DNA from: Hoylesella nanceiensis DSM 19126 = JCM 15639
Lineage (GTDB): Bacteria; Bacteroidota; Bacteroidia; Bacteroidales; Bacteroidaceae
Length of the DNA: 64,000 nucleotides
Direction of reading: 5' to 3'
Assembly (NCBI RefSeq): GCF_000379965.1
Contig: NZ_KB904328.1
Location: 186,001-250,000 of the forward strand
Numbering within the stretch: the stretch's first letter is position 1; each line of letters starts with the position of its first letter. A program made the translations under genes and the position numbers. Shown here in pieces: positions 1-64,000 of this stretch. The notes under the pieces were generated by a model. It had not been told where the DNA came from. It worked only from the letters and a program-made list of their open reading frames with translations, and ran no database searches.

Positions 1-1238
1 TGTAAGCAGCCTTCTTGTCCACATCAAAACCTTTCAAAACGATGTCTGCCAACACTGGAATACCAGGGTTACCAATCATACAATCGGTTTCATTTCCAAC
101 GAGATGCCACACTGGAAGTTTACCTTGCTCATTGAAAATACTGATGAATGTTTTGGCAATATCTTTTTGTTTCTCTGGGTGAATGATTGTTGCAAGTGGG
201 TGCCAAGCACGATATGTGTCCCAAAGAGAGAAGATAGTATAATTGGTAAAGTCACCTTTATGCACCTTTCCGTCGGCTCCTCGATACTCACCATTAACGT
301 CACTGAAGGTCGAAGGCGAGAACATTGAGTGATAAAGACAGGTATAGAACACTGTTTTATCATTGTCGTTAGGTGTTGATACATTAATTTTTGAAAGCTC
401 ATCATTCCAGCTTTTGTCTGCATTTGCAGCCACTTCGTCGAAGTTCCAGCCTGGAATTTCAGCCTTTAAGTTTGCTTTTGCATTGTCGATGCTCACTGCC
501 GACAAGCCAACTTTAACCAATAATGGCTGTGGATTGTGTCCTACTGAAAACACACCAACGCTGTCTTGCTCTGTTTTTACAAGTTGAACGGGTTGCGAAA
601 ACTCTGCTGCAAAGTACACTTTTTGGTCTTTTGCCCAACCAGTTGAATATCTATAACCTGTTACAAGCTTATTGTTTTCTTGTGAGAACTTACATTCTGT
701 CATCTTATCCCAGCCAATTCCTTGTGCAAGGTTGATCTTGATAAGAGCCTCTTTGTTAGACAATGGGAAGGTGTAACGATGCATTCCCACACGCTTTGTT
801 GCGGTTAATTCTACCAAAATCTTACTATCTCCAATGCGAACAGTGTAGTATCCAGGACGAACATACTCGCCATCGTGAGAGAATTTCACTGTATAAGCAT
901 CTTGATCATAGGTTGGAAGGAACGAAATATCGCCCAAATCACCAATACCTGTACCGCTTAAATGGGTGTGAGAGAAGCCTCTTAACACAGAATCTGTGTA
1001 GTGATAGCCAGAACACCAGTCCCAACCTCGGGTGATTTGAGTGGGTCCTAACTGCACAAAACCAAAGGGAACGTTAGCTCCAAGGAACACATGTCCATGC
1101 CCACCAGTACCAATGTAGGGGTTAACCCACTGTGTATAACAGTCTTGTTTGTTGCTTGCTTGTGCTTCATTGCTATGTCCTGCCGCTGCAAAAAGAGCGA
1201 AAGCAAAAGCACACGAGCTAAAAATCGTCTTCAACATA
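1..1238 (-). CDS. GH92 family alpha-mannosidase, N-terminal part (runs off the left edge)
   Basis: About 412 N-terminal residues of a secreted glycoside hydrolase are present; the C-terminal part lies outside the window. The start ATG (1238-1236) opens a signal peptide (MLKTIFSSCAFAFALFAAAG). The mature protein begins with NPYIGTGGHGHVFLGANVPF and then SHTHLSGTG, the N-terminal signatures of family 92. Near the window edge LPVWHLVGNETDCMIG matches the family's catalytic-domain entry. GH92 enzymes are calcium-dependent exo-alpha-mannosidases that trim mannans or N-glycans in the periplasm or at the cell surface. No susC/susD pair is visible beside it. A -33/-7 promoter lies about 100 bp upstream. 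The exact linkage specificity cannot be read from this part. Confidence 0.93.
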
Positions 1239-1344
1239 ATTCTTATTTATCTTTATTCTTATTATTATTTCTTCGTCAATAAGTCGTTGATCTCAAATTC
1301 AATGCGTTCTTCTTATTTTTAGGTAGCAATGAGATTAACAGCTA

Positions 1345-1376
1345 CAAAGATAACGAAAAACTTGATAATAATCAAA
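1345..1376 (-). promoter_or_regulatory. Bacteroidetes-type promoter of the GH92 gene
   Basis: On the minus strand TTTG (1376-1373) is followed after 20 bases by TATCTTTG (1352-1345), the -33/-7 arrangement of the Bacteroidetes primary sigma factor. It predicts a leader of about 100 nt before the GH92 start at 1238. Confidence 0.65.
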
Positions 1377-1666
1377 CAATTGCACAACATTTATAAGCTA
1401 TTTCGGGCGATTTTTACTCCTCTTTTTCTGCATCTATTTTTCTATTGATTTTTAGGTACTTTTTTATTGCAAATAAGGTGTATTGAACTTGAAACACTGC
1501 TTACACGCTCTTCAAAGACCATAAAAATACTTAAACACCTCATTTACAGCGCATTTACAAACAAAAAGAACGAATACTATTTGCTTTTGTTGCGTTTTGT
1601 GTGCGCAAACACAAGGTTGATTTTCGTCAATAAATACACGTTTTAAGAATATTTTTTGGTGTTTTT

Positions 1667-1698
1667 CTTGCAAACAAAATTGCATTGTCGTAACTTTG
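1667..1698 (+). promoter_or_regulatory. Promoter of a short untranslated transcript
   Basis: CTTG (1667-1670), 20 bases, then TAACTTTG (1691-1698). This is a good -33/-7 pair on the plus strand with no protein gene behind it. It predicts transcription from about 1704. Confidence 0.6.
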
Positions 1699-1703
1699 CA
1701 TCG

Positions 1704-1890
1704 TCAAAAGGTTAATAGATTGTTTAGGTTAGTAGTAATAGATTTATGTTTTTAGTTATTAGTTAAGGTAAAAACAGGATTGTTTAACAGGAGAAATGGA
1801 GGTCGAGAGATTTTCATTTATCAAGAAAGAAATTAAAATTGTTAAACATAAAAAAACGCCATCGCTCGTGTAGAGTAATGGCGTTTTCAC
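1704..1890 (+). ncRNA. Candidate small RNA of about 185 nt
   Basis: The unit is delimited by a clear promoter (-7 box 1691-1698) and a rho-independent terminator (1853-1887, followed by TTTTCACTT). The only reading frame in it, 25 codons from ATG 1796 to TAG 1873, runs through the 5' arm of the terminator and has a purine-rich stretch too close to the ATG, so it is probably not translated. No match to tmRNA, RNase P or SRP RNA signatures is visible. A 6S-like RNA has this size, but I cannot establish that from sequence alone. Confidence 0.5.
1853..1887 (+). terminator. Rho-independent terminator of the small RNA
   Basis: AAAACGCCAT (1853-1862) pairs with ATGGCGTTTT (1878-1887), a 10-bp stem with a short inner stem, ending in a T-run. 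Confidence 0.8.
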
Positions 1891-1980
1891 TTATATATAG
1901 GTTAAGTAGGTCGCTAACCGAAAGCAATTAGATCTCAATCATTTACTCTTCGCAACACAAAGGCAAACAGAACGTTTTGC

Positions 1981-2068
1981 AAAAGCATTGCTATTGGTTT
2001 GTAAAAGCATTCCTTTTACACCGCAAAAGCATTGAGATTGCTACATAAAAGCACTACTATTGCAACAC
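1981..2068. repeat. 22-bp repeat array A, 4 units
   Basis: AAAAGC starts at 1981, 2003, 2025 and 2047, an exact 22-bp spacing. Units follow AAAAGCANTGCTWTT plus variable bases. A decayed unit may precede it at 1959. It lies between the divergent GH92 and GT4 genes. Confidence 0.9.
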
Positions 2069-2073
2069 AACAC

Positions 2074-2345
2074 GTCAGCTTATATATTCCAACCCCTCAC
2101 CTTTCCCTTTTCAACTCAAGGATAATTCGACGTAAAAGTAAGGCAAACACGATTAAAAAGCGATATCTTTTTGATCTTACTTTATTCTCTTTTTTTACTT
2201 CTAATCCCATCTTTTTCCAACGAGAAAGCACCACCCAAACAGCAAAAAACTCCTTATTTTCTACCCAAACCTCTCCCTTTTCCTCCTAATAACAACGCTT
2301 TTCTCACTCTCAAACAGACATACAACCAACAAAAAGCAGAACGAA
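2074..2345. other. Pyrimidine-rich, G-poor tract beside array A
   Basis: About 270 bp rich in C and T and poor in G on the plus strand. Open frames here (85 and 75 codons) translate to low-complexity S/T/P/F/L sequence and overlap each other, so no gene is called. Similar tracts lie beside two other repeat arrays. Confidence 0.6.
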
Positions 2346-2436
2346 AGGAACACAAGAGCTGTTCTCTTTCTGCATTTATTCATCGAAAATACGAATAATT
2401 AATCCTTTAAAAGCGTTGTATTTGCGATGCAAATCG

Positions 2437-2444
2437 TAACTTTG
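2437..2444 (+). promoter_or_regulatory. -7 box almost touching the GT4 start codon
   Basis: TAACTTTG ends 7 bases before the ATG at 2452. With the usual distance from -7 box to start of transcription, the mRNA would begin at or within a few bases of the ATG, so it would be leaderless or nearly so. A TTTG at 2421-2424 is too close to serve as a standard -33 box. Confidence 0.55.
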
Positions 2445-2451
2445 CAATATC

Positions 2452-3726
2452 ATGCGCATTCTTATTATCAATACAAGTGAAAAGACAGGGGGCGCTGCTG
2501 TTGCCTCGAACAGATTGCTTTCGGCTCTGAACAACAACGGAGTGAAAGCAAAAATGTTGGTACGCAACAAAGAAACTGAGAATCTTTCGGTTGTGAGTTT
2601 GCCTCACTCCCTAAAACAAAAGTGGAACTTTTTGTGGGAAAGGTTCTGCATTTTTCTTCATCTCCACTTATCAAAAAAGGGCTTATTCGATATTGATATT
2701 GCCAATACTGGATGCGACATCACCCGCACAAAGGAATTTTTAGAAGCTGACATCATTCATCTTGAATGGATTAATCAAGGTATGTTGTCGCTTAAAAACA
2801 TCAGAAAGATTATCGAAAGCGGTAAACCTGTGGTGTGGACAATGCACGATTTGTGGCCTGCAACGGCTCTTTGCCACTATGCACGTGGGTGTATTGCGTT
2901 TAAAACAAGTTGCAAACGCTGTCCATTGTTGCCTCATCACGGCTCTTTGAACGACCTTTCGGCTCGCATTTGGGCGCAAAAACAAAAGACTTACAGCAAG
3001 GGTAGAATTCATTTTGTGTGCTGTTCGAACTGGCTTGCACAACAAGCAAAGCAAAGTGGCTTACTAAAAGGGCACAGCATTACATCTATCCCCAACCCAA
3101 TAGACACACATATATTTCACCCTATCAATAAAAATGAGGCTCGAGAGGCTCTTTCTCTGCCTAAAGATAAGCACATTTTATTGTTCGTTTCGCAAAAGGT
3201 TACAAACGAAAGAAAGGGTGTTCACCACCTAATCGACGCTATTAAGGAGCTAACTGCACTGCACCCTCAACTAAAAGACACGCTGGCTGTTGCCCTAATG
3301 GGCGGAAGTGCAGACGAGGTGGCATCGCAATTGCCTGTTGAGACTTTCTCTTTGGGTTATATTAGCGATGACAAAACGCTCGTAAACGCTTATAATGCTG
3401 CCGATTTGTTCGTTATTCCATCGTTAGAAGACAATCTTCCTAATACCATTATGGAGGCTTTGGCATGCGGAATTCCTTGCGTTGGATTCAATATTGGCGG
3501 TATTCCTGAGATGATTACGCACGAGGTGAACGGCTATATCGCTCTTCCTAAAAGCGCAAAGAGTCTTGCTCAGGGCATTCACTGGGTACTTTCTCACCCT
3601 AACAAAGACGAGTTGGCACACCAAGCGGTGGCTAAAGTCAACCAAAACTACTCGCAACAGGGCGTCGCTATGCGCTATATCAACTTATATAATGAGGCTC
3701 TTGCTCGAAAAATTTACAAACTATGA
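2452..3726 (+). CDS. Glycosyltransferase family 4
   Basis: 424 residues, a GT-B retaining glycosyltransferase that would move a sugar from a nucleotide-sugar donor onto a cell-surface glycan precursor in the cytoplasm. The N-terminal half opens with MRILIINTSEKTGGAAVASN. The C-terminal half carries the donor-site region DLFVIPSLEDNLPNTIMEAL followed by GIPCVGFNIGGIPEMI, with the conserved E-x7-E-type arrangement. No signal peptide. It overlaps the following GT2 gene by ATGA, so the two are translationally coupled and probably act on the same glycan. The acceptor cannot be deduced. Confidence 0.9.
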   Translation: MRILIINTSEKTGGAAVASNRLLSALNNNGVKAKMLVRNKETENLSVVSLPHSLKQKWNFLWERFCIFLHLHLSKKGLFDIDIANTGCDITRTKEFLEADIIHLEWINQGMLSLKNIRKIIESGKPVVWTMHDLWPATALCHYARGCIAFKTSCKRCPLLPHHGSLNDLSARIWAQKQKTYSKGRIHFVCCSNWLAQQAKQSGLLKGHSITSIPNPIDTHIFHPINKNEAREALSLPKDKHILLFVSQKVTNERKGVHHLIDAIKELTALHPQLKDTLAVALMGGSADEVASQLPVETFSLGYISDDKTLVNAYNAADLFVIPSLEDNLPNTIMEALACGIPCVGFNIGGIPEMITHEVNGYIALPKSAKSLAQGIHWVLSHPNKDELAHQAVAKVNQNYSQQGVAMRYINLYNEALARKIYKL

Positions 3727-4499
3727 TTAGCTTTTCTATCATCACTTGCACTTTTAATGCACAAGATGTGTTGCAAAGAACGCTCGATAGTGTGGCGCAA
3801 CAGACGTATAAAAACATCGAACATCTTATTATTGATGGGGTTTCTCGTGACGAAACTCTATCAATGGCACATGCTTACGAGGCGAAAATAAGTAGTTCTT
3901 CGGAGCCATATAGCATTAAAATTGTGTCGGAAAGGGACAAAGGTTTATACGATGCGATGAATAAAGCGATTCAATTGGCGAGCAACGACTACATTGTTTT
4001 TATGAATGCGGGCGACACTTTCAAGGATATTGACACGCTTAAAACGATTGCTTCGTCGGTGAAAGAGGGCGAGTTGCTGCCAGGTGTGTTGTATGGCGAC
4101 ACGGATATCGTTGATATGGAGGGCAAGTTCTTGCGTAAACGCCATCTCCAAACGCCTCAAACGCTTACTTCTAATTCGTTTAAACATGGTATGTTGGTGT
4201 GTCATCAAGCTTTTTATGCACTCACTTCGATTGCTAAAACCACACCTTACGACTTGCAATATCGCTTTTCTGCTGACGTGGATTGGTGTATTCGTATCAT
4301 GAAAAAGAGTGAAGAGGAGCATCGTGCGTTGCGTAATGTGAATGCTATTGTTGCGAACTTCTTGGACGGTGGACTAACGACTGCAAATCACAGAGCATCA
4401 TTAAAGGAGCGTTTCAGGGTGATGTGTCATCATTATGGCTGCATCACTACTACCTTTATGCACCTTTGGTTCGCTATTAGAAATGTGTTGAAACGCTAA
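3723..4499 (+). CDS. Glycosyltransferase family 2
   Basis: 258 residues with a GT-A fold. It opens with FSIITCTFNAQDVLQRTLDS, then HLIIDGVSRDET and SERDKGLYDAMNKAI, and a DxD-like LYGDTDIVD further in. Typical of WcaA-like transferases that elongate capsule or O-antigen type glycans from inside the cell. It starts inside the stop codon of the GT4 gene (ATGA), forming a two-gene operon. Repeat array B and a hairpin lie downstream, facing the convergent M23 peptidase gene. Confidence 0.9.
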   Translation: MISFSIITCTFNAQDVLQRTLDSVAQQTYKNIEHLIIDGVSRDETLSMAHAYEAKISSSSEPYSIKIVSERDKGLYDAMNKAIQLASNDYIVFMNAGDTFKDIDTLKTIASSVKEGELLPGVLYGDTDIVDMEGKFLRKRHLQTPQTLTSNSFKHGMLVCHQAFYALTSIAKTTPYDLQYRFSADVDWCIRIMKKSEEEHRALRNVNAIVANFLDGGLTTANHRASLKERFRVMCHHYGCITTTFMHLWFAIRNVLKR

Positions 4500-4586
4500 T
4501 TTTCAAGGTCTTTTTCTATTCTTTTTCGCTGCTTTTATTTGCTTAAAGGTGGTTATTTCTTCGTGTCCTTTATATTATAATAAGGT

Positions 4587-4828
4587 GAAAGCTATGTTTT
4601 TTGCTTGTAAAAGCATTGCTATTACGTGCTAAAAGCAATGATATTCGAGGGTAAAAGCTATGGTATTATGCCTTATGAGAATTGGTATTTCATCTTCAAA
4701 AGAATAAGATTGCACTTCATGTGGAATGTTATTACACCTTAAAAGCACTGCTATTATGCCTCAAAAGCTATGCGGTTGCAAAGGAAAAGTTAAGCGGTTG
4801 CACCGAAAAAGGTGACTGATGATAACAA
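4587..4828. repeat. 22-bp repeat array B, 11 units in one register
   Basis: Clear units start at 4609, 4631, 4653, 4741 and 4763; recognisable ones at 4587, 4785 and 4807; decayed ones fill 4675, 4697 and 4719. All fall on the same 22-bp grid over 242 bp. This is the longest array in the window. It lies between the convergent GT2 and M23 peptidase genes. Confidence 0.85.
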
Positions 4829-4840
4829 AAAGGCAAAATA

Positions 4841-4874
4841 AAAAGCCCCTTAGAAACATCGTTCTAAAGGACTT
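4841..4874. terminator. Hairpin terminator between convergent genes
   Basis: AAAGCCCCTTAGAA pairs imperfectly with TTCTAAAGGACTTT across a 6-base loop. It is followed on the plus strand by CCCCTTTTTATTTTT and flanked on the left by A-rich sequence, so it could serve both the GT operon and the M23 gene. Confidence 0.6.
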
Positions 4875-5015
4875 TCCCCTTTTTATTTTTACATTAAAGT
4901 CTCTATCTTACTTTTGAAAGAACATTCTTTTAAGGTATGTTCTCATTCATTTCAAGTTGCCATTTCATTCTCTTCTAAAAACTCAGGCACCCTTCTTGAA
5001 ATCAACTGGCACCCC

Positions 5016-5963
5016 TTATGAGTAGCGAAGGACACGACCTGGGCGCAAATGTTCGTTCTTTTTGAGGTTGTTTAGCTCACAAAGTTTGTCAACAGTAACG
5101 CCACGTCGGCGAGCAATTGAGTACAATGTTTCTCCTGCAGACACAAAGTGATAGCTGCGATCTCCATCGTCTTTCTTCTCAGTTGTTTTGGCTTGAGCCA
5201 TTTCTCCACGTACTTCTGCAGGCGAATAGCTGCCGTTTCCGATCTTACCTCTTAGCTTAGTTGCTTCTTCCGACTCGCTATTGTAAGTACTTTTGTTAAA
5301 CACATAGTAGTCGCCTGTTACGTCTTGAGCTTTAAAGTCGAATAGAAGTGCAGGATTAAGTGCCACCCCACAGAGGCGAGTTTCAAAGTGCAAGTGTGAT
5401 CCAGTACTACGACCTGTGTTGCCACCAAGGCCAATTACGTCTCCAGCTTTAACGTCTTGATTCTCTGAAACCAATTGTTTTGAAAGGTGACCGTATATTG
5501 TTTCGAGTCCATTTGAGTGACGAATAACAATATATTTACCGTAACCACGCCCTTCATAAGCCACCATTCGCACCTTACCATTAAACGCTGCGCGGATAGT
5601 ATCACCGATATAAACTTTTATATCCAATCCTTTATGCGCACGACCCCAACGTGCTCCGAAGTTACTTGTAACGACTCTACTGGTTGTGGGCATACAGAAA
5701 TGACGCAAATTAATTTTGAAAGTGTCTGGAAGTGCAGTCTGACGATGAGCAAATTTGTTGTTCCAATCATCGTAAAGTTGCGCTGCAGGCGATTGAAGAT
5801 TTTCTCTTATTGCAATGCTTTTCATAACAAGTGTATCTACAGCCTTCATCTTTCGATCTACAGGAGCTTGTCTTGCAAGTAGATCTTGAGCGTGAATTGC
5901 GTTCGAAGAGAGAAGCATTAACGTTCCAAGAGCTAAAGTTTTAAGTGTTCTTTTTAAAGTCAT
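5016..5963 (-). CDS. M23 family metallopeptidase with C-terminal LysM domain
   Basis: 315 residues, a periplasmic peptidoglycan endopeptidase or regulator. I start it at ATG 5963 (MTLKRTLKTLALGTLMLLSS), which opens a signal peptide cut near IHAQ; an upstream in-frame start would add 36 residues ahead of the signal. The peptidase domain has both zinc motifs: HKGLDIK (H-x3-D) and GSHLHFE (HxH), with YGHLS between, so it should be active. The last 45 residues (YHFVSAGETLYSIARRRG onward) are a LysM peptidoglycan-binding module. A -7 box on the minus strand at 6078-6071 (TACCTTTG) suggests a 100-nt leader. Confidence 0.93.
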   Translation of the reverse strand: MTLKRTLKTLALGTLMLLSSNAIHAQDLLARQAPVDRKMKAVDTLVMKSIAIRENLQSPAAQLYDDWNNKFAHRQTALPDTFKINLRHFCMPTTSRVVTSNFGARWGRAHKGLDIKVYIGDTIRAAFNGKVRMVAYEGRGYGKYIVIRHSNGLETIYGHLSKQLVSENQDVKAGDVIGLGGNTGRSTGSHLHFETRLCGVALNPALLFDFKAQDVTGDYYVFNKSTYNSESEEATKLRGKIGNGSYSPAEVRGEMAQAKTTEKKDDGDRSYHFVSAGETLYSIARRRGVTVDKLCELNNLKKNEHLRPGRVLRYS

Positions 5964-6395
5964 AGTTATTCTTTTAAGTGATACTTCATGCCCTAAAAAC
6001 AAAGAATTCAAGGCAAGTTCATCAACTATTGCAACAACACAAAAGACACAATAGTCTACTGATAACCGCACAAAGGTAAGGAAAAAAGCTGGAAATTGCT
6101 CTTAATCAAGAATTTTTTATTACTTATTTAACTTTTTATTGTTTTTCAATTAAATGTTTCAATTCGGCAAAATTCAAAGTCGAAAAGTAACGAATTGTAT
6201 TATTTCCAACACCAAGAGCTATCTATATTCAATCAAAAGACGTTAAATTGAGCTTTCAACACCATAATATAATACACGTTTTTTAGTGCAAGTTAAAGGA
6301 CAAAAAAGCCTCTTTTGCTCCTTTTTACACCTATATTATATAGAGAAAGCGGTGATTAGACATTGAAAACCAATAAGAAATACCTCACAAAAGCA
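5964..6395. other. Gap between the M23 peptidase and recG genes
   Basis: AT-rich. It holds the likely M23 promoter (-7 box at 6071-6078, minus strand) and a weak hairpin, AAAGGA (6295-6300) with TCCTTT (6319-6324), which could end recG transcription. I see no gene and no 22-bp array here. Confidence 0.5.
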
Positions 6396-8501
6396 TTAAC
6401 TAATCGACGCCCAATCAATGGTAGCTTTCTTCATTTCCTTTAGTCTTTGCCACAACATCGCATACTCTGGCTTATCAAAATGCTCGTCATTCTCCACCAC
6501 TCGTTGTGCTTCATTGCGTGCCATTTGCACCAATTGACCATCACGAGCAATGTTAGCAATCTTCAAATCGAATGCCATTCCACTTTGTTGCGTTCCTTCT
6601 AAATCGCCAGGACCACGCAATTTGAGGTCAGCTTCAGCGATTTGGAATCCATCATTGGTTGCACACATAATGTCGATGCGTTTCTTTGTGTCGGCACTTA
6701 GTTTGTAGTTCGTCACCAAAATGCAGTAAGATTGGTCGCCACCACGCCCTACTCGCCCACGAAGTTGGTGCAATTGCGACAAACCAAAGCGCTGAGCTTC
6801 AAGTATAACCATAACAGTTGCGTTAGGAACATTCACTCCTACCTCGATAACTGTTGTGGCAACGAGAATCTGAGTCTCGCCTTTTACAAACCGATTCATT
6901 TCCTCTTCCTTCTCTTTAGGCTTCATTTTGCCGTGCACCTTACTCATTTTGAAGTTTGGAAACACCTCTTTCAAGTTCTCAAAGCCCGTTTCCAAGCTCT
7001 GTAAGTCCGTCTTTTCGCTTTCCTTAATCAATGGAAAAACAATGTAAACTTGCCTTCCTTGCGCCACTTGTTTGCGTATTCCGTCGTAAAGCGAAGCCGT
7101 TTGAGTGTCGTATTTATGAATGGTTTCGATGGGTTTTCTACCTGGTGGCAATTCATCTATCACGCTAACGTCGAGATCTCCGTATATAGTCATCGCCAAA
7201 GTGCGTGGAATAGGCGTTGCAGTCATCACCAAAACATGAGGCGGTTGTGCGCTTTTTGCCCACATTTTAGCTCTTTGAGCCACTCCAAAACGATGCTGTT
7301 CGTCTACCACAGCCACACCTAATCGAGCAAATTGAACGCTATCTTCGATCACAGCATGCGTACCAACGAGAATCTGAACCTCTCCTTTTTCAAGTCGAGT
7401 AAGAATGTCTTGTCGCTTTTTTCCTTTCACAGTGCCCGTCAACAACTCCACTTGCACATCTAAGCCCTTTAAGAATGAGGCGATAGTTGTGAAGTGTTGC
7501 TCTGCCAATATCTCAGTAGGAGCCATCAAACAAGCCTGAAAATCGTTGTCAATAGCAATGAGCATGGTCATCAAAGCAACGAGAGTTTTGCCCGATCCCA
7601 CATCGCCTTGCAACAAACGGTTCATCTGTCTGCCCGTAATCATATCGCTCCTAATTTCTTTCATCACTCGTTTTTGAGCGTTGGTGAGCGGAAATGGCAA
7701 GTTGTTGGTATAGAATGTGTTGAAAAAGTGACCAACCTTTGGAAGGAGATAGCCACGATATTTGCGACGATGTTCGGTTGAATAGCGAAGAATATTGAGC
7801 TGAACGAAGAACAATTCTTCGAATTTTAGACGCAATTGAGCATTCTGCACATCGGTTAAAGAAGTGGGATAGTGAATGTTTCGGAATGCTTCATAACGTG
7901 AAACAAGATGCAAACGCTCGGTGATAAAGGCGGGAAGGGTCTCTGGAAGGGCCTCTTCTGGAATTTTATCTACCAACATTCGGGTAATTTTCTCAATGGC
8001 TCTCGACTGCAATCCTGCCTTTTTCATCTTCTCTGTGGTGATGTAATAAGGCTGCATACGCATGGTTTCGATTTGCACCTCGCCCACTTTTTCGATCTCA
8101 GGGTGAGTAAATTGGTATCGTCCATTATAGAAAGTGGGCTTCCCAAACACCAAATATTCGTCGTTTAAATTATAGGTCTTGCGAATATATTGCGCTCCTT
8201 GAAACCACACCAAGTCTACAACTCCACCCGTTGAGCCCCTAAAATGCGCCACAAGTCGTTTGCGTCGTGGACCCATTTCGAACTCTTCAAAGCTCAAAAT
8301 ACGTCCTTTAATCTGCACGAAAGGCATGTCGCCCGTTAGCTCGTGCACTGCATAAATCTTACTTCGGTCTACATATTTGTATGGATAATACTCTAAAAGG
8401 TCGCCCCAAGTCTTTATTCCCAGCTCATTACTGAGAATCTCTTTGCGCTTAGGTCCAACGCCCTGAAGATACATAATGTCTTGTTCTAGAATATTACTCA
8501 T
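6396..8501 (-). CDS. recG: ATP-dependent DNA helicase RecG
   Basis: 701 residues, full length. RecG drives branch migration and fork regression during recombination and replication-fork rescue. An N-terminal wedge/OB region (DIMYLQGVGPKRKEIL...) precedes a superfamily 2 helicase core: Walker A LLQGDVGSGKTL, the DExH-type motif VVDEQHRFGVAQRA, motif III VLVMTATPIPRTLAM, and in the second RecA-like domain QILVATTVIEVGVNVPNA and QLHQLRGRVGRG. It lies downstream of ispD on the same strand, separated by 169 bp containing repeat array C. Confidence 0.97.
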   Translation of the reverse strand: MSNILEQDIMYLQGVGPKRKEILSNELGIKTWGDLLEYYPYKYVDRSKIYAVHELTGDMPFVQIKGRILSFEEFEMGPRRKRLVAHFRGSTGGVVDLVWFQGAQYIRKTYNLNDEYLVFGKPTFYNGRYQFTHPEIEKVGEVQIETMRMQPYYITTEKMKKAGLQSRAIEKITRMLVDKIPEEALPETLPAFITERLHLVSRYEAFRNIHYPTSLTDVQNAQLRLKFEELFFVQLNILRYSTEHRRKYRGYLLPKVGHFFNTFYTNNLPFPLTNAQKRVMKEIRSDMITGRQMNRLLQGDVGSGKTLVALMTMLIAIDNDFQACLMAPTEILAEQHFTTIASFLKGLDVQVELLTGTVKGKKRQDILTRLEKGEVQILVGTHAVIEDSVQFARLGVAVVDEQHRFGVAQRAKMWAKSAQPPHVLVMTATPIPRTLAMTIYGDLDVSVIDELPPGRKPIETIHKYDTQTASLYDGIRKQVAQGRQVYIVFPLIKESEKTDLQSLETGFENLKEVFPNFKMSKVHGKMKPKEKEEEMNRFVKGETQILVATTVIEVGVNVPNATVMVILEAQRFGLSQLHQLRGRVGRGGDQSYCILVTNYKLSADTKKRIDIMCATNDGFQIAEADLKLRGPGDLEGTQQSGMAFDLKIANIARDGQLVQMARNEAQRVVENDEHFDKPEYAMLWQRLKEMKKATIDWASIS

Positions 8502-8538
8502 TATTGTTCTTTATCTTATTGATTATCAACTGCTTCAC

Positions 8539-8626
8539 AAAAGCTATCCTATTACACTTCAAAAGCAATGCTTTTAGGGTGCAATATCAATGCTTTTAGC
8601 AGGTAAAAGCACTGTTTTTATTTTGA
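8539..8626. repeat. 22-bp repeat array C, 4 units
   Basis: Units start at 8539, 8561, 8583 and 8605. The second is a near-perfect palindrome, AAAAGCAATGCTTTTA. The array separates the co-directional ispD and recG genes. Confidence 0.9.
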
Positions 8627-8670
8627 GGTTTCTATCTTATTGGTTTGAAAAGAGATGGAGATTGGTTCTT

Positions 8671-9348
8671 TTATAGTTCGTTATTCAATACTGCCGAAGC
8701 CACAATGATGTCGAAAGGAGTGGTGATTTTGATGTTTTCTCGATTGCCTTCTACCGAGAATACCTTTTCTCCTAAGTGCTCAACTACCGATGCATCGTCG
8801 GTGAAAAGAGGATTGTAAGGTTGCTCATAGGCCTTTTTCAACAGCTCAACACTAAATGTTTGGGGTGTTTGAACAATGCTATAAGCACTTCGATCCACGT
8901 TCTTTTCTTGTCCATCTTTATAGGTTTTGCGCAAAGAGTCTACCACTTTCACCACAGGAATAACGGCTTTGCAACCTGATACGGCATCGAAACAACGCTG
9001 AATGGTATCTTTCGACACCAAAGGACGCACGCCATCGTGTATGGCAACATAATCGTTTGCACCGCCATCTATGGCTTTTAAGCCGTTTAAAGAGGACTCA
9101 AAACGAGTTGAACCACCATCAACTACCGTGTGTTCAATGTCGAAATGATAGTCGGAACATAAGTTACTCCAATATTGTTGCTGTTCTTTTGGCAACACAA
9201 CAACAATCTTTATCTGTGCATCAAAAGCCCTAAAACGCTCAATAGTGCGCATCAATATGGGCTTATTGCACAACAACATAAATTGTTTAGGAATGTCATT
9301 ACCCATTCGAATGCCCTTTCCTCCTGCCACAATAATTGCATAATTCAT
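8671..9348 (-). CDS. ispD: 2-C-methyl-D-erythritol 4-phosphate cytidylyltransferase
   Basis: 225 residues, the usual length. It makes CDP-methylerythritol from MEP and CTP in the MEP isoprenoid pathway; dxr of the same pathway is at 15.4 kb. The nucleotide-binding N-terminus reads AIIVAGGKGIRMGNDIPKQF. Further signatures are VAIHDGVRPLV, the central IVQTPQTFS, and FTDDASVVE near the end. It is the first gene ahead of recG and has its own -33/-7 promoter immediately upstream. Confidence 0.96.
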   Translation of the reverse strand: MNYAIIVAGGKGIRMGNDIPKQFMLLCNKPILMRTIERFRAFDAQIKIVVVLPKEQQQYWSNLCSDYHFDIEHTVVDGGSTRFESSLNGLKAIDGGANDYVAIHDGVRPLVSKDTIQRCFDAVSGCKAVIPVVKVVDSLRKTYKDGQEKNVDRSAYSIVQTPQTFSVELLKKAYEQPYNPLFTDDASVVEHLGEKVFSVEGNRENIKITTPFDIIVASAVLNNEL

Positions 9349-9386
9349 TGTTGTCTCCTTTCTTTTGTGATGCGTTATTACGATAA

Positions 9387-9418
9387 CAAAGTTATTTAAA
9401 ACTTACTTATTTTCCAAA
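9387..9418 (-). promoter_or_regulatory. Promoter of ispD
   Basis: Minus strand TTTG (9418-9415), 20 bases, TAACTTTG (9394-9387): an excellent -33/-7 match giving a leader of about 33 nt. Confidence 0.75.
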
Positions 9419-9983
9419 TTTTCTATCATTTTGTATCGAATTGCATCGAAAAGACGATTTGAAGAGCTTTTATTTTGGAAGAAAAAGAGACGACGAATGA
9501 TTTTTCATACCATTCTAATTAACGTTTAAACGAAACCGGGTTGAATTATAGTTTTCTTTGCATTTATATGGTTAATTTACGTTACTTGAAAACCAAAGCG
9601 TTTTATTTATTTTCCTTAAGAATCCCTTTTTATCAGTATTTTGAAAATAACTTTCCTCAAAAATCACCTTTTTTTCTTCAGGATTATTGACACATCAATT
9701 ACCAAGCACTCTGCATCTTTTATCTAAAATTGCACTAAAAACGCACAAAAACTGGTTTTAACTGTTGATTTTCAGTTGTTTTTGTTCAATGTTTTTTGCA
9801 TTTTATTAACCCCAAAACCATAGTACTCAACCATTTTAGGTTGTACCTTTGCAATGCAAATAAACGAAAGATTGAATAGTAAAACTGCTATTTAGGATAT
9901 TTATTTCTATCAGGATTATATTTAGTATTTATATATTATAGGATAAATTGAGGTCCTTTTTAAACGTAAAATTATATTTAGTG
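9419..9983. other. AT-rich gap upstream of the small peptide gene
   Basis: About 565 bp without a convincing gene. A plus-strand -7 box, TACCTTTG at 9844-9851, is probably the promoter for the peptide/fimbrillin genes and predicts a leader of about 125 nt. No good -33 box accompanies it. No repeat array is present. Confidence 0.45.
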
Positions 9984-10163
9984 ATGAAAAAAAATTATGT
10001 TTCGCCTTTCACAAAGGCACACACATTAACTGAACCACTTACCCTTTTAGCGGCAAGTTCGTGCGGAAATGTTAACACAAATCCATCAGTTAATCCTAAT
10101 AAAGAAGAAGATGAAGATCTTGATTTCATGAATTCTGGATCTCCAACAATGACTATTACTTAA
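9984..10163 (+). CDS. Small acidic-tailed peptide ahead of a fimbrillin gene
   Basis: 59 residues from ATG 9984; an in-frame ATG 36 bases upstream would add 12 residues with no family-like sequence. It opens MKKNYVSPFTKAHTLTEP, has a short hydrophobic motif LTLLAASS at about residues 20-27, then a variable N/P/E/D-rich tail with EEDEDLD. The same plan (MNKKAFYVAPT..., LLAATG, acidic tail) occurs in the minus-strand peptide at 43229-43375, which also precedes a fimbrillin-like lipoprotein. Function unknown. The start MKKxYxxP and the LLA(A/G)S motif recur in small Bacteroidales hypothetical proteins as I recall them. Confidence 0.65.
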   Translation: MKKNYVSPFTKAHTLTEPLTLLAASSCGNVNTNPSVNPNKEEDEDLDFMNSGSPTMTIT

Positions 10164-10170
10164 ATCTTTG

Positions 10171-10198
10171 AATGCTTTTAGGGCGCAATGCCTCGAAA
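10171..10198. repeat. Isolated 1-1.5 unit of the 22-bp repeat
   Basis: AATGCTTTTAGGGCGCAATGC resembles the right half of one unit and the left half of the next in array C (AATGCTTTTAGGGTGCAAT). It lies between the small peptide gene and the fimbrillin gene. Confidence 0.5.
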
Positions 10199-10313
10199 GT
10201 TATAAAAAGATAGATATCTCATTACATTCGCCTTGTACCCCTTTTCTTTTATTATATAATAGGTACACGAGCGCAAAGAACTAACAAAACAGAATTAAAC
10301 CCACAAAAAAGAA

Positions 10314-12857
10314 ATGAAAAGAAATATTCTAACTAAAGGAATTCTTTCTCTTATTGCACTTGGTGCGCTATGCTTTACAACTGCATGTAGCGACATAGAC
10401 AACGTTAAAGAAGACGGTAATACTTCTAAAGGATTGCGTTTTACCGTTACAGATATTCAGGTTTCGAAAGAAGCTTCACTACCTCAAAGATCTGAAAAGT
10501 CGGTATATGAAACCCAAAGAATCGCATTTCAAAATGCTAACGGCTTAGATGTTTGTATCAAAGAAACTACTGTTGAAGGTGTAAACGCTGTTCAACAACA
10601 AGACAATGGTACTCGTGCTGAATTGAAAACTTCGATAGATAAAGACTTTAGTGTATTCGCTTCGAAAGACGGAGGCAATGCTGCTGACTTCATGTTCAAC
10701 GCTAAAGCAAGAAAAAATGGATCGCTTTATCAAGCCATTCACTGGACTCCTAGAAAGGCAGGAAAGCTCCAATTCCATGCAGTTTATCCACTTTTAGATG
10801 CTTCTAACCCACTACAAGTACTCCAACCAACAACAAACGACGGTACAGCTCCACGCATTGAGTTCACCGTAAACAGCGATATTAAGAAGCAAACCGACTT
10901 GATGTTGGCTACAACAAAGGTGCTTACATTTAGCGAAACACAAGCTCAAAACGTAGACTTAAGCTTCAATCACGCTACAACTGCTATTCGTTTCAAAGTG
11001 GGAAACAAGCTTGGTTATAGCTTAAAGATCACTAAGATCGAAATAAATAACGTGTATGGCAAGGCTGATCTCGACATAAAGACTGGCACTTGGAGCAATC
11101 ATCGCAACAAAACAAGCTTCACTTTTACCCCAACCACACCTATTTCAACAGCTTTAAACATTGGTGCTATCATCACAGGAGGTGAAAATACATTCCTAAT
11201 GATACCTCAAACACTTCCTGCAGACGCTAATATTAAGATCTATATCGAAGGTAGAGATCCTCTAACAGCTGCTATTGGAGGTAAGGTTTGGACTTCTTCT
11301 ACAACCAAAACTTATGGTATCACTAATGATGATGTGCGTGATTGGGACTACACTTTCGAAGTATCTGTAGACCATGATGCAATCGCTTACAATGCAGGAG
11401 GAAACAGTTTCAAGATCAAAAGCTTCCGTCATTTGAAGGGATATAGCGGTACTGACCGTGATCTTCCAGTGAAATGGCAATACCTTGGCTATAGTATTAA
11501 TGGCGGATTAAGCTGGAATGAGGGTACAGACAACTTCATTACAGCTGTTACAGAGAATGGTGTTGGTGCCGTAACAGACCAACCTGGCGTTGTAACTATC
11601 AACAATCCACTTATTGATATGAGAGCTAAGAGAATCGAACAGATGCGTCAAGCAACCCAACCTACAGGCGTTAAAGACCTTTCTCTCGATGAAAATGGAA
11701 GACAATCAACAGCTAACTGTTATGTCATTACAGCTCCTGGAACATATAGTTTCCCTCTTGTTTATGGCAATGCAATAAAGAATGGCGTTAAAAATGAGAG
11801 CGCTTACAAGGTGACTAACTTACTAAATGGATTTACTTTAACCAACTTCCAAGATTCAAAAGGTAACATATCACAACCTAAGATCAATGGAGTTAAGAAG
11901 GTAGAGATGGTTGAATTGAATGAAACAGGACTTATTACTGATCTTCAAGGAAGCACTTCTACAGGCGAAGTTACATTCAAAGTGCCTCAAGCAAACCTTA
12001 AAGAAGGTAACGTTTTAATACGTGCATTGGATAATAACGACAAGGTTTTATGGAGCTGGCACCTATGGTTTACATCAGAAGATGTAATCAATACATCAAC
12101 AAGTTACTTCGCTTTAGAACCATTAGGCTACAGACATACCAAGTGGGAAAAGACAAGTTACGACCAAACTCGTACCATTACACTTAAGTTTAAGAACGAA
12201 GTTGGAACCATCATCACTAAGTCTTTCACCATTTCAGCATTCGAAGACCGTCAAGGAACAGCTCCTTATTATCAACATGGACGTAAAGATCCATTCGTAC
12301 TTGGCAAGATTACATACCAACCAAATGCTTATTACCAAGGAATGACATTGAAAGAGGCTGTGGGTGCACCACTATTGATGGCTAATGCAAGACGTTTTGA
12401 GAACTCAATGCCTAAAGGTAACTGGGATTGGTGTAAAGATACCGATAAAGATAGAACTTATTTGAATCTTTGGTCGACCAATAATACAACCGATGGATTC
12501 ATTGATGGCAATGTAGTTAAGACTGTTTACGACCCATGTCCTGCTGGTTTCCACATGCCAAAGGCGCAAGAGTTCACGAAAGTTAACAATGGAAACAACC
12601 ACAAAAAGGTGTTTGCTCCTAACTTACAGATATTACATACAGACCTTCAAAAGCTGCAAGATAGAAAGAATGGTAAGGGTCTTTATTGGACAGCAGAACG
12701 CTACTTGCGTAAACAATCATCAGTTCAGCCAGAAGACTTGGCATACTTCGGATGTATGGTATTGGCTACCGACAACACATTTGAATATCACAACGCTGGT
12801 ATTCCATTGTTTATGAACATGCAATTTGGTTTGCCTATCCTTCCAATTAAGGACTAA
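10314..12857 (+). CDS. Fimbrillin-like lipoprotein with a C-terminal FISUMP-type domain
   Basis: 847 residues. The signal peptide ends in the lipobox FTTACSD, so the protein is lipid-anchored at the outer membrane. The region after it (about 30-370) resembles Mfa/FimA-type fimbrillin beta domains (strand-rich, HATTAIRFKVGNKLGY and TFLMIPQTLPADANIKIYIEG). The C-terminal third has the FISUMP signature VYDPCPAGFHMPKAQEF, followed by aromatic- and glycine-rich sequence typical of surface lectin-like modules. Likely a surface adhesin or minor fimbrial component. No chaperone, usher-like or anchor gene is adjacent. A terminator at 12921-12955 ends the unit. Confidence 0.75.
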   Translation: MKRNILTKGILSLIALGALCFTTACSDIDNVKEDGNTSKGLRFTVTDIQVSKEASLPQRSEKSVYETQRIAFQNANGLDVCIKETTVEGVNAVQQQDNGTRAELKTSIDKDFSVFASKDGGNAADFMFNAKARKNGSLYQAIHWTPRKAGKLQFHAVYPLLDASNPLQVLQPTTNDGTAPRIEFTVNSDIKKQTDLMLATTKVLTFSETQAQNVDLSFNHATTAIRFKVGNKLGYSLKITKIEINNVYGKADLDIKTGTWSNHRNKTSFTFTPTTPISTALNIGAIITGGENTFLMIPQTLPADANIKIYIEGRDPLTAAIGGKVWTSSTTKTYGITNDDVRDWDYTFEVSVDHDAIAYNAGGNSFKIKSFRHLKGYSGTDRDLPVKWQYLGYSINGGLSWNEGTDNFITAVTENGVGAVTDQPGVVTINNPLIDMRAKRIEQMRQATQPTGVKDLSLDENGRQSTANCYVITAPGTYSFPLVYGNAIKNGVKNESAYKVTNLLNGFTLTNFQDSKGNISQPKINGVKKVEMVELNETGLITDLQGSTSTGEVTFKVPQANLKEGNVLIRALDNNDKVLWSWHLWFTSEDVINTSTSYFALEPLGYRHTKWEKTSYDQTRTITLKFKNEVGTIITKSFTISAFEDRQGTAPYYQHGRKDPFVLGKITYQPNAYYQGMTLKEAVGAPLLMANARRFENSMPKGNWDWCKDTDKDRTYLNLWSTNNTTDGFIDGNVVKTVYDPCPAGFHMPKAQEFTKVNNGNNHKKVFAPNLQILHTDLQKLQDRKNGKGLYWTAERYLRKQSSVQPEDLAYFGCMVLATDNTFEYHNAGIPLFMNMQFGLPILPIKD

Positions 12858-12920
12858 ATAGATTCAAATTCATCGTAAAAAACGAATTTAAGAAGTTTCA
12901 CTTCAAATAAATCTCTAAGA

Positions 12921-12955
12921 AAACGGCTGCATCTTGTTATGGGGTGCGGTCGTTT
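12921..12955 (+). terminator. Terminator of the fimbrillin-like gene
   Basis: AAACGGCTGCATC pairs with GGGGTGCGGTCGTTT over about 13 bp (some G-U pairs), followed by AATTTTAT. Confidence 0.75.
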
Positions 12956-13019
12956 AATTTTATCTATCACAACTCATCATCAATGCACCTCTATATCAAC
13001 ACCTTATCACTCGTCTCGC

Positions 13020-13107
13020 AAAAGCATAGCTATTGCAGTGCAAAATGAGTGCTTTTACCATTCAAAAGCAATGCAATTACAACCTAAAAGCAATGCTTTT
13101 AGCTGGC
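13020..13107. repeat. 22-bp repeat array D, 4 units
   Basis: Units start at 13020, 13042, 13064 and 13086; the last is a near-perfect palindrome (AAAAGCAATGCTTTTA). The array lies after the fimbrillin terminator and before the small lipoprotein gene. The 50 bp before it is G-poor. Confidence 0.9.
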
Positions 13108-13241
13108 AATAAAAGAACATCTGTCAAGATGTAAAGGAGAGAAAAGGGAAAAAGCACGCTTAGAATAGACAATAAAAAGACGTTTTTTGCGTTGCTTCAA
13201 CATCATAAGGACAACAGAATAATCATTTAAAACAAAGAAAT

Positions 13242-13709
13242 ATGAACAAAATGTACCAATCAATTAAATACCTCTTATTTTCGTTTTGCGCTATTTTCGC
13301 ATTCGCATTAACGCTTATTTCTTGCGGAAGCAACGACGATTTAAAGGGCTTTTCAAAAGATGATGATACTGTAATAGTAGGTTCTAATGGTAATCATTTC
13401 ACCATTCAGTTGGGCAAGAACAGAGCAGATAAAGACTATTATTATTTCGAAATTCCTAAAACAAGTAATGGAACTGAGATTGATCTCACTGTTGCTGGCG
13501 ACTGGAAGGTGGAACATAGCAACAAAATTGCAGATCACGGAACAGGAACTGTGTTTGAAAAAGGAAGTAAACTCTACGTTCAACTCACCAACAAGAACAA
13601 CATTAAGATCGAATACAATCTGATATATAATAATGGTGGCACCACTCTTTCTGGAGAATACAAAGGTAAAACCACAACAAGTAGCTCTTTCAATTTCTCG
13701 TTCCAATAA
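13242..13709 (+). CDS. Small lipoprotein, function unknown
   Basis: 155 residues. A signal peptide of about 28 residues ends in the lipobox LTLISCGS, so it is probably lipid-anchored. The mature part is hydrophilic and strand-rich (HFTIQLGKNRADKDYYYFEI, DLTVAGDWKVEHS) with a T/S-rich end. I recognise no family. A strong terminator follows. It is downstream of the fimbrillin-like lipoprotein but separated by that gene's terminator and a repeat array, so it is probably transcribed separately. Confidence 0.7.
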   Translation: MNKMYQSIKYLLFSFCAIFAFALTLISCGSNDDLKGFSKDDDTVIVGSNGNHFTIQLGKNRADKDYYYFEIPKTSNGTEIDLTVAGDWKVEHSNKIADHGTGTVFEKGSKLYVQLTNKNNIKIEYNLIYNNGGTTLSGEYKGKTTTSSSFNFSFQ

Positions 13710-13797
13710 CTCTTTACACTCAACAAGAAAGAATTCAAACTGAAAAGAAGGGAGAGATACATTCTATAAGAAAACAACTTAGGTAGATAGAATATAA

Positions 13798-13832
13798 AAA
13801 CGAGCAGACAACATTGAGTTGTTTGCTCGTTT
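13798..13832. terminator. Bidirectional terminator between the lipoprotein and rseP
   Basis: AAACGAGCAGACAAC, loop ATTGA, GTTGTTTGCTCGTTT: a 15-bp stem with an A-run on one side and TTCTTTTTAT on the other. It serves the plus-strand lipoprotein gene and could also end the rseP operon. Confidence 0.85.
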
Positions 13833-13922
13833 CTTTTTATGTATTGCTGTTGCAAATTCTTGGTATATCAACGGCAACCTGCTCAGATTTTCTACCGAAT
13901 AGTCACCGCTTTAAGAGCTGAT

Positions 13923-15299
13923 TTACATATATCCCAACCAGCGAAGAATGTCGTTCATATTGGCAACAATCATCAATAAGAGAAGAAGTCCTATGCCAAT
14001 ATACTCTGCTATGATAAGGAATTTCTCCCCAGGTTTGCGTCCTGTGATCATTTCATATAGCAAAAAGAGAACGTGTCCACCATCTAATGCAGGAATAGGA
14101 AGTATGTTCATGAATGCAAGAATGATGCTTAAGAAAGCTGTCATGCTCCAAAACATATACCAATTCCATTCTGCAGGGAACATAGATGCAATAGAACCGA
14201 AGCCTCCAATGCTCTTTGCTCCTTCGCCAGAGAATAGGTATTTCATATCACCTACATAGCCCGAAAGCACCTTCATGCCGTGTTTTACACCTGCAGGGAA
14301 GCTCTCTAAGAAGCCATAAGAAATGTGAGTTACTTTATAAGTTTGCATAATTGAACCTGCAAAGATACCCACTTTGGCGTCTTTTGTGAGGGTGATGGGC
14401 ACTTGTTGCACTGCGGTGTCACCTTGATGAACAAACGAAATGGTTGCTTTTAGAGCCTTTGCGCTATCTGAAGGATTCTTGGTTGATGCCAATACGTCGG
14501 CAATTCTGCCTGTAGCCTCAACGAAATCGTTATACGAAGCAATTGGAGTGTCGTTGAACTTCACAATCTTATCGCCTGCTTTAATTCCCGCTTTAGCTGC
14601 TGGTGAGTCTGACATTACGCTGTCAACTGTATTGGGAATAAACACATCTACAAAGCGAGGTGTAGACTTAATCATATCTAATAGGTCTAAATTGCCTGGC
14701 ATTGTCAAGCTAACCTTTTGACCATTACGAAGCACATCTACTCGTTTTGCTGTTGCAAGAGCACGATAAGTGTCGGCATCAAGGCTCTTAAAGGCTCCTA
14801 ATTCGGTTCCTACCAAGATGTCACCATCGTGAAAACCTAAGGCTTTTGCTTCGCTATTGAACTTCATTCCATGAGTCATATCGCTTGTTTTCACAAACTT
14901 ATCGCCCCATGTAAACATAATCATTGAATAAATGAACAATGCAAGTAGGAAGTTAACCATCACTCCTCCAAGCATAATAAGAAGGCGTTGCCAAGCGGGT
15001 TTACTTCTAAACTCCCAAGGTTCGGCAGGCTTTTGCAACTGTTCGGTATCCATACTCTCATCCACCATACCTGCTATTTTGCAGTAACCACCAAGTGGCA
15101 ACCAACCTACTCCATAGCGGGTGTCGCTGTTTTTGGGTTTAAACTCGAACAAATGGAACCAAGGATCGAAGAAAAGATAGAACTTTTCGACCTTAACACC
15201 AAACAAACGAGCAAAGAAGAAGTGACCTCCTTCGTGCAATAACACCAGCAATGAGATGGCGAACATAAACTGTAAAAGTCGTATAAGGAATATTTCCAT
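13923..15299 (-). CDS. rseP: Site-2 protease family metalloprotease RseP
   Basis: 458 residues, an inner-membrane zinc protease that cleaves transmembrane segments, usually of anti-sigma factors. The active-site HEGGH is at residues 22-26 in the first membrane helix, and the second metal-site motif NILPIPALDGGHVLF is near the C-terminus. A PDZ region lies between them (SPAAKAGIKAGDKIVKFND). It is the last gene of the run tsaB-DUF4290-murA-rimM-dxr-rseP, after a 140-bp gap from dxr. Both zinc motifs are intact. Confidence 0.95.
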   Translation of the reverse strand: MEIFLIRLLQFMFAISLLVLLHEGGHFFFARLFGVKVEKFYLFFDPWFHLFEFKPKNSDTRYGVGWLPLGGYCKIAGMVDESMDTEQLQKPAEPWEFRSKPAWQRLLIMLGGVMVNFLLALFIYSMIMFTWGDKFVKTSDMTHGMKFNSEAKALGFHDGDILVGTELGAFKSLDADTYRALATAKRVDVLRNGQKVSLTMPGNLDLLDMIKSTPRFVDVFIPNTVDSVMSDSPAAKAGIKAGDKIVKFNDTPIASYNDFVEATGRIADVLASTKNPSDSAKALKATISFVHQGDTAVQQVPITLTKDAKVGIFAGSIMQTYKVTHISYGFLESFPAGVKHGMKVLSGYVGDMKYLFSGEGAKSIGGFGSIASMFPAEWNWYMFWSMTAFLSIILAFMNILPIPALDGGHVLFLLYEMITGRKPGEKFLIIAEYIGIGLLLLLMIVANMNDILRWLGYM

Positions 15300-15425
15300 G
15301 TCTTATTGATTTATCGTTAATATTTTAATTGTTATTGAGTTGCGTTGCACCTGCATGGCGGCTGTCGGCGTGACAAACCGTTATTACCAGGAAAACAACG
15401 TGAATTTCTACTACAAAATTTATGC

Positions 15426-15468
15426 CTAAGCAATGCTTTTTACAATGAAAGCAATTCTATTGCCTTTC
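15426..15468. repeat. 22-bp repeat, about 2 units overlapping the end of dxr
   Basis: CTAAGCAATGCTTTTTACAATG followed by GAAAGCAATTCTATTGCC, spacing 21 bp. The second unit is translated as the C-terminal residues AIELLSL of Dxr. Confidence 0.6.
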
Positions 15469-16594
15469 TTCTTGCCTCTAAATCGGTTTGAATATAGGTT
15501 TCATAAGAAGGATTGGCGTCGAACGAAACGATGTTCATTGTCTTCTCAATCACCTCTGCAATCTGCAAGAAAGAGCAGGCATCGTTTCTAAATGCCTCGT
15601 TCACTATTTCGTTAGCAGCATTTAAGATGCAAGGCATATTTCCTCCTTTGCGAGACGCTTCGTATGCCATTGCAAGGCAACGGAACTTCTCTTGGTCGGC
15701 AGGAAAGAACTCTAAGCAGTGATTAAACAAGTTCAATTCTTCGCCTTTCAATGTAATTCGGTCGGGATAAGTAAAGGCATATTGGATTGGAAGGCACATA
15801 TCGGGCACTCCGAGCTGCGCTTTTACCGAGCCATCAACGAACTGTACGGCACTATGAACAATAGATTGTGGGTGCACTAACACTTCTATTTGGTCTACAT
15901 CTACCCCAAATAGCCACTTCGCCTCTATCACTTCGAAGCCTTTATTCATCATAGTAGCCGAGTCGATGGTGATCTTTGCACCCATATTCCATGTTGGATG
16001 TTTCAAAGCATCGGTCTTTGTTACATGCAAAAGCTCGTCGGCTGTTTTCAAACGGAATGGACCTCCGCTCGCTGTTAATAAGATCTTGCTGATAGGATTG
16101 TTGCCTTCGCCTACTAAACACTGAAAGATTGCAGAGTGTTCGCTATCTACTGGCAAGATAGGCACATTGTATTGAGCGGCTAATGCGCCAATAAGTTCGC
16201 CTGCAACAACAAGTGTTTCTTTGTTGGCAAGACATATCTTTTTGCGTGCTTCGATTGCTTTTATGGTTGGAGAAAGACCCGAAAAGCCCACCATTGCAGT
16301 GAGTACGAGGTCTATTGGCGCTGCTTGCACCACCTCATCTATGGCTTCTTTTCCTGCATAAACCTTTATTTCAGGGCAATCGTGCAATAGTTCTTTTAGC
16401 TCGTCATATCGCTCTTCGTTAGCAATAACAACGCTATCGGGGCGAAACTTGCGGGCTTGTTGCGCCAACTCTTCTACTCTATTGTTGGCAGTTAGGCAAT
16501 ATACCTCGAACAAGTCGGCATGTTCTTCTATCACTTTAAGCGCTTGTGTTCCGATAGAACCAGTGGAACCAAGTATGCATATTTGCTTTTTCAT
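15440..16594 (-). CDS. dxr: 1-deoxy-D-xylulose 5-phosphate reductoisomerase
   Basis: 384 residues. It converts DXP to MEP with NADPH, the committed step of the MEP isoprenoid pathway that ispD (8.7 kb) continues. The N-terminus has the Rossmann motif ICILGSTGSIGTQALKVI. Metal- and substrate-binding signatures are LPVDSEHSAIFQCL, LLTASGGPFR, HPTWNMGAKITIDSATMMNK and FEVIEAKWLF. Its start overlaps the rimM stop by one base. The last codons are built from a 22-bp repeat unit. Confidence 0.97.
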   Translation of the reverse strand: MKKQICILGSTGSIGTQALKVIEEHADLFEVYCLTANNRVEELAQQARKFRPDSVVIANEERYDELKELLHDCPEIKVYAGKEAIDEVVQAAPIDLVLTAMVGFSGLSPTIKAIEARKKICLANKETLVVAGELIGALAAQYNVPILPVDSEHSAIFQCLVGEGNNPISKILLTASGGPFRLKTADELLHVTKTDALKHPTWNMGAKITIDSATMMNKGFEVIEAKWLFGVDVDQIEVLVHPQSIVHSAVQFVDGSVKAQLGVPDMCLPIQYAFTYPDRITLKGEELNLFNHCLEFFPADQEKFRCLAMAYEASRKGGNMPCILNAANEIVNEAFRNDACSFLQIAEVIEKTMNIVSFDANPSYETYIQTDLEARRKAIELLSL

Positions 16595-17118
16595 TATTCT
16601 AAATCTAATATACCTTGTGGCAAGGTCACTTTTATTGTCTTCTTATCGGCATCTACTTCTTTTATAAACTCTTCGGAAGCAGGAATAAGAAGCTCGTTAT
16701 TTTGATGGTCTTCTACAACAAATAAGGTGTTAATGGTGGTTTCATCAACATCTACTATGGTGCCTATTACATTGCAAGACTGCGCATCAACCAACTGAAA
16801 TCCAATGATTTGAGCCCAAGAAAGCTCATCGGTTAACTCTTGAACTAATTCTCTTGGGAAGAAAACTTCGCATCCTGTGAGTTCTTTTGCACGCTCTTGT
16901 GAATCGATATTCTCGAACTTTATCAATGCTGTTTCATTGCTCTTAAATCGATATTCCTCCATAAAAAAGGGCACAAAGATGCCTTCTATCTTCAAAACAA
17001 GATAGTCGGCGTCTACTCTATCGAATGCATCATCAGTGAAAGACATCGACACTTCGCCTTTAACTCCATGCGGTTTGCCTATCACTCCTATTCTATATAC
17101 GCTCTCTTCTCTAATCAT
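16594..17118 (-). CDS. rimM: Ribosome maturation factor RimM
   Basis: 174 residues, with an N-terminal RimM barrel (VYRIGVIGKPHGVKGEVSMS) and a C-terminal PRC-barrel half (IIGFQLVDAQSCNVIGTIVD, LLIPASEEFIKEVD, LPQGILDLE). RimM binds ribosomal protein S19 and helps mature the 30S head. It sits between murA (16-bp gap) and dxr (1-bp overlap) and is probably co-transcribed. Confidence 0.95.
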   Translation of the reverse strand: MIREESVYRIGVIGKPHGVKGEVSMSFTDDAFDRVDADYLVLKIEGIFVPFFMEEYRFKSNETALIKFENIDSQERAKELTGCEVFFPRELVQELTDELSWAQIIGFQLVDAQSCNVIGTIVDVDETTINTLFVVEDHQNNELLIPASEEFIKEVDADKKTIKVTLPQGILDLE

Positions 17119-17134
17119 TTTATTCTTAAGGGGA

Positions 17135-18445
17135 TTATCCTTTCACTCTAGTTATTTTGGCTCCGAGGTCGTTAAGACGTCTTTCTATATCCTCATATCC
17201 ACGGTCTATCTGTGAAATATTAGATATTCTGCTTGTTCCTTCGGCACATAATGCGGCAATAAGAAGGGCAATTCCGGCTCTAATATCAGGGCTTGACATG
17301 TTTCCCGAGCGTAAGTTTCGCTTGCGATCGTGGCCTACTACAACTGCTCTATGAGGGTCGCAAAGAATAATTTGGGCTCCCATATCGATTAACTTGTCGA
17401 CGAAGAACAATCTACTTTCAAACATCTTTTGATGTATCAACACGCTACCTTGAGCCTGAGAAGCCACAACAAGGAGCACAGAAAGCAAGTCGGGAGTGAG
17501 TCCGGGCCATGGAGAATCACTCAAAGTCATGATTGTTCCATCGATAAAAGACTCGATTTCGTAATGCTCTTGCTTTGGAATATAAAGGTCATCTCCCTTT
17601 ATTTGTATCTTAATACCCATTCTTTTGAAGGTGTCGGGGATAATTCCAAGATTCTCAACAGACACGTTTTTGATGGTAATTCCATCGCCAATCATTGCAG
17701 CAAGACCGATAAACGACCCTACTTCAATCATATCTGGAAGTATAGTGTGCGTTGCTCCGTGCAAAGAAGGAACGCCTTGAATGGTTAAAAGGTTTGAAGC
17801 TATGCCGCTAATGCGTGCTCCCATGCTGTTTAAAAGCTTACATAATTGTTGAATATAAGGCTCACACGCTGCGTTATAGATTGTTGTTACACCCTCTGCA
17901 AGCACTGCTGCCATGATAATATTTGCGGTTCCAGTTATCGAAGCCTCATCAAGTAGCATATAATTGCCACGCAAGTGCTTTGCATTAATGGAATAAACGT
18001 TACGAGAAGGATCGTGAACGAAGTCTGCTCCCAATTGTTTAAAGCCCAAGAAGTGGGTATCTAAACGGCGTCTTCCAATCTTATCGCCACCTGGTTTGGT
18101 GATAACTGCCTTATGAAAGCGACCCAATAGCGGTCCAATCATCAGCACACTACCTCTTAAAGCGGCACATTTCTTTACAAACTCATCACTTTCTAAATAG
18201 TCTAAGTTGATGTTGTCGGCTTTAAAAGAATAGGTATTGCGACTCAACTGCTTAACCGTTACACCAACATCTTTAAGCAATTGAATTAAATTATTTACGT
18301 CTAAGATGTCTGGAATATTCTTTATTACAACCTCTTCTGTAGTGAGTAGAGCTGCACAAATAACCTCCAAAGCCTCGTTTTTGGCTCCTTGTGGGTGAAT
18401 AACTCCTTTTAATGGGTGTCCTCCTTCAATTAAAAATGCTTCCAT
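17135..18445 (-). CDS. murA: UDP-N-acetylglucosamine 1-carboxyvinyltransferase
   Basis: 436 residues. It transfers enolpyruvate from PEP to UDP-GlcNAc, the first committed step of peptidoglycan synthesis. Signatures include HPQGAKNEALEVI and ALRGSVLMIGPLLGRF. The active-site loop reads TKPGGDKIGRRRLDTH, so residue 121 is Asp where E. coli has the catalytic Cys115. In other bacteria the Cys-to-Asp form is active and insensitive to fosfomycin, so natural fosfomycin tolerance is predicted. Only one base separates it from the upstream DUF4290 gene. Confidence 0.96.
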   Translation of the reverse strand: MEAFLIEGGHPLKGVIHPQGAKNEALEVICAALLTTEEVVIKNIPDILDVNNLIQLLKDVGVTVKQLSRNTYSFKADNINLDYLESDEFVKKCAALRGSVLMIGPLLGRFHKAVITKPGGDKIGRRRLDTHFLGFKQLGADFVHDPSRNVYSINAKHLRGNYMLLDEASITGTANIIMAAVLAEGVTTIYNAACEPYIQQLCKLLNSMGARISGIASNLLTIQGVPSLHGATHTILPDMIEVGSFIGLAAMIGDGITIKNVSVENLGIIPDTFKRMGIKIQIKGDDLYIPKQEHYEIESFIDGTIMTLSDSPWPGLTPDLLSVLLVVASQAQGSVLIHQKMFESRLFFVDKLIDMGAQIILCDPHRAVVVGHDRKRNLRSGNMSSPDIRAGIALLIAALCAEGTSRISNISQIDRGYEDIERRLNDLGAKITRVKG

Positions 18446-18446
18446 A

Positions 18447-19043
18447 CTATCTTTTCTTACGTTTCTTTTCGTTAACTACTTTGGCAGAATTCTTTTTCAA
18501 TGGCATTGCATTTACATCGAGTTGCACTTGTCCATCGGTAAAATGTGCCATGTCAGAAGCTATTCTTTCGTCGTCAAGAGAGCCGTGTCCATATTGCTCT
18601 AAGCAGCTTTTCATATGGTTTGCAGTGATTCTTATCAGCTCATCTCGTTCAGAAGAAGGCTCCATATCCTTTATTTTATTGAGCGTATCGAATACCATTT
18701 TGCCGTAATGACGAACGGGTATGCGATTGTGAGGATAAGCTATTGGTTCTGGCTTTCCTGCTAATTCACGTGCAGTTGATAAGTCAACAGGATAATCAAT
18801 ATCAAGTTTAAAGTTGCTAATAATAGCTAAATGGTCCCAAAGCTTTTGTTTTTTGCTTTCGGGATCGGTTGTATTTGGAGTCATTCGAGCCATTATTCGC
18901 ACAATTGTCTCAGCGCATCTTTGACGCTCATTCTTATCTGTTAGGTTCACAGCATAATGCACCATCTCTTGAATTTCACGTCCATACTCCGACAAAATGA
19001 GCTTTTCTCGTTGTGTATTATAATCTAATCCTGCTATATTCAT
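18447..19043 (-). CDS. DUF4290 domain protein
   Basis: 198 residues, cytosolic, no signal peptide. The sequence (MNIAGLDYNTQREKLILSEY, then REIQEMVHYAVNLTDKNERQ) fits the DUF4290 family, which is confined to Bacteroidetes and often lies beside murA and rimM. The C-terminus is lysine/arginine-rich (KKNSAKVVNEKKRKKR). Function unknown; the tight linkage to murA (1 base) suggests an envelope or translation housekeeping role, which is inference. Confidence 0.88.
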   Translation of the reverse strand: MNIAGLDYNTQREKLILSEYGREIQEMVHYAVNLTDKNERQRCAETIVRIMARMTPNTTDPESKKQKLWDHLAIISNFKLDIDYPVDLSTARELAGKPEPIAYPHNRIPVRHYGKMVFDTLNKIKDMEPSSERDELIRITANHMKSCLEQYGHGSLDDERIASDMAHFTDGQVQLDVNAMPLKKNSAKVVNEKKRKKR

Positions 19044-19132
19044 TTGTTTTTCTTATCCTCGTTATATAACTTTTCAATTCGGGGTTGTAACTACTTGCAA
19101 GGCTGTTGTTTTGCCATTGCTTTTCATTATCA

Positions 19133-19825
19133 TTACAATAGTTTCTTAGCTTCTTTGGCAACGAAGTCTTTTAGATAGAAAGGAACGAAGTAAGCCACGT
19201 CTTCAAACTGCTCGTTGGCCATTCTCTTTTCAGCTAAAGGATACATATTTTTTGCCAAAGGAACTATTCCTTCGATGATATGTGCATTGTGATGAGTAAG
19301 CACTTCGTGGCATTTCTCGGCTCCATTACCAAAGAAATACACTGGTTGTTGTGCCAAAATATCATCATAAGTATTGCTTTCTACGATGTCTGCATTGATA
19401 GATCGCACCTCATTTAGGGCTCTATCGAAGAACTGAGAGTACACTTCCATACGGCGAGCGTCAATCATTGGGCATAAAAGAGCATTTTCTTCGTTGATCT
19501 TTTCATCAAGAAGAAGAGGCACACACATCAGCTCTAAGGTTGGAATAGCAATGAGTTTCACATCTCTACCATAGCAAATTCCCTTCGCCATAGATAGTCC
19601 TATGCGCAAACCAGTGTACGAACCAGGTCCGCAACTCACTGCTACTGCATCTAAAGGAATAGCGTGACTATCGATAAAAGATAATGCTTCTTGCACAAAC
19701 ACGCCTAATATCACGGCGTGATTAGGTCCCTCATGGTCTTCTTTATTAAAGATACAAGACCCGTCTTGACTAACAGCTACCGAACAAACGTTGGTACTTG
19801 TTTCAATATTTAATATACACGACAT
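19133..19825 (-). CDS. tsaB: tRNA threonylcarbamoyladenosine biosynthesis protein TsaB
   Basis: 230 residues with an ASKHA fold. It begins ILNIETSTNVCSVAV, then VAVSCGPGSYTGLRIGLSMAKGICYG, the TsaB signature. TsaB is the non-catalytic partner of TsaD in making t6A37 of ANN-reading tRNAs. It is the first gene of the minus-strand run that continues into DUF4290 and murA (89-bp gap) and is divergent from yicC. A -7 box lies at 19969-19962. Confidence 0.95.
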   Translation of the reverse strand: MSCILNIETSTNVCSVAVSQDGSCIFNKEDHEGPNHAVILGVFVQEALSFIDSHAIPLDAVAVSCGPGSYTGLRIGLSMAKGICYGRDVKLIAIPTLELMCVPLLLDEKINEENALLCPMIDARRMEVYSQFFDRALNEVRSINADIVESNTYDDILAQQPVYFFGNGAEKCHEVLTHHNAHIIEGIVPLAKNMYPLAEKRMANEQFEDVAYFVPFYLKDFVAKEAKKLL

Positions 19826-19961
19826 AGTTTTCTACTTAGTTAGAAGAGTGCTATAAAAATGCTTTCAAATGCTTATCTTTTTGCCTTTCTATCGCAATAG
19901 TATTTTAACAAGCCCGAAAGTGTTTATTATCCCCTTCTCTTTTCTTTATTTAAATATGCTA

Positions 19962-19969
19962 CAAAATTA
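19962..19969 (-). promoter_or_regulatory. -7 box of tsaB
   Basis: TAATTTTG on the minus strand (CAAAATTA on plus). It is paired back-to-back with the yicC promoter. Confidence 0.5.
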
Positions 19970-19991
19970 CGCTTTTTATCGCCAAAATTAG

Positions 19992-19999
19992 TACTTTTG
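19992..19999 (+). promoter_or_regulatory. -7 box of yicC
   Basis: TACTTTTG, 23 bases before the yicC start. It fits TAnnTTTG; the -33 region is T-rich but lacks an exact TTTG. Confidence 0.5.
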
Positions 20000-20022
20000 C
20001 AGAAAATTAACGAGAAAATCAT

Positions 20023-20898
20023 ATGATACTTTCTATGACTGGCTATGGAAAAGCATCCATAGCGCACCAAGATAAGAAGATAACTGTAGAAATTAAGTCA
20101 TTAAATAGCAAGGCTTTTGACCTTTCTGCACGCATAGCTCCATTGTATAGAGAACGTGAAATGGAGATTCGTAACATCCTTTCTAAAAGCATTGAGCGTG
20201 GAAAAGTGGACTTTTCTATTTGGATTGAGAAAGAAAATGGAAACGACGCAACCCCCATTAATGCTGCACTTGTAAACAATTATTACGAGCAAATCAAAGC
20301 CATTTCGTCACAAACGGGTATCGAAGAGCCAAAAGATTGGTTCTCATTGCTTTTGCGTATGCCTGAAGTTATGACCCGAACAGAGGTAGAAGAGCTTACA
20401 GAAGAAGAGTGGAAGGCGGTTCAAAACGCTATTGATTTGGCCTTAGAGCAGTTCACTAACTTCAGAAAACAAGAGGGATTGGCTCTTTATAACAAGTTTA
20501 CTGAAAAGATAAACAATATTGCTCAATTGCTAAAAGATATCGAACCCTACGAGCAAATGCGTGTTGAAAAGATCAAACAACGTATTCTCGACGGTTTAAA
20601 AACATTGCCCGAGGTGGATTATGACAAGAATCGTTTAGAGCAAGAACTGATCTATTATATCGAAAAGTTAGATATAAACGAAGAGAAACAACGATTAACT
20701 AATCACCTAAAGTACTTCATTGACACGATGAATGAGGGTCATGGACAAGGCAAAAAGCTTGGTTTTATTGCACAAGAAATGGGCAGAGAAATCAACACTA
20801 CTGGCTCTAAAAGCAACCAAGCAGAGATGCAAAACATCGTTGTTCGTATGAAAGACGAACTCGAACAAATAAAAGAACAAGTGCTTAACATATTATAA
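20023..20898 (+). CDS. yicC: YicC family endoribonuclease
   Basis: 291 residues. The N-terminal YicC domain begins MILSMTGYGKASIAHQDKKI with VEIKSLNSKAFDLSARI; the C-terminal DUF1732 part ends GREINTTGSKSNQAEMQNIV. E. coli YicC is an endoribonuclease acting on small RNAs. It is the first gene of yicC-gmk-nadD, with an 11-bp gap to gmk, a common bacterial pairing. No signal or membrane segments. Confidence 0.93.
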   Translation: MILSMTGYGKASIAHQDKKITVEIKSLNSKAFDLSARIAPLYREREMEIRNILSKSIERGKVDFSIWIEKENGNDATPINAALVNNYYEQIKAISSQTGIEEPKDWFSLLLRMPEVMTRTEVEELTEEEWKAVQNAIDLALEQFTNFRKQEGLALYNKFTEKINNIAQLLKDIEPYEQMRVEKIKQRILDGLKTLPEVDYDKNRLEQELIYYIEKLDINEEKQRLTNHLKYFIDTMNEGHGQGKKLGFIAQEMGREINTTGSKSNQAEMQNIVVRMKDELEQIKEQVLNIL

Positions 20899-20909
20899 TT
20901 CAACCCGAT

Positions 20910-21476
20910 ATGTCTAAAGTTATTATTTTTTCAGCACCAAGTGGAAGTGGAAAAAGCACCATTATCAATCGCTTGATGCAACATCCTGAATTGAAATTGG
21001 CATTCTCTATCAGTTGCACAAGTCGTGAACCACGAGGCAAAGAGCAACATGGTGTAGAGTATTTCTTCCTTTCTCCCGATGAATTTCGTGCCCGAATAGA
21101 GGCAGGAGAGTTCCTCGAATACGAAGAAGTATACACTAATCGCTTTTATGGTACATTGACTTCGCAGGTTGAAAAGCAGCTAAACGAAGGCCAAAATGTT
21201 GTTCTTGATGTAGACGTGAAAGGCGGTTGCAACATAAAGAAGCACTATCAAGACAAGGCTTTGAGTGTTTTCATTCAGCCACCATCGATAGATGAGCTTA
21301 AAAAACGCTTGGTTTCTCGTGACACCGACAGCCCAGAAGTGATCGAAGACCGCCTTGCAAAGGCCGAATTCGAATTGTCGTTCGCTCCCCAATACGACGT
21401 TGTTATTGTGAACGACGATATTGAAACCGCAACAAAAGAGGCTTTTGACATTATCAAAAGCTTTATCAACGAATAA
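20910..21476 (+). CDS. gmk: Guanylate kinase
   Basis: 188 residues. It phosphorylates GMP to GDP. The P-loop reads FSAPSGSGKSTIINRL, followed by SCTSREPRGKEQHGVEYFF and GEFLEYEEVYTNRFYGT, the GMP-binding region. Full length. It sits between yicC and nadD in a compact operon (11- and 15-bp gaps). Confidence 0.97.
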   Translation: MSKVIIFSAPSGSGKSTIINRLMQHPELKLAFSISCTSREPRGKEQHGVEYFFLSPDEFRARIEAGEFLEYEEVYTNRFYGTLTSQVEKQLNEGQNVVLDVDVKGGCNIKKHYQDKALSVFIQPPSIDELKKRLVSRDTDSPEVIEDRLAKAEFELSFAPQYDVVIVNDDIETATKEAFDIIKSFINE

Positions 21477-21491
21477 CAAACACTCAGCACA

Positions 21492-22070
21492 ATGAAACGA
21501 ATAGGTATTCTTGGAGGCTCGTATAACCCCATTCATGTAGGTCATATTCAGCTTGCAGAACATCTACTTCGTGTGCTTTCGTTCGACGAAGTGTGGCTAC
21601 TTGTGTCACCTCACAATCCTCTTAAACCCGCAAACGACCTTCTTCCCGATGCCATTCGCTATCAATGGGTAACTAAAAGCATTGAAGGTATGAGCGGATT
21701 GGTTGCAAGCGACTTCGAGTTGGCCCTTCCTCAGCCCTCATACACCTACAACACACTCACCCAACTCACTGCCACTTATCCCCAAAACGAGTTTACTTTG
21801 TTGATTGGAGCCGACAACTGGCAGGTGTTTCACAAGTGGTTTAGAGCAGAAGACATCATCAACAACTTTCGAATAGCCATCTATCCCCGACCAGGATCTG
21901 ACGCTATCGCAACGCCTCTTCCCCCTAATGTGCAGGTGATTGATGCGCCTTTGATTGACATTAGCAGTACGATGATTCGCCAAAAGATTCGCAACCACGA
22001 GGATATAAGCCACCTTGTGCCCGAAGTGATACAGCAAGAGGTGATAAAGGCTTATTTAAATAGACCGTAG
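21492..22070 (+). CDS. nadD: Nicotinate-nucleotide adenylyltransferase
   Basis: 192 residues. It adenylylates nicotinate mononucleotide in NAD synthesis. The nucleotidyltransferase motif GGSYNPIHVGHIQLAEHLL (HxGH) lies near the N-terminus, and ISSTMIRQKIR (ISSTxxR) near the C-terminus. It is the last gene of yicC-gmk-nadD; a terminator follows at 22125-22148. Confidence 0.96.
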   Translation: MKRIGILGGSYNPIHVGHIQLAEHLLRVLSFDEVWLLVSPHNPLKPANDLLPDAIRYQWVTKSIEGMSGLVASDFELALPQPSYTYNTLTQLTATYPQNEFTLLIGADNWQVFHKWFRAEDIINNFRIAIYPRPGSDAIATPLPPNVQVIDAPLIDISSTMIRQKIRNHEDISHLVPEVIQQEVIKAYLNRP

Positions 22071-22124
22071 CCGAGGTGAATTGAAAAGCGAGAACACTGT
22101 AACTTATTTTTTATTCAACGATAG

Positions 22125-22148
22125 AAAGAGCACTTTAAGGTGCTCTTT
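22125..22148 (+). terminator. Terminator of yicC-gmk-nadD
   Basis: AAAGAGCAC, loop TTTAAG, GTGCTCTTT, then TATTTTG. Confidence 0.8.
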
Positions 22149-22151
22149 TAT

Positions 22152-22525
22152 TTTGATTTGCTCTCTTACTTTCTTTAAATTGTATTCTTGTTTTACTTAC
22201 ATTTTGCCCCTTCTCTACCCCAAACACGGCACTATCCTATTTTGTTTGCCCCTCTTTCCCTTTTCATTTCATCCTTATTTTATAGCAACTCCTCCCCCTA
22301 TTCATCTCCTTTTTGCCCTCTTACACCTTAATATCCTCCATTATATCAATAAAAAAACCTCTCCATTTCAATTTTATTCCTCCCCATCTCGAGAACGGCT
22401 CCAATCTTTTCAACCTTCATTCCCGCCCCTTTTTCTTTTCAATTCACCTCCATTTCCCTCTCGTCTATTCCCATCTCAATCTCAATCAAAATTCTTTTTT
22501 CTACACCACCTCAATTCCTTTGCAG
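22152..22525. other. Pyrimidine-rich, G-poor tract leading into array F
   Basis: About 370 bp overwhelmingly C and T on the plus strand with very few G. An open frame of 151 codons crosses it, but its product is low-complexity F/L/P/S and it lies beyond the nadD terminator, so it is not called. Such tracts also flank arrays A and Q. Confidence 0.6.
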
Positions 22526-22550
22526 CAAAGGCATGACAACTCTATCGTGC

Positions 22551-22638
22551 AATAGCTATGACATTGCTCCACAAAAGCAGTGCAATTGCCACCTAAAAGC
22601 ATTGCTATTAGAGCGCAAAAGCTATTCTTTTGCACCGC
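22551..22638. repeat. 22-bp repeat array F, 4 units
   Basis: Units start at 22551 (AATAGC form), 22573, 22595 and 22617. The array lies between the convergent nadD and sigma-factor genes. Confidence 0.88.
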
Positions 22639-22688
22639 AACGGCTCTGCCCTCAACCAACAAGGGCATAAAAATAAGATTTGAATATA

Positions 22689-23240
22689 CTAAAAATGGAG
22701 GACGAAAAGCAAAAGAATCAACAAGAAACGCTCTAAACTTTTGCGCAATTTTCGATAGGCAATAGCCATCTGACTCTCTATAGTGTTGATGCTAATGTTC
22801 AGCTCTTGCGCAATTTCGGCATGCTTCTTACCCTCTATCTTACTACGGAAAAAGATCTCTCTACATTGAGGTGGCAAAGCATCTATCGCCTTGTATATTT
22901 CAGAAATGGTGTCTTCTGTAACCGAAGTGGTTAAATCCCACATTTCAAGTTGATTGCACATCCATTGCATTTCGCTTCGTTCTACCTCCGAATAGTTTCC
23001 CTCTAACTCGGTAATTAGTAGCTCGCCACGCAAAAAAGAGATGCAACCATGCTTCACAGAAGTCATTACATAGGCCATAGAAAAGTTGCATTGGGGTGCT
23101 CGTTTCTGCAGTTCATAAATCTTTAAAAACACATCTTGCACCACATCTTCTGCCACATCGCTTCGCTTTACATACAATCTTGCAAAGCGTTTTGCAGGCG
23201 CATAATATTGAAGATATAGCTGTTTAAAAGAGGTGTCCAT
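22689..23240 (-). CDS. RNA polymerase ECF sigma factor
   Basis: 183 residues. Region 2 includes FARLYVKRSDVAEDVVQDVF; region 4 reads LPPQCREIFFRSKIEGKKHA and EIAQELNISINTIESQMAIA, the -35-binding helix-turn-helix. This is the type of ECF sigma expanded in Bacteroidetes, often paired with a FecR anti-sigma and a TonB receptor, but neither is adjacent here, so it is an orphan. The C-terminal tail FLLILLLFVLHF is strongly hydrophobic, unusual for a soluble sigma factor. Regulon unknown. Confidence 0.9.
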   Translation of the reverse strand: MDTSFKQLYLQYYAPAKRFARLYVKRSDVAEDVVQDVFLKIYELQKRAPQCNFSMAYVMTSVKHGCISFLRGELLITELEGNYSEVERSEMQWMCNQLEMWDLTTSVTEDTISEIYKAIDALPPQCREIFFRSKIEGKKHAEIAQELNISINTIESQMAIAYRKLRKSLERFLLILLLFVLHF

Positions 23241-23283
23241 AACAGATGGTAGGCAATTGCAAAGGAATGGTGATGGTTTGTGC

Positions 23284-23919
23284 TTACTTTTTTCGAATAA
23301 TGGTTAAGCCATCTCGCAACGGAAGGATAATTTGTTCGACCCTTTTGTCGGCAAGTAGGTAATCGTTAAAGCGTTTAATGCCTTGCGTTTGGGCGTCTTT
23401 GTCATACTGAGTGTCGACAACATGCCCGTCCCAAAGGGTGTTATCGGCCAAAATAAAGCCTCCTTCTCGCAACACAGACAAGGTCATTTCGTAGGTTTCT
23501 ATATAGGTTCTCTTGTCTCCATCGATAAAAGCCATATCGAAAACAATGCCTTGTTGGGGCGCAAGCACATTGGCATCGCCAATCATAAAGTTGATTTTAT
23601 CTTCTAATCCCGATTGTTTTATCCACGAACGGGTGAGGTCTTCCATCTCATCATTGATCTCATAGGTATGAATAAGTGCACCTTCTTTCAGTCCTTTTGC
23701 CATCGCAATGGCGCTATAACCGCTGAAAGTACCCACTTCGAGTATGTTTTTGGGTTGCAACATCTCTACAAACATCTTTAAAAGAACGCCTTGTAGGTGT
23801 CCACTTGCCATGCGTCCGTGCACCGTGTGTATGTTGGTTGCCCTGTAAAGTTGATACAAAAAGGGATCTTCTGGCTCGCTATGGTCGAGTATATATTGAT
23901 GAAGTAGCTGATTGTCCAT
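23284..23919 (-). CDS. SAM-dependent O-methyltransferase
   Basis: 211 residues, class I methyltransferase of the caffeoyl-CoA/catechol O-methyltransferase type. The SAM-binding motif is ILEVGTFSGYSAIAMAKGL; the metal/catalytic region is MAFIDGDKRTYIETYEM with ADNTLWDGHV later. Soluble. The substrate in bacteria is rarely known. It lies 43 bp upstream of the sigma-factor gene and 46 bp downstream of aroQ, all on the minus strand. Confidence 0.9.
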   Translation of the reverse strand: MDNQLLHQYILDHSEPEDPFLYQLYRATNIHTVHGRMASGHLQGVLLKMFVEMLQPKNILEVGTFSGYSAIAMAKGLKEGALIHTYEINDEMEDLTRSWIKQSGLEDKINFMIGDANVLAPQQGIVFDMAFIDGDKRTYIETYEMTLSVLREGGFILADNTLWDGHVVDTQYDKDAQTQGIKRFNDYLLADKRVEQIILPLRDGLTIIRKK

Positions 23920-23965
23920 TATGAATTATAAAAAAGATGATATGGTTCTACATTGCTAAAAGGCT

Positions 23966-24385
23966 TTATTGGGCTATCAATGCTTCGATAGCCAATTGAT
24001 AAGAATGCAATCCGAACCCTGCGATAACACCCTTGCAAGCTGGCGAAATAACCGAATGTCGTCTGAATTCTTCACGAGCATGCACGTTACTTATATGCAC
24101 TTCAACCACTGGAGTGGTGATGCTTTTAATGCAATCTAATAGCGCAACACTGGTATGTGTATAGGCTCCAGCATTCAAAACGATGCCATCGAACGAGAAA
24201 CCAACCTCTTGTAGCTTGTTAATTAGCTCGCCTTCGATGTTGCTTTGATAGTAAACCAACTCTATATCGGTGTACTTTTGCTTTAAAGTTTGCAAATAAT
24301 CGTCGAACGATGTCGACCCATAAATGGCCGTTTCACGCACCCCTAAGAGGTTCAAATTGGGCCCATTCATAATAAGTATCTTCAT
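23966..24385 (-). CDS. aroQ: Type II 3-dehydroquinate dehydratase
   Basis: 139 residues from ATG 24385 (MKILIMNGPNLNLLGVRE), the standard start for this family; a longer in-frame start 32 codons upstream adds an unrelated stretch. It dehydrates 3-dehydroquinate in the shikimate pathway. Catalytic-site features: the Tyr in AIYGSTSFDDY, the Asn/Ala region LNAGAYTHTSVALLD, and VHISNVHAREEFRRHS. It is divergent from xerD. The pabB and pabC genes at 54-56 kb use the same pathway's end product, chorismate. Confidence 0.95.
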   Translation of the reverse strand: MKILIMNGPNLNLLGVRETAIYGSTSFDDYLQTLKQKYTDIELVYYQSNIEGELINKLQEVGFSFDGIVLNAGAYTHTSVALLDCIKSITTPVVEVHISNVHAREEFRRHSVISPACKGVIAGFGLHSYQLAIEALIAQ

Positions 24386-24401
24386 TATAAGATATTTTTT
24401 A

Positions 24402-24477
24402 TAACTTTGTGCTGATGTTATCTCGCTGCTTTGGACTTGCAAAAGCAATGCTTTTAGGCAACGTTTCTGCAAAGATA
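24402..24477. promoter_or_regulatory. Crossed divergent promoters of aroQ and xerD
   Basis: A plus-strand -7 box, TAACTTTG (24402-24409), points to xerD, and a minus-strand one, TATCTTTG (24477-24470), points to aroQ. The two predicted transcripts overlap by about 50 nt, and a single 22-bp repeat unit lies between the boxes. Confidence 0.45.
24441..24456. repeat. Single 22-bp repeat unit in the aroQ/xerD promoter region
   Basis: AAAAGCAATGCTTTTA, the perfect core palindrome, present once. A half-unit (GCTGCTTT) lies about 20 bp before it. Confidence 0.7.
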
Positions 24478-24497
24478 ACAAAAAGAATGGAAAAAGA

Positions 24498-25433
24498 ATG
24501 GAAAAAGAAAATCAAACCATTGCGAATATAATTCAAAGCTATTTGAGGTATTTAAAACTCGAACGCAATTATTCTACCAACACTATCGAGGCGTATAAAA
24601 ACGACCTTGAGCACCTTATTACTTATTGTCAAGAAAACAATAAGGACGTGTTGAGCATGCAAATAGCCGATTTTGAACACTTTGCCTTTATCCTTCACGA
24701 GCGAAAAATTGGTGCTTCGTCGCAAGCAAGGATATTAAGTGGGGTGCGTTCTTTCTACCGTTATCTGGTGGTTGATGGCTTATTGGAAGACAATCCCACT
24801 GAATTACTCGAATCTCCGATACTTGGTGAGCATCTACCTGAGGTACTTTCGACTGAAGAAGTTGACCAATTGCAGAACTCTATCGACCTTTCTAAATGGG
24901 AAGGTCACCGCAATCGTGCCATAATAGAAGTTCTCTTTTCGTGCGGTTTGCGTGTATCTGAGCTCATTAACCTTAAAATTTCGAATATTTATATCATCGA
25001 ACGCTATATCAGAGTGATTGGTAAAGGCTCGAAAGAACGCTTGGTTCCTATTTCAGATAAAGCGCTTCACGAGTTGGAAATGTGGTTTAAAGACCGCTAT
25101 GCAATGAACATTAAGCCTGGAGAACAAGACTATGTGTTCCTCAATAGGCGTGGTGCTCACCTCACACGAACCATGATTTTGATTATGATTAAAAAGCAAG
25201 CGGAGTTGGCTGGCATCAAAAAAACTATCTCGCCACACACCCTTCGCCATTCGTTTGCAACCGAACTGCTTCGTGGAGGCGCAGACTTAATAGCCATTCA
25301 AGCGATGTTAGGGCACGAAAGTGTAAGCACAACAGAGATCTATACGCACATAGATAGAGAGTCGTTGCGCAAAGCTATCATCGAACATCACCCACGAAAC
25401 AAACCTAAATACAAAAAAGAAAACAATACATAG
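24498..25433 (+). CDS. xerD: Site-specific tyrosine recombinase XerD
   Basis: 311 residues. An N-terminal SAM-like core-binding domain (YLRYLKLERNYSTNTIEAYK) precedes a catalytic domain with all key residues: Arg152 (CGLRVSELINL), His247 and Arg250 (SPHTLRHSFAT), His273 (MLGHESVSTT) and Tyr282 (EIYTHID). It resolves chromosome dimers at dif; no dif site was recognised in this window. I use ATG 24498; the ATG at 24487 is out of frame. Confidence 0.94.
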   Translation: MEKENQTIANIIQSYLRYLKLERNYSTNTIEAYKNDLEHLITYCQENNKDVLSMQIADFEHFAFILHERKIGASSQARILSGVRSFYRYLVVDGLLEDNPTELLESPILGEHLPEVLSTEEVDQLQNSIDLSKWEGHRNRAIIEVLFSCGLRVSELINLKISNIYIIERYIRVIGKGSKERLVPISDKALHELEMWFKDRYAMNIKPGEQDYVFLNRRGAHLTRTMILIMIKKQAELAGIKKTISPHTLRHSFATELLRGGADLIAIQAMLGHESVSTTEIYTHIDRESLRKAIIEHHPRNKPKYKKENNT

Positions 25434-25482
25434 TTTTCTTATTTCTCCCTAACATCTTTTTAATTATTGGGTTGTTGCTCTC

Positions 25483-26949
25483 TTATTTTCGTTTGAATAT
25501 TCCGCTTATGCTGTTACGAAGGATATAAAACGAGAAGCAAGAGCTTGCCACTATGCTCGCACCTTGTATGCTCCAAGATAGCAATGTGTTGGAGTTGGAG
25601 CTAATAAAGTATACCAAACCTGCCAAAGATAGCTGTATTGCAAGGTATAAAAGCATTCGTTTTGAGATGCAAAAGCTATACTTTTGATAGGCAAAAGCAT
25701 AGAGAATGAGGTTAAAAAGCAGTCCTGTTACCACCAAACCGAGTCCTATTCCAAAGAGATAAGCATTTTTATAGCCCAACCAAAACATGGTGATAAAAAG
25801 CAGATAGTAGGTTGCTTCGAGTAAGAAAAAGGCCTTAGAGTCGCCTCGAGACAATGCAATATACGACACAGGAAGCTCTAATGAGCGCATAAACATTGCA
25901 AAAATGGCCACTTTCACCATAGGAAGTACGTCTAAAAAGGCATCACTATACAACAAAGGAAGGGCGATAGGAAGGGTCGACATCAATAGAATTAGAAGTG
26001 GAGAAATGAGCAATAGCGACACTTCTAACTGTCTATTAACAAGCAAATTACGTTCTTCTACATTATTACCAACCGACGATAATCTCGGAAAATAATCGGT
26101 TTCCATTGCCGAAAAAATCACTCCTGCATAGGTCATCGTTATCATATAGCCCGCATTATACAAGCCCACATCATCTAAACTGCCCTCATAATTCAAGAAA
26201 GAGCGCACAATAAAGTCGCTACCACTGCCCATGATGCCTGCACCAAGAAAGGAAATGCCCAATCGAAGCATTGGCTTTGCCTCTGAAAAGGTGGCTGAAT
26301 CGAAATGTATTCGATAGGGATAATAATGAAATGAATAGGTAATGGTGATGATAAACTGCGATAATGCAATGATAATGAGCGATGGAACGATGGCAGACTC
26401 GCCAAAGATGTAATACAATGGCACTGAGGTTACCAGCGCACAAAGCACTCCATAGATCGAAATCTCTGCCAAACGGCGTAGCTTTCGGGTGGCTTTTAGA
26501 ATCGATAATTCGCCTGCTGACAAAGCAGTTAGGGCGATAATAGGTGCCAAAAGCATGAAGTGTAGAGTGTGATTGCCCCACGAAAAGCTGTAATGGTTGA
26601 TCAATGGACTCAAAACAACGCACAAAATAAATCCTAAGCACGCTGTTATCACGCTCCACGAACGTATTAACTCTATTCTACTTTTCAGTTCTTCGTGATG
26701 CTCTTCGTCGTAAAGTCGTGACAATTCACGTACTGCACTCACTCCAAGTCCTAAGCCTGTGGTGTCGGAAATCAATCGAACAGTAGAGTTAAAAAGCGCC
26801 ATTAAGCCCATACCTTGTGGTCCTAAAAGCAGCGCAATGAGCTTATTTCGAACCATTCCGATAAGAATAACCAAGCCTTGAACACCTCCAAAGATGCTCG
26901 TATATTTAAGAATATGCGAATAACTGCTGCTGGTTTCTTTCTTATTCAT
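25483..26949 (-). CDS. Wzx-type polysaccharide flippase (MATE/MOP superfamily)
   Basis: 488 residues, about 12-14 membrane segments and no signal peptide. The opening HILKYTSIFGGVQGLVILIG and GLGLGVSAVRELSRL are typical of O-antigen translocase-like flippases that move undecaprenyl-PP-linked oligosaccharide across the inner membrane. No glycosyltransferases are immediately adjacent; the GT pair at 2.5-4.5 kb and the envelope cluster at 28-36 kb are the nearest glycan genes. Four units of the 22-bp repeat are embedded in its 3' part and translated as NLILYAFAYQKYSFCISKR and neighbours. Confidence 0.88.
   Translation of the reverse strand: MNKKETSSSYSHILKYTSIFGGVQGLVILIGMVRNKLIALLLGPQGMGLMALFNSTVRLISDTTGLGLGVSAVRELSRLYDEEHHEELKSRIELIRSWSVITACLGFILCVVLSPLINHYSFSWGNHTLHFMLLAPIIALTALSAGELSILKATRKLRRLAEISIYGVLCALVTSVPLYYIFGESAIVPSLIIIALSQFIITITYSFHYYPYRIHFDSATFSEAKPMLRLGISFLGAGIMGSGSDFIVRSFLNYEGSLDDVGLYNAGYMITMTYAGVIFSAMETDYFPRLSSVGNNVEERNLLVNRQLEVSLLLISPLLILLMSTLPIALPLLYSDAFLDVLPMVKVAIFAMFMRSLELPVSYIALSRGDSKAFFLLEATYYLLFITMFWLGYKNAYLFGIGLGLVVTGLLFNLILYAFAYQKYSFCISKRMLLYLAIQLSLAGLVYFISSNSNTLLSWSIQGASIVASSCFSFYILRNSISGIFKRK
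25649..25736. repeat. 22-bp repeat array H inside the flippase coding region, 4 units
   Basis: AAAAGC starts at 25649, 25671, 25693 and 25715, exact 22-bp spacing. Since 22 is not a multiple of 3, successive units are read in different frames, and the gene stays open through all of them. Confidence 0.88.
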
Positions 26950-27545
26950 TATGGGTTTAGGTTTTAACTATATGCTATATAAATGTTAATGCGTCATTAC
27001 ATAGAAAACATTTCTATACCATCTCGCTCTTAACTCGATATAGTGCGCAAATCAAATGCTATTCTTTTAATTAACGAAAGTATTGCTTTTTTATTGCATT
27101 CGCATATTTCTTGAAAATCAATAGTAATTTACATTTTGTTATATCTTATTTTAATTATTATTATATAAAAGAACTTATTTACGTTAATTGAATGAAACTA
27201 ATTCACAAAAAAGTGATAACTTAAAACAAAAATCACTATATTCGCAACAAAGAAATATAAGTTCTGTAAAATAACAGAAGCACAATTAAAACAGCCTTCC
27301 TTAGCTCTTAGGAGCGAATATCTCTTATCATGATTATAAATTACAATGAAAGTCGTTCTAAACGACATTAGAAATGCATACGTTTTCTGGTATTATTAAT
27401 AGTAGGATTCAAGAGGTAATCAGTTTCTTAAGGTAGAAGTTAGGGTTTACAGTGGTAAATCATAAATTGTTTTCAAGGCTCAAGAGGACACAAATTAGTG
27501 TCGGTTTTCGTTGTTCTAGAGATAAAATAACGAAACAACGAAAAA
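26950..27545. other. AT-rich gap upstream of the flippase gene
   Basis: About 600 bp. It should hold the flippase promoter, but I find no clean TAnnTTTG on the minus strand. A 77-codon plus-strand frame at 27452-27685 runs through a strong hairpin and is rejected. Nothing else is supported. Confidence 0.4.
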
Positions 27546-27580
27546 GGGTAAGCGCGGTAGTTGATACCTTACGCTTACCC
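27546..27580 (-). terminator. Terminator of the smalltalk-like transcript
   Basis: GGGTAAGCG (27546-27554) pairs with CGCTTACCC (27572-27580), with an inner GGTA/TACC stem. On the minus strand it is followed by TTTTTCG. It lies about 150 nt after the stop of the small gene at 27729. Confidence 0.75.
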
Positions 27581-27728
27581 ATCTTTTATGTTTTTGCGAT
27601 GCAAAAGGTCATCGCCTCAATCATAAATACTGATCTTTCGGGGTGCGAACTCACCTCTATTGCTTTTCATTTCGATGTGTATTAGATCGTTATTTCCTTA
27701 CACTTACGTTCGAAGAACAATGATTCAT

Positions 27729-27836
27729 TCAGTTACTTTCTGCTTCGTTATTATTCAAAACGCCTAACAATGCGGTTGAAATAGCTATCAACACTTTGAT
27801 AATAATAGCGAAAATACTCTTTTTTTCTGTTTTCAT
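27729..27836 (-). CDS. Smalltalk-like small membrane peptide
   Basis: 35 residues: MKTEKKSIFAIIIKVLIAIS then TALLGVLNNNEAESN. A basic start, one hydrophobic segment (residues 8-26) with a VLIAISTALLGV core, and a short polar tail match the plan of the Bacteroidetes smalltalk peptides, which typically read KK...II(K/Q)V.ISILTAIATTLGV. Those are usually found beside HU-like and amidase genes; here it stands alone. It ends in its own terminator. Function unknown. Confidence 0.6.
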   Translation of the reverse strand: MKTEKKSIFAIIIKVLIAISTALLGVLNNNEAESN

Positions 27837-27889
27837 AATCATTCAATTTCAAGGTTATTAAAATGTGATTTCATTCTTAATGGCTCATA

Positions 27890-27904
27890 TGAGCATTGCT
27901 TTTA
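27890..27904. repeat. Single 22-bp repeat unit
   Basis: TGAGCATTGCTTTTA, one core unit upstream of the smalltalk-like gene. More decayed sequence with an AAAAGC at 28021 follows about 130 bp on. Confidence 0.45.
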
Positions 27905-28109
27905 GATGATATTATACCATACTTTCCTCCTTTCTTGATTTGTTATTGGTGAATAATGTGCAACCAATTGTTGCTCGATTGCACCACAAAATTAGTACAA
28001 CAACAAGCGTGTTGCACCATAAAAGCTGTGTATCAAAGTGTGTATCATCGTGCAATTAGCTCGTTATAAGAATGTTATAACAACCCAATTACACACATAT
28101 CAAAAGAAA

Positions 28110-28148
28110 GGCAACCCACCATTCCCTTCTAAGGAATGACAGATTGCC
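28110..28148 (-). terminator. Terminator of the envelope-decoration cluster
   Basis: GGCAA/TTGCC outer and ATTCC/GGAAT inner stems with an internal loop; on the minus strand it is followed by TTTCTTTT. It lies just beyond the last gene of the run (28218). Confidence 0.6.
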
Positions 28149-28217
28149 CTATATTATATAAGGTGTAAAAGCGCAAAAAGCCACTTTTCACCCGTCAAGA
28201 TCTATCTAAGAGCCACT

Positions 28218-29684
28218 TTAAATCAAGTTTACTACCAACCAATTCACGTTCCATAAGAACAGGAACAGCGTGATAACCACAGCCACGACACGCACTATCG
28301 ACAACGCTTTGCCTTGCATTACCCTGAAAAGATAAGCGATAGCAAGAGGAATAACGAATGCCCAATGAGCCGTCATGATATACACTTCGTTGATACCGAA
28401 GCCCAAACCCACGTGCAACACCATATCCAACAGCCACCACGAAGCGCACAACTGCATGAGCTTTTGTTTGCGACCAGCGAACAAACCCGCCAAGAACAGC
28501 ACCAAAAGAAGTCCTTCTATAGCATAATTAAATATGTATCTATAAGGCACAATCATTGGTCTATTGCGCAAAACATCCTCTAACGTGTGGTCTTGATGTA
28601 GCTGAATGCCCTCTCCGAACAGGTTTTCTACGATAGAAGAAGTGCGAGAAGTAGTGACATCCGTCCATCTCATAAACTGCCCTTCGCTAATAGGTGCGCC
28701 CTGCTTAGGCTGCTTTTTCTTCTTCACCGAATTGGTTTGAGTTTGCACAGGCTTAGCAACCGAATCCTGCTTATTCTGCACTTGCGAGTTAAAAGAAAGC
28801 AATTCCTTTGTCGAAGCCTCTTCTTTTTCCTTCTGCTTTCGTTCCTCTTGCAGTTTCTGTTGAATCTGCTTTGCCTTCAAAGCCTTGTCTTTCTTTTGTT
28901 TATCAGCCTTTCGTTGCATTTCAACGGGCCACACCATCGCCTTATATTCCCACTTACTTACACCCCACATCACTGCAGATGGCAAGATAATAGCTAAGAG
29001 AAGGTGACGCCAATTGAAGAACTTTTTGCCGTTAACAAATAGAGATGCCAAGAAAACTTTTAAGCCATTGTTCAGCGAAATACCTCCCGTTACCACGAAG
29101 AGCAAAATGGTTTGCGTCTTAGTGAGCAACAGTTGTTTATCAATTCGTTGCGAAGCCACATACAAAGTGAATACAAGCATAAAGAACGACATGATGAAAT
29201 GGTCGGGAACGATGCACGACAGCAAAATGTAAGCAAACGAAAAGAGCATTATCGTTAATAAACTTGCATCGAAACGACGTAGTTTCAGCGATGTACGCAA
29301 TATGCGATAGAAGAACACAAAGCCGTATATTCCGCAGAAAGTTTGCAGAAATGGCATAATGAAAATGGCGCAATTGATACCCGTTATATACATTAACAGT
29401 TTGTTAAGCAGGTAGAACGGATACATAAAGAACGCCAACAAGGGGTGACGATATACGTTATAGCCCGCCCACCAGTCGCTAATTATCGAGTAAGTGATGG
29501 GATCAAAGCCCGAAACATGAAAGTTTCTGATAAACAAAGGCCAGTAGAATCGGGTAAAAGGAGTGAACTTATCATAGTAAAGATTGATCACTAAACCATT
29601 TAAAGCCACCAAAACAACAAGGAAGAAAAGCACCAATAAGCGTTCTTCCTTTTGTATTTTGAATAATGAAAAGATTTTTTTCAT
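28218..29684 (-). CDS. Polytopic membrane protein, DUF6080-like, possible GT-C glycosyltransferase
   Basis: 488 residues with about nine hydrophobic segments: several before residue 245, a highly charged K/Q/E-rich insert (about 257-330, e.g. RKADKQKKDKALKAKQIQQK), then more membrane segments to the end. An early loop has DPITYSIISDWWAGYNVYRH before the next helix, like the acidic first loop of GT-C enzymes. I recall such proteins as DUF6080, beside GtrA genes, but cannot confirm it. As last gene after UbiA, HAD and GtrA, it could be the transferase using the polyprenyl-phosphate sugar they make; that is inference. Confidence 0.6.
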   Translation of the reverse strand: MKKIFSLFKIQKEERLLVLFFLVVLVALNGLVINLYYDKFTPFTRFYWPLFIRNFHVSGFDPITYSIISDWWAGYNVYRHPLLAFFMYPFYLLNKLLMYITGINCAIFIMPFLQTFCGIYGFVFFYRILRTSLKLRRFDASLLTIMLFSFAYILLSCIVPDHFIMSFFMLVFTLYVASQRIDKQLLLTKTQTILLFVVTGGISLNNGLKVFLASLFVNGKKFFNWRHLLLAIILPSAVMWGVSKWEYKAMVWPVEMQRKADKQKKDKALKAKQIQQKLQEERKQKEKEEASTKELLSFNSQVQNKQDSVAKPVQTQTNSVKKKKQPKQGAPISEGQFMRWTDVTTSRTSSIVENLFGEGIQLHQDHTLEDVLRNRPMIVPYRYIFNYAIEGLLLVLFLAGLFAGRKQKLMQLCASWWLLDMVLHVGLGFGINEVYIMTAHWAFVIPLAIAYLFRVMQGKALSIVRVVAVVITLFLFLWNVNWLVVNLI

Positions 29685-29731
29685 TGTATAATTATTTTAC
29701 TTGTATAAATCGATCAATAGATAATTGTAGA

Positions 29732-30139
29732 CTATTTCTTAGTTAAGAAAAAGCGAACCAATATAAAGTTGATGGGCACACACACAGCAAACATAGGCAA
29801 AGGAGCCAGTTTTTGCGGTACACCTATATATAAAAAGGCATTTAAAACACCCAATTGCATAAAGTAGTTCACCACATGCGACAAGGCAAAGCCCATGCCT
29901 CTGCGGGCGTTAGCCTTTACTTTAAAGGTGAAATAAGTACTTGCAAAGAAGTTGAATATAAAACTAATACCATAGCCCAGCGTTAAAGCTAAGTTGTGAT
30001 TCATCACCTTTAATGCCACAATATAAATAGCATATTGCAACGCAGTGGCTGTTCCTCCCACCAAAACAAAGCGCAACATTTCGGCAAGCGCCTTGCGTTT
30101 ATTAGGTTCTAAATGGTTTATAATGTTGAATATCCGCAT
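29732..30139 (-). CDS. GtrA family membrane protein
   Basis: 135 residues, four membrane helices, with the family's LRFVLVGGTATALQYAIYIV, YGISFIFNFFASTYFTFK and NFILVRFFLTKK. GtrA proteins are thought to flip or support flipping of polyprenyl-phosphate-linked sugars. Its start overlaps the HAD gene by 38 bases, so the two are translationally coupled. A later ATG (MLRFVLVGG) would remove most of that overlap and cannot be excluded. Confidence 0.9.
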   Translation of the reverse strand: MRIFNIINHLEPNKRKALAEMLRFVLVGGTATALQYAIYIVALKVMNHNLALTLGYGISFIFNFFASTYFTFKVKANARRGMGFALSHVVNYFMQLGVLNAFLYIGVPQKLAPLPMFAVCVPINFILVRFFLTKK

Positions 30140-30707
30140 ATTTTAGCATTTCACTATCGCCCGAACTATCGCCATAAGCAGTGATGTGATATTGTTCTCG
30201 GTCTGGAAACAGCTCTTTAATTCTATTCACCTTTTCGGCACCATAGCAATTTTTCGATGCAAACGAGCCAGTAACAATGCCGTCTTTCACCTCGATTTGT
30301 GTTCCCACCACAATGGCATTGGGACACACTTCGCTAAAAAATGGCTTCACCCAGTTATCGATACTTGCCGTAACCACCGCCACAATAGCCTCTTCTTTCT
30401 GTGCTTCTCGCAACATTTCGAGGGCTTTGGGGCGCATAATAGAGCAGTTTTCGTGGGCAAAGTTACAACATATTTCATTAAACTTACTTATCTCTGTGCC
30501 TTTAAAATAATAGGAAAAGAGTTGTTCTTTCACTTTTTCGTTGCTCTTCCAACCCAGCTTCATCAACACAAGCAACCACAAATGAGCCATAAATCCCTTA
30601 TAAAACGCCTTCGTTCCTTTAGCATATCGAATGAAAAGAAGCAGGGTATCGTGCGTGGTAAGCGTTCCGTCGAAGTCGGTGGTAATAAGCTTTTTTTTCT
30701 CGTTCAT
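30102..30707 (-). CDS. HAD-IB family phosphatase
   Basis: 201 residues. Motif I ITTDFDGTLTTHD, motif II VVTAS, motif III around NCYGAEKVNRI and motif IV YGDSSGDSEML are all present, so it should be an active phosphatase of the SerB-like class. Context (UbiA-type phosphoribosyltransferase upstream, GtrA downstream) suggests it dephosphorylates the 5-phosphoribosyl group on the polyprenyl carrier; this is inference. An antisense frame of the same length over this gene is a shadow. Confidence 0.88.
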   Translation of the reverse strand: MNEKKKLITTDFDGTLTTHDTLLLFIRYAKGTKAFYKGFMAHLWLLVLMKLGWKSNEKVKEQLFSYYFKGTEISKFNEICCNFAHENCSIMRPKALEMLREAQKEEAIVAVVTASIDNWVKPFFSEVCPNAIVVGTQIEVKDGIVTGSFASKNCYGAEKVNRIKELFPDREQYHITAYGDSSGDSEMLKYADIQHYKPFRT

Positions 30708-30767
30708 AATCCTTTCGTTTTCCTTCTCACAAGTCTTTGTTTATGGGCTGTTGCGCCCTTGCGTGGC

Positions 30768-30855
30768 AATAGCATTGCTTTTAGGGTGTAAAAGAGCTGC
30801 TTTTAACAAGCAATTGCAGTGCTTTTACAGGGCAAATACATTGCTTTTGCAAAGC
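30768..30855. repeat. 22-bp repeat array J inside the envelope cluster, 4 units
   Basis: Units start at 30768 (AATAGC), 30790, 30812 (AATTGC) and 30834. The array fills the 169-bp gap between the UbiA and HAD genes, which are co-directional. Confidence 0.85.
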
Positions 30856-30876
30856 TGTTTCAATTGAAGTGGTGAG

Positions 30877-31755
30877 TTATAGACAATATATAATGATGGC
30901 AAACGATGCTCCCCACGCCACAACAACAGCTTGAGTGAAGTGGTCGTGCAATAGAATTTTGGTAGGATCGCCACTCTTTTTGTCTACAACAGTGAGCTGA
31001 ATGTAGCGCAACAAGCCGATGAGTACCAAGATTGAAGTGAGATATAAGTATTCAGTATTGAACCTTTCGAGCACCTCTGGCGATACAGTGTACATGATAT
31101 AGCACACCAATGTCACAGCAGCAGTGATGGTAATGGCTTGGTTTATGAATGTAGTGTTATATCGAATGGTATTCTTTCGAGGTGCTTCGCCTGTCTCATT
31201 CATTCTCAACACATCATCTCTTCGCTTGGCAAAGCTAAGGAATAGGGTTAAAAGGAAGGTCATTAACACAATCCATTTACTTAACATTACGCCCGAAGAA
31301 ACACCTCCCGACAAGATTCTTAACACGAAACCAAAGGCCACAATGCACACGTCTATAATGGCATATTGCTTTAGTTTGGCGCAATAGCATAGATTCATAC
31401 CATAATAAAACATCAAAATGCCGAGCGTTTCATATCTATTTTCGGGCAAAAGAAAGGCTAACGACACACCAATTGCCAACATCAACGCCATTAAAAGATA
31501 GGCGGTTGTGATAGAAACTCTGCCCGATGCAATAGGACGAGCACACTTCACGTCGTGCTTTCGGTCTGCCTCTACATCGTAGATGTCGTTGAAACAATAA
31601 ACAGAAGAGGCAATGAAGCAAAACGAAAGCATGGTTATCACGCTACTATAAAGGGCTGTTGGGTGAAAAAGACTACCGCTAAAAAACAACGGCAACAGCA
31701 CAAATATGTTCTTTACCCATTGATGTGGGCGAGTTAACTGCACAATTGATTTCAT
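30877..31755 (-). CDS. UbiA-family polyprenyl-phosphate phosphoribosyltransferase
   Basis: 292 residues, about eight to nine membrane helices. It begins SIVQLTRPHQWVKNIFVLLP and has the prenyl-phosphate motif VYCFNDIYDVEADRKHD with CARPIASGRVS, and the second Asp motif SFAKRRDDVLRM. This combination marks the decaprenyl-phosphate phosphoribosyltransferase branch (Rv3806c-like), which moves 5-phosphoribose from PRPP to polyprenyl phosphate. Its start overlaps the preceding acyltransferase by ATGA. Gene order UbiA-HAD-GtrA-polytopic protein fits a route to a polyprenyl-phosphate pentose donor. Confidence 0.88.
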   Translation of the reverse strand: MKSIVQLTRPHQWVKNIFVLLPLFFSGSLFHPTALYSSVITMLSFCFIASSVYCFNDIYDVEADRKHDVKCARPIASGRVSITTAYLLMALMLAIGVSLAFLLPENRYETLGILMFYYGMNLCYCAKLKQYAIIDVCIVAFGFVLRILSGGVSSGVMLSKWIVLMTFLLTLFLSFAKRRDDVLRMNETGEAPRKNTIRYNTTFINQAITITAAVTLVCYIMYTVSPEVLERFNTEYLYLTSILVLIGLLRYIQLTVVDKKSGDPTKILLHDHFTQAVVVAWGASFAIIIYCL

Positions 31756-32780
31756 CTATTGATATGTTTTAATGTGAATGAAACAATGCGTTGAACAAGC
31801 ATTGCCAATGGAATACTGATGGCAAGGCACAACACAAGGGTTACAAAATAATTGAGATGGTGTCGCTGAAGGGGCACCAATATAAAGTGGAGATGTAGTA
31901 AATACAACTCAAGACTTATCGAACCTAAGAACGCCCAACATTGTTTTACCACCTTGTTGGTGTGTTGCAATGCCTCACTGGCTATCAAAACGCCTGAAAT
32001 AGTGATTGGAATATATAACATTCTGTTGATGAATAAGGGGTAATGTCCATGTTCCCACTGCTCTAAATAGCAAGCTACGACAAGGGGAAAGAGGAAGATA
32101 ACCCACAAAAGAGGGCGTGTGTTGGGGGCAAAGGTCTTCTTTTGAAGAATGTAAGGAGCCATATTAATGCCGATGAGAAATATCGAAATGCGACTCCAAA
32201 AGATTTCTAGATGCCACAAAGCATGGTGCAATGGGGCTATCCAAGCAACGGCACAACACCACACAATGGGCACTATTGTCAGCCAAGTGTAGAGTCTGTT
32301 GCGGTTAACAAGTTGGATATAGAAAGGCGAAACGAGGTATAATGCCATCAAAGCAGGTATATACCAAAAGGTTAACTCGCCGTGTAACCAAAAGTCGAGG
32401 TGCACTATTACATCGCCTAAGAGGTCGAAAACATCGTTACTAAAGCCACTTTTGAGGTAGAAATGAAAGCCATAAAAGCACGAAGCCAATAGCAACCAAG
32501 TGGGATAAACACGCAAAAAGCGTTGCTTATAAAAGTGTTTTAGGTTGGGACAGCTACGCCATGAGAACCAAAGACCAATGCCACTAAGAAATAAAAAGAC
32601 ATCAACTCCCACGTTTCCCATTCGTTTTAAGCCATAAAACCAACTCGTTTGGGGCACATAACCATGGAAAAGAACAACTAAAAGCATTGCTATTCCCATT
32701 AATTCTGTGCGATATTTGCTGATTAGCTCAACCGAAACAGGACGTGAAGTGAGTGCATCTCTATTTCTTGAACAACTCAT
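31752..32780 (-). CDS. Acyltransferase 3 family membrane protein (second)
   Basis: 342 residues from ATG 32780, overlapping the upstream acyltransferase by 20 bases; an earlier start would add 13 residues and lengthen the overlap. About ten membrane helices. The family opening is YRTELMGIAMLLVVLFHGYV with VGVDVFLFLSGIGLWFSW and an RVYPTWLLL segment. Such proteins O-acylate surface glycans. It is coupled to the UbiA gene by a 4-base overlap. A single repeat-like AAAAGCATTGCTATT at 32680 encodes GIAMLL and may be coincidence. Confidence 0.85.
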   Translation of the reverse strand: MSCSRNRDALTSRPVSVELISKYRTELMGIAMLLVVLFHGYVPQTSWFYGLKRMGNVGVDVFLFLSGIGLWFSWRSCPNLKHFYKQRFLRVYPTWLLLASCFYGFHFYLKSGFSNDVFDLLGDVIVHLDFWLHGELTFWYIPALMALYLVSPFYIQLVNRNRLYTWLTIVPIVWCCAVAWIAPLHHALWHLEIFWSRISIFLIGINMAPYILQKKTFAPNTRPLLWVIFLFPLVVACYLEQWEHGHYPLFINRMLYIPITISGVLIASEALQHTNKVVKQCWAFLGSISLELYLLHLHFILVPLQRHHLNYFVTLVLCLAISIPLAMLVQRIVSFTLKHINR

Positions 32781-33837
32781 CTGAAACCAATTTAATGAGG
32801 CGTTTAAACACAATGGCAACGACTATCGAGGCTAAAAAGTAAAGCACTAAGCCCGAATACACATCGCCTTGTCGGCTAATGGGTATGAATATCTTGCGTG
32901 TTATGGGGTGACTTACGAACAAAGCAGCCGAGATTGAGCCTACCCAAGCTAAGCCATTTTGAAGCACTTGGGGCAAGACTCGAACGAAAGTGAGTCCAAA
33001 AACGCACACAAAAGCAGGCACTGCGAACCATGTTTGATAGTGCAAACTACCTAAAAAGATGCCTATCAACGAGCCAAAGGCAAGGAGATAGCAGGCCGAA
33101 AGAGAAACTTTAGGTTCAAATCGTGCGTAAAGTATGCCTAAACCAAAGGGCAAAATGCCTCCAATAGAATTGTAACGCAACTGATTGAGCATGTCAGACG
33201 TGGGCAAACACACGGCTTGCACAAGCCAACAAAGCACAATTAAGAAGACAACCACCCACGAACTGCGACGGAAAATCGCTACTCGATAAATCAAATAGAG
33301 CTGTAACATCAAGCCAAAGAACCAATAAGGACCTGGCCAAATGGCTCTATCTGGGTTGGTAAAGAGGTTGTTAGTCATTGTTATTTGCCCCACAACATTG
33401 CCCAAAGTGTAGTGATATGAGCCTGGAGTGATGAGGTCTATCATGGTGAAAGCAGCAAAACCCACTATCATCATGCCCCAAAGTTTGCGAAAATGATGAC
33501 CCATAAAGCCTGCCAAAGGAACGCTTAGGGGTTGCGAAGCATATTTCTTTTCGAGTCCATAAGCACTCAAAAAGAGGAAAAGAGGCACGCCATAGTGCCC
33601 AAAGAACGATATGATATGCAACAAAAAGTTGCTATCGAGCGACGCAAAAGCATGCAACATGCCTTGCACATTATTGCTTTTGAAGGTGTATTCGTTCTCT
33701 CTTACAATACCACTAAGCCAATGACAATAGTTATGAAGAATGATTCCGAGGATTGCAAGACCTCGAATGGCACCACTATTCACTATCGATTCTGAGTTAT
33801 TATTGATTCTTTCGACACTCATTTCTTTGTTATTCAA
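32761..33837 (-). CDS. Acyltransferase 3 family membrane protein (first)
   Basis: 358 residues, about ten membrane helices. GAIRGLAILGIILHNYCHWL, then FGHYGVPLFLFLSAYGLEKK and HHFRKLWGMMIVGF, fit the OafA-like acyltransferase 3 family (His in helix 1, arginine-rich loop). Probably transfers an acyl group to an envelope glycan. It lies 150 bp downstream of the pEtN-type transferase, the gap holding repeat array L, and overlaps the next acyltransferase gene. Confidence 0.87.
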   Translation of the reverse strand: MNNKEMSVERINNNSESIVNSGAIRGLAILGIILHNYCHWLSGIVRENEYTFKSNNVQGMLHAFASLDSNFLLHIISFFGHYGVPLFLFLSAYGLEKKYASQPLSVPLAGFMGHHFRKLWGMMIVGFAAFTMIDLITPGSYHYTLGNVVGQITMTNNLFTNPDRAIWPGPYWFFGLMLQLYLIYRVAIFRRSSWVVVFLIVLCWLVQAVCLPTSDMLNQLRYNSIGGILPFGLGILYARFEPKVSLSACYLLAFGSLIGIFLGSLHYQTWFAVPAFVCVFGLTFVRVLPQVLQNGLAWVGSISAALFVSHPITRKIFIPISRQGDVYSGLVLYFLASIVVAIVFKRLIKLVSDELFKK

Positions 33838-33885
33838 ACCTTGTTATATCGTCTTTAAAAAGACCTTTTTATGCTATTACAATTG

Positions 33886-33995
33886 AAGAACTTTGCTGCT
33901 GTAATTGAAAAGCTATGCTATTGCGATGCAAAAGCAATGTTATTAGCACCTAAAAGCAGTGCTATTGCAAGCTAAAAGCAATGCTTTTTATTTCA
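33886..33995. repeat. 22-bp repeat array L, 4 clear units plus 1
   Basis: Clear units start at 33908, 33930, 33952 and 33974; a weaker one at 33886. The last unit touches the stop codon of the transferase gene at 33988. Confidence 0.9.
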
Positions 33996-35811
33996 AAGAG
34001 TCGTAATCGGTTGTTCCTTTTAATAAACGCTTGCGATGTTCGTTGTAGTTAGGCGAAATCAAATTGTGCTCCTCTTTGTAGGCACTTGTTTTAATTCCAC
34101 CCAAATAAAGCAATAGATGTGGCAACGCATCGGTCATATATTTGCGGTTACGAGCTTTGCGAATGGCTCGCACTATCTCTGGATGTCGCACCGAATACTT
34201 GGTTGAACACCAGATCCAAAAGGGTATATCGAACTCTGCATGCGCCAAACGTGCATCTATTTTTGCCGAGTGTAAGCGACAAAAGAAATGCATATCACCT
34301 TCAAAACACTCTTCTCCATGGTCGGGAACATATATCACTATCGCCTCTTTTTTCTCGAAACGACGAATGATTTGGTCGACAATTGAATCGTTATACAATA
34401 TCGCATTGTCGTAATCAGACAATATTCTGCGCTCTCTATTGTCGTGATTTGGCTTCATTTCTTTATAGTCTTCGCCCTTAAACTTCTTCCTATCGTCAGG
34501 ACTTCGCTGACGATAATTAACGTGTTGACCTATTAAATGGAAGATGAAAAGATTGTTCTTGCCACTTTGTTCCTTTAAAGAATCATACTCATGAAGCAGT
34601 CCTTCGTCGTAAGTATGTAGCTTATCGTTGCGTGTATCGAATTGTGCTTTACTCAATTCTGCATTGTTTAAGAAGAAACCTCCACTTAAATCGTACACCG
34701 CCTCGCCTGCTTTTGGTAGGAATTGGTTGGTGATGAAGGTGACATGATAGCCCGCTTTACGGAACAATTCGGGGAAAAGTGGATAGTCGCACCACTCTCC
34801 TTTGTCGCCAACAGTGTAGGTAGAAAACATGTGTTTGAACACAAAACTGGTTAAATTCCATGGACTTACTACATCGGTAAAGGGTATTAAGCGACCTTGT
34901 TTCTGTCGTTTTATCTGTCGAGGAGTGGTTGGTTTGATGTAACCATACTGCGAAGAGTGATGTCTGTTGTAGCTTTCTCCGATGATAAGAACGATGTCTG
35001 GCGAGGTGAACTCACAACTGTCTACTTCTACTTTCTTTGAAACTTCAATCAAACGGTCGAGCTGTTGCGACACAAGTGAATTGGCATACAAGCTGAAAGC
35101 CAATCGATAGAGGGGCAAATACAACTCGGCATGTTCGTTTTCTGTTAGCTGATGCTCGGCATCTCCAATGTTTTGGGCGGTTAAAAGCTTATAGATCTTG
35201 CCCTTATTGTGCGCTGTTGTGACCACTGCTAACACCAAACAAAGGGTTATAACGCCTGCGGTGATATAAGAAGTAAGGGGTTTTACGAAGAAATGACGCA
35301 CCTTTTCGACAAACGAACACACTGCTTTATTTTTGCAGAAGAGCTTTAGCAATGAGCGATGGAACGCCAAAATGATGTTGAAAAGCATGAGAAGAAGAAT
35401 GTGACCCACGCCTCCTAACAAGACATCTGCCGACAAACACGAGCGAAGAAACTCTCCTGCTTCTCGTGAATCGGTTTCAAACATCAGCAATAACATCGTT
35501 GGATTGAGCGTAGAATCGAACTTAGTGAAGCAGTAAACGTCGACAATTGCGATGCAATAGCCTATGAGATAGAAGAGAAAACGCACTATCTGTCGCACTT
35601 TGAGGGGCAAAATGGCCAAGAAAGCACACACCAAATAAAGGTCGATGAATAGCTCTAAATACAAATTTTTATACAGCTTCATCCACCATACATTAGGAAG
35701 TGTTTCCCAAGAGCACAGCCACCCAAGGAAATACATAAAGATAAAGAACACAAAATTTAGTTGGATTGGAGCTAAAATAATGTGCACAAGGCGTTGAATG
35801 ATGCTCTTCAT
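33988..35811 (-). CDS. Phosphoethanolamine transferase-like sulfatase-fold protein
   Basis: 607 residues: five N-terminal membrane helices, then a large periplasmic domain of the alkaline-phosphatase superfamily. SPDIVLIIGESYNRHHSSQY carries the metal-binding Glu, SPWNLTSFVFKHMFSTY the likely nucleophile Thr, and IYVPDHGEECFEGDMHFFCR the Asp/His metal ligands. This is the plan of EptA/CptA enzymes that add phosphoethanolamine to lipid A or glycans. It is the first gene of the cluster that continues into two acyltransferases, which supports a role in modifying lipid A or a surface glycan. The exact acceptor is not readable. Confidence 0.87.
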   Translation of the reverse strand: MKSIIQRLVHIILAPIQLNFVFFIFMYFLGWLCSWETLPNVWWMKLYKNLYLELFIDLYLVCAFLAILPLKVRQIVRFLFYLIGYCIAIVDVYCFTKFDSTLNPTMLLLMFETDSREAGEFLRSCLSADVLLGGVGHILLLMLFNIILAFHRSLLKLFCKNKAVCSFVEKVRHFFVKPLTSYITAGVITLCLVLAVVTTAHNKGKIYKLLTAQNIGDAEHQLTENEHAELYLPLYRLAFSLYANSLVSQQLDRLIEVSKKVEVDSCEFTSPDIVLIIGESYNRHHSSQYGYIKPTTPRQIKRQKQGRLIPFTDVVSPWNLTSFVFKHMFSTYTVGDKGEWCDYPLFPELFRKAGYHVTFITNQFLPKAGEAVYDLSGGFFLNNAELSKAQFDTRNDKLHTYDEGLLHEYDSLKEQSGKNNLFIFHLIGQHVNYRQRSPDDRKKFKGEDYKEMKPNHDNRERRILSDYDNAILYNDSIVDQIIRRFEKKEAIVIYVPDHGEECFEGDMHFFCRLHSAKIDARLAHAEFDIPFWIWCSTKYSVRHPEIVRAIRKARNRKYMTDALPHLLLYLGGIKTSAYKEEHNLISPNYNEHRKRLLKGTTDYDSLK

Positions 35812-36016
35812 TTTTTATGATTAATTATTATTTAGGCTACAAAAATAGTATTTTTTTATCACATCACCAAGTAAAAACAAGCATTGCAAACGAACATCTT
35901 GAAGCAAATTGCATATTGATTTAAAACGAGATACAAAAGAGTTGATTAGCAACTATTCGACGCTTAAAACATATCGGGTTGAAAGTTGCCTCGAAAGGTT
36001 TTTTATTTGGGCTCAT
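35812..36016. other. Upstream region of the phosphoethanolamine transferase gene
   Basis: AT-rich gap expected to hold the promoter of the cluster, but I find no exact -33/-7 pair. No gene. Confidence 0.35.
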
Positions 36017-36104
36017 AAAAGCACTACTTTTGAGGTGTAAAAGCAATGAGTTTGCAGTGCAAAAGCTATGGAATTAGAGGGTAAAAGCATTGAGTTTTTA
36101 AACA
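36017..36104. repeat. 22-bp repeat array M, 4 units
   Basis: Units start at 36017, 36039, 36061 and 36083. From 36039 for 60 bp it matches array N (40960 onward) at 58 positions, in the same orientation. Confidence 0.92.
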
Positions 36105-36180
36105 AACACCTAAATGATTGATTTTCAAGGGCAATGCAATAGGCTTTCGACCTCTACACTCTAAGGCGGAAATAAAATAA

Positions 36181-36212
36181 AAGGTGTCTGCGATTCACAT
36201 CGTAAACACCTT
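36181..36212 (-). terminator. Terminator downstream of the GH97 gene
   Basis: AAGGTGT/ACACCTT outer stem with GCGAT/ATCGT inner stem; on the minus strand it is followed by TTTATTTTATTT. A second hairpin without a T-run lies at about 36368-36396. Confidence 0.65.
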
Positions 36213-36414
36213 CTAACTCTATCACAACAAACATCCAATAAATCTCTCGAAACATCACTGCCTCTATGCAGATTCTACATAATTAGTTGGTAGAGTTAAA
36301 TAAACTACAAATAAACGATTTCTGAAATTATATCTATTACTACAATTTTTCTATGTGTTGAATAAGCTCTCTCTTTCCTTTTGAGGAGCGAAAGAGCCTT
36401 ATGTGAAATGCGTT

Positions 36415-38562
<2,148 letters not shown>

Positions 38563-38790
38563 TTATGAGTCGCAATAAAAGTTTGCTCTAATTGTTAGCA
38601 AGGTAAATTGCATAAGAACAACTAATCAACTATTATTCTAACTCTGTCTTGGGTTGATATTTTTACTATTCAATTACTTTCGTGGTCTTCTTTGAAAGAA
38701 AGGAAACGGCCTTTATATCCTTCTTTTCATCATATTAAAGAGATAAGGCGTTTTAATTCTGCATTCATTGCTATGTTTTTCTGTTTTAAA

Positions 38791-38825
38791 AGAGACCCAC
38801 TCAAAATGAATAAGAGCAGGTCTCT
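38791..38825 (-). terminator. Terminator of a small unit upstream of GH97
   Basis: AGAGACC (38791-38797) pairs with GGTCTCT (38819-38825). On the minus strand the stem is followed by TTTTAAAAC. It separates the small frame at 38842-38994 from the GH97 gene. Confidence 0.65.
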
Positions 38826-38841
38826 CTCCACATTGTCATAA

Positions 38842-38994
38842 CTAATAAACTAATCTATTTTCACTATTCTTTTTAAAACCTAAACTCTTTTGAATCGAAG
38901 TACATTCTTCTTGTCGGTTCCTTCGAACGATATTGAAGACGACTTGCCGTGTGCTTGTGTTCTTCCTACATTCGAAATGCAGATACACTCGCAT
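38842..38994 (-). CDS. Candidate 50-residue basic peptide between GH97 and its regulator
   Basis: The frame begins MRVYLHFECRKNTSTRQVVF and ends KKNSENRLVY, with 2 Cys and many Lys/Arg. It has a -7 box (TATATTTG, 39018-39011) just upstream and a terminator just downstream, making a complete small transcription unit. The ATG lies in a sequence resembling a 22-bp repeat unit (GCATTGCTTTTA). No family recognised. The transcript could instead be a non-coding RNA or an attenuated leader of the GH97 gene. Confidence 0.4.
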   Translation of the reverse strand: MRVYLHFECRKNTSTRQVVFNIVRRNRQEECTSIQKSLGFKKNSENRLVY

Positions 38995-39010
38995 TGCTTT
39001 TAATACAGTG

Positions 39011-39018
39011 CAAATATA
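39011..39018 (-). promoter_or_regulatory. -7 box of the small unit upstream of GH97
   Basis: TATATTTG on the minus strand (CAAATATA on plus), 17 bases before the small ATG at 38994. No exact -33 TTTG. Confidence 0.45.
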
Positions 39019-39163
39019 AAATATAAATCGGTTAAATACATCATTGAGTATAGGTAAAGTAGAATTATGTATTTTAAGTAAAGATATAAAATACTGATAT
39101 TTAGATCTTTATATAACAATTAGATTTTACTTAAAGTAGAATATTTTATTTAAAAAGAATTCT

Positions 39164-39171
39164 TATCTTTG
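39164..39171 (+). promoter_or_regulatory. -7 box of the SusR-like regulator gene
   Basis: TATCTTTG, giving a leader of about 45 nt before ATG 39222. The upstream -33 region is AT-rich without exact TTTG. Confidence 0.55.
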
Positions 39172-39221
39172 CATTTAGAAGACTAAAAGAGCCTTTTTCA
39201 CCATAAAAACAAGTTTATCAC

Positions 39222-40910
39222 ATGCAAAAAGATTTGCTTTTCAATTGTCAAAACAAGTGGGTTATCGCACCCATCATATGCTTATTACTTTTTATTGCTC
39301 TACCCTTAGAGGCGAGGAACAAGAATATTTTGGCACAACTCGATAGCTTTATAAAGAAACGAGAATATTATGTAGAGCTAAAAGAACGCCAATTAGACCT
39401 ATTAAAGGCGTCGGCAAAGAGCTGTAACGATGATATGAAACGCCTAAAGCTATACAACGAGATCTACGATAACTATAATTCGTTTGTTTACGACTCTGCT
39501 ATGACCTACGTAAACAAAGGCTTTCAACTGGCAAAAGCCATCAACAACCCCTATTATATCACACTCAATCAATTGCACAAAGCACTGCTTTTGGGCACAA
39601 GAGGCTTTTATCACGAAGCCATTAGTAGTATTGCCGACATCAAACGAGAAGCACTCGAGCCACAACTGCGCTTTGAATACGACTTCACCCTATACAGAGT
39701 GTATGGCTTATGGGGCGAATATTGCACCGACAGTGAATATGCTTCACAATACGAAGCACTGAAAATTAAGAGTATTGAAGATGCTCTTGAGGTGGTTCAG
39801 AAAGAAACTGCCACCTATTATTATATGTTAGGCGAATATACCAACTACAAAGAGCGAGACATGGAGCATGCAGAAAAGTTCTATTTAGAGGCTCTTCGCC
39901 ACTCCACTCCATCGGATCGGCTTTACGCTTCGGCTGCTTTCATGGTGGCATATTGCAACACTGAGAATAAAGCGGTGTTCGAAGAATATCTTATTAAGGC
40001 GGCTATCAGTGACATTGTGCGCCCCACTAAAGACAATATTGCATTGCAAGACCTTGCCGTACACTTGCTCAATAACAACCCAAAGAATATTGAAAGGGCT
40101 GAAAAATACATCAATATTTCGATGGAAGACGCTCGTTTTTATAACAACCGATTAAGAACTTTCGAGATTTCGAGCAAACTTCCTATCATCACCTCAACGT
40201 ATAAAGAGGTGATTAACAAGCAAAACACGCATCGATTGATTATTATCGCCATCATTACGCTACTTTCTATCGGCATGATTATTTCGCTTATCTTTATTAT
40301 TCGACAAAATAATCTACTCAAAACTAACAAGAAAGAGCTGTCGAGCAACAACGAACTGCTACAAGAATTGAATGAGCGTTTGTTACAAACCAACAACAAA
40401 CGAGAGGAACTGGCAAAGCTTTACATTGGCTTGTGCGCTAAGTATATCGACAAACTGACGAAGTATCAGAGCACAGTGAAACGCAAAATTATGGCCAATA
40501 GGGTGAATGAATTGCTCACAAAGGTATCGTCTTCTCGTATGTCGGAAGAGGATGCTGCTGTGTTTATGGCTCGTTTCGACAAGGCATTTCTTGCCCTTTA
40601 CCCCTCGTTCATCGAAGAGTTGTCGGCACTTCTGCAACCTTCTGAGCAGGTATCGCTCGAAAGCGACGGAACGATGAGCACCAAACTGCGTATCTTTGCG
40701 CTGATTCGTTTGGGCATAAAAGAAAGTTCTGAGATTGCTACCCTACTGTTCTATTCGCCTCAAACCATTTATAACTATCGCTCGGCAATGAAGAAATCGG
40801 CTCTAAATCCTGAGACTTTTGAAGACGATGTGCGTCACCTTTGTGTCACGGTGCACAACAACAAGGAGGGGGAAAGCATAATCCTTCTTCATCAACTAAA
40901 TTGCAGCTGA
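39222..40910 (+). CDS. SusR-like membrane-bound transcription regulator (DUF6377 type)
   Basis: 562 residues. A signal-anchor (about 13-30), a periplasmic TPR-like helical region (about 35-330, e.g. YVNKGFQLAKAINNPYYITL), a membrane helix (about 335-358, IIIAIITLLSIGMIISLIFI), a coiled segment, then a cytoplasmic C-terminal part with a helix-turn-helix-like LGIKESSEIATLLFYSPQTI. This architecture fits Bacteroidetes DUF6377 regulators; SusR, the maltose-sensing activator of the sus genes, is described with a similar plan. Divergence from a SusB-like GH97 gene supports control of that gene. Family assignment is from memory. Confidence 0.7.
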   Translation: MQKDLLFNCQNKWVIAPIICLLLFIALPLEARNKNILAQLDSFIKKREYYVELKERQLDLLKASAKSCNDDMKRLKLYNEIYDNYNSFVYDSAMTYVNKGFQLAKAINNPYYITLNQLHKALLLGTRGFYHEAISSIADIKREALEPQLRFEYDFTLYRVYGLWGEYCTDSEYASQYEALKIKSIEDALEVVQKETATYYYMLGEYTNYKERDMEHAEKFYLEALRHSTPSDRLYASAAFMVAYCNTENKAVFEEYLIKAAISDIVRPTKDNIALQDLAVHLLNNNPKNIERAEKYINISMEDARFYNNRLRTFEISSKLPIITSTYKEVINKQNTHRLIIIAIITLLSIGMIISLIFIIRQNNLLKTNKKELSSNNELLQELNERLLQTNNKREELAKLYIGLCAKYIDKLTKYQSTVKRKIMANRVNELLTKVSSSRMSEEDAAVFMARFDKAFLALYPSFIEELSALLQPSEQVSLESDGTMSTKLRIFALIRLGIKESSEIATLLFYSPQTIYNYRSAMKKSALNPETFEDDVRHLCVTVHNNKEGESIILLHQLNCS

Positions 40911-40937
40911 TTGTACATTTCTGTGCATCACTCCACA

Positions 40938-41025
40938 AATAGCATTGCGTTTAGGGTGTAAAAGCAGTGAGTTTACAGTGCAAAAGCTATGGAATTAGAG
41001 GGTAAAAGCATTGAGTTTAGTCTGC
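40938..41025. repeat. 22-bp repeat array N, 4 units
   Basis: Units start at 40938 (AATAGC), 40960, 40982 and 41004. Units 2-4 match array M at 58 of 60 positions. It lies in the 3' region of the regulator gene, before the terminator. Confidence 0.92.
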
Positions 41026-41102
41026 AACTTCTGCAACTTCACTTTTAAATCGCAACTCTTCGCCCTTTAAATAGACGAAAGATGTTGTGCAAGACCAATA
41101 AA

Positions 41103-41139
41103 AAACTCTCGCAAAAGCCTATTGCTAATGCGAGAGTTT
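41103..41139. terminator. Bidirectional terminator between the regulator and fimbrillin genes
   Basis: AAACTCTCGC (41103-41112) pairs with GCGAGAGTTT (41130-41139), with A-run and T-rich flanks on the two sides. Confidence 0.8.
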
Positions 41140-41189
41140 CTATTATATTTAATTCTTAATAAATAAAACAAGGATTCTTAAAATCTTGC

Positions 41190-43064
41190 TTATCTGATTC
41201 CATTGAATGGAGCAAAGGTATCTTTTTGATCATCTGTGCTTACAAATACAGGACGAATAGTTTTTCCATAATGTATGTCTGCAACCGCCATATTAAAGCT
41301 ACCGCCAATTACTAAGTCCCAATTTCGAAGGTTTGCACCAGACTCTGTTGCCGACATATACATCGAATATGGATAAATTAGTTTTCTTCCCAATAAGTCA
41401 CGGTAAGTAACTTTAGGACTATTACGTCTACGGTTACCATTTAGTGGCAAGAACAATCCATGACCAAGACGCACTTCTTGGGTTACATCAGGAAGGTTAT
41501 AGAAGCTCTTCTTAAAGTTCAAGTTGGCTGCTTTCACTGCTGTTTGACCTGCTTTTACATCGCAGAAATACATTCCATATACCTTATTTCCCTTGTCAGT
41601 GTAGCAATATGCAGCCCAAGAGTTAACGTTTAACAAGCCTTCAAGCTCGGTTTTTTCAGGCATACGATACTTGTTATGCTTTTTAAAAGTATGATAATAA
41701 ACTATGTCTCCAGCCTTGACTTCATTATAATCCGTAGTTTCTCGGGCTAGAAGACGATCGCTCACATACCATTTTTTAGCAAGAGATTTATATATTGGCA
41801 TACTCTTTCCCTTATCAGAAGTAAAGTCAAGAGCTGTTTCTATCGCACCAAATCTAAACAAGTCGGTATTATTTACATTGTCTTCATAACCATCTTCAAA
41901 GAACTGAGAACCTACAACTGAAGCACCACCTCTTTGCTCTTTGTCTGCATAACGAGAGATCCACCATTGTGCTGGCGCAATTCCCCAATACTCTTGGTTG
42001 GTTGCTTTGTCCTTATAGTGAATGAAGTTACCTTTTGCCCATTGCACACCTGCTACGCTAACATAAGGCTTATCGGTTTCTTTTGCAGACACAGGAACAG
42101 ACTTGCTGGTGTAAATTTCACCCTCTTTAAACTCTTTTCCGTTCTTAACTTTTGCGATATAGTACTTGTTATTAGCAGCAACCATCACAGTTACATCTGT
42201 GTATCTACCTGGAATAATAGCTGCATAGAAAGTGTTAGAACCATTCATTTGGCTTCCATCTTTCTTTGCTAAAGTAACAGTTCCTGTTCCTTCTTGACCA
42301 TTATTTTCCCAGTTTCCTGTCTTAAGATCAAGCTGACCAGTTGGCTTTACACCAAGAATTGCAACATAATCAATATTACCGAAAGAAGCGTTTGCATCTT
42401 TATTTTTGAATGAAATAGCCCAAATAGCCACCTTTCTGCTCATGCTATTCACTGTCGCAGTTGCCTTACCATCTTTCAATTCTGTTACAGCTGCTCTACC
42501 ATATTGTAGGTCGTATAGCTTACCAAGGCTTTCTAAAGTTCCTTCTTGTTGTGAGATGTTAACACCTAAACGCAAAGATGGCTTTTTACTTGGAACATAT
42601 TCGTCACCATCTTTCTCCATTGGTTCAATAATTTTATATACCTCTGTATCTTCAGAACGAACACTTGAACGAACCGAACCTTGCATATTTGTTTGCAAAG
42701 CATTACCTGGATATAAGAAAGCAAGCTCTTGTCCTTTAGCTAAAGAGCCTTCGATTTCACCTCTTAAGCGTGCGCTTTTAGCACCACTTGGTAAGCCTGA
42801 AGGACTTAAGAATGAATATGATGTTAAGCGAGTATCAGGGTTTGTAACCTGATAAACTAAGAAATTTTCTCCATCTTCCCAATAAGATACTACCTTATTG
42901 TTGTCTACTTTTAAAGAACGAGTCTCTGGTGAGCCTACGTTTACAGTTAATTCGTACTTTGGCAAGCCGTTGTTGCTTGCTTTTTCGTCATTAATAGTGT
43001 CAGAACAACTTGCAAACGACAATGCGAATGCTGCTGTTGCAACTAATGTTAGTATTCTATTCAT
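41190..43064 (-). CDS. Fimbrillin-like lipoprotein
   Basis: 624 residues. The signal peptide ends in the lipobox LSFASCSD, so it is anchored by lipid, probably at the surface. The start of the mature chain (YELTVNVGSPETRS, VSYWEDGENFLVYQV) and FYAAIIPGRYTDVTVMVAAN are typical of fimbrillin-family (Mfa-like) beta domains. The C-terminal third (VQWAKGNFIHYKDKATNQEY, WWISRYADKEQRGG, TIRPVFVST) resembles the FISUMP-like tail common in these proteins. It is preceded by a 48-residue acidic-tailed peptide gene, as is the fimbrillin gene at 10.3 kb. Confidence 0.78.
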   Translation of the reverse strand: MNRILTLVATAAFALSFASCSDTINDEKASNNGLPKYELTVNVGSPETRSLKVDNNKVVSYWEDGENFLVYQVTNPDTRLTSYSFLSPSGLPSGAKSARLRGEIEGSLAKGQELAFLYPGNALQTNMQGSVRSSVRSEDTEVYKIIEPMEKDGDEYVPSKKPSLRLGVNISQQEGTLESLGKLYDLQYGRAAVTELKDGKATATVNSMSRKVAIWAISFKNKDANASFGNIDYVAILGVKPTGQLDLKTGNWENNGQEGTGTVTLAKKDGSQMNGSNTFYAAIIPGRYTDVTVMVAANNKYYIAKVKNGKEFKEGEIYTSKSVPVSAKETDKPYVSVAGVQWAKGNFIHYKDKATNQEYWGIAPAQWWISRYADKEQRGGASVVGSQFFEDGYEDNVNNTDLFRFGAIETALDFTSDKGKSMPIYKSLAKKWYVSDRLLARETTDYNEVKAGDIVYYHTFKKHNKYRMPEKTELEGLLNVNSWAAYCYTDKGNKVYGMYFCDVKAGQTAVKAANLNFKKSFYNLPDVTQEVRLGHGLFLPLNGNRRRNSPKVTYRDLLGRKLIYPYSMYMSATESGANLRNWDLVIGGSFNMAVADIHYGKTIRPVFVSTDDQKDTFAPFNGIR

Positions 43065-43228
43065 ACCCTGTTTATTTTTTCTTTCTACTTTAAATTAGTA
43101 ACTTCTCTTCTTTAGACTCATTGCCATTAGCAATAAAAAGAGCCACACAAGAGTGAGAAACTACATTGTTTATAAAATAAGATTTTTGAGTTGAATGCCT
43201 AATGAGGCATTGTTTAATTTAAAATTCA

Positions 43229-43375
43229 CTACCTACCAGGTTCTTCGAATTCGATTTCAGAACCTTCTACTGGATCTGATGTTCCAACATTGATACCTGT
43301 TGCTGCCAACAAGGGTTGTTCCTCGAATGCATAAAAACGAATTGTAGGAGCAACATAAAATGCTTTTTTGTTCAT
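43229..43375 (-). CDS. Small acidic-tailed peptide ahead of a fimbrillin gene (second copy)
   Basis: 48 residues: MNKKAFYVAPTIRFYAFEEQ, then PLLAATGINVGTSDPVEGSE and IEFEEPGR. It shares with the peptide at 9984-10163 a basic start with (F/Y)V(A/S)P, a LLAA(T/S) motif in the middle and an acidic tail. It is followed after 164 bp by the fimbrillin-like gene. A good promoter sits about 200 bp upstream. Function unknown. Confidence 0.65.
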   Translation of the reverse strand: MNKKAFYVAPTIRFYAFEEQPLLAATGINVGTSDPVEGSEIEFEEPGR

Positions 43376-43577
43376 TTTGTTTTCTTTTATTAATAACTTA
43401 TATTGTTTTGCTTTTGATATCTATCCATATTCTGGTTTTATCCCTTTAATAAAATACACTACATGCATATTATTAAAACATACAAAATATTACTTTTTTT
43501 TGCATTAAACCTCTTTATACAGGGAGTTTTTATTATTAAAATTGCATACTCTATGGGCAATTATCCTTAAAACGATG

Positions 43578-43610
43578 CAAAATTACAACAAAAAACTCAA
43601 TACTTCCAAA
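43578..43610 (-). promoter_or_regulatory. Promoter of the small peptide/fimbrillin pair
   Basis: Minus strand TTTG (43610-43607), 21 bases, TAATTTTG (43585-43578). It predicts a leader of about 195 nt, long enough to hold regulatory structure. Confidence 0.6.
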
Positions 43611-43938
43611 TGTTTTATAGTTAAAAATAGATAACAATATTATTGAATGACGTAAATCAAAGAAATGAAATTAAGAAACGAATAAATACTCTAAATTGCA
43701 CAATACCAATACAATAAGGAGTTAATATCAAATATTTTAACATAATCTTTATAATTATTACACTTTAAGAATATTAAGATTATAGGCGTTTTTTTACCTT
43801 AAAATTACCTTACGCAACACAAATAAGGAAAAAGGGAACAAAAAATTACACATTAACTACCTTATTATATATATTAGAAGACATTCTTCTTAAAATGCAG
43901 TCGACAAGAAAATAAAAGGGAAAAGAGGGCATAAAAAA
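43611..43938. other. Very AT-rich gap
   Basis: About 330 bp, strongly A+T, between the fimbrillin promoter and the terminator of the DsbA-like gene. No gene, repeat or clear regulatory site seen. Confidence 0.4.
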
Positions 43939-43973
43939 ACTTGCTACATTGTTTTTATAACAACATAGCAAGT
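43939..43973 (-). terminator. Terminator of the DsbA-like gene
   Basis: ACTTGCTA (43939-43946) pairs with TAGCAAGT (43966-43973), extended by ATTGTT/AACAAC. On the minus strand it is followed by TTTTTTTAT. Confidence 0.75.
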
Positions 43974-43985
43974 GATGTGTATTTC

Positions 43986-44073
43986 AAAAGGACTGCTATT
44001 TCCATGCAATTACTATCCTTTTAGCATGCAAAGTCAATGCTTTTACACTGCAATTGCAGTGCTTTTTAATTCT
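43986..44073. repeat. 22-bp repeat array O, 4 units
   Basis: Units start at 43986, 44008 (AATTAC), 44030 and 44052 (AATTGC). It lies between the DsbA-like stop codon and that gene's terminator, so it should be transcribed. Confidence 0.85.
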
Positions 44074-44075
44074 AA

Positions 44076-44978
44076 TTAGCCCAAAGTGCAAACGCCAGTG
44101 GTGAGGTCGCACGACATAGTTTTCGATGGTCTAACAACGAAAAAGCTTGTTCCTGCGGTTTTCTTTTGCAACAATCCCGACTCAAGAAGGGGCTCAATAG
44201 CTTTCTCAACCTCTTCAATAGTTGCCAAATTGAACGCTAAGCGAATTTCTTCTGCAGCCATCTTGGGGTGCTCTTGCATAAAGGTGAGGAGCGACTCGGG
44301 TGTGAATTGCACCCCTGTAGGAGTGAGATTGCCTTTAGAAATAGCCTTTACGACAGCCGAAAGCTCTTCGTATGTGCGATAACTCTTCAACTTCATGGTC
44401 TTACCTTCATATTCAAAGAAGAATGTAGGGAAGTATTCTATATCGCTCGAAGCGGTTAATTGGAAGTCTTCTTCGAACTTCTTTTGAGCCGATCCGTCGT
44501 TCATGTGCTCTAAAAAGGCAGCAATGTCGATTCCTGTTTCGTCGGCAATATTCATTAATTCGCCTTCGTCTAAGATGTCTCTACGCTCTGCAAAGGCTGC
44601 AGCACGCAAGTTATAGAGAAACAAGTCGGCAAGATCTGGAGCGGCAAGTTGCGCTGCTTTGTAGGCAATATTAGAGAGAAAAGAAGATGCTTTTTGCTCT
44701 GAATAGATCTCAACTCCATTCATATCCACGGGCATGTGATGCTTCTTCTCTGATTCTACGGTGTGTTCTACTACCTCTTTGTTAAAGTTGGCATAGTAAT
44801 CGCTCACTGATTGCGATTCGGGACGCTCTTTATTTAAATCTTCTACCAATCCTCCCATAATGCTATCGAATTCGATTTGCTGTGGGAAATGGGTTTCTAA
44901 CTTACGCAAAAAGGGTTCTTCTCCCCAACACCAAGGGCACAAGGGGTCGGTAAATATGGTAATCTTTACTTTCGACAT
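44076..44978 (-). CDS. DsbA family (FrnE-like) thioredoxin-fold protein
   Basis: 300 residues from ATG 44978 (MSKVKITIFTDPLCPWCWGE); an earlier in-frame start adds 15 residues of unlikely sequence. The thioredoxin-fold active site is CPWC (Cys14, Cys17), with a helical insertion and a second half resuming at DIEYFPTFFFEYEGKTMKLK (cis-Pro loop). No signal peptide, so it acts in the cytoplasm, unlike true periplasmic DsbA. The last 100 residues add a small helical domain. Predicted oxidoreductase, substrate unknown. Confidence 0.87.
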   Translation of the reverse strand: MSKVKITIFTDPLCPWCWGEEPFLRKLETHFPQQIEFDSIMGGLVEDLNKERPESQSVSDYYANFNKEVVEHTVESEKKHHMPVDMNGVEIYSEQKASSFLSNIAYKAAQLAAPDLADLFLYNLRAAAFAERRDILDEGELMNIADETGIDIAAFLEHMNDGSAQKKFEEDFQLTASSDIEYFPTFFFEYEGKTMKLKSYRTYEELSAVVKAISKGNLTPTGVQFTPESLLTFMQEHPKMAAEEIRLAFNLATIEEVEKAIEPLLESGLLQKKTAGTSFFVVRPSKTMSCDLTTGVCTLG

Positions 44979-45181
44979 ATCATTACTTATTTTATAATTA
45001 ACTTTTAGTTGGTTTATTATCAATCTGTTTATATCATTAAGTCATCAAACACCATGCCAAAATAAAGAAATAAATGCCCTGCTTGTTGATATATCTTTGT
45101 TTGCAATGTCCTTCTCGTAGATTGATTTTCTCTATCAAAATAAAAGAAGAAGGAAGGTCAAACATATAAAAACAAGTGTAT

Positions 45182-45209
45182 GTTGTAGCCCTTAAAACAA
45201 AGCTACAAC
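45182..45209 (-). terminator. Weak hairpin downstream of upp
   Basis: GTTGTAGC (45182-45189) pairs with GCTACAAC (45202-45209). The T-run is not immediate, so termination is uncertain. Confidence 0.4.
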
Positions 45210-45244
45210 ACAATAACTTTTCGACTGTTTTTACCTAAAAGCAA

Positions 45245-45904
45245 TTATAGCTTACCGCCATAGCATAGGTCTCCAGCATCACCAAAGCCGGGAACGATAT
45301 ACTTATGCTCGTTAAGTCCTTCGTCGATAGCTGCACACCACACGGTAGTTTCAGCGTCGGGGAAAGTCTTTCTGATGTGTTCTATGCCCTCTGGACATGC
45401 AATTACACACGCAACATGCACACATTTAGGAGTTCCTTTGGTTAAAATTGCTTTGTAACCCATCTCCATCGATCCGCCTGTCGCAAGCATTGGATCGGCA
45501 ATAATCAATGTTTTCCCGTCGATATCAGGTGTTGCCAAGTACTCAACATGAATACCAACGTTGTGATGTTCTGCGTCGGTATATTCACGATATGCACTTA
45601 CAAAGGCGTTTCCTGCATGATCGAAAACATTTAAAAAGCCGTTATGAAAAGGTAAACCAGCACGAAATATAGTTGCAAGGACAACCTTGTCGGTGGGCAA
45701 ATTCACTGTAGCTTCGCCAAGAGGAGTGGTTACTTTGGTTGGTGCATAATCTAAAGTTTTTGAAATTTCAAAAGCTTCGAACTCGCCAATGCGTTGAATG
45801 TTGTTTCTAAAAAGGAAACGGTTCTTTTGATAATCCACATCTCTCATCTCTGCCATGTATTGGTTGATGATCGAATTTTGCTCACTTAAGTTAACTATCT
45901 TCAT
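45245..45904 (-). CDS. upp: Uracil phosphoribosyltransferase
   Basis: 219 residues. It salvages uracil to UMP with PRPP. The PRPP-binding motif is LIIADPMLATGGSMEMG; the uracil-binding C-terminus is YIVPGFGDAGDLCYGGKL. Also ATIFRAGLPFHNGFLNVF. Soluble and full length. A minus-strand -7-like box, TAATTTTG (46096-46089), suggests a long leader of about 180 nt. It is divergent from pckA. Confidence 0.95.
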   Translation of the reverse strand: MKIVNLSEQNSIINQYMAEMRDVDYQKNRFLFRNNIQRIGEFEAFEISKTLDYAPTKVTTPLGEATVNLPTDKVVLATIFRAGLPFHNGFLNVFDHAGNAFVSAYREYTDAEHHNVGIHVEYLATPDIDGKTLIIADPMLATGGSMEMGYKAILTKGTPKCVHVACVIACPEGIEHIRKTFPDAETTVWCAAIDEGLNEHKYIVPGFGDAGDLCYGGKL

Positions 45905-46417
45905 GTTTATTGGTGTTTAAAATATCTTTCTATACACTTCGATAGGCTTCGTATTGCTACACAAGGACTTAGTTCTTACGTCATAAATTACACAACAAAA
46001 ACTCACGTTTGCACTTTTAAATCATCTAAAAATCTATTCTGTCGCAAAAGGTAAGACCGTCCTTTTTTACAATAGGCCTAATTGGATGCAAAATTAAAAA
46101 AAATAAATTGAACTGCAACAACAAAATAAAAGAATAAACAAAAGAAAACTACTATTTTTTATTTCTTTTCATTTGTCGAGCAAGACTGACTGCCCTTAAA
46201 TGATGAGTGCATCTTTCTGCTTTTTCACCTATATATATTTAGGAACACAAAATGAAGGCATCAGAAAAATGAAATAATTTAGATCAAATGAGAGATAAAT
46301 TGAAATTAGAAATCATCAATTTGGCAAGTACAATTTACAAAAGGGCGCAAAGGTACTAATTTTCAGTTTCTTTAACCAATAAAAACGCCTAATAAGGGTA
46401 ATTTTATGGTTTCTATC
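45905..46417. other. Gap between upp and pckA
   Basis: AT-rich. It holds the probable upp -7 box (46089-46096, minus) and nothing else I can support. Confidence 0.4.
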
Positions 46418-46448
46418 TTTGCTCGTTTAGGTAAAATCGCTAACTTTG
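46418..46448 (+). promoter_or_regulatory. Strong promoter of pckA
   Basis: TTTG (46418-46421), 19 bases, TAACTTTG (46441-46448): a consensus -33/-7 pair with a leader of about 50 nt. Confidence 0.8.
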
Positions 46449-46504
46449 TAGCACAATAATAACAAAGTAGAAACATTTTATTTTAAAACAAATACATTAT
46501 AACA

Positions 46505-48118
46505 ATGGCAAAGTTTGACAAGTCAGTACTCGAAAAGTACGGTATTACAGGTACAACAGAAGTTGTTTACAACCCTTCATATGAAGTGTTGTTTGAAGAA
46601 GAAACAAAAGAAAGCTTAGTAGGATTTGAAAGAGGCCAAGAGACAGAACTTGGTGCTGTGAACGTTAAAACTGGTGTTTACACTGGTCGTTCTCCTAAAG
46701 ATAAGTTCATTGTTGATGACGCAACATCACACGATACAGTATGGTGGACAACTCCAGAGTATCCAAATGACAACCATCCAGCATCTCAAGAAGCTTGGAA
46801 TGTTGTTAACGACTTAGCTAAAAAAGAACTTTCTAACAAGCGTTTATTCGTTGTTGATGGTTTCTGTGGTGCTAATAAAGACACAAGAATGAAGATTCGT
46901 TTCATCGTGGAAGTTGCTTGGCAAGCTCACTTTGTAACAAATATGTTCATCAAACCAGCTAATCAAGAAGAACTAGATCAAGAACCAGACTTCATCGTTT
47001 ACAACGCTTCTAAAGCTAAAGTTGAAAACTATAAGGAGCTAGGTCTTAACTCAGAGACAGCTGTTGTATTCAATGTTACAACAAGAGAACAAATCATTTT
47101 GAACACATGGTATGGTGGTGAAATGAAGAAAGGTATGTTCTCTATGATGAACTACTTCCTTCCTTTGAAGGGTATTGCATCAATGCACTGCTCTGCTAAC
47201 ACAGACATGGAAGGCAAGAACACAGCTATCTTCTTCGGATTATCAGGTACAGGTAAGACAACTCTTTCAACAGATCCTAAACGTTTGCTTATCGGTGACG
47301 ACGAACATGGATGGGATGACAATGGTGTATTCAACTTCGAAGGTGGTTGCTATGCTAAAGTTATCAACCTAGATAAAGAGTCTGAGCCAGACATCTATCG
47401 TGCAATCCGTCGTGATGCATTGCTAGAAAACGTTACAGTTGACGCTAATGGTAAGATCGATTTCACAGATAAGAGCACAACAGAAAACACTCGTGTATCT
47501 TATCCTATCAACCACATTGATAACATTGTTAAGCCTATTTCAGCAGGTCCTGCAGCTAAACAAGTTATCTTCTTAAGTGCTGATGCGTTCGGAGTGCTTC
47601 CTCCAGTATCAATCTTAACACCAGAACAAACAAAATATTACTTCCTTTCAGGTTTCACAGCTAAGCTAGCTGGTACAGAAAGAGGTATTACTGAACCAAC
47701 TCCAACATTCTCTGCATGTTTCGGTCAAGCATTCCTTGAATTGCATCCAACAAAATATGCTGAAGAACTAGTTAAGAAAATGGAGAAGAACGGTGCTAAG
47801 GCATACTTGGTAAATACAGGTTGGAACGGTACAGGTAAGCGTATTTCTATTAAGGATACACGTGGTATCATCGACGGAATCCTTAGCGGTGACATCAACT
47901 CTGCACCAACTAAGAAGCTTCCTATCTTCGACTTCGAGATCCCAACTCAACTAGAAGGTGTTGCAACAGAAATCCTTGATCCTCGTGATACATATGCTGA
48001 TGCAGCAGAATGGACTAAGAAGGCAGAAGACCTAGCAGCTCGTTTCATCAAGAACTTCAAGAAATATGAAGGCAACGAAGCTGGTAAAGCTCTTGTAGCA
48101 GCTGGTCCTCAACTATAA
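46505..48118 (+). CDS. pckA: Phosphoenolpyruvate carboxykinase (ATP)
   Basis: 537 residues. It interconverts oxaloacetate and PEP; in Bacteroidales it often runs toward oxaloacetate in the succinate/propionate fermentation route. Signatures: [16 protein letters not shown], the kinase-1a P-loop [20 protein letters not shown], then [20 protein letters not shown] and [13 protein letters not shown]. It has a consensus promoter and a strong terminator and is a single-gene unit. Codon choice looks more biased than in neighbouring genes, as expected for high expression. Confidence 0.97.
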
Positions 48119-48160
48119 AGAAGACACGATTAGGTGTTTCAATACATCTGATTTAACAAT

Positions 48161-48192
48161 AAAGGAGTTTGCTTTAAACGGCAAACTCCTTT
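48161..48192 (+). terminator. Terminator of pckA
   Basis: AAAGGAGTTTGC pairs perfectly with GCAAACTCCTTT (48181-48192), followed by TCTTTTAT. Confidence 0.88.
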
Positions 48193-48335
48193 TCTTTTAT
48201 ACTCCAATCAAAGCGCAACAAACCTTTTAAAGACTCCCTTAACAATTATACAGCCACACCCTTTATATCCTAAGAGATAAAGCTTTCCACCGCCACGACA
48301 TTCTCTTCCACAAATGGAAAGAATATTTAAAGAAG

Positions 48336-48489
48336 AGAAAACATTCCCTTCCACCGCAAAAGCTATCCTTTCAGCCCGTAATAACAATCCTTTTAAAACA
48401 CAATAGCGCCACTTTTACAATGCAATAGCAGTCCTTCTACAGCGCAATAGCATTGCTTTTACAACACAAGAGCAATGCCATTACAACCG
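48336..48489. repeat. 22-bp repeat array P, 7 units
   Basis: Units start at 48336 (weak), 48358, 48380, 48402, 48424, 48446 and 48468. Several are of the AATAGC type. It lies between the terminators of the convergent pckA and GH109-like genes. Confidence 0.87.
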
Positions 48490-48539
48490 AAACCCATAAC
48501 ACACCGAAGCAAGCCACAGCGTCATTAATATAAAAAAGA

Positions 48540-48580
48540 AAGGCTGCTGCTTCACCTTTGCGGTGAATAGCAGCAACCTT
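48540..48580 (-). terminator. Terminator of the GH109-like gene
   Basis: AAGGCTGCTGCTTCACC pairs with GGTGAATAGCAGCAACCTT around a TTTGC loop; T-rich sequence follows on the minus strand. Confidence 0.75.
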
Positions 48581-48618
48581 ATCACTAAAAAACTAATGAA
48601 TATGTGTTTTATAAAAAA

Positions 48619-50166
48619 CTACTTCTTCTTATTTTTCTTGTCGAAAGCATCCCAATAGCGTTTTCCTTTCTCCTTCAATTTAGCAGTGAAAGCCTTAGCT
48701 TGCGCCATAGTAGCAGCCTCATCAGCAGGAGAAGCATAAGCATGAGAGAATCCTTTCACCTTATTCCAGTCGCCACGAGTAAAGTCTGGCACTTCAACAG
48801 GCATGAAATCATTGTTCATAGAGATTGCTCCAAGCTCGCCAAGACAGCACCATTCAGCCAAATCATACACGTCGATGTCCATAGGAAGACCGTTTTGTAG
48901 ACAGTAAACAAGACGAGAGTCCATGATAAAGTCCATACCACCATGACCTCCAACCTCTTTAGCTTCCTCGCCATAACGCTTAATTATTGGACTAAGGTAT
49001 GTTTCTTCCAACGCTTTTTTATCCTTTTCAGATAAATAAGAGTGACCACTCAAGTTGTCAGCAGATGGTTTCACGCCACCAGCTTCCATCTTCTGAGCAG
49101 AAACAGCGAAGCCTTCAACAGGATATTTGTTTGCAAATCCTTCAGTACCAGTAAGTTGATACATTCTATTATATGGCTGTGGAGTCATCACATTGTGGTG
49201 AATTTCAATCACCTTACCTTGTTCAGTGCGGATAAGCGTCATTGTTTGGTCACCATTTTCAAACTTTTCGCAAGGCTCACCAGTATATTTTTCAACCAAT
49301 TTCTTACCGTTGAAAGACTTAGTATCCATAGCAACTAAGGTTCTCATGCGGTCTCCACGGTGAAGATTTAACACCTGAGCAATAGGACCAAGGCCGTGAG
49401 TTGCATACAAGTCGCCACGATAATCCTTGTTATATTCCAATCTCCAACCAAGTTTATCTTGTGCATTCTTCTTCCAATAGTATTTCCAGAAAGCAGAAAG
49501 TTCGTGTTTATAAGCACCTTGAGCATAAATAACTTCGCCGAAAACACCCTTTTGAGCCATGTTCAAAGAATTGAGTTCGAAGAAGTCGTAACAGCAATTC
49601 TCAAGCATAACGCAGTGCAAGCGAGTCTTTTCAGATAAGTCGATAAGTGTCCAAATCTCTCTAAGATTGATTGCAGAAGGCACCTCAATAGCAGCATGTT
49701 TGCCGTTTTCCATAGCACATTTCGCTACGAGGAAGTGGTGATCCCAGTCTGTTGCGATATAAACCAAGTCGATATCCTTGCGTTTGCACAATTCTTTGTA
49801 ACCCTCTTCACCACTATATATAGCAGCAGCAGGCATCGAATTGTCTCTCAATATCTTTTGACAAGCTTCAGCTCTCTTTGCTTCATAGTCGCAAAGAGCC
49901 ACAACTTCAATACCAGGAATGTGCATCCAGCGTGCAACTGCGCCTGGTCCTCTCATTCCAAGACCCACAAAACCCACTCTAACAACAGGCATTTTGGGTG
50001 TTCTTAACTCAAGAGCTGTGGTTTGACCTGGTGCTCGTTTAGGAACTTCTGTAACGATTTTGCCCTTCTCTACTGTGTATTTCCAATTAAATTGAGCACA
50101 CAACGACTGTGGAAGAGCTAAAAAAACTACTGCCAAAAGGGCTAGTAACATTTTGTTCTTTGTCAT
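48619..50166 (-). CDS. Gfo/Idh/MocA family protein, GH109-like glycosidase candidate
   Basis: 515 residues. A signal peptide (MLLALLAVVFLALPQSLCAQ) predicts export. The NAD-binding Rossmann motif is VGFVGLGMRGPGAVARWM, followed by CDYEAKRAEACQKI and, in the C-terminal domain, YDFFELNSLNMAQKGVFGEV and YATHGLGPIAQVLNLHRGD. Exported proteins of this type include GH109 alpha-N-acetylgalactosaminidases, which use bound NAD in a redox-assisted hydrolysis. That would suit mucin or glycan breakdown alongside the GH92 and GH97 enzymes. A plain oxidoreductase role cannot be excluded. Confidence 0.78.
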   Translation of the reverse strand: MTKNKMLLALLAVVFLALPQSLCAQFNWKYTVEKGKIVTEVPKRAPGQTTALELRTPKMPVVRVGFVGLGMRGPGAVARWMHIPGIEVVALCDYEAKRAEACQKILRDNSMPAAAIYSGEEGYKELCKRKDIDLVYIATDWDHHFLVAKCAMENGKHAAIEVPSAINLREIWTLIDLSEKTRLHCVMLENCCYDFFELNSLNMAQKGVFGEVIYAQGAYKHELSAFWKYYWKKNAQDKLGWRLEYNKDYRGDLYATHGLGPIAQVLNLHRGDRMRTLVAMDTKSFNGKKLVEKYTGEPCEKFENGDQTMTLIRTEQGKVIEIHHNVMTPQPYNRMYQLTGTEGFANKYPVEGFAVSAQKMEAGGVKPSADNLSGHSYLSEKDKKALEETYLSPIIKRYGEEAKEVGGHGGMDFIMDSRLVYCLQNGLPMDIDVYDLAEWCCLGELGAISMNNDFMPVEVPDFTRGDWNKVKGFSHAYASPADEAATMAQAKAFTAKLKEKGKRYWDAFDKKNKKK

Positions 50167-50316
50167 GTCTTTAGACTTATTTTTTAGTTATAGATGTAAT
50201 TATTCTAGGTTTAATGGCGTAAAATTAGGAAAAACTTCTGACATAAGGACACTTTTATAGAAGATATTTGCCCGCAAAAGTTAAATAAGATAATAAAGCT
50301 CTTGTTCTCTATATAT

Positions 50317-51930
50317 TTAAAAAGGTGGAGCCGATTTAAACACCATTCTCTTGCCATTTGCAGGATGTTTCAACGCAATGGCAGCGGCATGAAGATGCAA
50401 ACGAGTGTCGCTTTTTCCGTAAAGACAATCCCCCACGATAGGAAGAGACAAGCCTTCACGATGCGAGCAGTGCACCCTTAGCTGATGCGTGCGCCCCGTT
50501 TGAGGATAAAGAGCCACCCTTGTGCGCTGCTTTTCCACCCCTATTACACGATAATAGGTCGTTGCTTCCTTTCCATACACATCGTCTACCATCTGCAACG
50601 GACGCTCATTCACGTTCGGAAGCAAAGGAAGTGCAATGCAACCACATGTTGGTTGATGCGTAAAAACGCCCTCTAACACTGCAATATATCGCTTTTTCAC
50701 TTGGTGCAAGGCAAATTGTTCTTGCAAACACTTATGGGCTTGCTTTGTTTTAGCAATAATCATAATGCCCGAAGTGTCCATATCTAAGCGGTGAACAATC
50801 AACGGACTGTCGGCTAAAGGATATTCGTTGCGCATCAATTGCTCTACCGATATCAACGAATGGTGCCCCTCAACGCTCGGCATTCCACTGGGTTTCACCA
50901 CCACTCTAATGCTTTCGTCCTCAAATAGCGTTGTAAGAGATAGTTCAGCATTGTGCTTTCTCGCTCCTTCTTGCATCAAAACGCCTTCTAACATATATCT
51001 CAATATAGGCTCACACTTGTGTTTACAAGCAGGATAAAAATAACCATCGTGTCGAATAATCTGTCGAGGTGAGTCGCCAACCCAAAACTCTGCGATGGCC
51101 AAAGGGCGCATATTGTGTTGAAAAGCATATTGAAATAACTTTGGAGCACAGCATTCTCCCGACCCAGAAGGGGGCATTTTCTGCTCAAAGTCGTTGAAAA
51201 TAGCAATCAAATTGCGCTTTTCTCCTTTGCTGTTCAGCATTTCAAAGCGTTCAAAAAGCCATGTTTGCAAGGCGTCCGACATACTTTTGCGTTGCGCTTT
51301 CATTACTTCTATCTCGCTTTCAACCGCCTTTATCTGGCAGTTCACCTCTTCTAAACGCTCATTATAATGCTTTTTCATTCGTTTTAGCTCTGCTTTCATA
51401 AAACGACTCTCATTCAATAGTCGTTCAAGAGCGCACAAATCGAGGTTGGTTTGGCGCAAATCGTCTCGCAAAGCCTTTGCCTTTGCCATTTGCTTGCAAT
51501 GCTCTTCTATCGCCTTTTCAGCCTCTTTTTCAATAGAAGAACGTGAGTTGAGAAGAGAAAGATAATCGATTGACGATTCAAGAGCCTCTATTTTACGATT
51601 CACCTCACTAATTTCTGCCTCGTGAACCTTAAAATATTGCCCTGCTTCTAAATAGTTATACACCAGCGGAACATATCCTTCCCAATTGCCCGAACCGCCT
51701 ATTTGACCCGAAAAGGCACTCAAATAGCCCCGCTCGCCATCTGCTTTTTCTACCAACAAAACCCCAAACATCTTGCCTTTTTGCACCTCTTCGTGCCACA
51801 ACTGATGTTGTTTTATATCCTCACGAACCTGCTCTGCAGCCCTAATACATAAGGGATGTGGAGTGTAATCGAATGGGTTATTGAGCAGAGTGGGCCACTC
51901 TTCGTTGGCGTTTAGTGGGTGAAAGCACAT
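50317..51930 (-). CDS. RluA family pseudouridine synthase with a long N-terminal extension
   Basis: 537 residues from ATG 51930; a GTG three codons earlier overlaps the preceding stop by one base. The C-terminal 200 residues are the synthase: SIRVVVKPSGMPSVEGHHSL, catalytic-Asp motif LIVHRLDMDTSGIMIIAKTK, and GRTHQLRVHCSHREGLSLPI. The first 330 residues are an extension with a heptad-like coiled coil (about 105-215) and a conserved-looking SGSGECCAPKLFQYAF. It makes pseudouridine in rRNA or tRNA; the target is unknown. It is coupled to the crp-like gene. Confidence 0.88.
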   Translation of the reverse strand: MCFHPLNANEEWPTLLNNPFDYTPHPLCIRAAEQVREDIKQHQLWHEEVQKGKMFGVLLVEKADGERGYLSAFSGQIGGSGNWEGYVPLVYNYLEAGQYFKVHEAEISEVNRKIEALESSIDYLSLLNSRSSIEKEAEKAIEEHCKQMAKAKALRDDLRQTNLDLCALERLLNESRFMKAELKRMKKHYNERLEEVNCQIKAVESEIEVMKAQRKSMSDALQTWLFERFEMLNSKGEKRNLIAIFNDFEQKMPPSGSGECCAPKLFQYAFQHNMRPLAIAEFWVGDSPRQIIRHDGYFYPACKHKCEPILRYMLEGVLMQEGARKHNAELSLTTLFEDESIRVVVKPSGMPSVEGHHSLISVEQLMRNEYPLADSPLIVHRLDMDTSGIMIIAKTKQAHKCLQEQFALHQVKKRYIAVLEGVFTHQPTCGCIALPLLPNVNERPLQMVDDVYGKEATTYYRVIGVEKQRTRVALYPQTGRTHQLRVHCSHREGLSLPIVGDCLYGKSDTRLHLHAAAIALKHPANGKRMVFKSAPPF

Positions 51931-51938
51931 AAAAAGCA

Positions 51939-52604
51939 CTACATCTTAGAGCGATCGAGTATGGTTATGGTCTTGCCTTCTACCTTAATGGCTCCCGCAT
52001 CCACCAATTCTGATAAGCAACGGAGTAGCGAAAACTTCTGAATTCCAAAGCTCTCGGCAATCTCTTGTCGTGACTTATCCAAACGAATAACGTCTGATTG
52101 CTGTTTACCTGCAGCTTCTAAGATGAAATACGACACCTTTTCACGAACGGTGAACAGGCTCAATAGGCGCATTTTCTTGGTTAAGAACACATCAATATTC
52201 GACAAAGAGCGAATAAAGTTCATTCTTATCACCTCGTAGTTGTCTATCAAATATTTTAAAGTAGAGGGCTGCATTCTAAAAATAAGCGTTGCACTATCGG
52301 TCTCAACGCTCACAGGCATACTCTTATCATTAGCGAAAATGAAGGCAGGAGAAATGATATCACCCGAATAAAGACGGCTAACTTCTACCGATTTACCCGA
52401 CAAACTAACCATGCGGGCAACCAATTCGCCTTCGATAATGATGTCGGCATACTTGCAAGGCATACCTGCTAATAAGTAAATGTCACGTTTACTATATTCT
52501 ACAAGCTTATATCCTATAGGCTCAATCAATGCTGTTATCTCTTCAGGACTCATGCCATTGAAGAGCACGCACTTGCAAAGAGCCTTCAAAACTTTCTTCT
52601 CCAT
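51939..52604 (-). CDS. Crp/Fnr family transcriptional regulator
   Basis: 221 residues from ATG 52604; a TTG four codons upstream is less likely. An N-terminal cyclic-nucleotide-binding-like beta roll (VLFNGMSPEEITALIEPIGY, ELVARMVSLSGKSVEV) and a C-terminal winged helix, SRQEIAESFGIQKFSLLRCL. No Fnr-type cysteine cluster is evident. It is divergent from a cupin gene, with a palindrome between them that may be its operator, and it runs directly into the RluA gene. Confidence 0.9.
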   Translation of the reverse strand: MEKKVLKALCKCVLFNGMSPEEITALIEPIGYKLVEYSKRDIYLLAGMPCKYADIIIEGELVARMVSLSGKSVEVSRLYSGDIISPAFIFANDKSMPVSVETDSATLIFRMQPSTLKYLIDNYEVIRMNFIRSLSNIDVFLTKKMRLLSLFTVREKVSYFILEAAGKQQSDVIRLDKSRQEIAESFGIQKFSLLRCLSELVDAGAIKVEGKTITILDRSKM

Positions 52605-52614
52605 AATTATTTGC

Positions 52615-52622
52615 AAATATAA
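52615..52622 (-). promoter_or_regulatory. -7 box of the Crp/Fnr gene
   Basis: TATATTTG on the minus strand, 10 bases before the ATG, so the leader would be very short. Confidence 0.4.
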
Positions 52623-52648
52623 ATAAAAATCTGTTTTAGTGCAAACAC

Positions 52649-52664
52649 GGTAACATTTGTTATC
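52649..52664. promoter_or_regulatory. Candidate operator between the Crp/Fnr and cupin genes
   Basis: GGTAACATTTGTTATC is an inverted repeat (GnTAACAnnTGTTAnC, 12 of 16 positions symmetric), the size and layout of Crp/Fnr-family binding sites. It lies midway between the two divergent genes. Confidence 0.45.
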
Positions 52665-52743
52665 AACATTTATTTATGGCACGGTGTTTGTCGGTTGCAA
52701 TATGCATTTAATTAAAAGATTAACCCAATAAAATTACATTCAA

Positions 52744-53073
52744 ATGGAAAAGAAAATTGAAAAAGGAACACAGTTTATTCCACAAGAAATGATCGACTAT
52801 TCTGAAGGCGGAATCGTGAGTAAAGAGTTCTTACACAACGATGCTGGTAGCTTAACTCTATTTGCTTTCGACGCAGGACAAGCACTTTCAGAACATTCTG
52901 CACCATTCGATGCAACTGTACAAGTGCTCGATGGCGAGGCAGTTATTAAGATTGACGGAGTGGAAAGAACTGTAACTGCAGGCGAAACTATCATCATGCC
53001 AGCCAATCATCCACACGCATTGAGAGCCGATAAGCGCTTTAAAATGCTGCTAATAATGATTAAAGGTAAATAA
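52744..53073 (+). CDS. Cupin domain protein
   Basis: 109 residues, a single small beta barrel. Cupin motif 1 is degenerate: DAGQALSEHSAPFDATVQVL with one His. Motif 2 is VTAGETIIMPANHPHALRAD with the His pair region. Probably a metal-binding barrel, but fewer ligands than usual are visible. It is divergent from a Crp/Fnr gene, a pairing common in Bacteroidetes and clostridia, suggesting it is regulated by it. Function unknown. A strong terminator follows. Confidence 0.87.
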   Translation: MEKKIEKGTQFIPQEMIDYSEGGIVSKEFLHNDAGSLTLFAFDAGQALSEHSAPFDATVQVLDGEAVIKIDGVERTVTAGETIIMPANHPHALRADKRFKMLLIMIKGK

Positions 53074-53119
53074 AATAACCTGAGATTTTTCATCACACAA
53101 TATATATAAATCCGATAGA

Positions 53120-53150
53120 GGGTGCCCTTTCTTAGTGTAGAAGGGCACCC
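53120..53150 (+). terminator. Terminator of the cupin gene
   Basis: GGGTGCCCTT pairs with AAGGGCACCC (53141-53150), followed by CCTTTTATT. Confidence 0.85.
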
Positions 53151-53152
53151 CT

Positions 53153-53358
53153 TTTATTGCTATCGTCTATCCTTTTCTATCCAATTCCTTTGTTTTGAGG
53201 TTTCTATTCCTCACACTTTTCTACTGAATTTCTCACTCTTCCACAGACTGTATCTTGCACATCAGCTCCCTATTTCATTCCCTTTTAAGTCCTTCTTCTT
53301 ACCTTTCCAAACGCTCTTCTCAATCCATTGCCCACCTTTCTCTATCTCCTTGCTACAC
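53153..53358. other. Pyrimidine-rich, G-poor tract leading into array Q
   Basis: About 200 bp dominated by C and T on the plus strand. An 86-codon frame across it gives low-complexity F/L/S/P sequence and is not called. Confidence 0.55.
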
Positions 53359-53380
53359 AATAACTTTGACGTTTGTTTGT

Positions 53381-53468
53381 AAAAGCATTGACTTTGCAAG
53401 CTAAAAGCAACCCTTTTGCACCTCAAAAGCTATGCTTTTACCCTCTAATAACATTGCTTTTACTTGCC
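53381..53468. repeat. 22-bp repeat array Q, 4 units
   Basis: Units start at 53381, 53403, 53425 and 53447 (AATAAC); a weak one may precede at 53359. It lies between the cupin terminator and the promoter of the next gene. Confidence 0.88.
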
Positions 53469-53576
53469 CACTCCACCTCACTTCTGACACAACGACACTG
53501 ACACCGCCACGCTGTCGCACGCCTAAAACAAAAGAAATGCATTCTGTTTGAGCAATAAAGAAAAAACAATAAATGC

Positions 53577-53608
53577 TTTGGGATTGTCATTTTTTATCAT
53601 TACCTTTG
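53577..53608 (+). promoter_or_regulatory. Promoter of the WG-repeat-like gene
   Basis: TTTG (53577-53580), 20 bases, TACCTTTG (53601-53608). The predicted leader is only about 12 nt and contains the Shine-Dalgarno AGGAGG at 53617-53622. Confidence 0.7.
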
Positions 53609-53625
53609 AACCAAAAGGAGGTAAT

Positions 53626-54288
53626 ATGACAAAGATAATTACTCAAGAGAACTTTAACGACCTATACATCGACCCCATTGAACAAGAAAGAATCGATAAG
53701 TTTGTTTGCGATGAGATGGCTCGTCAAATCCATAGATACATCAAAGCGATGCACGGAAGCAAAGCTATGATGCTGAAGTTTGAAGACAATTTGTCAGCTT
53801 TAACGGTAGAACAGAAAGAAGAAGCCATTGCATATTACATCGACTTTAATAGAAAAGTGCTCAGTGGACTTGACCTTAAAGTGGTGCTTGCACGTGCTAT
53901 GGCCAACTATTGCGACACCTTTAGCTTCTTACAAGAATTGCTTTCGAACAAAGAAAAGTTCGACTTCTACTTGAAAAGAATAAAAAGTAAGTATGTTCAA
54001 TACCACGAAATATACGAAGAGAACGGCAAGTTTGGGATGAAAGACCACAAGGGAAACATTCTTATTCAACCGCTCTACGATTTCTTACGCACTCCTTATA
54101 TATTCTCAGACGACCTCTCTATCATTCCTGTCATTGCTCAAAAAGACGGCAAAATGGGACTCATCTTACCCGACGGACATAACACTATTGTGGCAGACTT
54201 TATCTACGACGATATCTCTTTGCGTGAAGAAGCACCTTTCTTCGAGGCTGTTAAGGGCGAAGAAACGTTCCTTTTAAAGGGAGAATAG
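53626..54288 (+). CDS. WG-repeat-like protein of unknown function, first gene of the pabB-pabC operon
   Basis: 220 residues from ATG 53626, chosen because AGGAGGTAAT sits just before it and the promoter -7 box ends at 53608; a longer frame would start upstream of the promoter. The N-terminal 140 residues are helical. The C-terminal part (ENGKFGMKDHKGNILIQPLY, KDGKMGLILPDGHNTIVADF) has the spacing of degenerate WG repeats. The strong Shine-Dalgarno is rare in this window. pabB starts at the base after its stop. Confidence 0.75.
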   Translation: MTKIITQENFNDLYIDPIEQERIDKFVCDEMARQIHRYIKAMHGSKAMMLKFEDNLSALTVEQKEEAIAYYIDFNRKVLSGLDLKVVLARAMANYCDTFSFLQELLSNKEKFDFYLKRIKSKYVQYHEIYEENGKFGMKDHKGNILIQPLYDFLRTPYIFSDDLSIIPVIAQKDGKMGLILPDGHNTIVADFIYDDISLREEAPFFEAVKGEETFLLKGE

Positions 54289-55293
54289 ATGTCGACCAAA
54301 CTGCAATTCCTTAATAATCAAGAGGCTATTGAGCGCATGGACGAATTGGCTATGCGTCAAATCGATTTTTTGTTTGTTATCAATTATCAAGCAACGAAAG
54401 CTATTGTGTTGCCCATCGACACGATAGATAGATCTGTTTTGCGCTTTTCTTTCAACGGAAAAGGGAACGACACCGAGCTAAAAAACATTCCTTTTAACGA
54501 TATTGTGTGGAACTGTTGTCCGCCAACTACCAGCGACTACAAGGCGAAAATGGAGGCACTTCAACAGCAAATTCTGCACGGAAACAGCTATCTTGCTAAT
54601 CTCACGCAACCCATTGGCATTGAAACCAACCTTTCTTTATTGCATATCTACAACGCATCTACAGCTAAATACAAGCTCTGGGTGAATGATATGATGGTGT
54701 GTTTCTCGCCCGAAAGCTTTGTTACGATCGACCATAACATCATTAAAAGCTATCCTATGAAGGGCACAATACAAGGAGATAGCGATGCAGCCATTCAACA
54801 ATTGCTCGACAATAAAAAGGAAACTGCCGAGCATGCAACGATTGTTGACCTGATAAGAAACGACCTTAGTATGGTGGCAAACAATGTGTCTGTGCCCCAA
54901 TATCGCTATGTCGACAAGCTAAAAACGAACAAAGGGGCGCTTATTCAAACCAGTTCTGAGGTGAAAGGCACGCTACTTCCACCTTATATCGATAAACCTG
55001 GAACGGTGATCTTTAAGCTGTTGCCTGCGGGTTCGATAACGGGTGCGCCCAAAGAACGCACGGTTCAAATTCTAAAAGACATCGAAAACTATGACAGAGG
55101 CTTTTATACTGGGGTGATGGGAACCTACTCTAAGGGCATAGTTGATAGCGCTGTGATGATTCGTTTCATCGACATTCACAACGGAAAGATGACCTATAAG
55201 GCTGGAGGAGGTATCACTTCGCAAAGCAAATGGCAAGAAGAATATAACGAATTGATTGAGAAAACCTATGTGCCAATATGTAGAAACGATTAA
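54289..55293 (+). CDS. pabB: Aminodeoxychorismate synthase component I
   Basis: 334 residues, shorter than E. coli PabB because the N-terminal lobe is reduced. Chorismate-binding signatures: IKSYPMKGTIQGDSDAAIQQ, HATIVDLIRNDLSMVA, IQTSSEVKGTL, LPAGSITGAPKERTVQI and GVMGTYSKG. It aminates chorismate toward p-aminobenzoate and folate. It starts at the base after the preceding stop and overlaps pabC by 26 bases. An anthranilate synthase role is unlikely given the pabC partner. Confidence 0.93.
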   Translation: MSTKLQFLNNQEAIERMDELAMRQIDFLFVINYQATKAIVLPIDTIDRSVLRFSFNGKGNDTELKNIPFNDIVWNCCPPTTSDYKAKMEALQQQILHGNSYLANLTQPIGIETNLSLLHIYNASTAKYKLWVNDMMVCFSPESFVTIDHNIIKSYPMKGTIQGDSDAAIQQLLDNKKETAEHATIVDLIRNDLSMVANNVSVPQYRYVDKLKTNKGALIQTSSEVKGTLLPPYIDKPGTVIFKLLPAGSITGAPKERTVQILKDIENYDRGFYTGVMGTYSKGIVDSAVMIRFIDIHNGKMTYKAGGGITSQSKWQEEYNELIEKTYVPICRND

Positions 55294-55864
55294 AGTGGTG
55301 AACAATTGCGCCCTAAACTTGCCCTATCACAATGCTCGTTTCATCGAAACGCAAGCTAAAGTGTTTGGACTTGTGTGGTCGGAGCATATCGAGCACTTCT
55401 TACCCAACGTCCCTTTGCAAGCCGAACCCATTAAGGTACGCATTGTTTACGATTGCAATGGGGTGGTAGAAACATCATTTGAAACTTATAATCGTCGTGC
55501 TATCACTTCGCTAAAGCTCATCGAAAACAACGAAATAGATTATACTTACAAATCAACTAACCGACTGTTGCTCAACGAACTTTATGCTATGAGACAACAA
55601 GAAAGCGATGTTTTAATTGTAAAAAACGGCCTCATCACCGACACTTCTTATTGTAATGTGGCTCTATTCGATGGACATCGCTATCTAACCCCTGCACAAC
55701 CGCTACACAAAGGCACTACGCTTACACGCTTATTGCACGAAAAGAAGCTGACAAGTTGTCCCATTTCACCTCACAACTTGCATCAATTTGAGTTCTTATC
55801 TCCCTTTAATGCCATGATAGAACTGGGCGAAATAAAAATCGATATCAACGCTATCCACCCCTAA
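55268..55864 (+). CDS. pabC: Aminodeoxychorismate lyase (class IV aminotransferase family)
   Basis: 198 residues from ATG 55268, inside the end of pabB; a TTG four codons earlier is also in frame. It should release pyruvate from ADC to give p-aminobenzoate. NLPYHNARFIETQAKVFG is the N-terminal family motif; the PLP lysine is probably in DYTYKSTNRLLLNEL, and LITDTSYCNVALFDG corresponds to the E-x-S-x2-N region with Asp-Thr-Ser in place of Glu. Shorter than typical PabC (about 270) but the core is present. Confidence 0.88.
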   Translation: MCQYVETIKVVNNCALNLPYHNARFIETQAKVFGLVWSEHIEHFLPNVPLQAEPIKVRIVYDCNGVVETSFETYNRRAITSLKLIENNEIDYTYKSTNRLLLNELYAMRQQESDVLIVKNGLITDTSYCNVALFDGHRYLTPAQPLHKGTTLTRLLHEKKLTSCPISPHNLHQFEFLSPFNAMIELGEIKIDINAIHP

Positions 55865-55957
55865 TAGATAGGCGGTTGGAGAGGATAAGCCCCCCATTTA
55901 GAACGAGATAACAAAGCAACAAAAGCAGTGTTTTTTGCTTCTATCAAGATTATTGTT

Positions 55958-55965
55958 TATCTTTG
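55958..55965 (+). promoter_or_regulatory. -7 box of the SDR/PAP2 pair
   Basis: TATCTTTG, 30 bases before ATG 55996. No clear -33 TTTG; a TTTTTTGC lies about 20-25 bp upstream. Confidence 0.5.
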
Positions 55966-55995
55966 CAACCGCAAATATCAATCAATCAGCAAAGA

Positions 55996-56991
55996 ATGAA
56001 AGTATTAATCACAGGCGCAAGCGGCTTTATTGGCAGCTTTATTGTTGAAGAATCTCTGCGTCGTGGTATGGAAACGTGGGCTGCAATACGCCCAAATAGC
56101 TCGAAAGAGTTCCTTAGTGACGAAAGAATAAGATTTATAGAACTTGACCTTTCGAATGAAGAAACGCTCAAAAAACAGCTTGCTAACAACACATTCGACT
56201 ATGTAATACATGCTGCTGGAGCCACAAAATGCATCAATAAGGACGACTTTTTCAAAGTAAACACAGAAGGAACAAAGAACCTTGTCAATGCTCTTATTGC
56301 ATTGAAGATGCCCCTTAAACGCTTTATTTTTATCAGTTCACTAAGCGTTTACGGTCCTGTTCACGAACAACAACCCTACAAAGAGATTTGTGAAACAGAT
56401 GTTCCTGTCCCCAATACGGCGTATGCTGAAAGCAAACTTGCCGCTGAAGAGTATATCAACTCAATAGGAAACAATTTCCCTTACATTATTCTTAGACCCA
56501 CAGGTGTATACGGTCCACGTGAAAAAGACTATTTCATGATGGCCAAAAGCATTAAAAACCATATCGATTTTGCTGCGGGTTACAAGCAACAAGACCTCAC
56601 TTTTGTGTATGTTCAAGACGTTGTTCAAGTGGTTTTCCTTGCCTTTGACCGAGGAAAAAGCGGTAGAACATATTTCATTTCTGATGGTCATGTTTATTCA
56701 TCACGCCACTTTAGCGACCTTATTCGCAAGGAATTGGGTATGCCTTGGTGCCTTCGTATAGTGGCTCCGCTATGGGTTTTGCGTATTGTTACATTCGTTT
56801 CGGAATACATTTCACGCATAACAGGCAAAATAACTGCGCTCAATAACGATAAATACAACATATTAAAACAACGCAATTGGCGATGTAATATCGAGCCAAC
56901 TGTCGACGAATTGGGTTATAATCCATCGTTTAACCTAGAAAAAGGCGTTCATCTCACCATTCAATGGTATAGAGAACGAGGCGAAATTTAA
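55996..56991 (+). CDS. NAD(P)-dependent extended SDR (epimerase/dehydratase family)
   Basis: 331 residues from ATG 55996 (MKVLITGASGFIGSFIVEES); the frame extends upstream only via a TTG inside the promoter. NAD(P) motif GASGFIG (7-13), catalytic Ser near 115-116, Tyr143 and Lys147 (YAESK) all present, and LRPTGVYGPREKDYF. From memory it resembles the Bacteroides SDR (BT_0972 type) with 3-ketosphinganine reductase activity. Fifteen bases separate it from a PAP2 gene, which would fit sphingolipid synthesis. A sugar-nucleotide role is the alternative. Confidence 0.85.
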   Translation: MKVLITGASGFIGSFIVEESLRRGMETWAAIRPNSSKEFLSDERIRFIELDLSNEETLKKQLANNTFDYVIHAAGATKCINKDDFFKVNTEGTKNLVNALIALKMPLKRFIFISSLSVYGPVHEQQPYKEICETDVPVPNTAYAESKLAAEEYINSIGNNFPYIILRPTGVYGPREKDYFMMAKSIKNHIDFAAGYKQQDLTFVYVQDVVQVVFLAFDRGKSGRTYFISDGHVYSSRHFSDLIRKELGMPWCLRIVAPLWVLRIVTFVSEYISRITGKITALNNDKYNILKQRNWRCNIEPTVDELGYNPSFNLEKGVHLTIQWYRERGEI

Positions 56992-57006
56992 TAGGTTTCA
57001 ACACTC

Positions 57007-57975
57007 ATGAAGCATTTTATTATAGATTTATTCAAGATAGAAACAAAGCCAAGAAAAGGTCTTTTGGCTTTAGAATGGGCTGTGTTAGCCTATTTAGTGC
57101 TCACCACTTTGGTGATATTATTTACCTACACACGATTAGAAAACCCTGAATCTATGTTGTGGGGACGCCTTAGAATTGTGGCAATGACAATGGGTTTGTG
57201 GATTGTTTACAGACTTGTGCCATGCAAACTCACACAACTTGCACGAGTGTTAGCGCAATTTGGGCTCTTAGCATGGTGGTATCCCGACACTTATGAGATC
57301 AATAGAATCTTCCCAAACCTCGACCATTGGTTTGCAACATGCGAGCAACAGCTCTTCGGTTTTCAGCCATCTGTGTCGTTCTCTCAGGTCTTTTCGTCGC
57401 CCATCATTAGCGAATTAATGGATTTAGGCTATGTGTCTTACTATCCAATGATGGTGTTTTTGGTTCTATTTTATTTCTTCTACGATTACAAAAACTTTCA
57501 ACGTTGCGCCTTTGTCATCATCGCTTCGTTCATGGTTTACTATGTAATATACGACTTTTTGCCTGTGGTTGGACCCACATTCTACTTTAAAGCCATCGGA
57601 ATGGATAGCGTTTCAAAAGGCATATTCCCTGCTGTTGGACACTATTTCAATACACATACCGATTGTTTTCCTAGTCCGGGATACCCCAATGGCATATTTT
57701 ATCAACTCGTAGAGAGTGCTAAAGAGGCGGGAGAACGACCCACTGCAGCCTTCCCCAGCTCGCATGTTGGTATCTCAACTGTGTGTATGTTGTTGGCATG
57801 GCGCACGCAAAACCGTTGGTTGTTTTGGACACTTATGCCCTTCTTTGCCTTCTTGTGCATGGCAACAGTATATATTCAGGCTCACTATGCCATTGACACT
57901 ATTGCAGGATTAGTCACTGCAATTGCCTTTTACTTTATCTTTTGGGCCAAGTTTTGGCATAAAAACGAAGCATAA
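57007..57975 (+). CDS. PAP2 superfamily membrane protein (AUR1-like)
   Basis: 322 residues with six or more membrane helices. The phosphatase motifs are ERPTAAFPSSHVGIST (C2, SxxH) and YIQAHYAIDTIAG (C3, H-x3-D), both intact. Length and layout, with a long first half and motifs near the end, resemble AUR1-like enzymes that transfer phosphoinositol or phosphoethanolamine headgroups to ceramide, rather than short undecaprenyl-PP phosphatases. With the upstream SDR it could form part of a sphingolipid route; this is inference. A perfect terminator follows. Confidence 0.83.
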   Translation: MKHFIIDLFKIETKPRKGLLALEWAVLAYLVLTTLVILFTYTRLENPESMLWGRLRIVAMTMGLWIVYRLVPCKLTQLARVLAQFGLLAWWYPDTYEINRIFPNLDHWFATCEQQLFGFQPSVSFSQVFSSPIISELMDLGYVSYYPMMVFLVLFYFFYDYKNFQRCAFVIIASFMVYYVIYDFLPVVGPTFYFKAIGMDSVSKGIFPAVGHYFNTHTDCFPSPGYPNGIFYQLVESAKEAGERPTAAFPSSHVGISTVCMLLAWRTQNRWLFWTLMPFFAFLCMATVYIQAHYAIDTIAGLVTAIAFYFIFWAKFWHKNEA

Positions 57976-57992
57976 AACACCTTACATATGAT

Positions 57993-58019
57993 AAAGCTCT
58001 CGAACAATTCGAGAGCTTT
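57993..58019 (+). terminator. Terminator of the SDR/PAP2 pair
   Basis: AAAGCTCTCGAA, loop CAA, TTCGAGAGCTTT, then TTTTG: a perfect 12-bp stem. Confidence 0.9.
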
Positions 58020-58061
58020 TTTGTATCTCATTCATTTTCAACATCTTTCTTATCCATTCTT

Positions 58062-58149
58062 AAAAGGACTGCTTTTGGCTTGCAATTACATTGCTTTTAC
58101 AACCTAAAAACAATGCTTTTGAGGTGCAATTGCACTGCTTTTACGCAAG
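58062..58149. repeat. 22-bp repeat array R, 4 units
   Basis: Units start at 58062 (AAAAGG), 58084 (AATTAC), 58106 and 58128 (AATTGC). A further core, GACATTGCTTTTT, lies at about 58158 but out of register by about 4 bp. Confidence 0.86.
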
Positions 58150-58358
58150 AACTAAATGACATTGCTTTTTCAAGGCCTATGTGTTGGGGTTGCAAAGCAG
58201 GAGCAATGCGATTAAAAAGGGGGATTGAAGCACGAGAAATGGTGCTAAAACACAAAAAAAGACGATTAAAAATTTGCTCATTTCATATTTATATTGTTCC
58301 TTTGCCCACACGCAAATGACCCTCGGAAAGGGTCTTGAAAAGACACAATTGATTGTTT

Positions 58359-59006
58359 ATGGCAAGGCTTCGAGTTATATTTTTATTGATAACTATCTTC
58401 TTCACTACCGCCATCTCGGCACAAATTGAAGAGCAAGACGACAACACTCCTCCCCCAACTGATGTCGACTTAAACAATCCTGTGTTTGTTCCTATGATTA
58501 AAGTGGGCAAGGTTTTGCACGGAAAAGACAGCATTCAGTATATTCAAATGAATAATGTTTATGTTTATCCGCAACCTGTTTTCGAGAATGAAAAGCAACG
58601 TGAGGCTTATAATCGTCTTGTGTTGAACGTAAAAAAGGTGCTGCCCATTGCCAAAGAGGTGAACAAAATCATTATAGAAACATACGAATATCTCGAAACT
58701 TTGCCCAATAAAAAGGCAAAAGATGCCCACATGAAGGTGGTAGAAGAGAGCATTAAACGAGAATATACGCCTCGAATGAAGAAGCTTTCGTATAGTCAGG
58801 GCAAACTACTTATTAAGCTTATATATCGAGAAAGCAACTCTTCTTCCTACGGATTGATACAGGCTTTCCTCGGACCTGTGCGTGCGGGATTCTATCAAAC
58901 CTTTGCTTGGGTGTTCGGAGCAAGCCTCAAAAAGAAGTATGATCCTAACGGAGTGGATCGCTTAACCGAACGAGTTGTGCGACAAGTAGAGGCTGGACAG
59001 ATCTAA
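58359..59006 (+). CDS. DUF4294 domain protein, exported
   Basis: 215 residues from ATG 58359 (MARLRVIFLLITIFFTTAIS); a TTG two codons upstream is less likely. The signal peptide ends near ISAQ. The conserved body (QYIQMNNVYVYPQPVFENEK, AYNRLVLNVKKVLPIAKEVN, KLLIKLIYRESNSSSYGLIQ) fits DUF4294, a Bacteroidetes-only periplasmic family of unknown function. Monocistronic by position: a terminator and repeat array precede it and a promoter follows. Confidence 0.85.
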   Translation: MARLRVIFLLITIFFTTAISAQIEEQDDNTPPPTDVDLNNPVFVPMIKVGKVLHGKDSIQYIQMNNVYVYPQPVFENEKQREAYNRLVLNVKKVLPIAKEVNKIIIETYEYLETLPNKKAKDAHMKVVEESIKREYTPRMKKLSYSQGKLLIKLIYRESNSSSYGLIQAFLGPVRAGFYQTFAWVFGASLKKKYDPNGVDRLTERVVRQVEAGQI

Positions 59007-59144
59007 AAGGTATACTAATTCGCAGTTTATCAACAGAAAACAACAAATCAAAACACGGCCAATAAAAAAGTGAAAGTATCACAACTATTAGGTATTTTAT
59101 ACTTTTTATCACCCTAAAAAGTATGCTATTTCCTATTTTTTTAC

Positions 59145-59152
59145 TATCTTTG
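59145..59152 (+). promoter_or_regulatory. -7 box of manC
   Basis: TATCTTTG with the start codon at 59201; leader about 43 nt. It decides against the longer in-frame start at 59123, which would lie upstream of it. Confidence 0.6.
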
Positions 59153-59200
59153 AAGAAAGAAAAAACAGGCAGTTGCTCACTAATAAAACCTTGTATTACT

Positions 59201-60292
59201 ATGGAACTGATTGATCATTTATATTGTTTGATACTTGCTGGGGGCAAAGGAAAACGCTTATGGCCTTCGAGTAGGAATGAATATCCAAAGCAATTTATAG
59301 ATTTCTTTGGTGTGGGAAGAACGCAATTGCAACAAACATACGACCGACTTGCTCGCTTAGTACCTGCAAATCGCATTATAATCAGCACTTACCGAGAATA
59401 TGTTTCAATTGTAAAAGAACAATTACCTCATATCTCTGACGATCAAATATTAGACGAACCCATTCGCAAAGACACTGCTCCTGCTGTGGCATGGGCGGCT
59501 TATCGCATCACAAAATTAGACAAAAAAGCTACTATTTTGGTAACTCCTTCCGACCAAGACATACGCAATGAAGACGCATTTAGAGCCAATGTGCACGAAG
59601 CTTTGTCATTTATTGAGAAGAAAAAGGAGGCTATTGTGGCTATGGGAGTGCGTCCAACTCGACCCGAACCAGGCTATGGTTACATTCAAAGAGGCGACAA
59701 TGTAGACCACGATATCTATACCGTTAAGTCGTTTACAGAGAAACCTAATCGTGAATTTGCACAGCTATTTGTAGACAGTGGCGAGTTTTATTGGAACACA
59801 GGTATGTTCTTTGCAAGGGCAAAACAATTGCTAAAGAACACTTATAAGCTGCTTCCTACGGTGCTAAAGACCTTAGATGAGCAGAATCCTAACGCCACAT
59901 TAGAAGAAGAAAAGGCTTTTCTTGAAACCAATTATTATGAATATCCCAACATACCTATCGACAGAACGCTTTTAGAAAGGGCGTCGCACACCTATTTATT
60001 AAAGTGTGATTACGGATGGGCTGATATGGGAACATGGCACAGTATATATGAAGAAAAGAGCAACGACGGCACAGATAACGTGATAATTGATAGCGATGTG
60101 CTAATGGAAGACTGCTCTAATTGCGTTGTAAAGCTGCCCCAAGGCAAGCTTGCAGTTATCAATGGACTCGACGATTACATTGTTGCTGAACAAGACAATG
60201 TGCTCCTTATATGCAAAAAAGAAGACTCTTCGGCTCTCATTCGCAAGTATGTTACAGAAGTACAAGTGAAGAAAGGCGAAGAATATTGTTAG
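59201..60292 (+). CDS. manC: Mannose-1-phosphate guanylyltransferase
   Basis: 363 residues from ATG 59201, downstream of the promoter. It makes GDP-mannose, the donor for mannose and fucose in surface glycans. The nucleotidyltransferase motif LILAGGKGKRLWPSSRNEYP (GGxGxRLWP) opens it, and SFTEKPNREFAQLF (FxEKP) and GEFYWNTGMFFARA follow. The phosphomannose isomerase half seen in bifunctional ManC/AlgA is absent. It is a single-gene unit with a bidirectional terminator after it. Confidence 0.93.
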   Translation: MELIDHLYCLILAGGKGKRLWPSSRNEYPKQFIDFFGVGRTQLQQTYDRLARLVPANRIIISTYREYVSIVKEQLPHISDDQILDEPIRKDTAPAVAWAAYRITKLDKKATILVTPSDQDIRNEDAFRANVHEALSFIEKKKEAIVAMGVRPTRPEPGYGYIQRGDNVDHDIYTVKSFTEKPNREFAQLFVDSGEFYWNTGMFFARAKQLLKNTYKLLPTVLKTLDEQNPNATLEEEKAFLETNYYEYPNIPIDRTLLERASHTYLLKCDYGWADMGTWHSIYEEKSNDGTDNVIIDSDVLMEDCSNCVVKLPQGKLAVINGLDDYIVAEQDNVLLICKKEDSSALIRKYVTEVQVKKGEEYC

Positions 60293-60409
60293 AAATACCA
60301 CAAACACAGCATGCTATTAGCATGAGAAAACAAATGTGAAAAACATAGAGACAGTTGCTTTATACACCTTAATAGGCTATAAAACAGAGGAGATTTAACA
60401 GACACATAG

Positions 60410-60448
60410 AAAAGAAGAACAGACCCTTTAGGAGCCTGTTCTTCTTTT
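60410..60448. terminator. Bidirectional terminator between manC and the HAD gene
   Basis: AAAAGAAGAACAG (60410-60422) pairs with CTGTTCTTCTTTT (60436-60448), placed between convergent genes. Confidence 0.87.
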
Positions 60449-60449
60449 G

Positions 60450-61103
60450 TTATGCTTCTTTATCAATGATATCGAGCAACAAAGCAAAGTCGTCTATAAT
60501 CCAAGTTGCGCCTGCTTGCTCTAAACTTTCTTTCGTTCCGTTTCCAAAAGTAACGCCAACAGTGCGCACACCAGCCCTTTTTCCCATTTCAATATCAAAC
60601 CAAGTGTCGCCCACAACAATTGTTTCTTCGGGCTTAAAGTGCTGTTCCTCTAACGTTTTTAGAACGGGTTCGGGATGCGGTTTGTGGTTCGAAACCTCGT
60701 CTGCACCTAGGATATAGGGCATAAAGTCGATGAGTTCCATTTCCTCGAGCAAAGCCTTTGCCGACCAAGAGCGGCGACTTGTGGCGATAGTCATTTGTAT
60801 TTCACGACGTGCCAACTCGTGAATTGTATCAATAACATGCTCGAAAGGTGGCACACAACCAGGCTTATTGTTACGCCTAAACACCTTTTCATAGGTCGCA
60901 ACACATTGCTCTTGCATGTCTTTATCAACGCCTGCAAGTTGCACAAAGGCAGCTCTTAGGGGCAAGCCAATGGTTTCTCGGCACTCTTGAGCAGTGCAAA
61001 CACGCAAGTTAAGCTCTGAAAGTGTATCTTGAAAGCATTGCACAATTAAGGCAGTAGAATCGCCAATCGTTCCATCGAAGTCGAAAATTATATTTTTAAT
61101 CAT
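60450..61103 (-). CDS. HAD family hydrolase, phosphoglycolate phosphatase-like
   Basis: 217 residues. Motif I NIIFDFDGTIGDSTALIVQC, a helical cap, motif II MTIATSRR, motif III Lys in SNHKPHPEPVLKTL, motif IV VVGDTWFDIEMGKRAG: a complete HAD phosphatase active site of the Gph/PGM subfamily. Soluble. Substrate not determinable; phosphoglycolate or pyrophosphate are typical. Alone on the minus strand, convergent with manC, divergent from trhP. Confidence 0.9.
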   Translation of the reverse strand: MIKNIIFDFDGTIGDSTALIVQCFQDTLSELNLRVCTAQECRETIGLPLRAAFVQLAGVDKDMQEQCVATYEKVFRRNNKPGCVPPFEHVIDTIHELARREIQMTIATSRRSWSAKALLEEMELIDFMPYILGADEVSNHKPHPEPVLKTLEEQHFKPEETIVVGDTWFDIEMGKRAGVRTVGVTFGNGTKESLEQAGATWIIDDFALLLDIIDKEA

Positions 61104-61259
61104 ATTTCTTTACATTTTAAAGTCACATCCTAACAAATGATGATGTTTTCATTTTAAGTCCCGAATACAAAGCATTCAAACGGTCACAAAAGTACAAATA
61201 ATTCATTGTTTCTTATATATAATAATGTAATAAAATATCAATTACTGAAGAGTTTTACG

Positions 61260-61267
61260 TAACTTTG
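61260..61267 (+). promoter_or_regulatory. -7 box almost touching the trhP start codon
   Basis: TAACTTTG ends 7 bases before ATG 61275. The 18-base stretch TAACTTTGCAACATCATG differs at one base from that before the GT4 gene at 2437. A leaderless or near-leaderless mRNA is predicted. Confidence 0.55.
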
Positions 61268-61274
61268 CAACATC

Positions 61275-62534
61275 ATGATTAAAGAACAGGATATAAATAA
61301 GTATGAAATAATGGCGCCAGTGGGCTCAAGAGAGAGCTTAATGGCAGCAATTCAGGCTGGAGCGAACTCCATTTACTTTGGTATTGGACAGCTAAATATG
61401 CGCTCACATTCAGCCAATCACTTCACAATAGACGATCTTCACGAAATAGCTTCGATATGTTCTGAACACGGAATAAAGAGCTATTTGACCGTGAACACTA
61501 TTATTTACGGAGGTGATATCGAAACAATGCACCGCATAGTAGACGCTGCAAAAGAAGCAAAAGTAAGTGCAGTTATTGCCGCCGACGTTGCAGTTATTAT
61601 GTATTGTCGTAGCATTGGTGTTGAGGTTCACTTGTCTACACAGCTCAACATCACCAATATCGATTCGTTAAAGTTCTATGCTCAATATGCCGATGTAGTG
61701 GTATTGGCTCGTGAACTCAATATGGAACAAGTGTCAGAGATACACCGTCGCATTATAGAAGACGATGTTCGTGGCCCTAATGGCGAGCTTGTTCGCATTG
61801 AAATGTTCTGCCATGGCGCACTATGTATGGCGGTATCGGGCAAGTGTTATTTAAGTATCGACAACGAAGCACATTCGGCTAATCGTGGAGATTGCCGTCA
61901 AGTGTGCCGTCGTTCGTATATTGTTACCGACAAAGAAACAGGCACTGAGCTCGAAGTAGATAACCAATACATCATGAGTCCCAAAGACCTTAAGACCTTA
62001 AGGTTCATCGATAAGATGATGGATGCAGGTGTAAGAGTATTCAAAATCGAAGGTCGTGCACGTGGACCAGAGTATGTTTACAAGGTAGTTACATGCTATA
62101 AAGAAGCCATTGAGAGCGTATTAAACGGCACTTTCACTGAAGAAAAGAAGGATAAGTGGGACGAAGAGCTATCAAAAGTGTTCAATCGTGGCTTCTGGGA
62201 CGGCTATTATCAAGGCCAAAAGCTGGGCGAATGGAACAAAAACTATGGTAGTGCAGCCACCGAAAAGAAAGTACTTGTGGGCAAAGTAGTAAAATATTTC
62301 TCTAAAATAGGCGTGGCAGAGATTGCTGTTACCGCTTCTGAAATAGAGAAAGGAGAACGCATTTTGATCACAGGACCTACCACTGGAGTGATGTATCTCG
62401 ATGCAAATGAAATTCGATACGACCTCAATCCAGTTGAAAAGGTAGAGAAAGGTTGGAACGTTTCAATCCCCGTTACCGACAAAGTGCGCCCTAACGACAA
62501 AGTGTTTAAGCTCGTTACTGTAGCCCCCAAATAA
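61275..62534 (+). CDS. trhP: Peptidase U32 family tRNA hydroxylation protein
   Basis: 419 residues. It opens YEIMAPVGSRESLMAAIQAG and has the U32 signature region EMFCHGALCMAVSGKCYLS with CRQVCRRSYIVTD, the four cysteines expected to hold an iron-sulfur cluster. The C-terminal domain (GKVVKYFSKIGVAEIAV) is a barrel-like add-on. YegQ/TrhP is needed to make 5-hydroxyuridine at the wobble position of tRNA from prephenate; related RlhA acts on 23S rRNA. TrhP fits length and cysteine pattern best. Confidence 0.88.
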   Translation: MIKEQDINKYEIMAPVGSRESLMAAIQAGANSIYFGIGQLNMRSHSANHFTIDDLHEIASICSEHGIKSYLTVNTIIYGGDIETMHRIVDAAKEAKVSAVIAADVAVIMYCRSIGVEVHLSTQLNITNIDSLKFYAQYADVVVLARELNMEQVSEIHRRIIEDDVRGPNGELVRIEMFCHGALCMAVSGKCYLSIDNEAHSANRGDCRQVCRRSYIVTDKETGTELEVDNQYIMSPKDLKTLRFIDKMMDAGVRVFKIEGRARGPEYVYKVVTCYKEAIESVLNGTFTEEKKDKWDEELSKVFNRGFWDGYYQGQKLGEWNKNYGSAATEKKVLVGKVVKYFSKIGVAEIAVTASEIEKGERILITGPTTGVMYLDANEIRYDLNPVEKVEKGWNVSIPVTDKVRPNDKVFKLVTVAPK

Positions 62535-62547
62535 CACATTGTCTGGC

Positions 62548-62657
62548 AAAAGCTATGAGTTTGCACCCCAAAAGCAATGCACTTACACCCTAAAAGCAGT
62601 GCTTTTACATTGCAAAGTCAATGCTTTTCTAACCCAAGAGCAAAAGCCTTATAAACA
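62548..62657. repeat. 22-bp repeat array S, 4-5 units
   Basis: Units start at 62548, 62570, 62592 and 62614, with a weak fifth at 62636. It lies between the co-directional trhP and sufE genes. Confidence 0.88.
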
Positions 62658-62718
62658 AAGGACTTGCGAAGGGCGACACAAAAAGAAAATAATTAGAAAA
62701 TAATTCACAAACAACCCT

Positions 62719-62750
62719 CCTCAGAAAGCACCTCAAAAGGCTTTCTGAGG
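62719..62750 (+). terminator. Perfect 11-bp hairpin just before sufE
   Basis: CCTCAGAAAGC pairs with GCTTTCTGAGG (62740-62750). It has no T-run on the plus strand and lies 16 bases before the sufE ATG, so it may be a leader structure rather than a terminator. Confidence 0.5.
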
Positions 62751-62766
62751 CATAATATTCAAAGGT

Positions 62767-63183
62767 ATGACTATCAATCAAATACAAGACGAAGTAATCG
62801 AAGAGTTCAACGATTTCGCTGATTGGATGGATAAATATCAAATGCTTATCGACTTAGGTAACGAACTTTCACCACTCGATAACCAATATAAAACAGAAGA
62901 AAACCTCATCGAAGGCTGTCAAAGTAGAGTGTGGGTGCAATGCGATTTCGACGGAACACAATTGCATTTCACTGCAGATAGCGACGCTTTAATTGTGAAA
63001 GGCATCATCGCTTTGCTTATTAGAGTACTCGATAATCACACTCCTCAAGAGATATTAGATAGCGACTTATACTTTATTGACGCTATTGGTTTGAAAGAAC
63101 ACCTATCTCCTACCCGTTCAAACGGACTCCTTTCGATGGTTAAACGCATTAAGGCTTATGCCTTAGTATATGCTCAAAGCTAA
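62767..63183 (+). CDS. sufE: SufE family cysteine desulfuration protein
   Basis: 138 residues. It accepts sulfur from the cysteine desulfurase SufS for iron-sulfur cluster assembly. The active cysteine is Cys51 in NLIEGCQSRVWVQ, the same position as in E. coli SufE. Other motifs: LGNELSPLDNQYKTEENLIE and HLSPTRSNGLLSMVKRIKAY. The sufBCDS genes are not in the window. Followed after 27 bp by a TrmH-type methyltransferase gene. Confidence 0.94.
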   Translation: MTINQIQDEVIEEFNDFADWMDKYQMLIDLGNELSPLDNQYKTEENLIEGCQSRVWVQCDFDGTQLHFTADSDALIVKGIIALLIRVLDNHTPQEILDSDLYFIDAIGLKEHLSPTRSNGLLSMVKRIKAYALVYAQS

Positions 63184-63210
63184 ACACTTTACATAAGATT
63201 ACAGAATAAA

Positions 63211-63741
63211 ATGCGCAAGTTAAACGTATTAGAAATGAACCGTTTAACGGTAGAAGAGTTCAAAGCAGCTCGCAAACTACCCCTCGTTGTGGTGCTCGAC
63301 AATGTTCGTTCGCTCCATAATGTAGGCTCGGTGTTTCGCAGTTGTGATGCTTTTCGAATCGAAGCTGTTTACTTATGTGGCATAACGGCTACCCCACCCA
63401 GTGCCGAAATACATAAAACTGCACTCGGAGCAGAGGACAGTGTGAGCTGGAAATACTATGAATCGACCCTCAATGCGGTTGAAGAACTAAAGCAACAAGG
63501 CTATTTTGTGTATTCAATTGAGCAGGTGGAAGGATCGGAAAACATGGCTAAAATAAGCTTAGACGCCTCTAAACGCTATGCAGTTGTATTGGGAAACGAG
63601 GTGAAAGGCGTTGAACAAGCCGTGGTAAATGCCAGTGATAGCTGTTTAGAAATACCGCAATTGGGCACCAAACACTCGCTAAACGTAAGCGTAACCGCTG
63701 GAATTGTGGTGTGGGAGTTTGCTAAACAACTCGTACTTTAA
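63211..63741 (+). CDS. TrmH/SpoU family RNA methyltransferase
   Basis: 176 residues, the SPOUT fold without an N-terminal substrate domain. Motif 1 LVVVLDNVRSLHNVGSVFRS, motif 2 YAVVLGNEVKGVEQAVV, motif 3 LEIPQLGTKHSLNVSVTAGI; all three knot motifs are intact. It would 2'-O-methylate tRNA or rRNA. The target cannot be read; small members include TrmL-like enzymes. Probably co-transcribed with sufE (27-bp gap). Confidence 0.93.
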   Translation: MRKLNVLEMNRLTVEEFKAARKLPLVVVLDNVRSLHNVGSVFRSCDAFRIEAVYLCGITATPPSAEIHKTALGAEDSVSWKYYESTLNAVEELKQQGYFVYSIEQVEGSENMAKISLDASKRYAVVLGNEVKGVEQAVVNASDSCLEIPQLGTKHSLNVSVTAGIVVWEFAKQLVL

Positions 63742-63796
63742 TTGCTTTTCGAAGCAAATAAGGAATCCATAGTAAAACAACTACATTGTAACAAGA

Positions 63797-64000
63797 ATGA
63801 AACCCGTGAACCTTTATACTTCAATAGCACGTTTCGTTGAACAAATAAGTGGTGCAACGAAACTGAAAAGACGTGCAATAAAGGTCGTTCTATCGTTCTT
63901 CTTAACGATAATTTTCATTGCTTGTAACGAACAAAACCATAACCTTCAGCTCGGAGAAATTGAGCAATCGTTCGACGAACAGCTTGTTTCTATCTCTCAA
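63797..64000 (+). CDS. Lipoprotein, N-terminal part (runs off the right edge)
   Basis: 68 residues are visible. An unusually long basic n-region (MKPVNLYTSIARFVEQISGA, TKLKRRAIKV) precedes a hydrophobic stretch VLSFFLTIIFIAC, where IFIAC is a lipobox, then NEQNHNLQLGEIEQSF. Probably a lipid-anchored protein. The true start may be further in. No family can be named from this part. Confidence 0.55.
   Translation, partial: MKPVNLYTSIARFVEQISGATKLKRRAIKVVLSFFLTIIFIACNEQNHNLQLGEIEQSFDEQLVSISQ

Follow-up and report, generated by a model that had tools for sequence, protein, structure and literature searches.

Genome-wide periodicity of A-tracts at about 11 bp is known to persist in some species, preferentially at third codon positions, and, in the parts of the reports considered here, two genomes given as examples lack it where prophages are integrated (PMC3431218, PMC3940949). 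A periodicity of about 11 bp is likewise described for cyanobacteria in the section used of PMC4132750. As far as these excerpts go, the published method uses distances of 30–100 bp, and other work speaks of signals of about 100 bp; Prevotella is not mentioned in the sections considered of PMC3940949, PMC3431218 or PMC7537859. Among dispersed repeats, REP/BIME elements with RAYT comprise many extragenic palindromes, according to the part of PMC3733652 considered. The BrickBuilt elements of Porphyromonas gingivalis, also of the Bacteroidales, are described in the excerpt used as intergenic tandem units of 23 nt, present at 19 loci in 1 to 22.8 copies and accompanied by a leader and a tail (Klein et al. 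2015, PMC4596501). PINSR is a 188-bp repeat with the trait of being absent from conjugative elements; the section on it mentions no 22-bp units, register or link to periodicity, and our comparison with it is by description (PMC4755523).

The 64-kb window (the whole stretch of DNA analysed) has many extragenic palindromes, as do REP/BIME elements, and tandem units similar in length to those of BrickBuilt. The original prediction that it carries arrays of a 22-bp palindromic unit was borne out: AAAAGCANTGCTTTT, with up to three mismatches, occurs 89 times, compared with 13.05 ± 3.83 times in 100 dinucleotide shuffles, none of which reached 89. A scan with a four-unit profile, for which 15 of the window's arrays served as the training set, found 16 arrays in the window at scores above 22, 46 in contig C5 (391,522 bp) and 26 in the scanned portion of contig C1 (C1:111001–385400), so that the arrays do recur elsewhere in the genome, as had been expected. 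Simulated sequence (two first-order simulations per stretch) yielded none at that score. The three stretches make up 27.5% of the genome, and by extrapolation a genome would hold ~290 arrays. The predicted density, one array in every ~4 kb, is that of the window; arrays are sparser in C5 (one per 8.5 kb) and C1 (one per 10.6 kb). An Rfam search of the window at gathering scores returned no match. The features of the window are as follows.

1981..2061, plus strand: four-unit array (profile scan; sequence model, 74.9 bits)
4587..4667, plus strand: four-unit array (profile scan and sequence model)
4719..4799, plus strand: weaker array sharing its gap and 22-bp register with the array at 4587 (profile score 47)
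8539..8619, minus strand: four-unit array between ispD and recG (profile scan and sequence model)
13020..13100, plus strand: four-unit array (profile scan and sequence model)
15426..15461, no strand: two decayed units, 21 bp apart (unit-motif matches)
22551..22631, plus strand: four-unit array in a convergent gap (profile scan and sequence model)
24441..24455, no strand: single perfect unit (unit-motif match)
25649..25729, plus strand: four-unit array within the 3′ part of ORF 25483–26949 (profile scan and ORF calls)
30768..30848, minus strand: four-unit array (profile scan and sequence model)
33908..33988, plus strand: four-unit array (profile scan and sequence model)
36017..36097, plus strand: four-unit array, its units 2–4 almost the same as 40960–41018 (profile scan)
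40938..41018, plus strand: four-unit array, near-copy of the array at 36017 (profile scan)
43986..44066, minus strand: four-unit array (profile scan and sequence model)
48358..48482, minus strand: six-unit array in a convergent gap (profile scan)
53381..53461, plus strand: four-unit array (profile scan and sequence model)
58062..58142, minus strand: four-unit array (profile scan)
62548..62628, plus strand: four-unit array (profile scan and sequence model)
1..64000, no strand: A/T ripple with a period of 10.98 bp, coherent over kilobases, phase-locked to the arrays and strongest at third codon positions

The units are imperfect palindromes of 15–17 bp at a spacing of 22 bp, or two helical turns. 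Distances between unit pairs in C5 (121 at 22 bp, 80 at 44, 37 at 66 and 4 at 88) approximate 3:2:1:0, and the arrays are therefore quantised at four units. Logo, phase and orientation tests used the 79 of 88 arrays that score at least 45; 63 of these have four contiguous units, 13 have fewer and 3 have more. Array cores are conserved, and spacers and flanks are near random, with spacer identity (out of 5) of 1.69 ± 0.07 within an array and 1.60 between arrays. The units are partly directional (pair concordance 0.62 versus 0.506 ± 0.022). The claim that the 22-bp frame survives sequence decay proved to be the key clue: on both sides of the arrays, in-phase 22-bp slots outscore out-of-phase slots, with z of 7.9–12.3 per slot. 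The original prediction was silent on the four-unit rule, on how evenly the arrays are spaced, on the differing palindromes of different species and on the 11-bp register, which spans the chromosome and to which the arrays are locked.

None of the known repeat classes that had been put forward as alternatives fits these arrays. A RAYT-type gene was sought, as had been suggested for the REP/BIME possibility, and PF01797 (Y1 transposase) had no matches in this genome (G000) or in G003, G005, G008, G012 and G017; matches do exist in the array-bearing G004, G006, G010 and G016. A REP/BIME stem-loop is rejected as well, with no overall excess of compensatory pairs and 0 predicted base pairs; unlike REP/BIME, the arrays have no stem kept by covariation and hold a fixed four-unit 22-bp register. 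A minisatellite is at odds with the copy number fixed at four (63/79) and with spacers hardly more alike within arrays than between them. As for MITE or BrickBuilt elements, the flanks (±40 bp) of the 79 arrays show no conservation, with neither conserved terminal inverted repeats nor a leader or tail, and BrickBuilt differs in unit length and in its variable copy number. Composite arrays of roughly 3+3+3 22-bp units occur in G010, and at ~190 bp they come close in length to PINSR. Attempts to tie G010 to P. intermedia gave no link, either by tryptophanase, for which G010 shows no clear match, or by plasmid similarity. This genome differs in having four units and another palindrome, and it shares with PINSR the absence of profile arrays from a conjugative element (C5:87.2–183.6 kb).

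Among relatives, represented by one genome per species (27–150 candidates scored per genome in searches with the array model), the four-by-22 layout is kept with different palindromes: AAAAGGTNACCTTTT in G010, ATTTGNNNCAAAT in G016 and several in G003. Beyond the genus, 257 kb from elsewhere in the family yielded 13 quadruplets at period 22, one of them from a stretch picked around a known match, versus 0–1 at each of nine other periods. The sites themselves vary. ispD and recG, separated here by the array at 8539..8619, lie 0 bp apart in G016 and about 15 bp apart in G010; the gap holding the array at 30768..30848 corresponds to about 12 bp in G003; the genes flanking the array at 33908..33988 overlap in G003, whereas in G024 a gap of 255 bp separates them and holds no array. 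Conversely, G003 carries an array where the genes of this genome are 16 bp apart. By these comparisons, arrays are both gained and lost. In stretches of G012 picked around known matches (as were some of G063 and G099), 3 of the 3′ array sites are shared, 7 are found in this genome only, 1 in G012 only and 23 in neither, so the sharing is only suggestive.

With gaps of at least 100 bp classified by a custom ORF caller, arrays occupy 29 of 53 convergent, 47 of 188 tandem and 6 of 61 divergent gaps, and four lie in ORFs. Occurrence in all gap types was thus correctly foreseen, but neutrality to gene context was not, as convergent gaps are favoured (p 2.5e-6). Neither G012 nor G024 shows this bias, and in G010 it does not reach significance. 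Spacing between arrays is even (CV 0.48 versus a null of 0.75 ± 0.07), with 4 distances below 2.5 kb versus 20.0 ± 3.1 expected. It is likewise even in G016 (p 0.0007), the test being not significant in G010 (p 0.15) and G003 (p 0.085). Inter-array distances cluster weakly near zero modulo 21.966 bp (R·sqrt(n) 2.55, n = 76) and not modulo 10.983 (1.34); we give the former little weight because several periods were tried. The conjugative element (TraM, TraG, relaxase and integrase among 10 scanned of its 60 called ORFs) contains, besides no profile array, one motif-free quadruplet (score 53, at 118536).

Persistent periodicity, taken as genome-wide A/T periodicity of 10–11 bp beyond protein coding, is found here both as spectral lines and in synonymous shuffles. 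An A/T line at 10.98 bp is present in all three stretches and persists with arrays ±100 bp masked; at third codon positions it rises over background 20-fold in C5, 14-fold in C1 and 55-fold in the window. Third-position A/T swings between 0.51 and 0.82 at 140–500 bp from arrays, and in recG alone from 0.35 to 0.82. When synonymous codons were shuffled in genes of 600–4500 bp, all 37 window genes exceeded at least 99 of 100 shuffles, as did 145 of 173 in C5 outside the island, 109 of 172 in C1, 0 of 22 in the conjugative element, from which the ripple is absent, and 0–1 of 31 in E. coli (excluding an IS150 gene and a gene truncated by the end of the stretch). Period and third-position preference resemble those of the known ~11-bp periodicity. 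Unlike the latter, the ripple here keeps its phase over 1–2 kb and is locked to dispersed palindrome arrays. In C5, coherence falls from 0.43 at 110 bp to 0.27 at 1.1 kb. Computed with local detrending, arrays masked and random-phase controls, the lock at 300–600 bp from 79 arrays reaches 9.1 of a possible 12.6, and palindrome dyads fall at A/T minima. G016, G010 and G012 are locked at the same 180-degree phase, where symmetry permits 0 or 180 only; the lock in G003 is not significant. A 22-bp A-minus-T line is present in this genome, weak (2.1x) in G010 and absent in G016 and G024. Ripple strength is high in this genome, G016 and G010, and no ripple was seen in G009. Four-by-22 arrays occur in G024 with no ripple found, and in G028, G063 and other genera with none detected, the small samples there (7–60 kb) being unable to prove absence; in stretches of 7–20 kb the best line reaches 2–6x background through period choice alone. 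Amplitude in C5 hardly drops away from arrays (2.86 at up to 500 bp and 2.37 at more than 4.5 kb); the register may therefore be something on which the arrays are placed, and not their product. Genome-wide ~11-bp periodicity is itself already known, and what appears novel is the kilobase-coherent ripple locked to arrays: in the literature searched, as far as the portions considered extend, we found no report of kilobase coherence or of a lock to repeats.

We propose, with the scales about level, that the arrays, putatively bound by protein, act as phase anchors in a nucleoid structure resembling chromatin. Putative cooperative binding of dimers on one helix face is still the simplest way to account for the units, and each array would as a rule hold four dimers, one beside the other, of a single DNA-binding protein with sequence specificity. 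DNA on both sides, over 1–2 kb and through genes, keeps one rotational register; the rotational setting of the chromosome would be fixed along a scaffold of protein, or the DNA would be continuously curved or wrapped. Anchors about every 6 kb between transcription units would nucleate or reset this register, and long residence of the structure could have written the ripple into the sequence, mainly at synonymous positions. Lrp/AsnC octamers wrap DNA, and archaeal hypernucleosomes are a case of continuous wrapping; they illustrate possible working modes, in which each of four palindromes would carry a dimer or the DNA would be wrapped without a break in one constant register. The readers tested (RAYT, ParB/Noc, Lrp/AsnC) yielded no binding protein. 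Lrp paralogues differ from the needed reader in that their recognition helices, at the position we take them to occupy, are near-identical across genomes with different palindromes (type B in G000, G003, G010, G012 and G016; type A in G003, G010, G012 and G016), and the occurrence of Lrp is not tied to that of arrays, since G005, at 86% completeness, has array matches and no PF01037 match. A ParB/Noc reader is rejected in turn, since array-bearing genomes carry no extra ParB paralogue as a rule: PF02195 has one match each in G000, G010, G012, G016 and the array-poor G009, G020 and G022, a second weak match in G003 and G019, and three in G006.

A specific form of this proposal, which we hold tentatively, is a new bacterial chromatin in which a dimeric polymerising protein would nucleate on ~6-kb-spaced arrays and coat kilobases in 22-bp register; selection or repair would write the register into synonymous codons, with sequence preference variable between species and geometry constant. 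It is rather less probable that the ripple is a fossil without benefit, left by uneven mutation or repair around a helix in fixed rotational setting, the arrays still being positioning sites. Enrichment at third codon positions, where mutations survive, and absence from the conjugative element agree with such an imprint, yet the amplitude (third-position A/T 0.51 to 0.82, and 0.35 to 0.82 in recG) is very large for it; with one genome per species it is inseparable from selection, which Atzinger and Lawrence 2020 favour for ordinary periodicity in the section considered (PMC7537859). Curvature alone, with phased A/T tracts bending DNA so that the tips of plectonemes or the ends of domains are pinned between transcription units, and with no reader protein, seems unlikely. 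It draws on the known ~11-bp A-tract periodicity (PMC3940949, PMC3431218, in the parts considered) and on a wedge model in which the end-to-end ratio is 0.903 at arrays versus 0.943 in other intergenic DNA and is also lower at arrays in G012, G010 and G016. However, G003 arrays keep four-by-22 palindromes and are not predicted to be curved (0.954 versus 0.945, p 0.68), and bending needs neither palindromes nor a fixed four nor the 22-bp A-minus-T line of this genome.

We consider it improbable that a mobile PINSR- or MITE-like family has spread by copying, with target immunity producing the even spacing. Empty sites in relatives at three arrays of this genome, the near-copies at 36017 and 40938 and the excess of array pairs with at least 13 of 21 equal spacer letters (72 versus 33 in the shuffle) are what copying would leave. 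Yet most spacers of the 79 arrays are near shuffle expectation, ends and flanks are not conserved, Y1 transposase (the family searched) is absent from this genome, the conjugative element lacks arrays, the two-unit pattern has 0 exact matches in viral contigs, which also speaks against carriage by phages, and copying does not account for arrays being locked in phase to a register that continues through genes. An RNA-level element, in which tandem hairpins would serve as terminators or give stability at the 3′ end, would suit the enrichment in convergent gaps and is nonetheless very hard to credit. No consensus RNA structure was obtained for 15 window arrays, array orientation is unrelated to transcription (22/43), and terminator-like hairpins are as frequent at array-free convergent ends (22/48) as in array 3′ gaps (46/105). 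With a fixed dyad, 316 units of this genome show no overall compensatory change between arms; totals in relatives are z 0.4 in G003, −2.1 in G016 and −4.2 in G012. Single covarying pairs do occur (offset 14 in G003, z 5.9; several in G010), and we attribute the total of z 6.5 in G010 to the two unit types of that genome. The lack of overall arm compensation suggests that half-sites are read separately, as by a protein dimer.

If the phase-anchor proposal is right, Prevotella-like bacteria would fix the register of their chromosome strongly enough to shape synonymous codons in all tested window genes, with a bearing on models of codon usage and on recognition of foreign DNA, and it may explain PINSR repeats. 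The purpose of bacterial ~11-bp periodicity would become testable through defined anchor sites and a strict phase prediction, with the conjugative element as a natural negative control within the same cell and with relatives available for comparison, some of which have the ripple and some of which lack it. Should the new-chromatin form hold, the cell could tell DNA without the register, of which the conjugative element is an example, as foreign.

The Hoylesella nanceiensis chromosome carries two layers of organization, dispersed and evenly spaced arrays of four palindromes and a chromosome-wide helical register that is locked to them. The original prediction, that a 22-bp palindromic unit is in excess in the window and forms arrays elsewhere in the genome, is borne out on both counts. 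In the window, the unit AAAAGCANTGCTTTT with up to three mismatches has 89 matches against 13.05 ± 3.83 expected. Over the whole genome, whose 12 contigs total 2,650,108 bp, 67 matches to a strict two-unit pattern lie on both strands, some overlapping, compared with 0 for the reversed control. A sequence-only model built from 15 window arrays gave 159 genome-wide matches with 150 of 3,046 candidates scored, one array sometimes being matched on both strands. We examined 729,922 bp (27.5% of the genome), namely contig C5, the stretch C1:111001-385400 and the window, C2:186001-250000, in which a unit profile detected 46, 26 and 16 arrays, respectively; at the same cut-off, two simulations per stretch yielded none. 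Extrapolation from C5 and C1 only (72 arrays in 666 kb) puts the genome total at about 290. By RecG, the closest named genomes are those of Prevotella and Prevotellaceae (71–74% identity).

Unit pairs in C5 lie at multiples of 22 bp, and their counts (121 at 22 bp, 80 at 44 bp, 37 at 66 bp and 4 at 88 bp) indicate arrays of four units. Among the 79 arrays used for anatomy and phase, 63 consist of four contiguous units, 13 of two or three, and 3 of five or six. The consensus unit is YAAAAGCAWTGCTWTTR plus a 5-bp spacer. Spacers of different arrays are about as alike as shuffling predicts, with similar pairs slightly in excess, and those within an array are barely more alike; units of the same array tend to share one orientation, and no conservation was found in the flanks. 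Two window arrays 4.9 kb apart (36017-36097 and 40938-41018) have almost identical units 2–4 and are the only clear recent copy among the 79. Overall, the palindrome arms do not covary in 316 own units or in the relatives G003, G016 and G012, a single G003 pair (z 5.9) excepted, and RNAalifold predicted 0 pairs for 15 arrays. This pattern favors a DNA site whose two halves would be read separately by a protein dimer, rather than a hairpin.

Arrays are enriched between convergent genes (in 29 of 53 gaps of at least 100 bp, compared with 47 of 188 tandem and 6 of 61 divergent gaps), and 4 lie inside ORFs. The array at window:25649-25729 falls within the 3′ portion of an ORF for polysaccharide synthesis, whose reading frame stays open. 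The convergent bias recurs in G016 (6/10) and G003 (6/9), is not significant in G010 and is absent from G012 and G024. Terminator-like hairpins occur in 46 of 105 array-bearing 3′ gaps; among array-free gaps, 22 of 48 convergent and 24 of 141 tandem ones have them. Arrays are therefore located between transcription units rather than in place of terminators. Their spacing is even, with a mean coefficient of variation of 0.48 against 0.75 ± 0.07 expected and 4 distances below 2.5 kb against 20.0 ± 3.1. An eligible gap adjoining an occupied one is itself occupied in 9 of 80 cases, compared with 80 of 265 overall. Spacing is likewise even in G016 (p 0.0007), with the same direction, not significant, in G010 (p 0.15) and G003 (p 0.085). 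As for turnover, relatives have abutting genes at three own array sites, and the reverse was seen once, in G003.

The four-by-22 layout is more widespread than the AAAAGC motif. The AAAAGC model matches 16 of 60 genomes. Besides our own, these are 15 of the other 35 in the genus, some of which have just one or two matches; none of 24 genomes from other families is matched. In a sample of 151 genomes from the family, searched at a stricter limit, it matched 4. A search for quadruplets of similar units that presupposed no motif found period 22 in G010 (AAAAGGTNACCTTTT), G016 (ATTTGNNNCAAAT), G003 (several palindromes) and G024. Control periods of 19, 20, 23, 25 and 26 gave 0–3 quadruplets per genome, and periods divisible by three gave some, from coding repeats. 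Other genera of the family (257 kb) had 13 quadruplets at 22 and at most one at each of nine other periods. There were none in six stretches from other families of the order (120 kb), in 30 named Bacteroidaceae loci (369 kb) or in five named Prevotella loci (66 kb), and one, within background, in 45 further Bacteroidota loci (550 kb). In G003, L204:1-285 holds three neighboring arrays, of which two are of the TTTCTCACGTGTTCC palindrome type and one is of the GTTTCATCATGATGAAAC type. Many G010 arrays are composites of about 190 bp, with about three GGTNACC units, three AT-rich ones and three more:

G010 composite arrays, L193-L202, e.g. L201:8060-8250: 22-bp units, about 3+3+3, with AAAAGGTNACCTTTT on the outside and AAAAATAATTTATTTTT in the middle

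They resemble the 188-bp PINSR repeat of P. intermedia described in PMC4755523, and may be the form that PINSR takes in the P. intermedia group. PINSR and the P. gingivalis BrickBuilt repeat are the nearest known repeats.

As candidate readers, RAYT transposases and ParB paralogues were rejected, their occurrence failing to follow the arrays. The Lrp/AsnC octamer consists of four dimers and was considered for that reason. Two main Lrp/AsnC types (L283-L302), of which our genome has type B only, have near-invariant recognition helices across the genus. Lrp/AsnC was rejected as well, as the helices of both types are near-identical across genomes with very different palindromes; that of type B is also found in G009, where 60 kb contain no array.

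The original remark that the 22-bp frame persists within arrays where the sequence has decayed is right, and the frame also goes on outside them: in-frame 22-bp slots beyond the arrays outscore out-of-frame positions on both sides (z 7.9–12.3), at distances of up to several hundred bp, coding sequence included. This excess is explained by a sharp A/T line at 10.98 bp, which spectral analysis revealed in all three own stretches and which survives masking of arrays ±100 bp. In C5 its phase coherence goes from 0.43 at 110 bp through 0.35 at 550 bp and 0.27 at 1.1 kb to 0.13 at 2.2 kb; shuffling in 33-bp blocks removes the ripple, and random deletions every ~500 bp lower the 550-bp coherence to 0.11. 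At third codon positions the line stands 20x (C5), 14x (C1) and 55x (window) above background, compared with 1.5–4.6x at positions 1 and 2. With arrays masked, A minus T has a line at 21.94–21.98 bp (4.7x, 4.5x and 14x), so the repeat in our genome is 22 bp and not merely 11. G003 has this line at 22.1 bp (5.2x), G010 weakly, and G016 and G024 not at all. Perfect tandem repeats of an 11-bp unit, a period equal to that of the ripple, occur at window:24480-24509 and 62684-62705.

As a gene-level control, we took genes of 600–4500 bp and permuted codons between positions that encode identical residues, a pass being the 98–99% level of 10.983-bp power. In the window 37 of 37 genes pass (0/37 at 10.5 bp and 1/37 at 11.5 bp), as do 145/173 in C5 outside the conjugative element and 109/172 in C1; recG by itself goes from 0.35 to 0.82 in third-position A/T according to phase. 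Among relatives, the passes are 76/93 (G016), 55/115 (G010), 35/111 (G003) and 2/73 (G024). A 50-kb stretch of E. coli K-12 gave 0–1 of 31 genes and no coherence. None of 22 genes passes in the conjugative element (C5:87.2-183.6 kb), where the profile found no array and the ripple is absent over 91–143 kb. A scan of 10 of the 60 ORFs called in it turned up products that include TraM, TraG, a relaxase, an integrase, a reverse transcriptase, an AAA helicase-like protein and a type I restriction specificity subunit.

Line and coherence together were found in our genome (29x), G016 (14x), G010 (7.8x), G012 (5.3x) and G003 (5.1x); G004 (40 kb), G111 and G147 (20 kb each) are tentative additions. 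Survey stretches of 7–20 kb were too noisy for a verdict. Kilobase coherence was absent, with a line of 1.3–2.2x, from G009, G019, G022 and G024, as well as from named Bacteroidaceae (320 kb) and other Bacteroidota (600 kb).

The ripple is locked to the arrays. At 300–600 bp from the 79 arrays the lock is 9.1 of a possible 12.6 (random-phase 99% null, 2.7), and it remains above the null at 2.2–3 kb. Third-position A/T follows the phase of the arrays' own A/T tracts and swings from 0.51 to 0.82 at 140–500 bp, 0.54–0.82 at 0.5–1 kb, 0.57–0.78 at 1–1.5 kb and 0.58–0.74 at 1.5–2.2 kb. The lock extends to 3 kb in G010 (23 arrays) and to about 1 kb in G016 (17) and G012 (27), and is not significant in G003 (9); in G010, G016 and G012, too, dyads sit at A/T minima irrespective of the palindrome. 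Arrays and ripple are nevertheless separable, since G024 (L215, L233-L242) and G063 (L266-L267) show no coherent 11-bp ripple despite their four-by-22 arrays. We are accordingly less sure that arrays nucleate the register, as its amplitude barely drops away from them and G024 has arrays without it.

A genome-wide periodicity of ~11 bp, biased to third positions and missing from prophage regions, is already known from PMC3431218, PMC3940949 and PMC4132750; the method described covers distances of 30–100 bp. Our literature search, which covered few subscription papers, returned no report of the four-by-22 layout, of palindromes within it that change from one species to the next or of kilobase coherence locked to such arrays. 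We infer that nucleoid structure lies behind the register. Continuous wrapping or coating would impose a kilobase-long fixed rotational setting that runs through genes and is recorded at synonymous sites, with either selection for bendability or unevenness of mutation and repair as the means. Four units make 88 bp, or eight turns of 10.98 bp, so gain or loss of an array would keep the register on both sides, and this may be the reason for the count of four.
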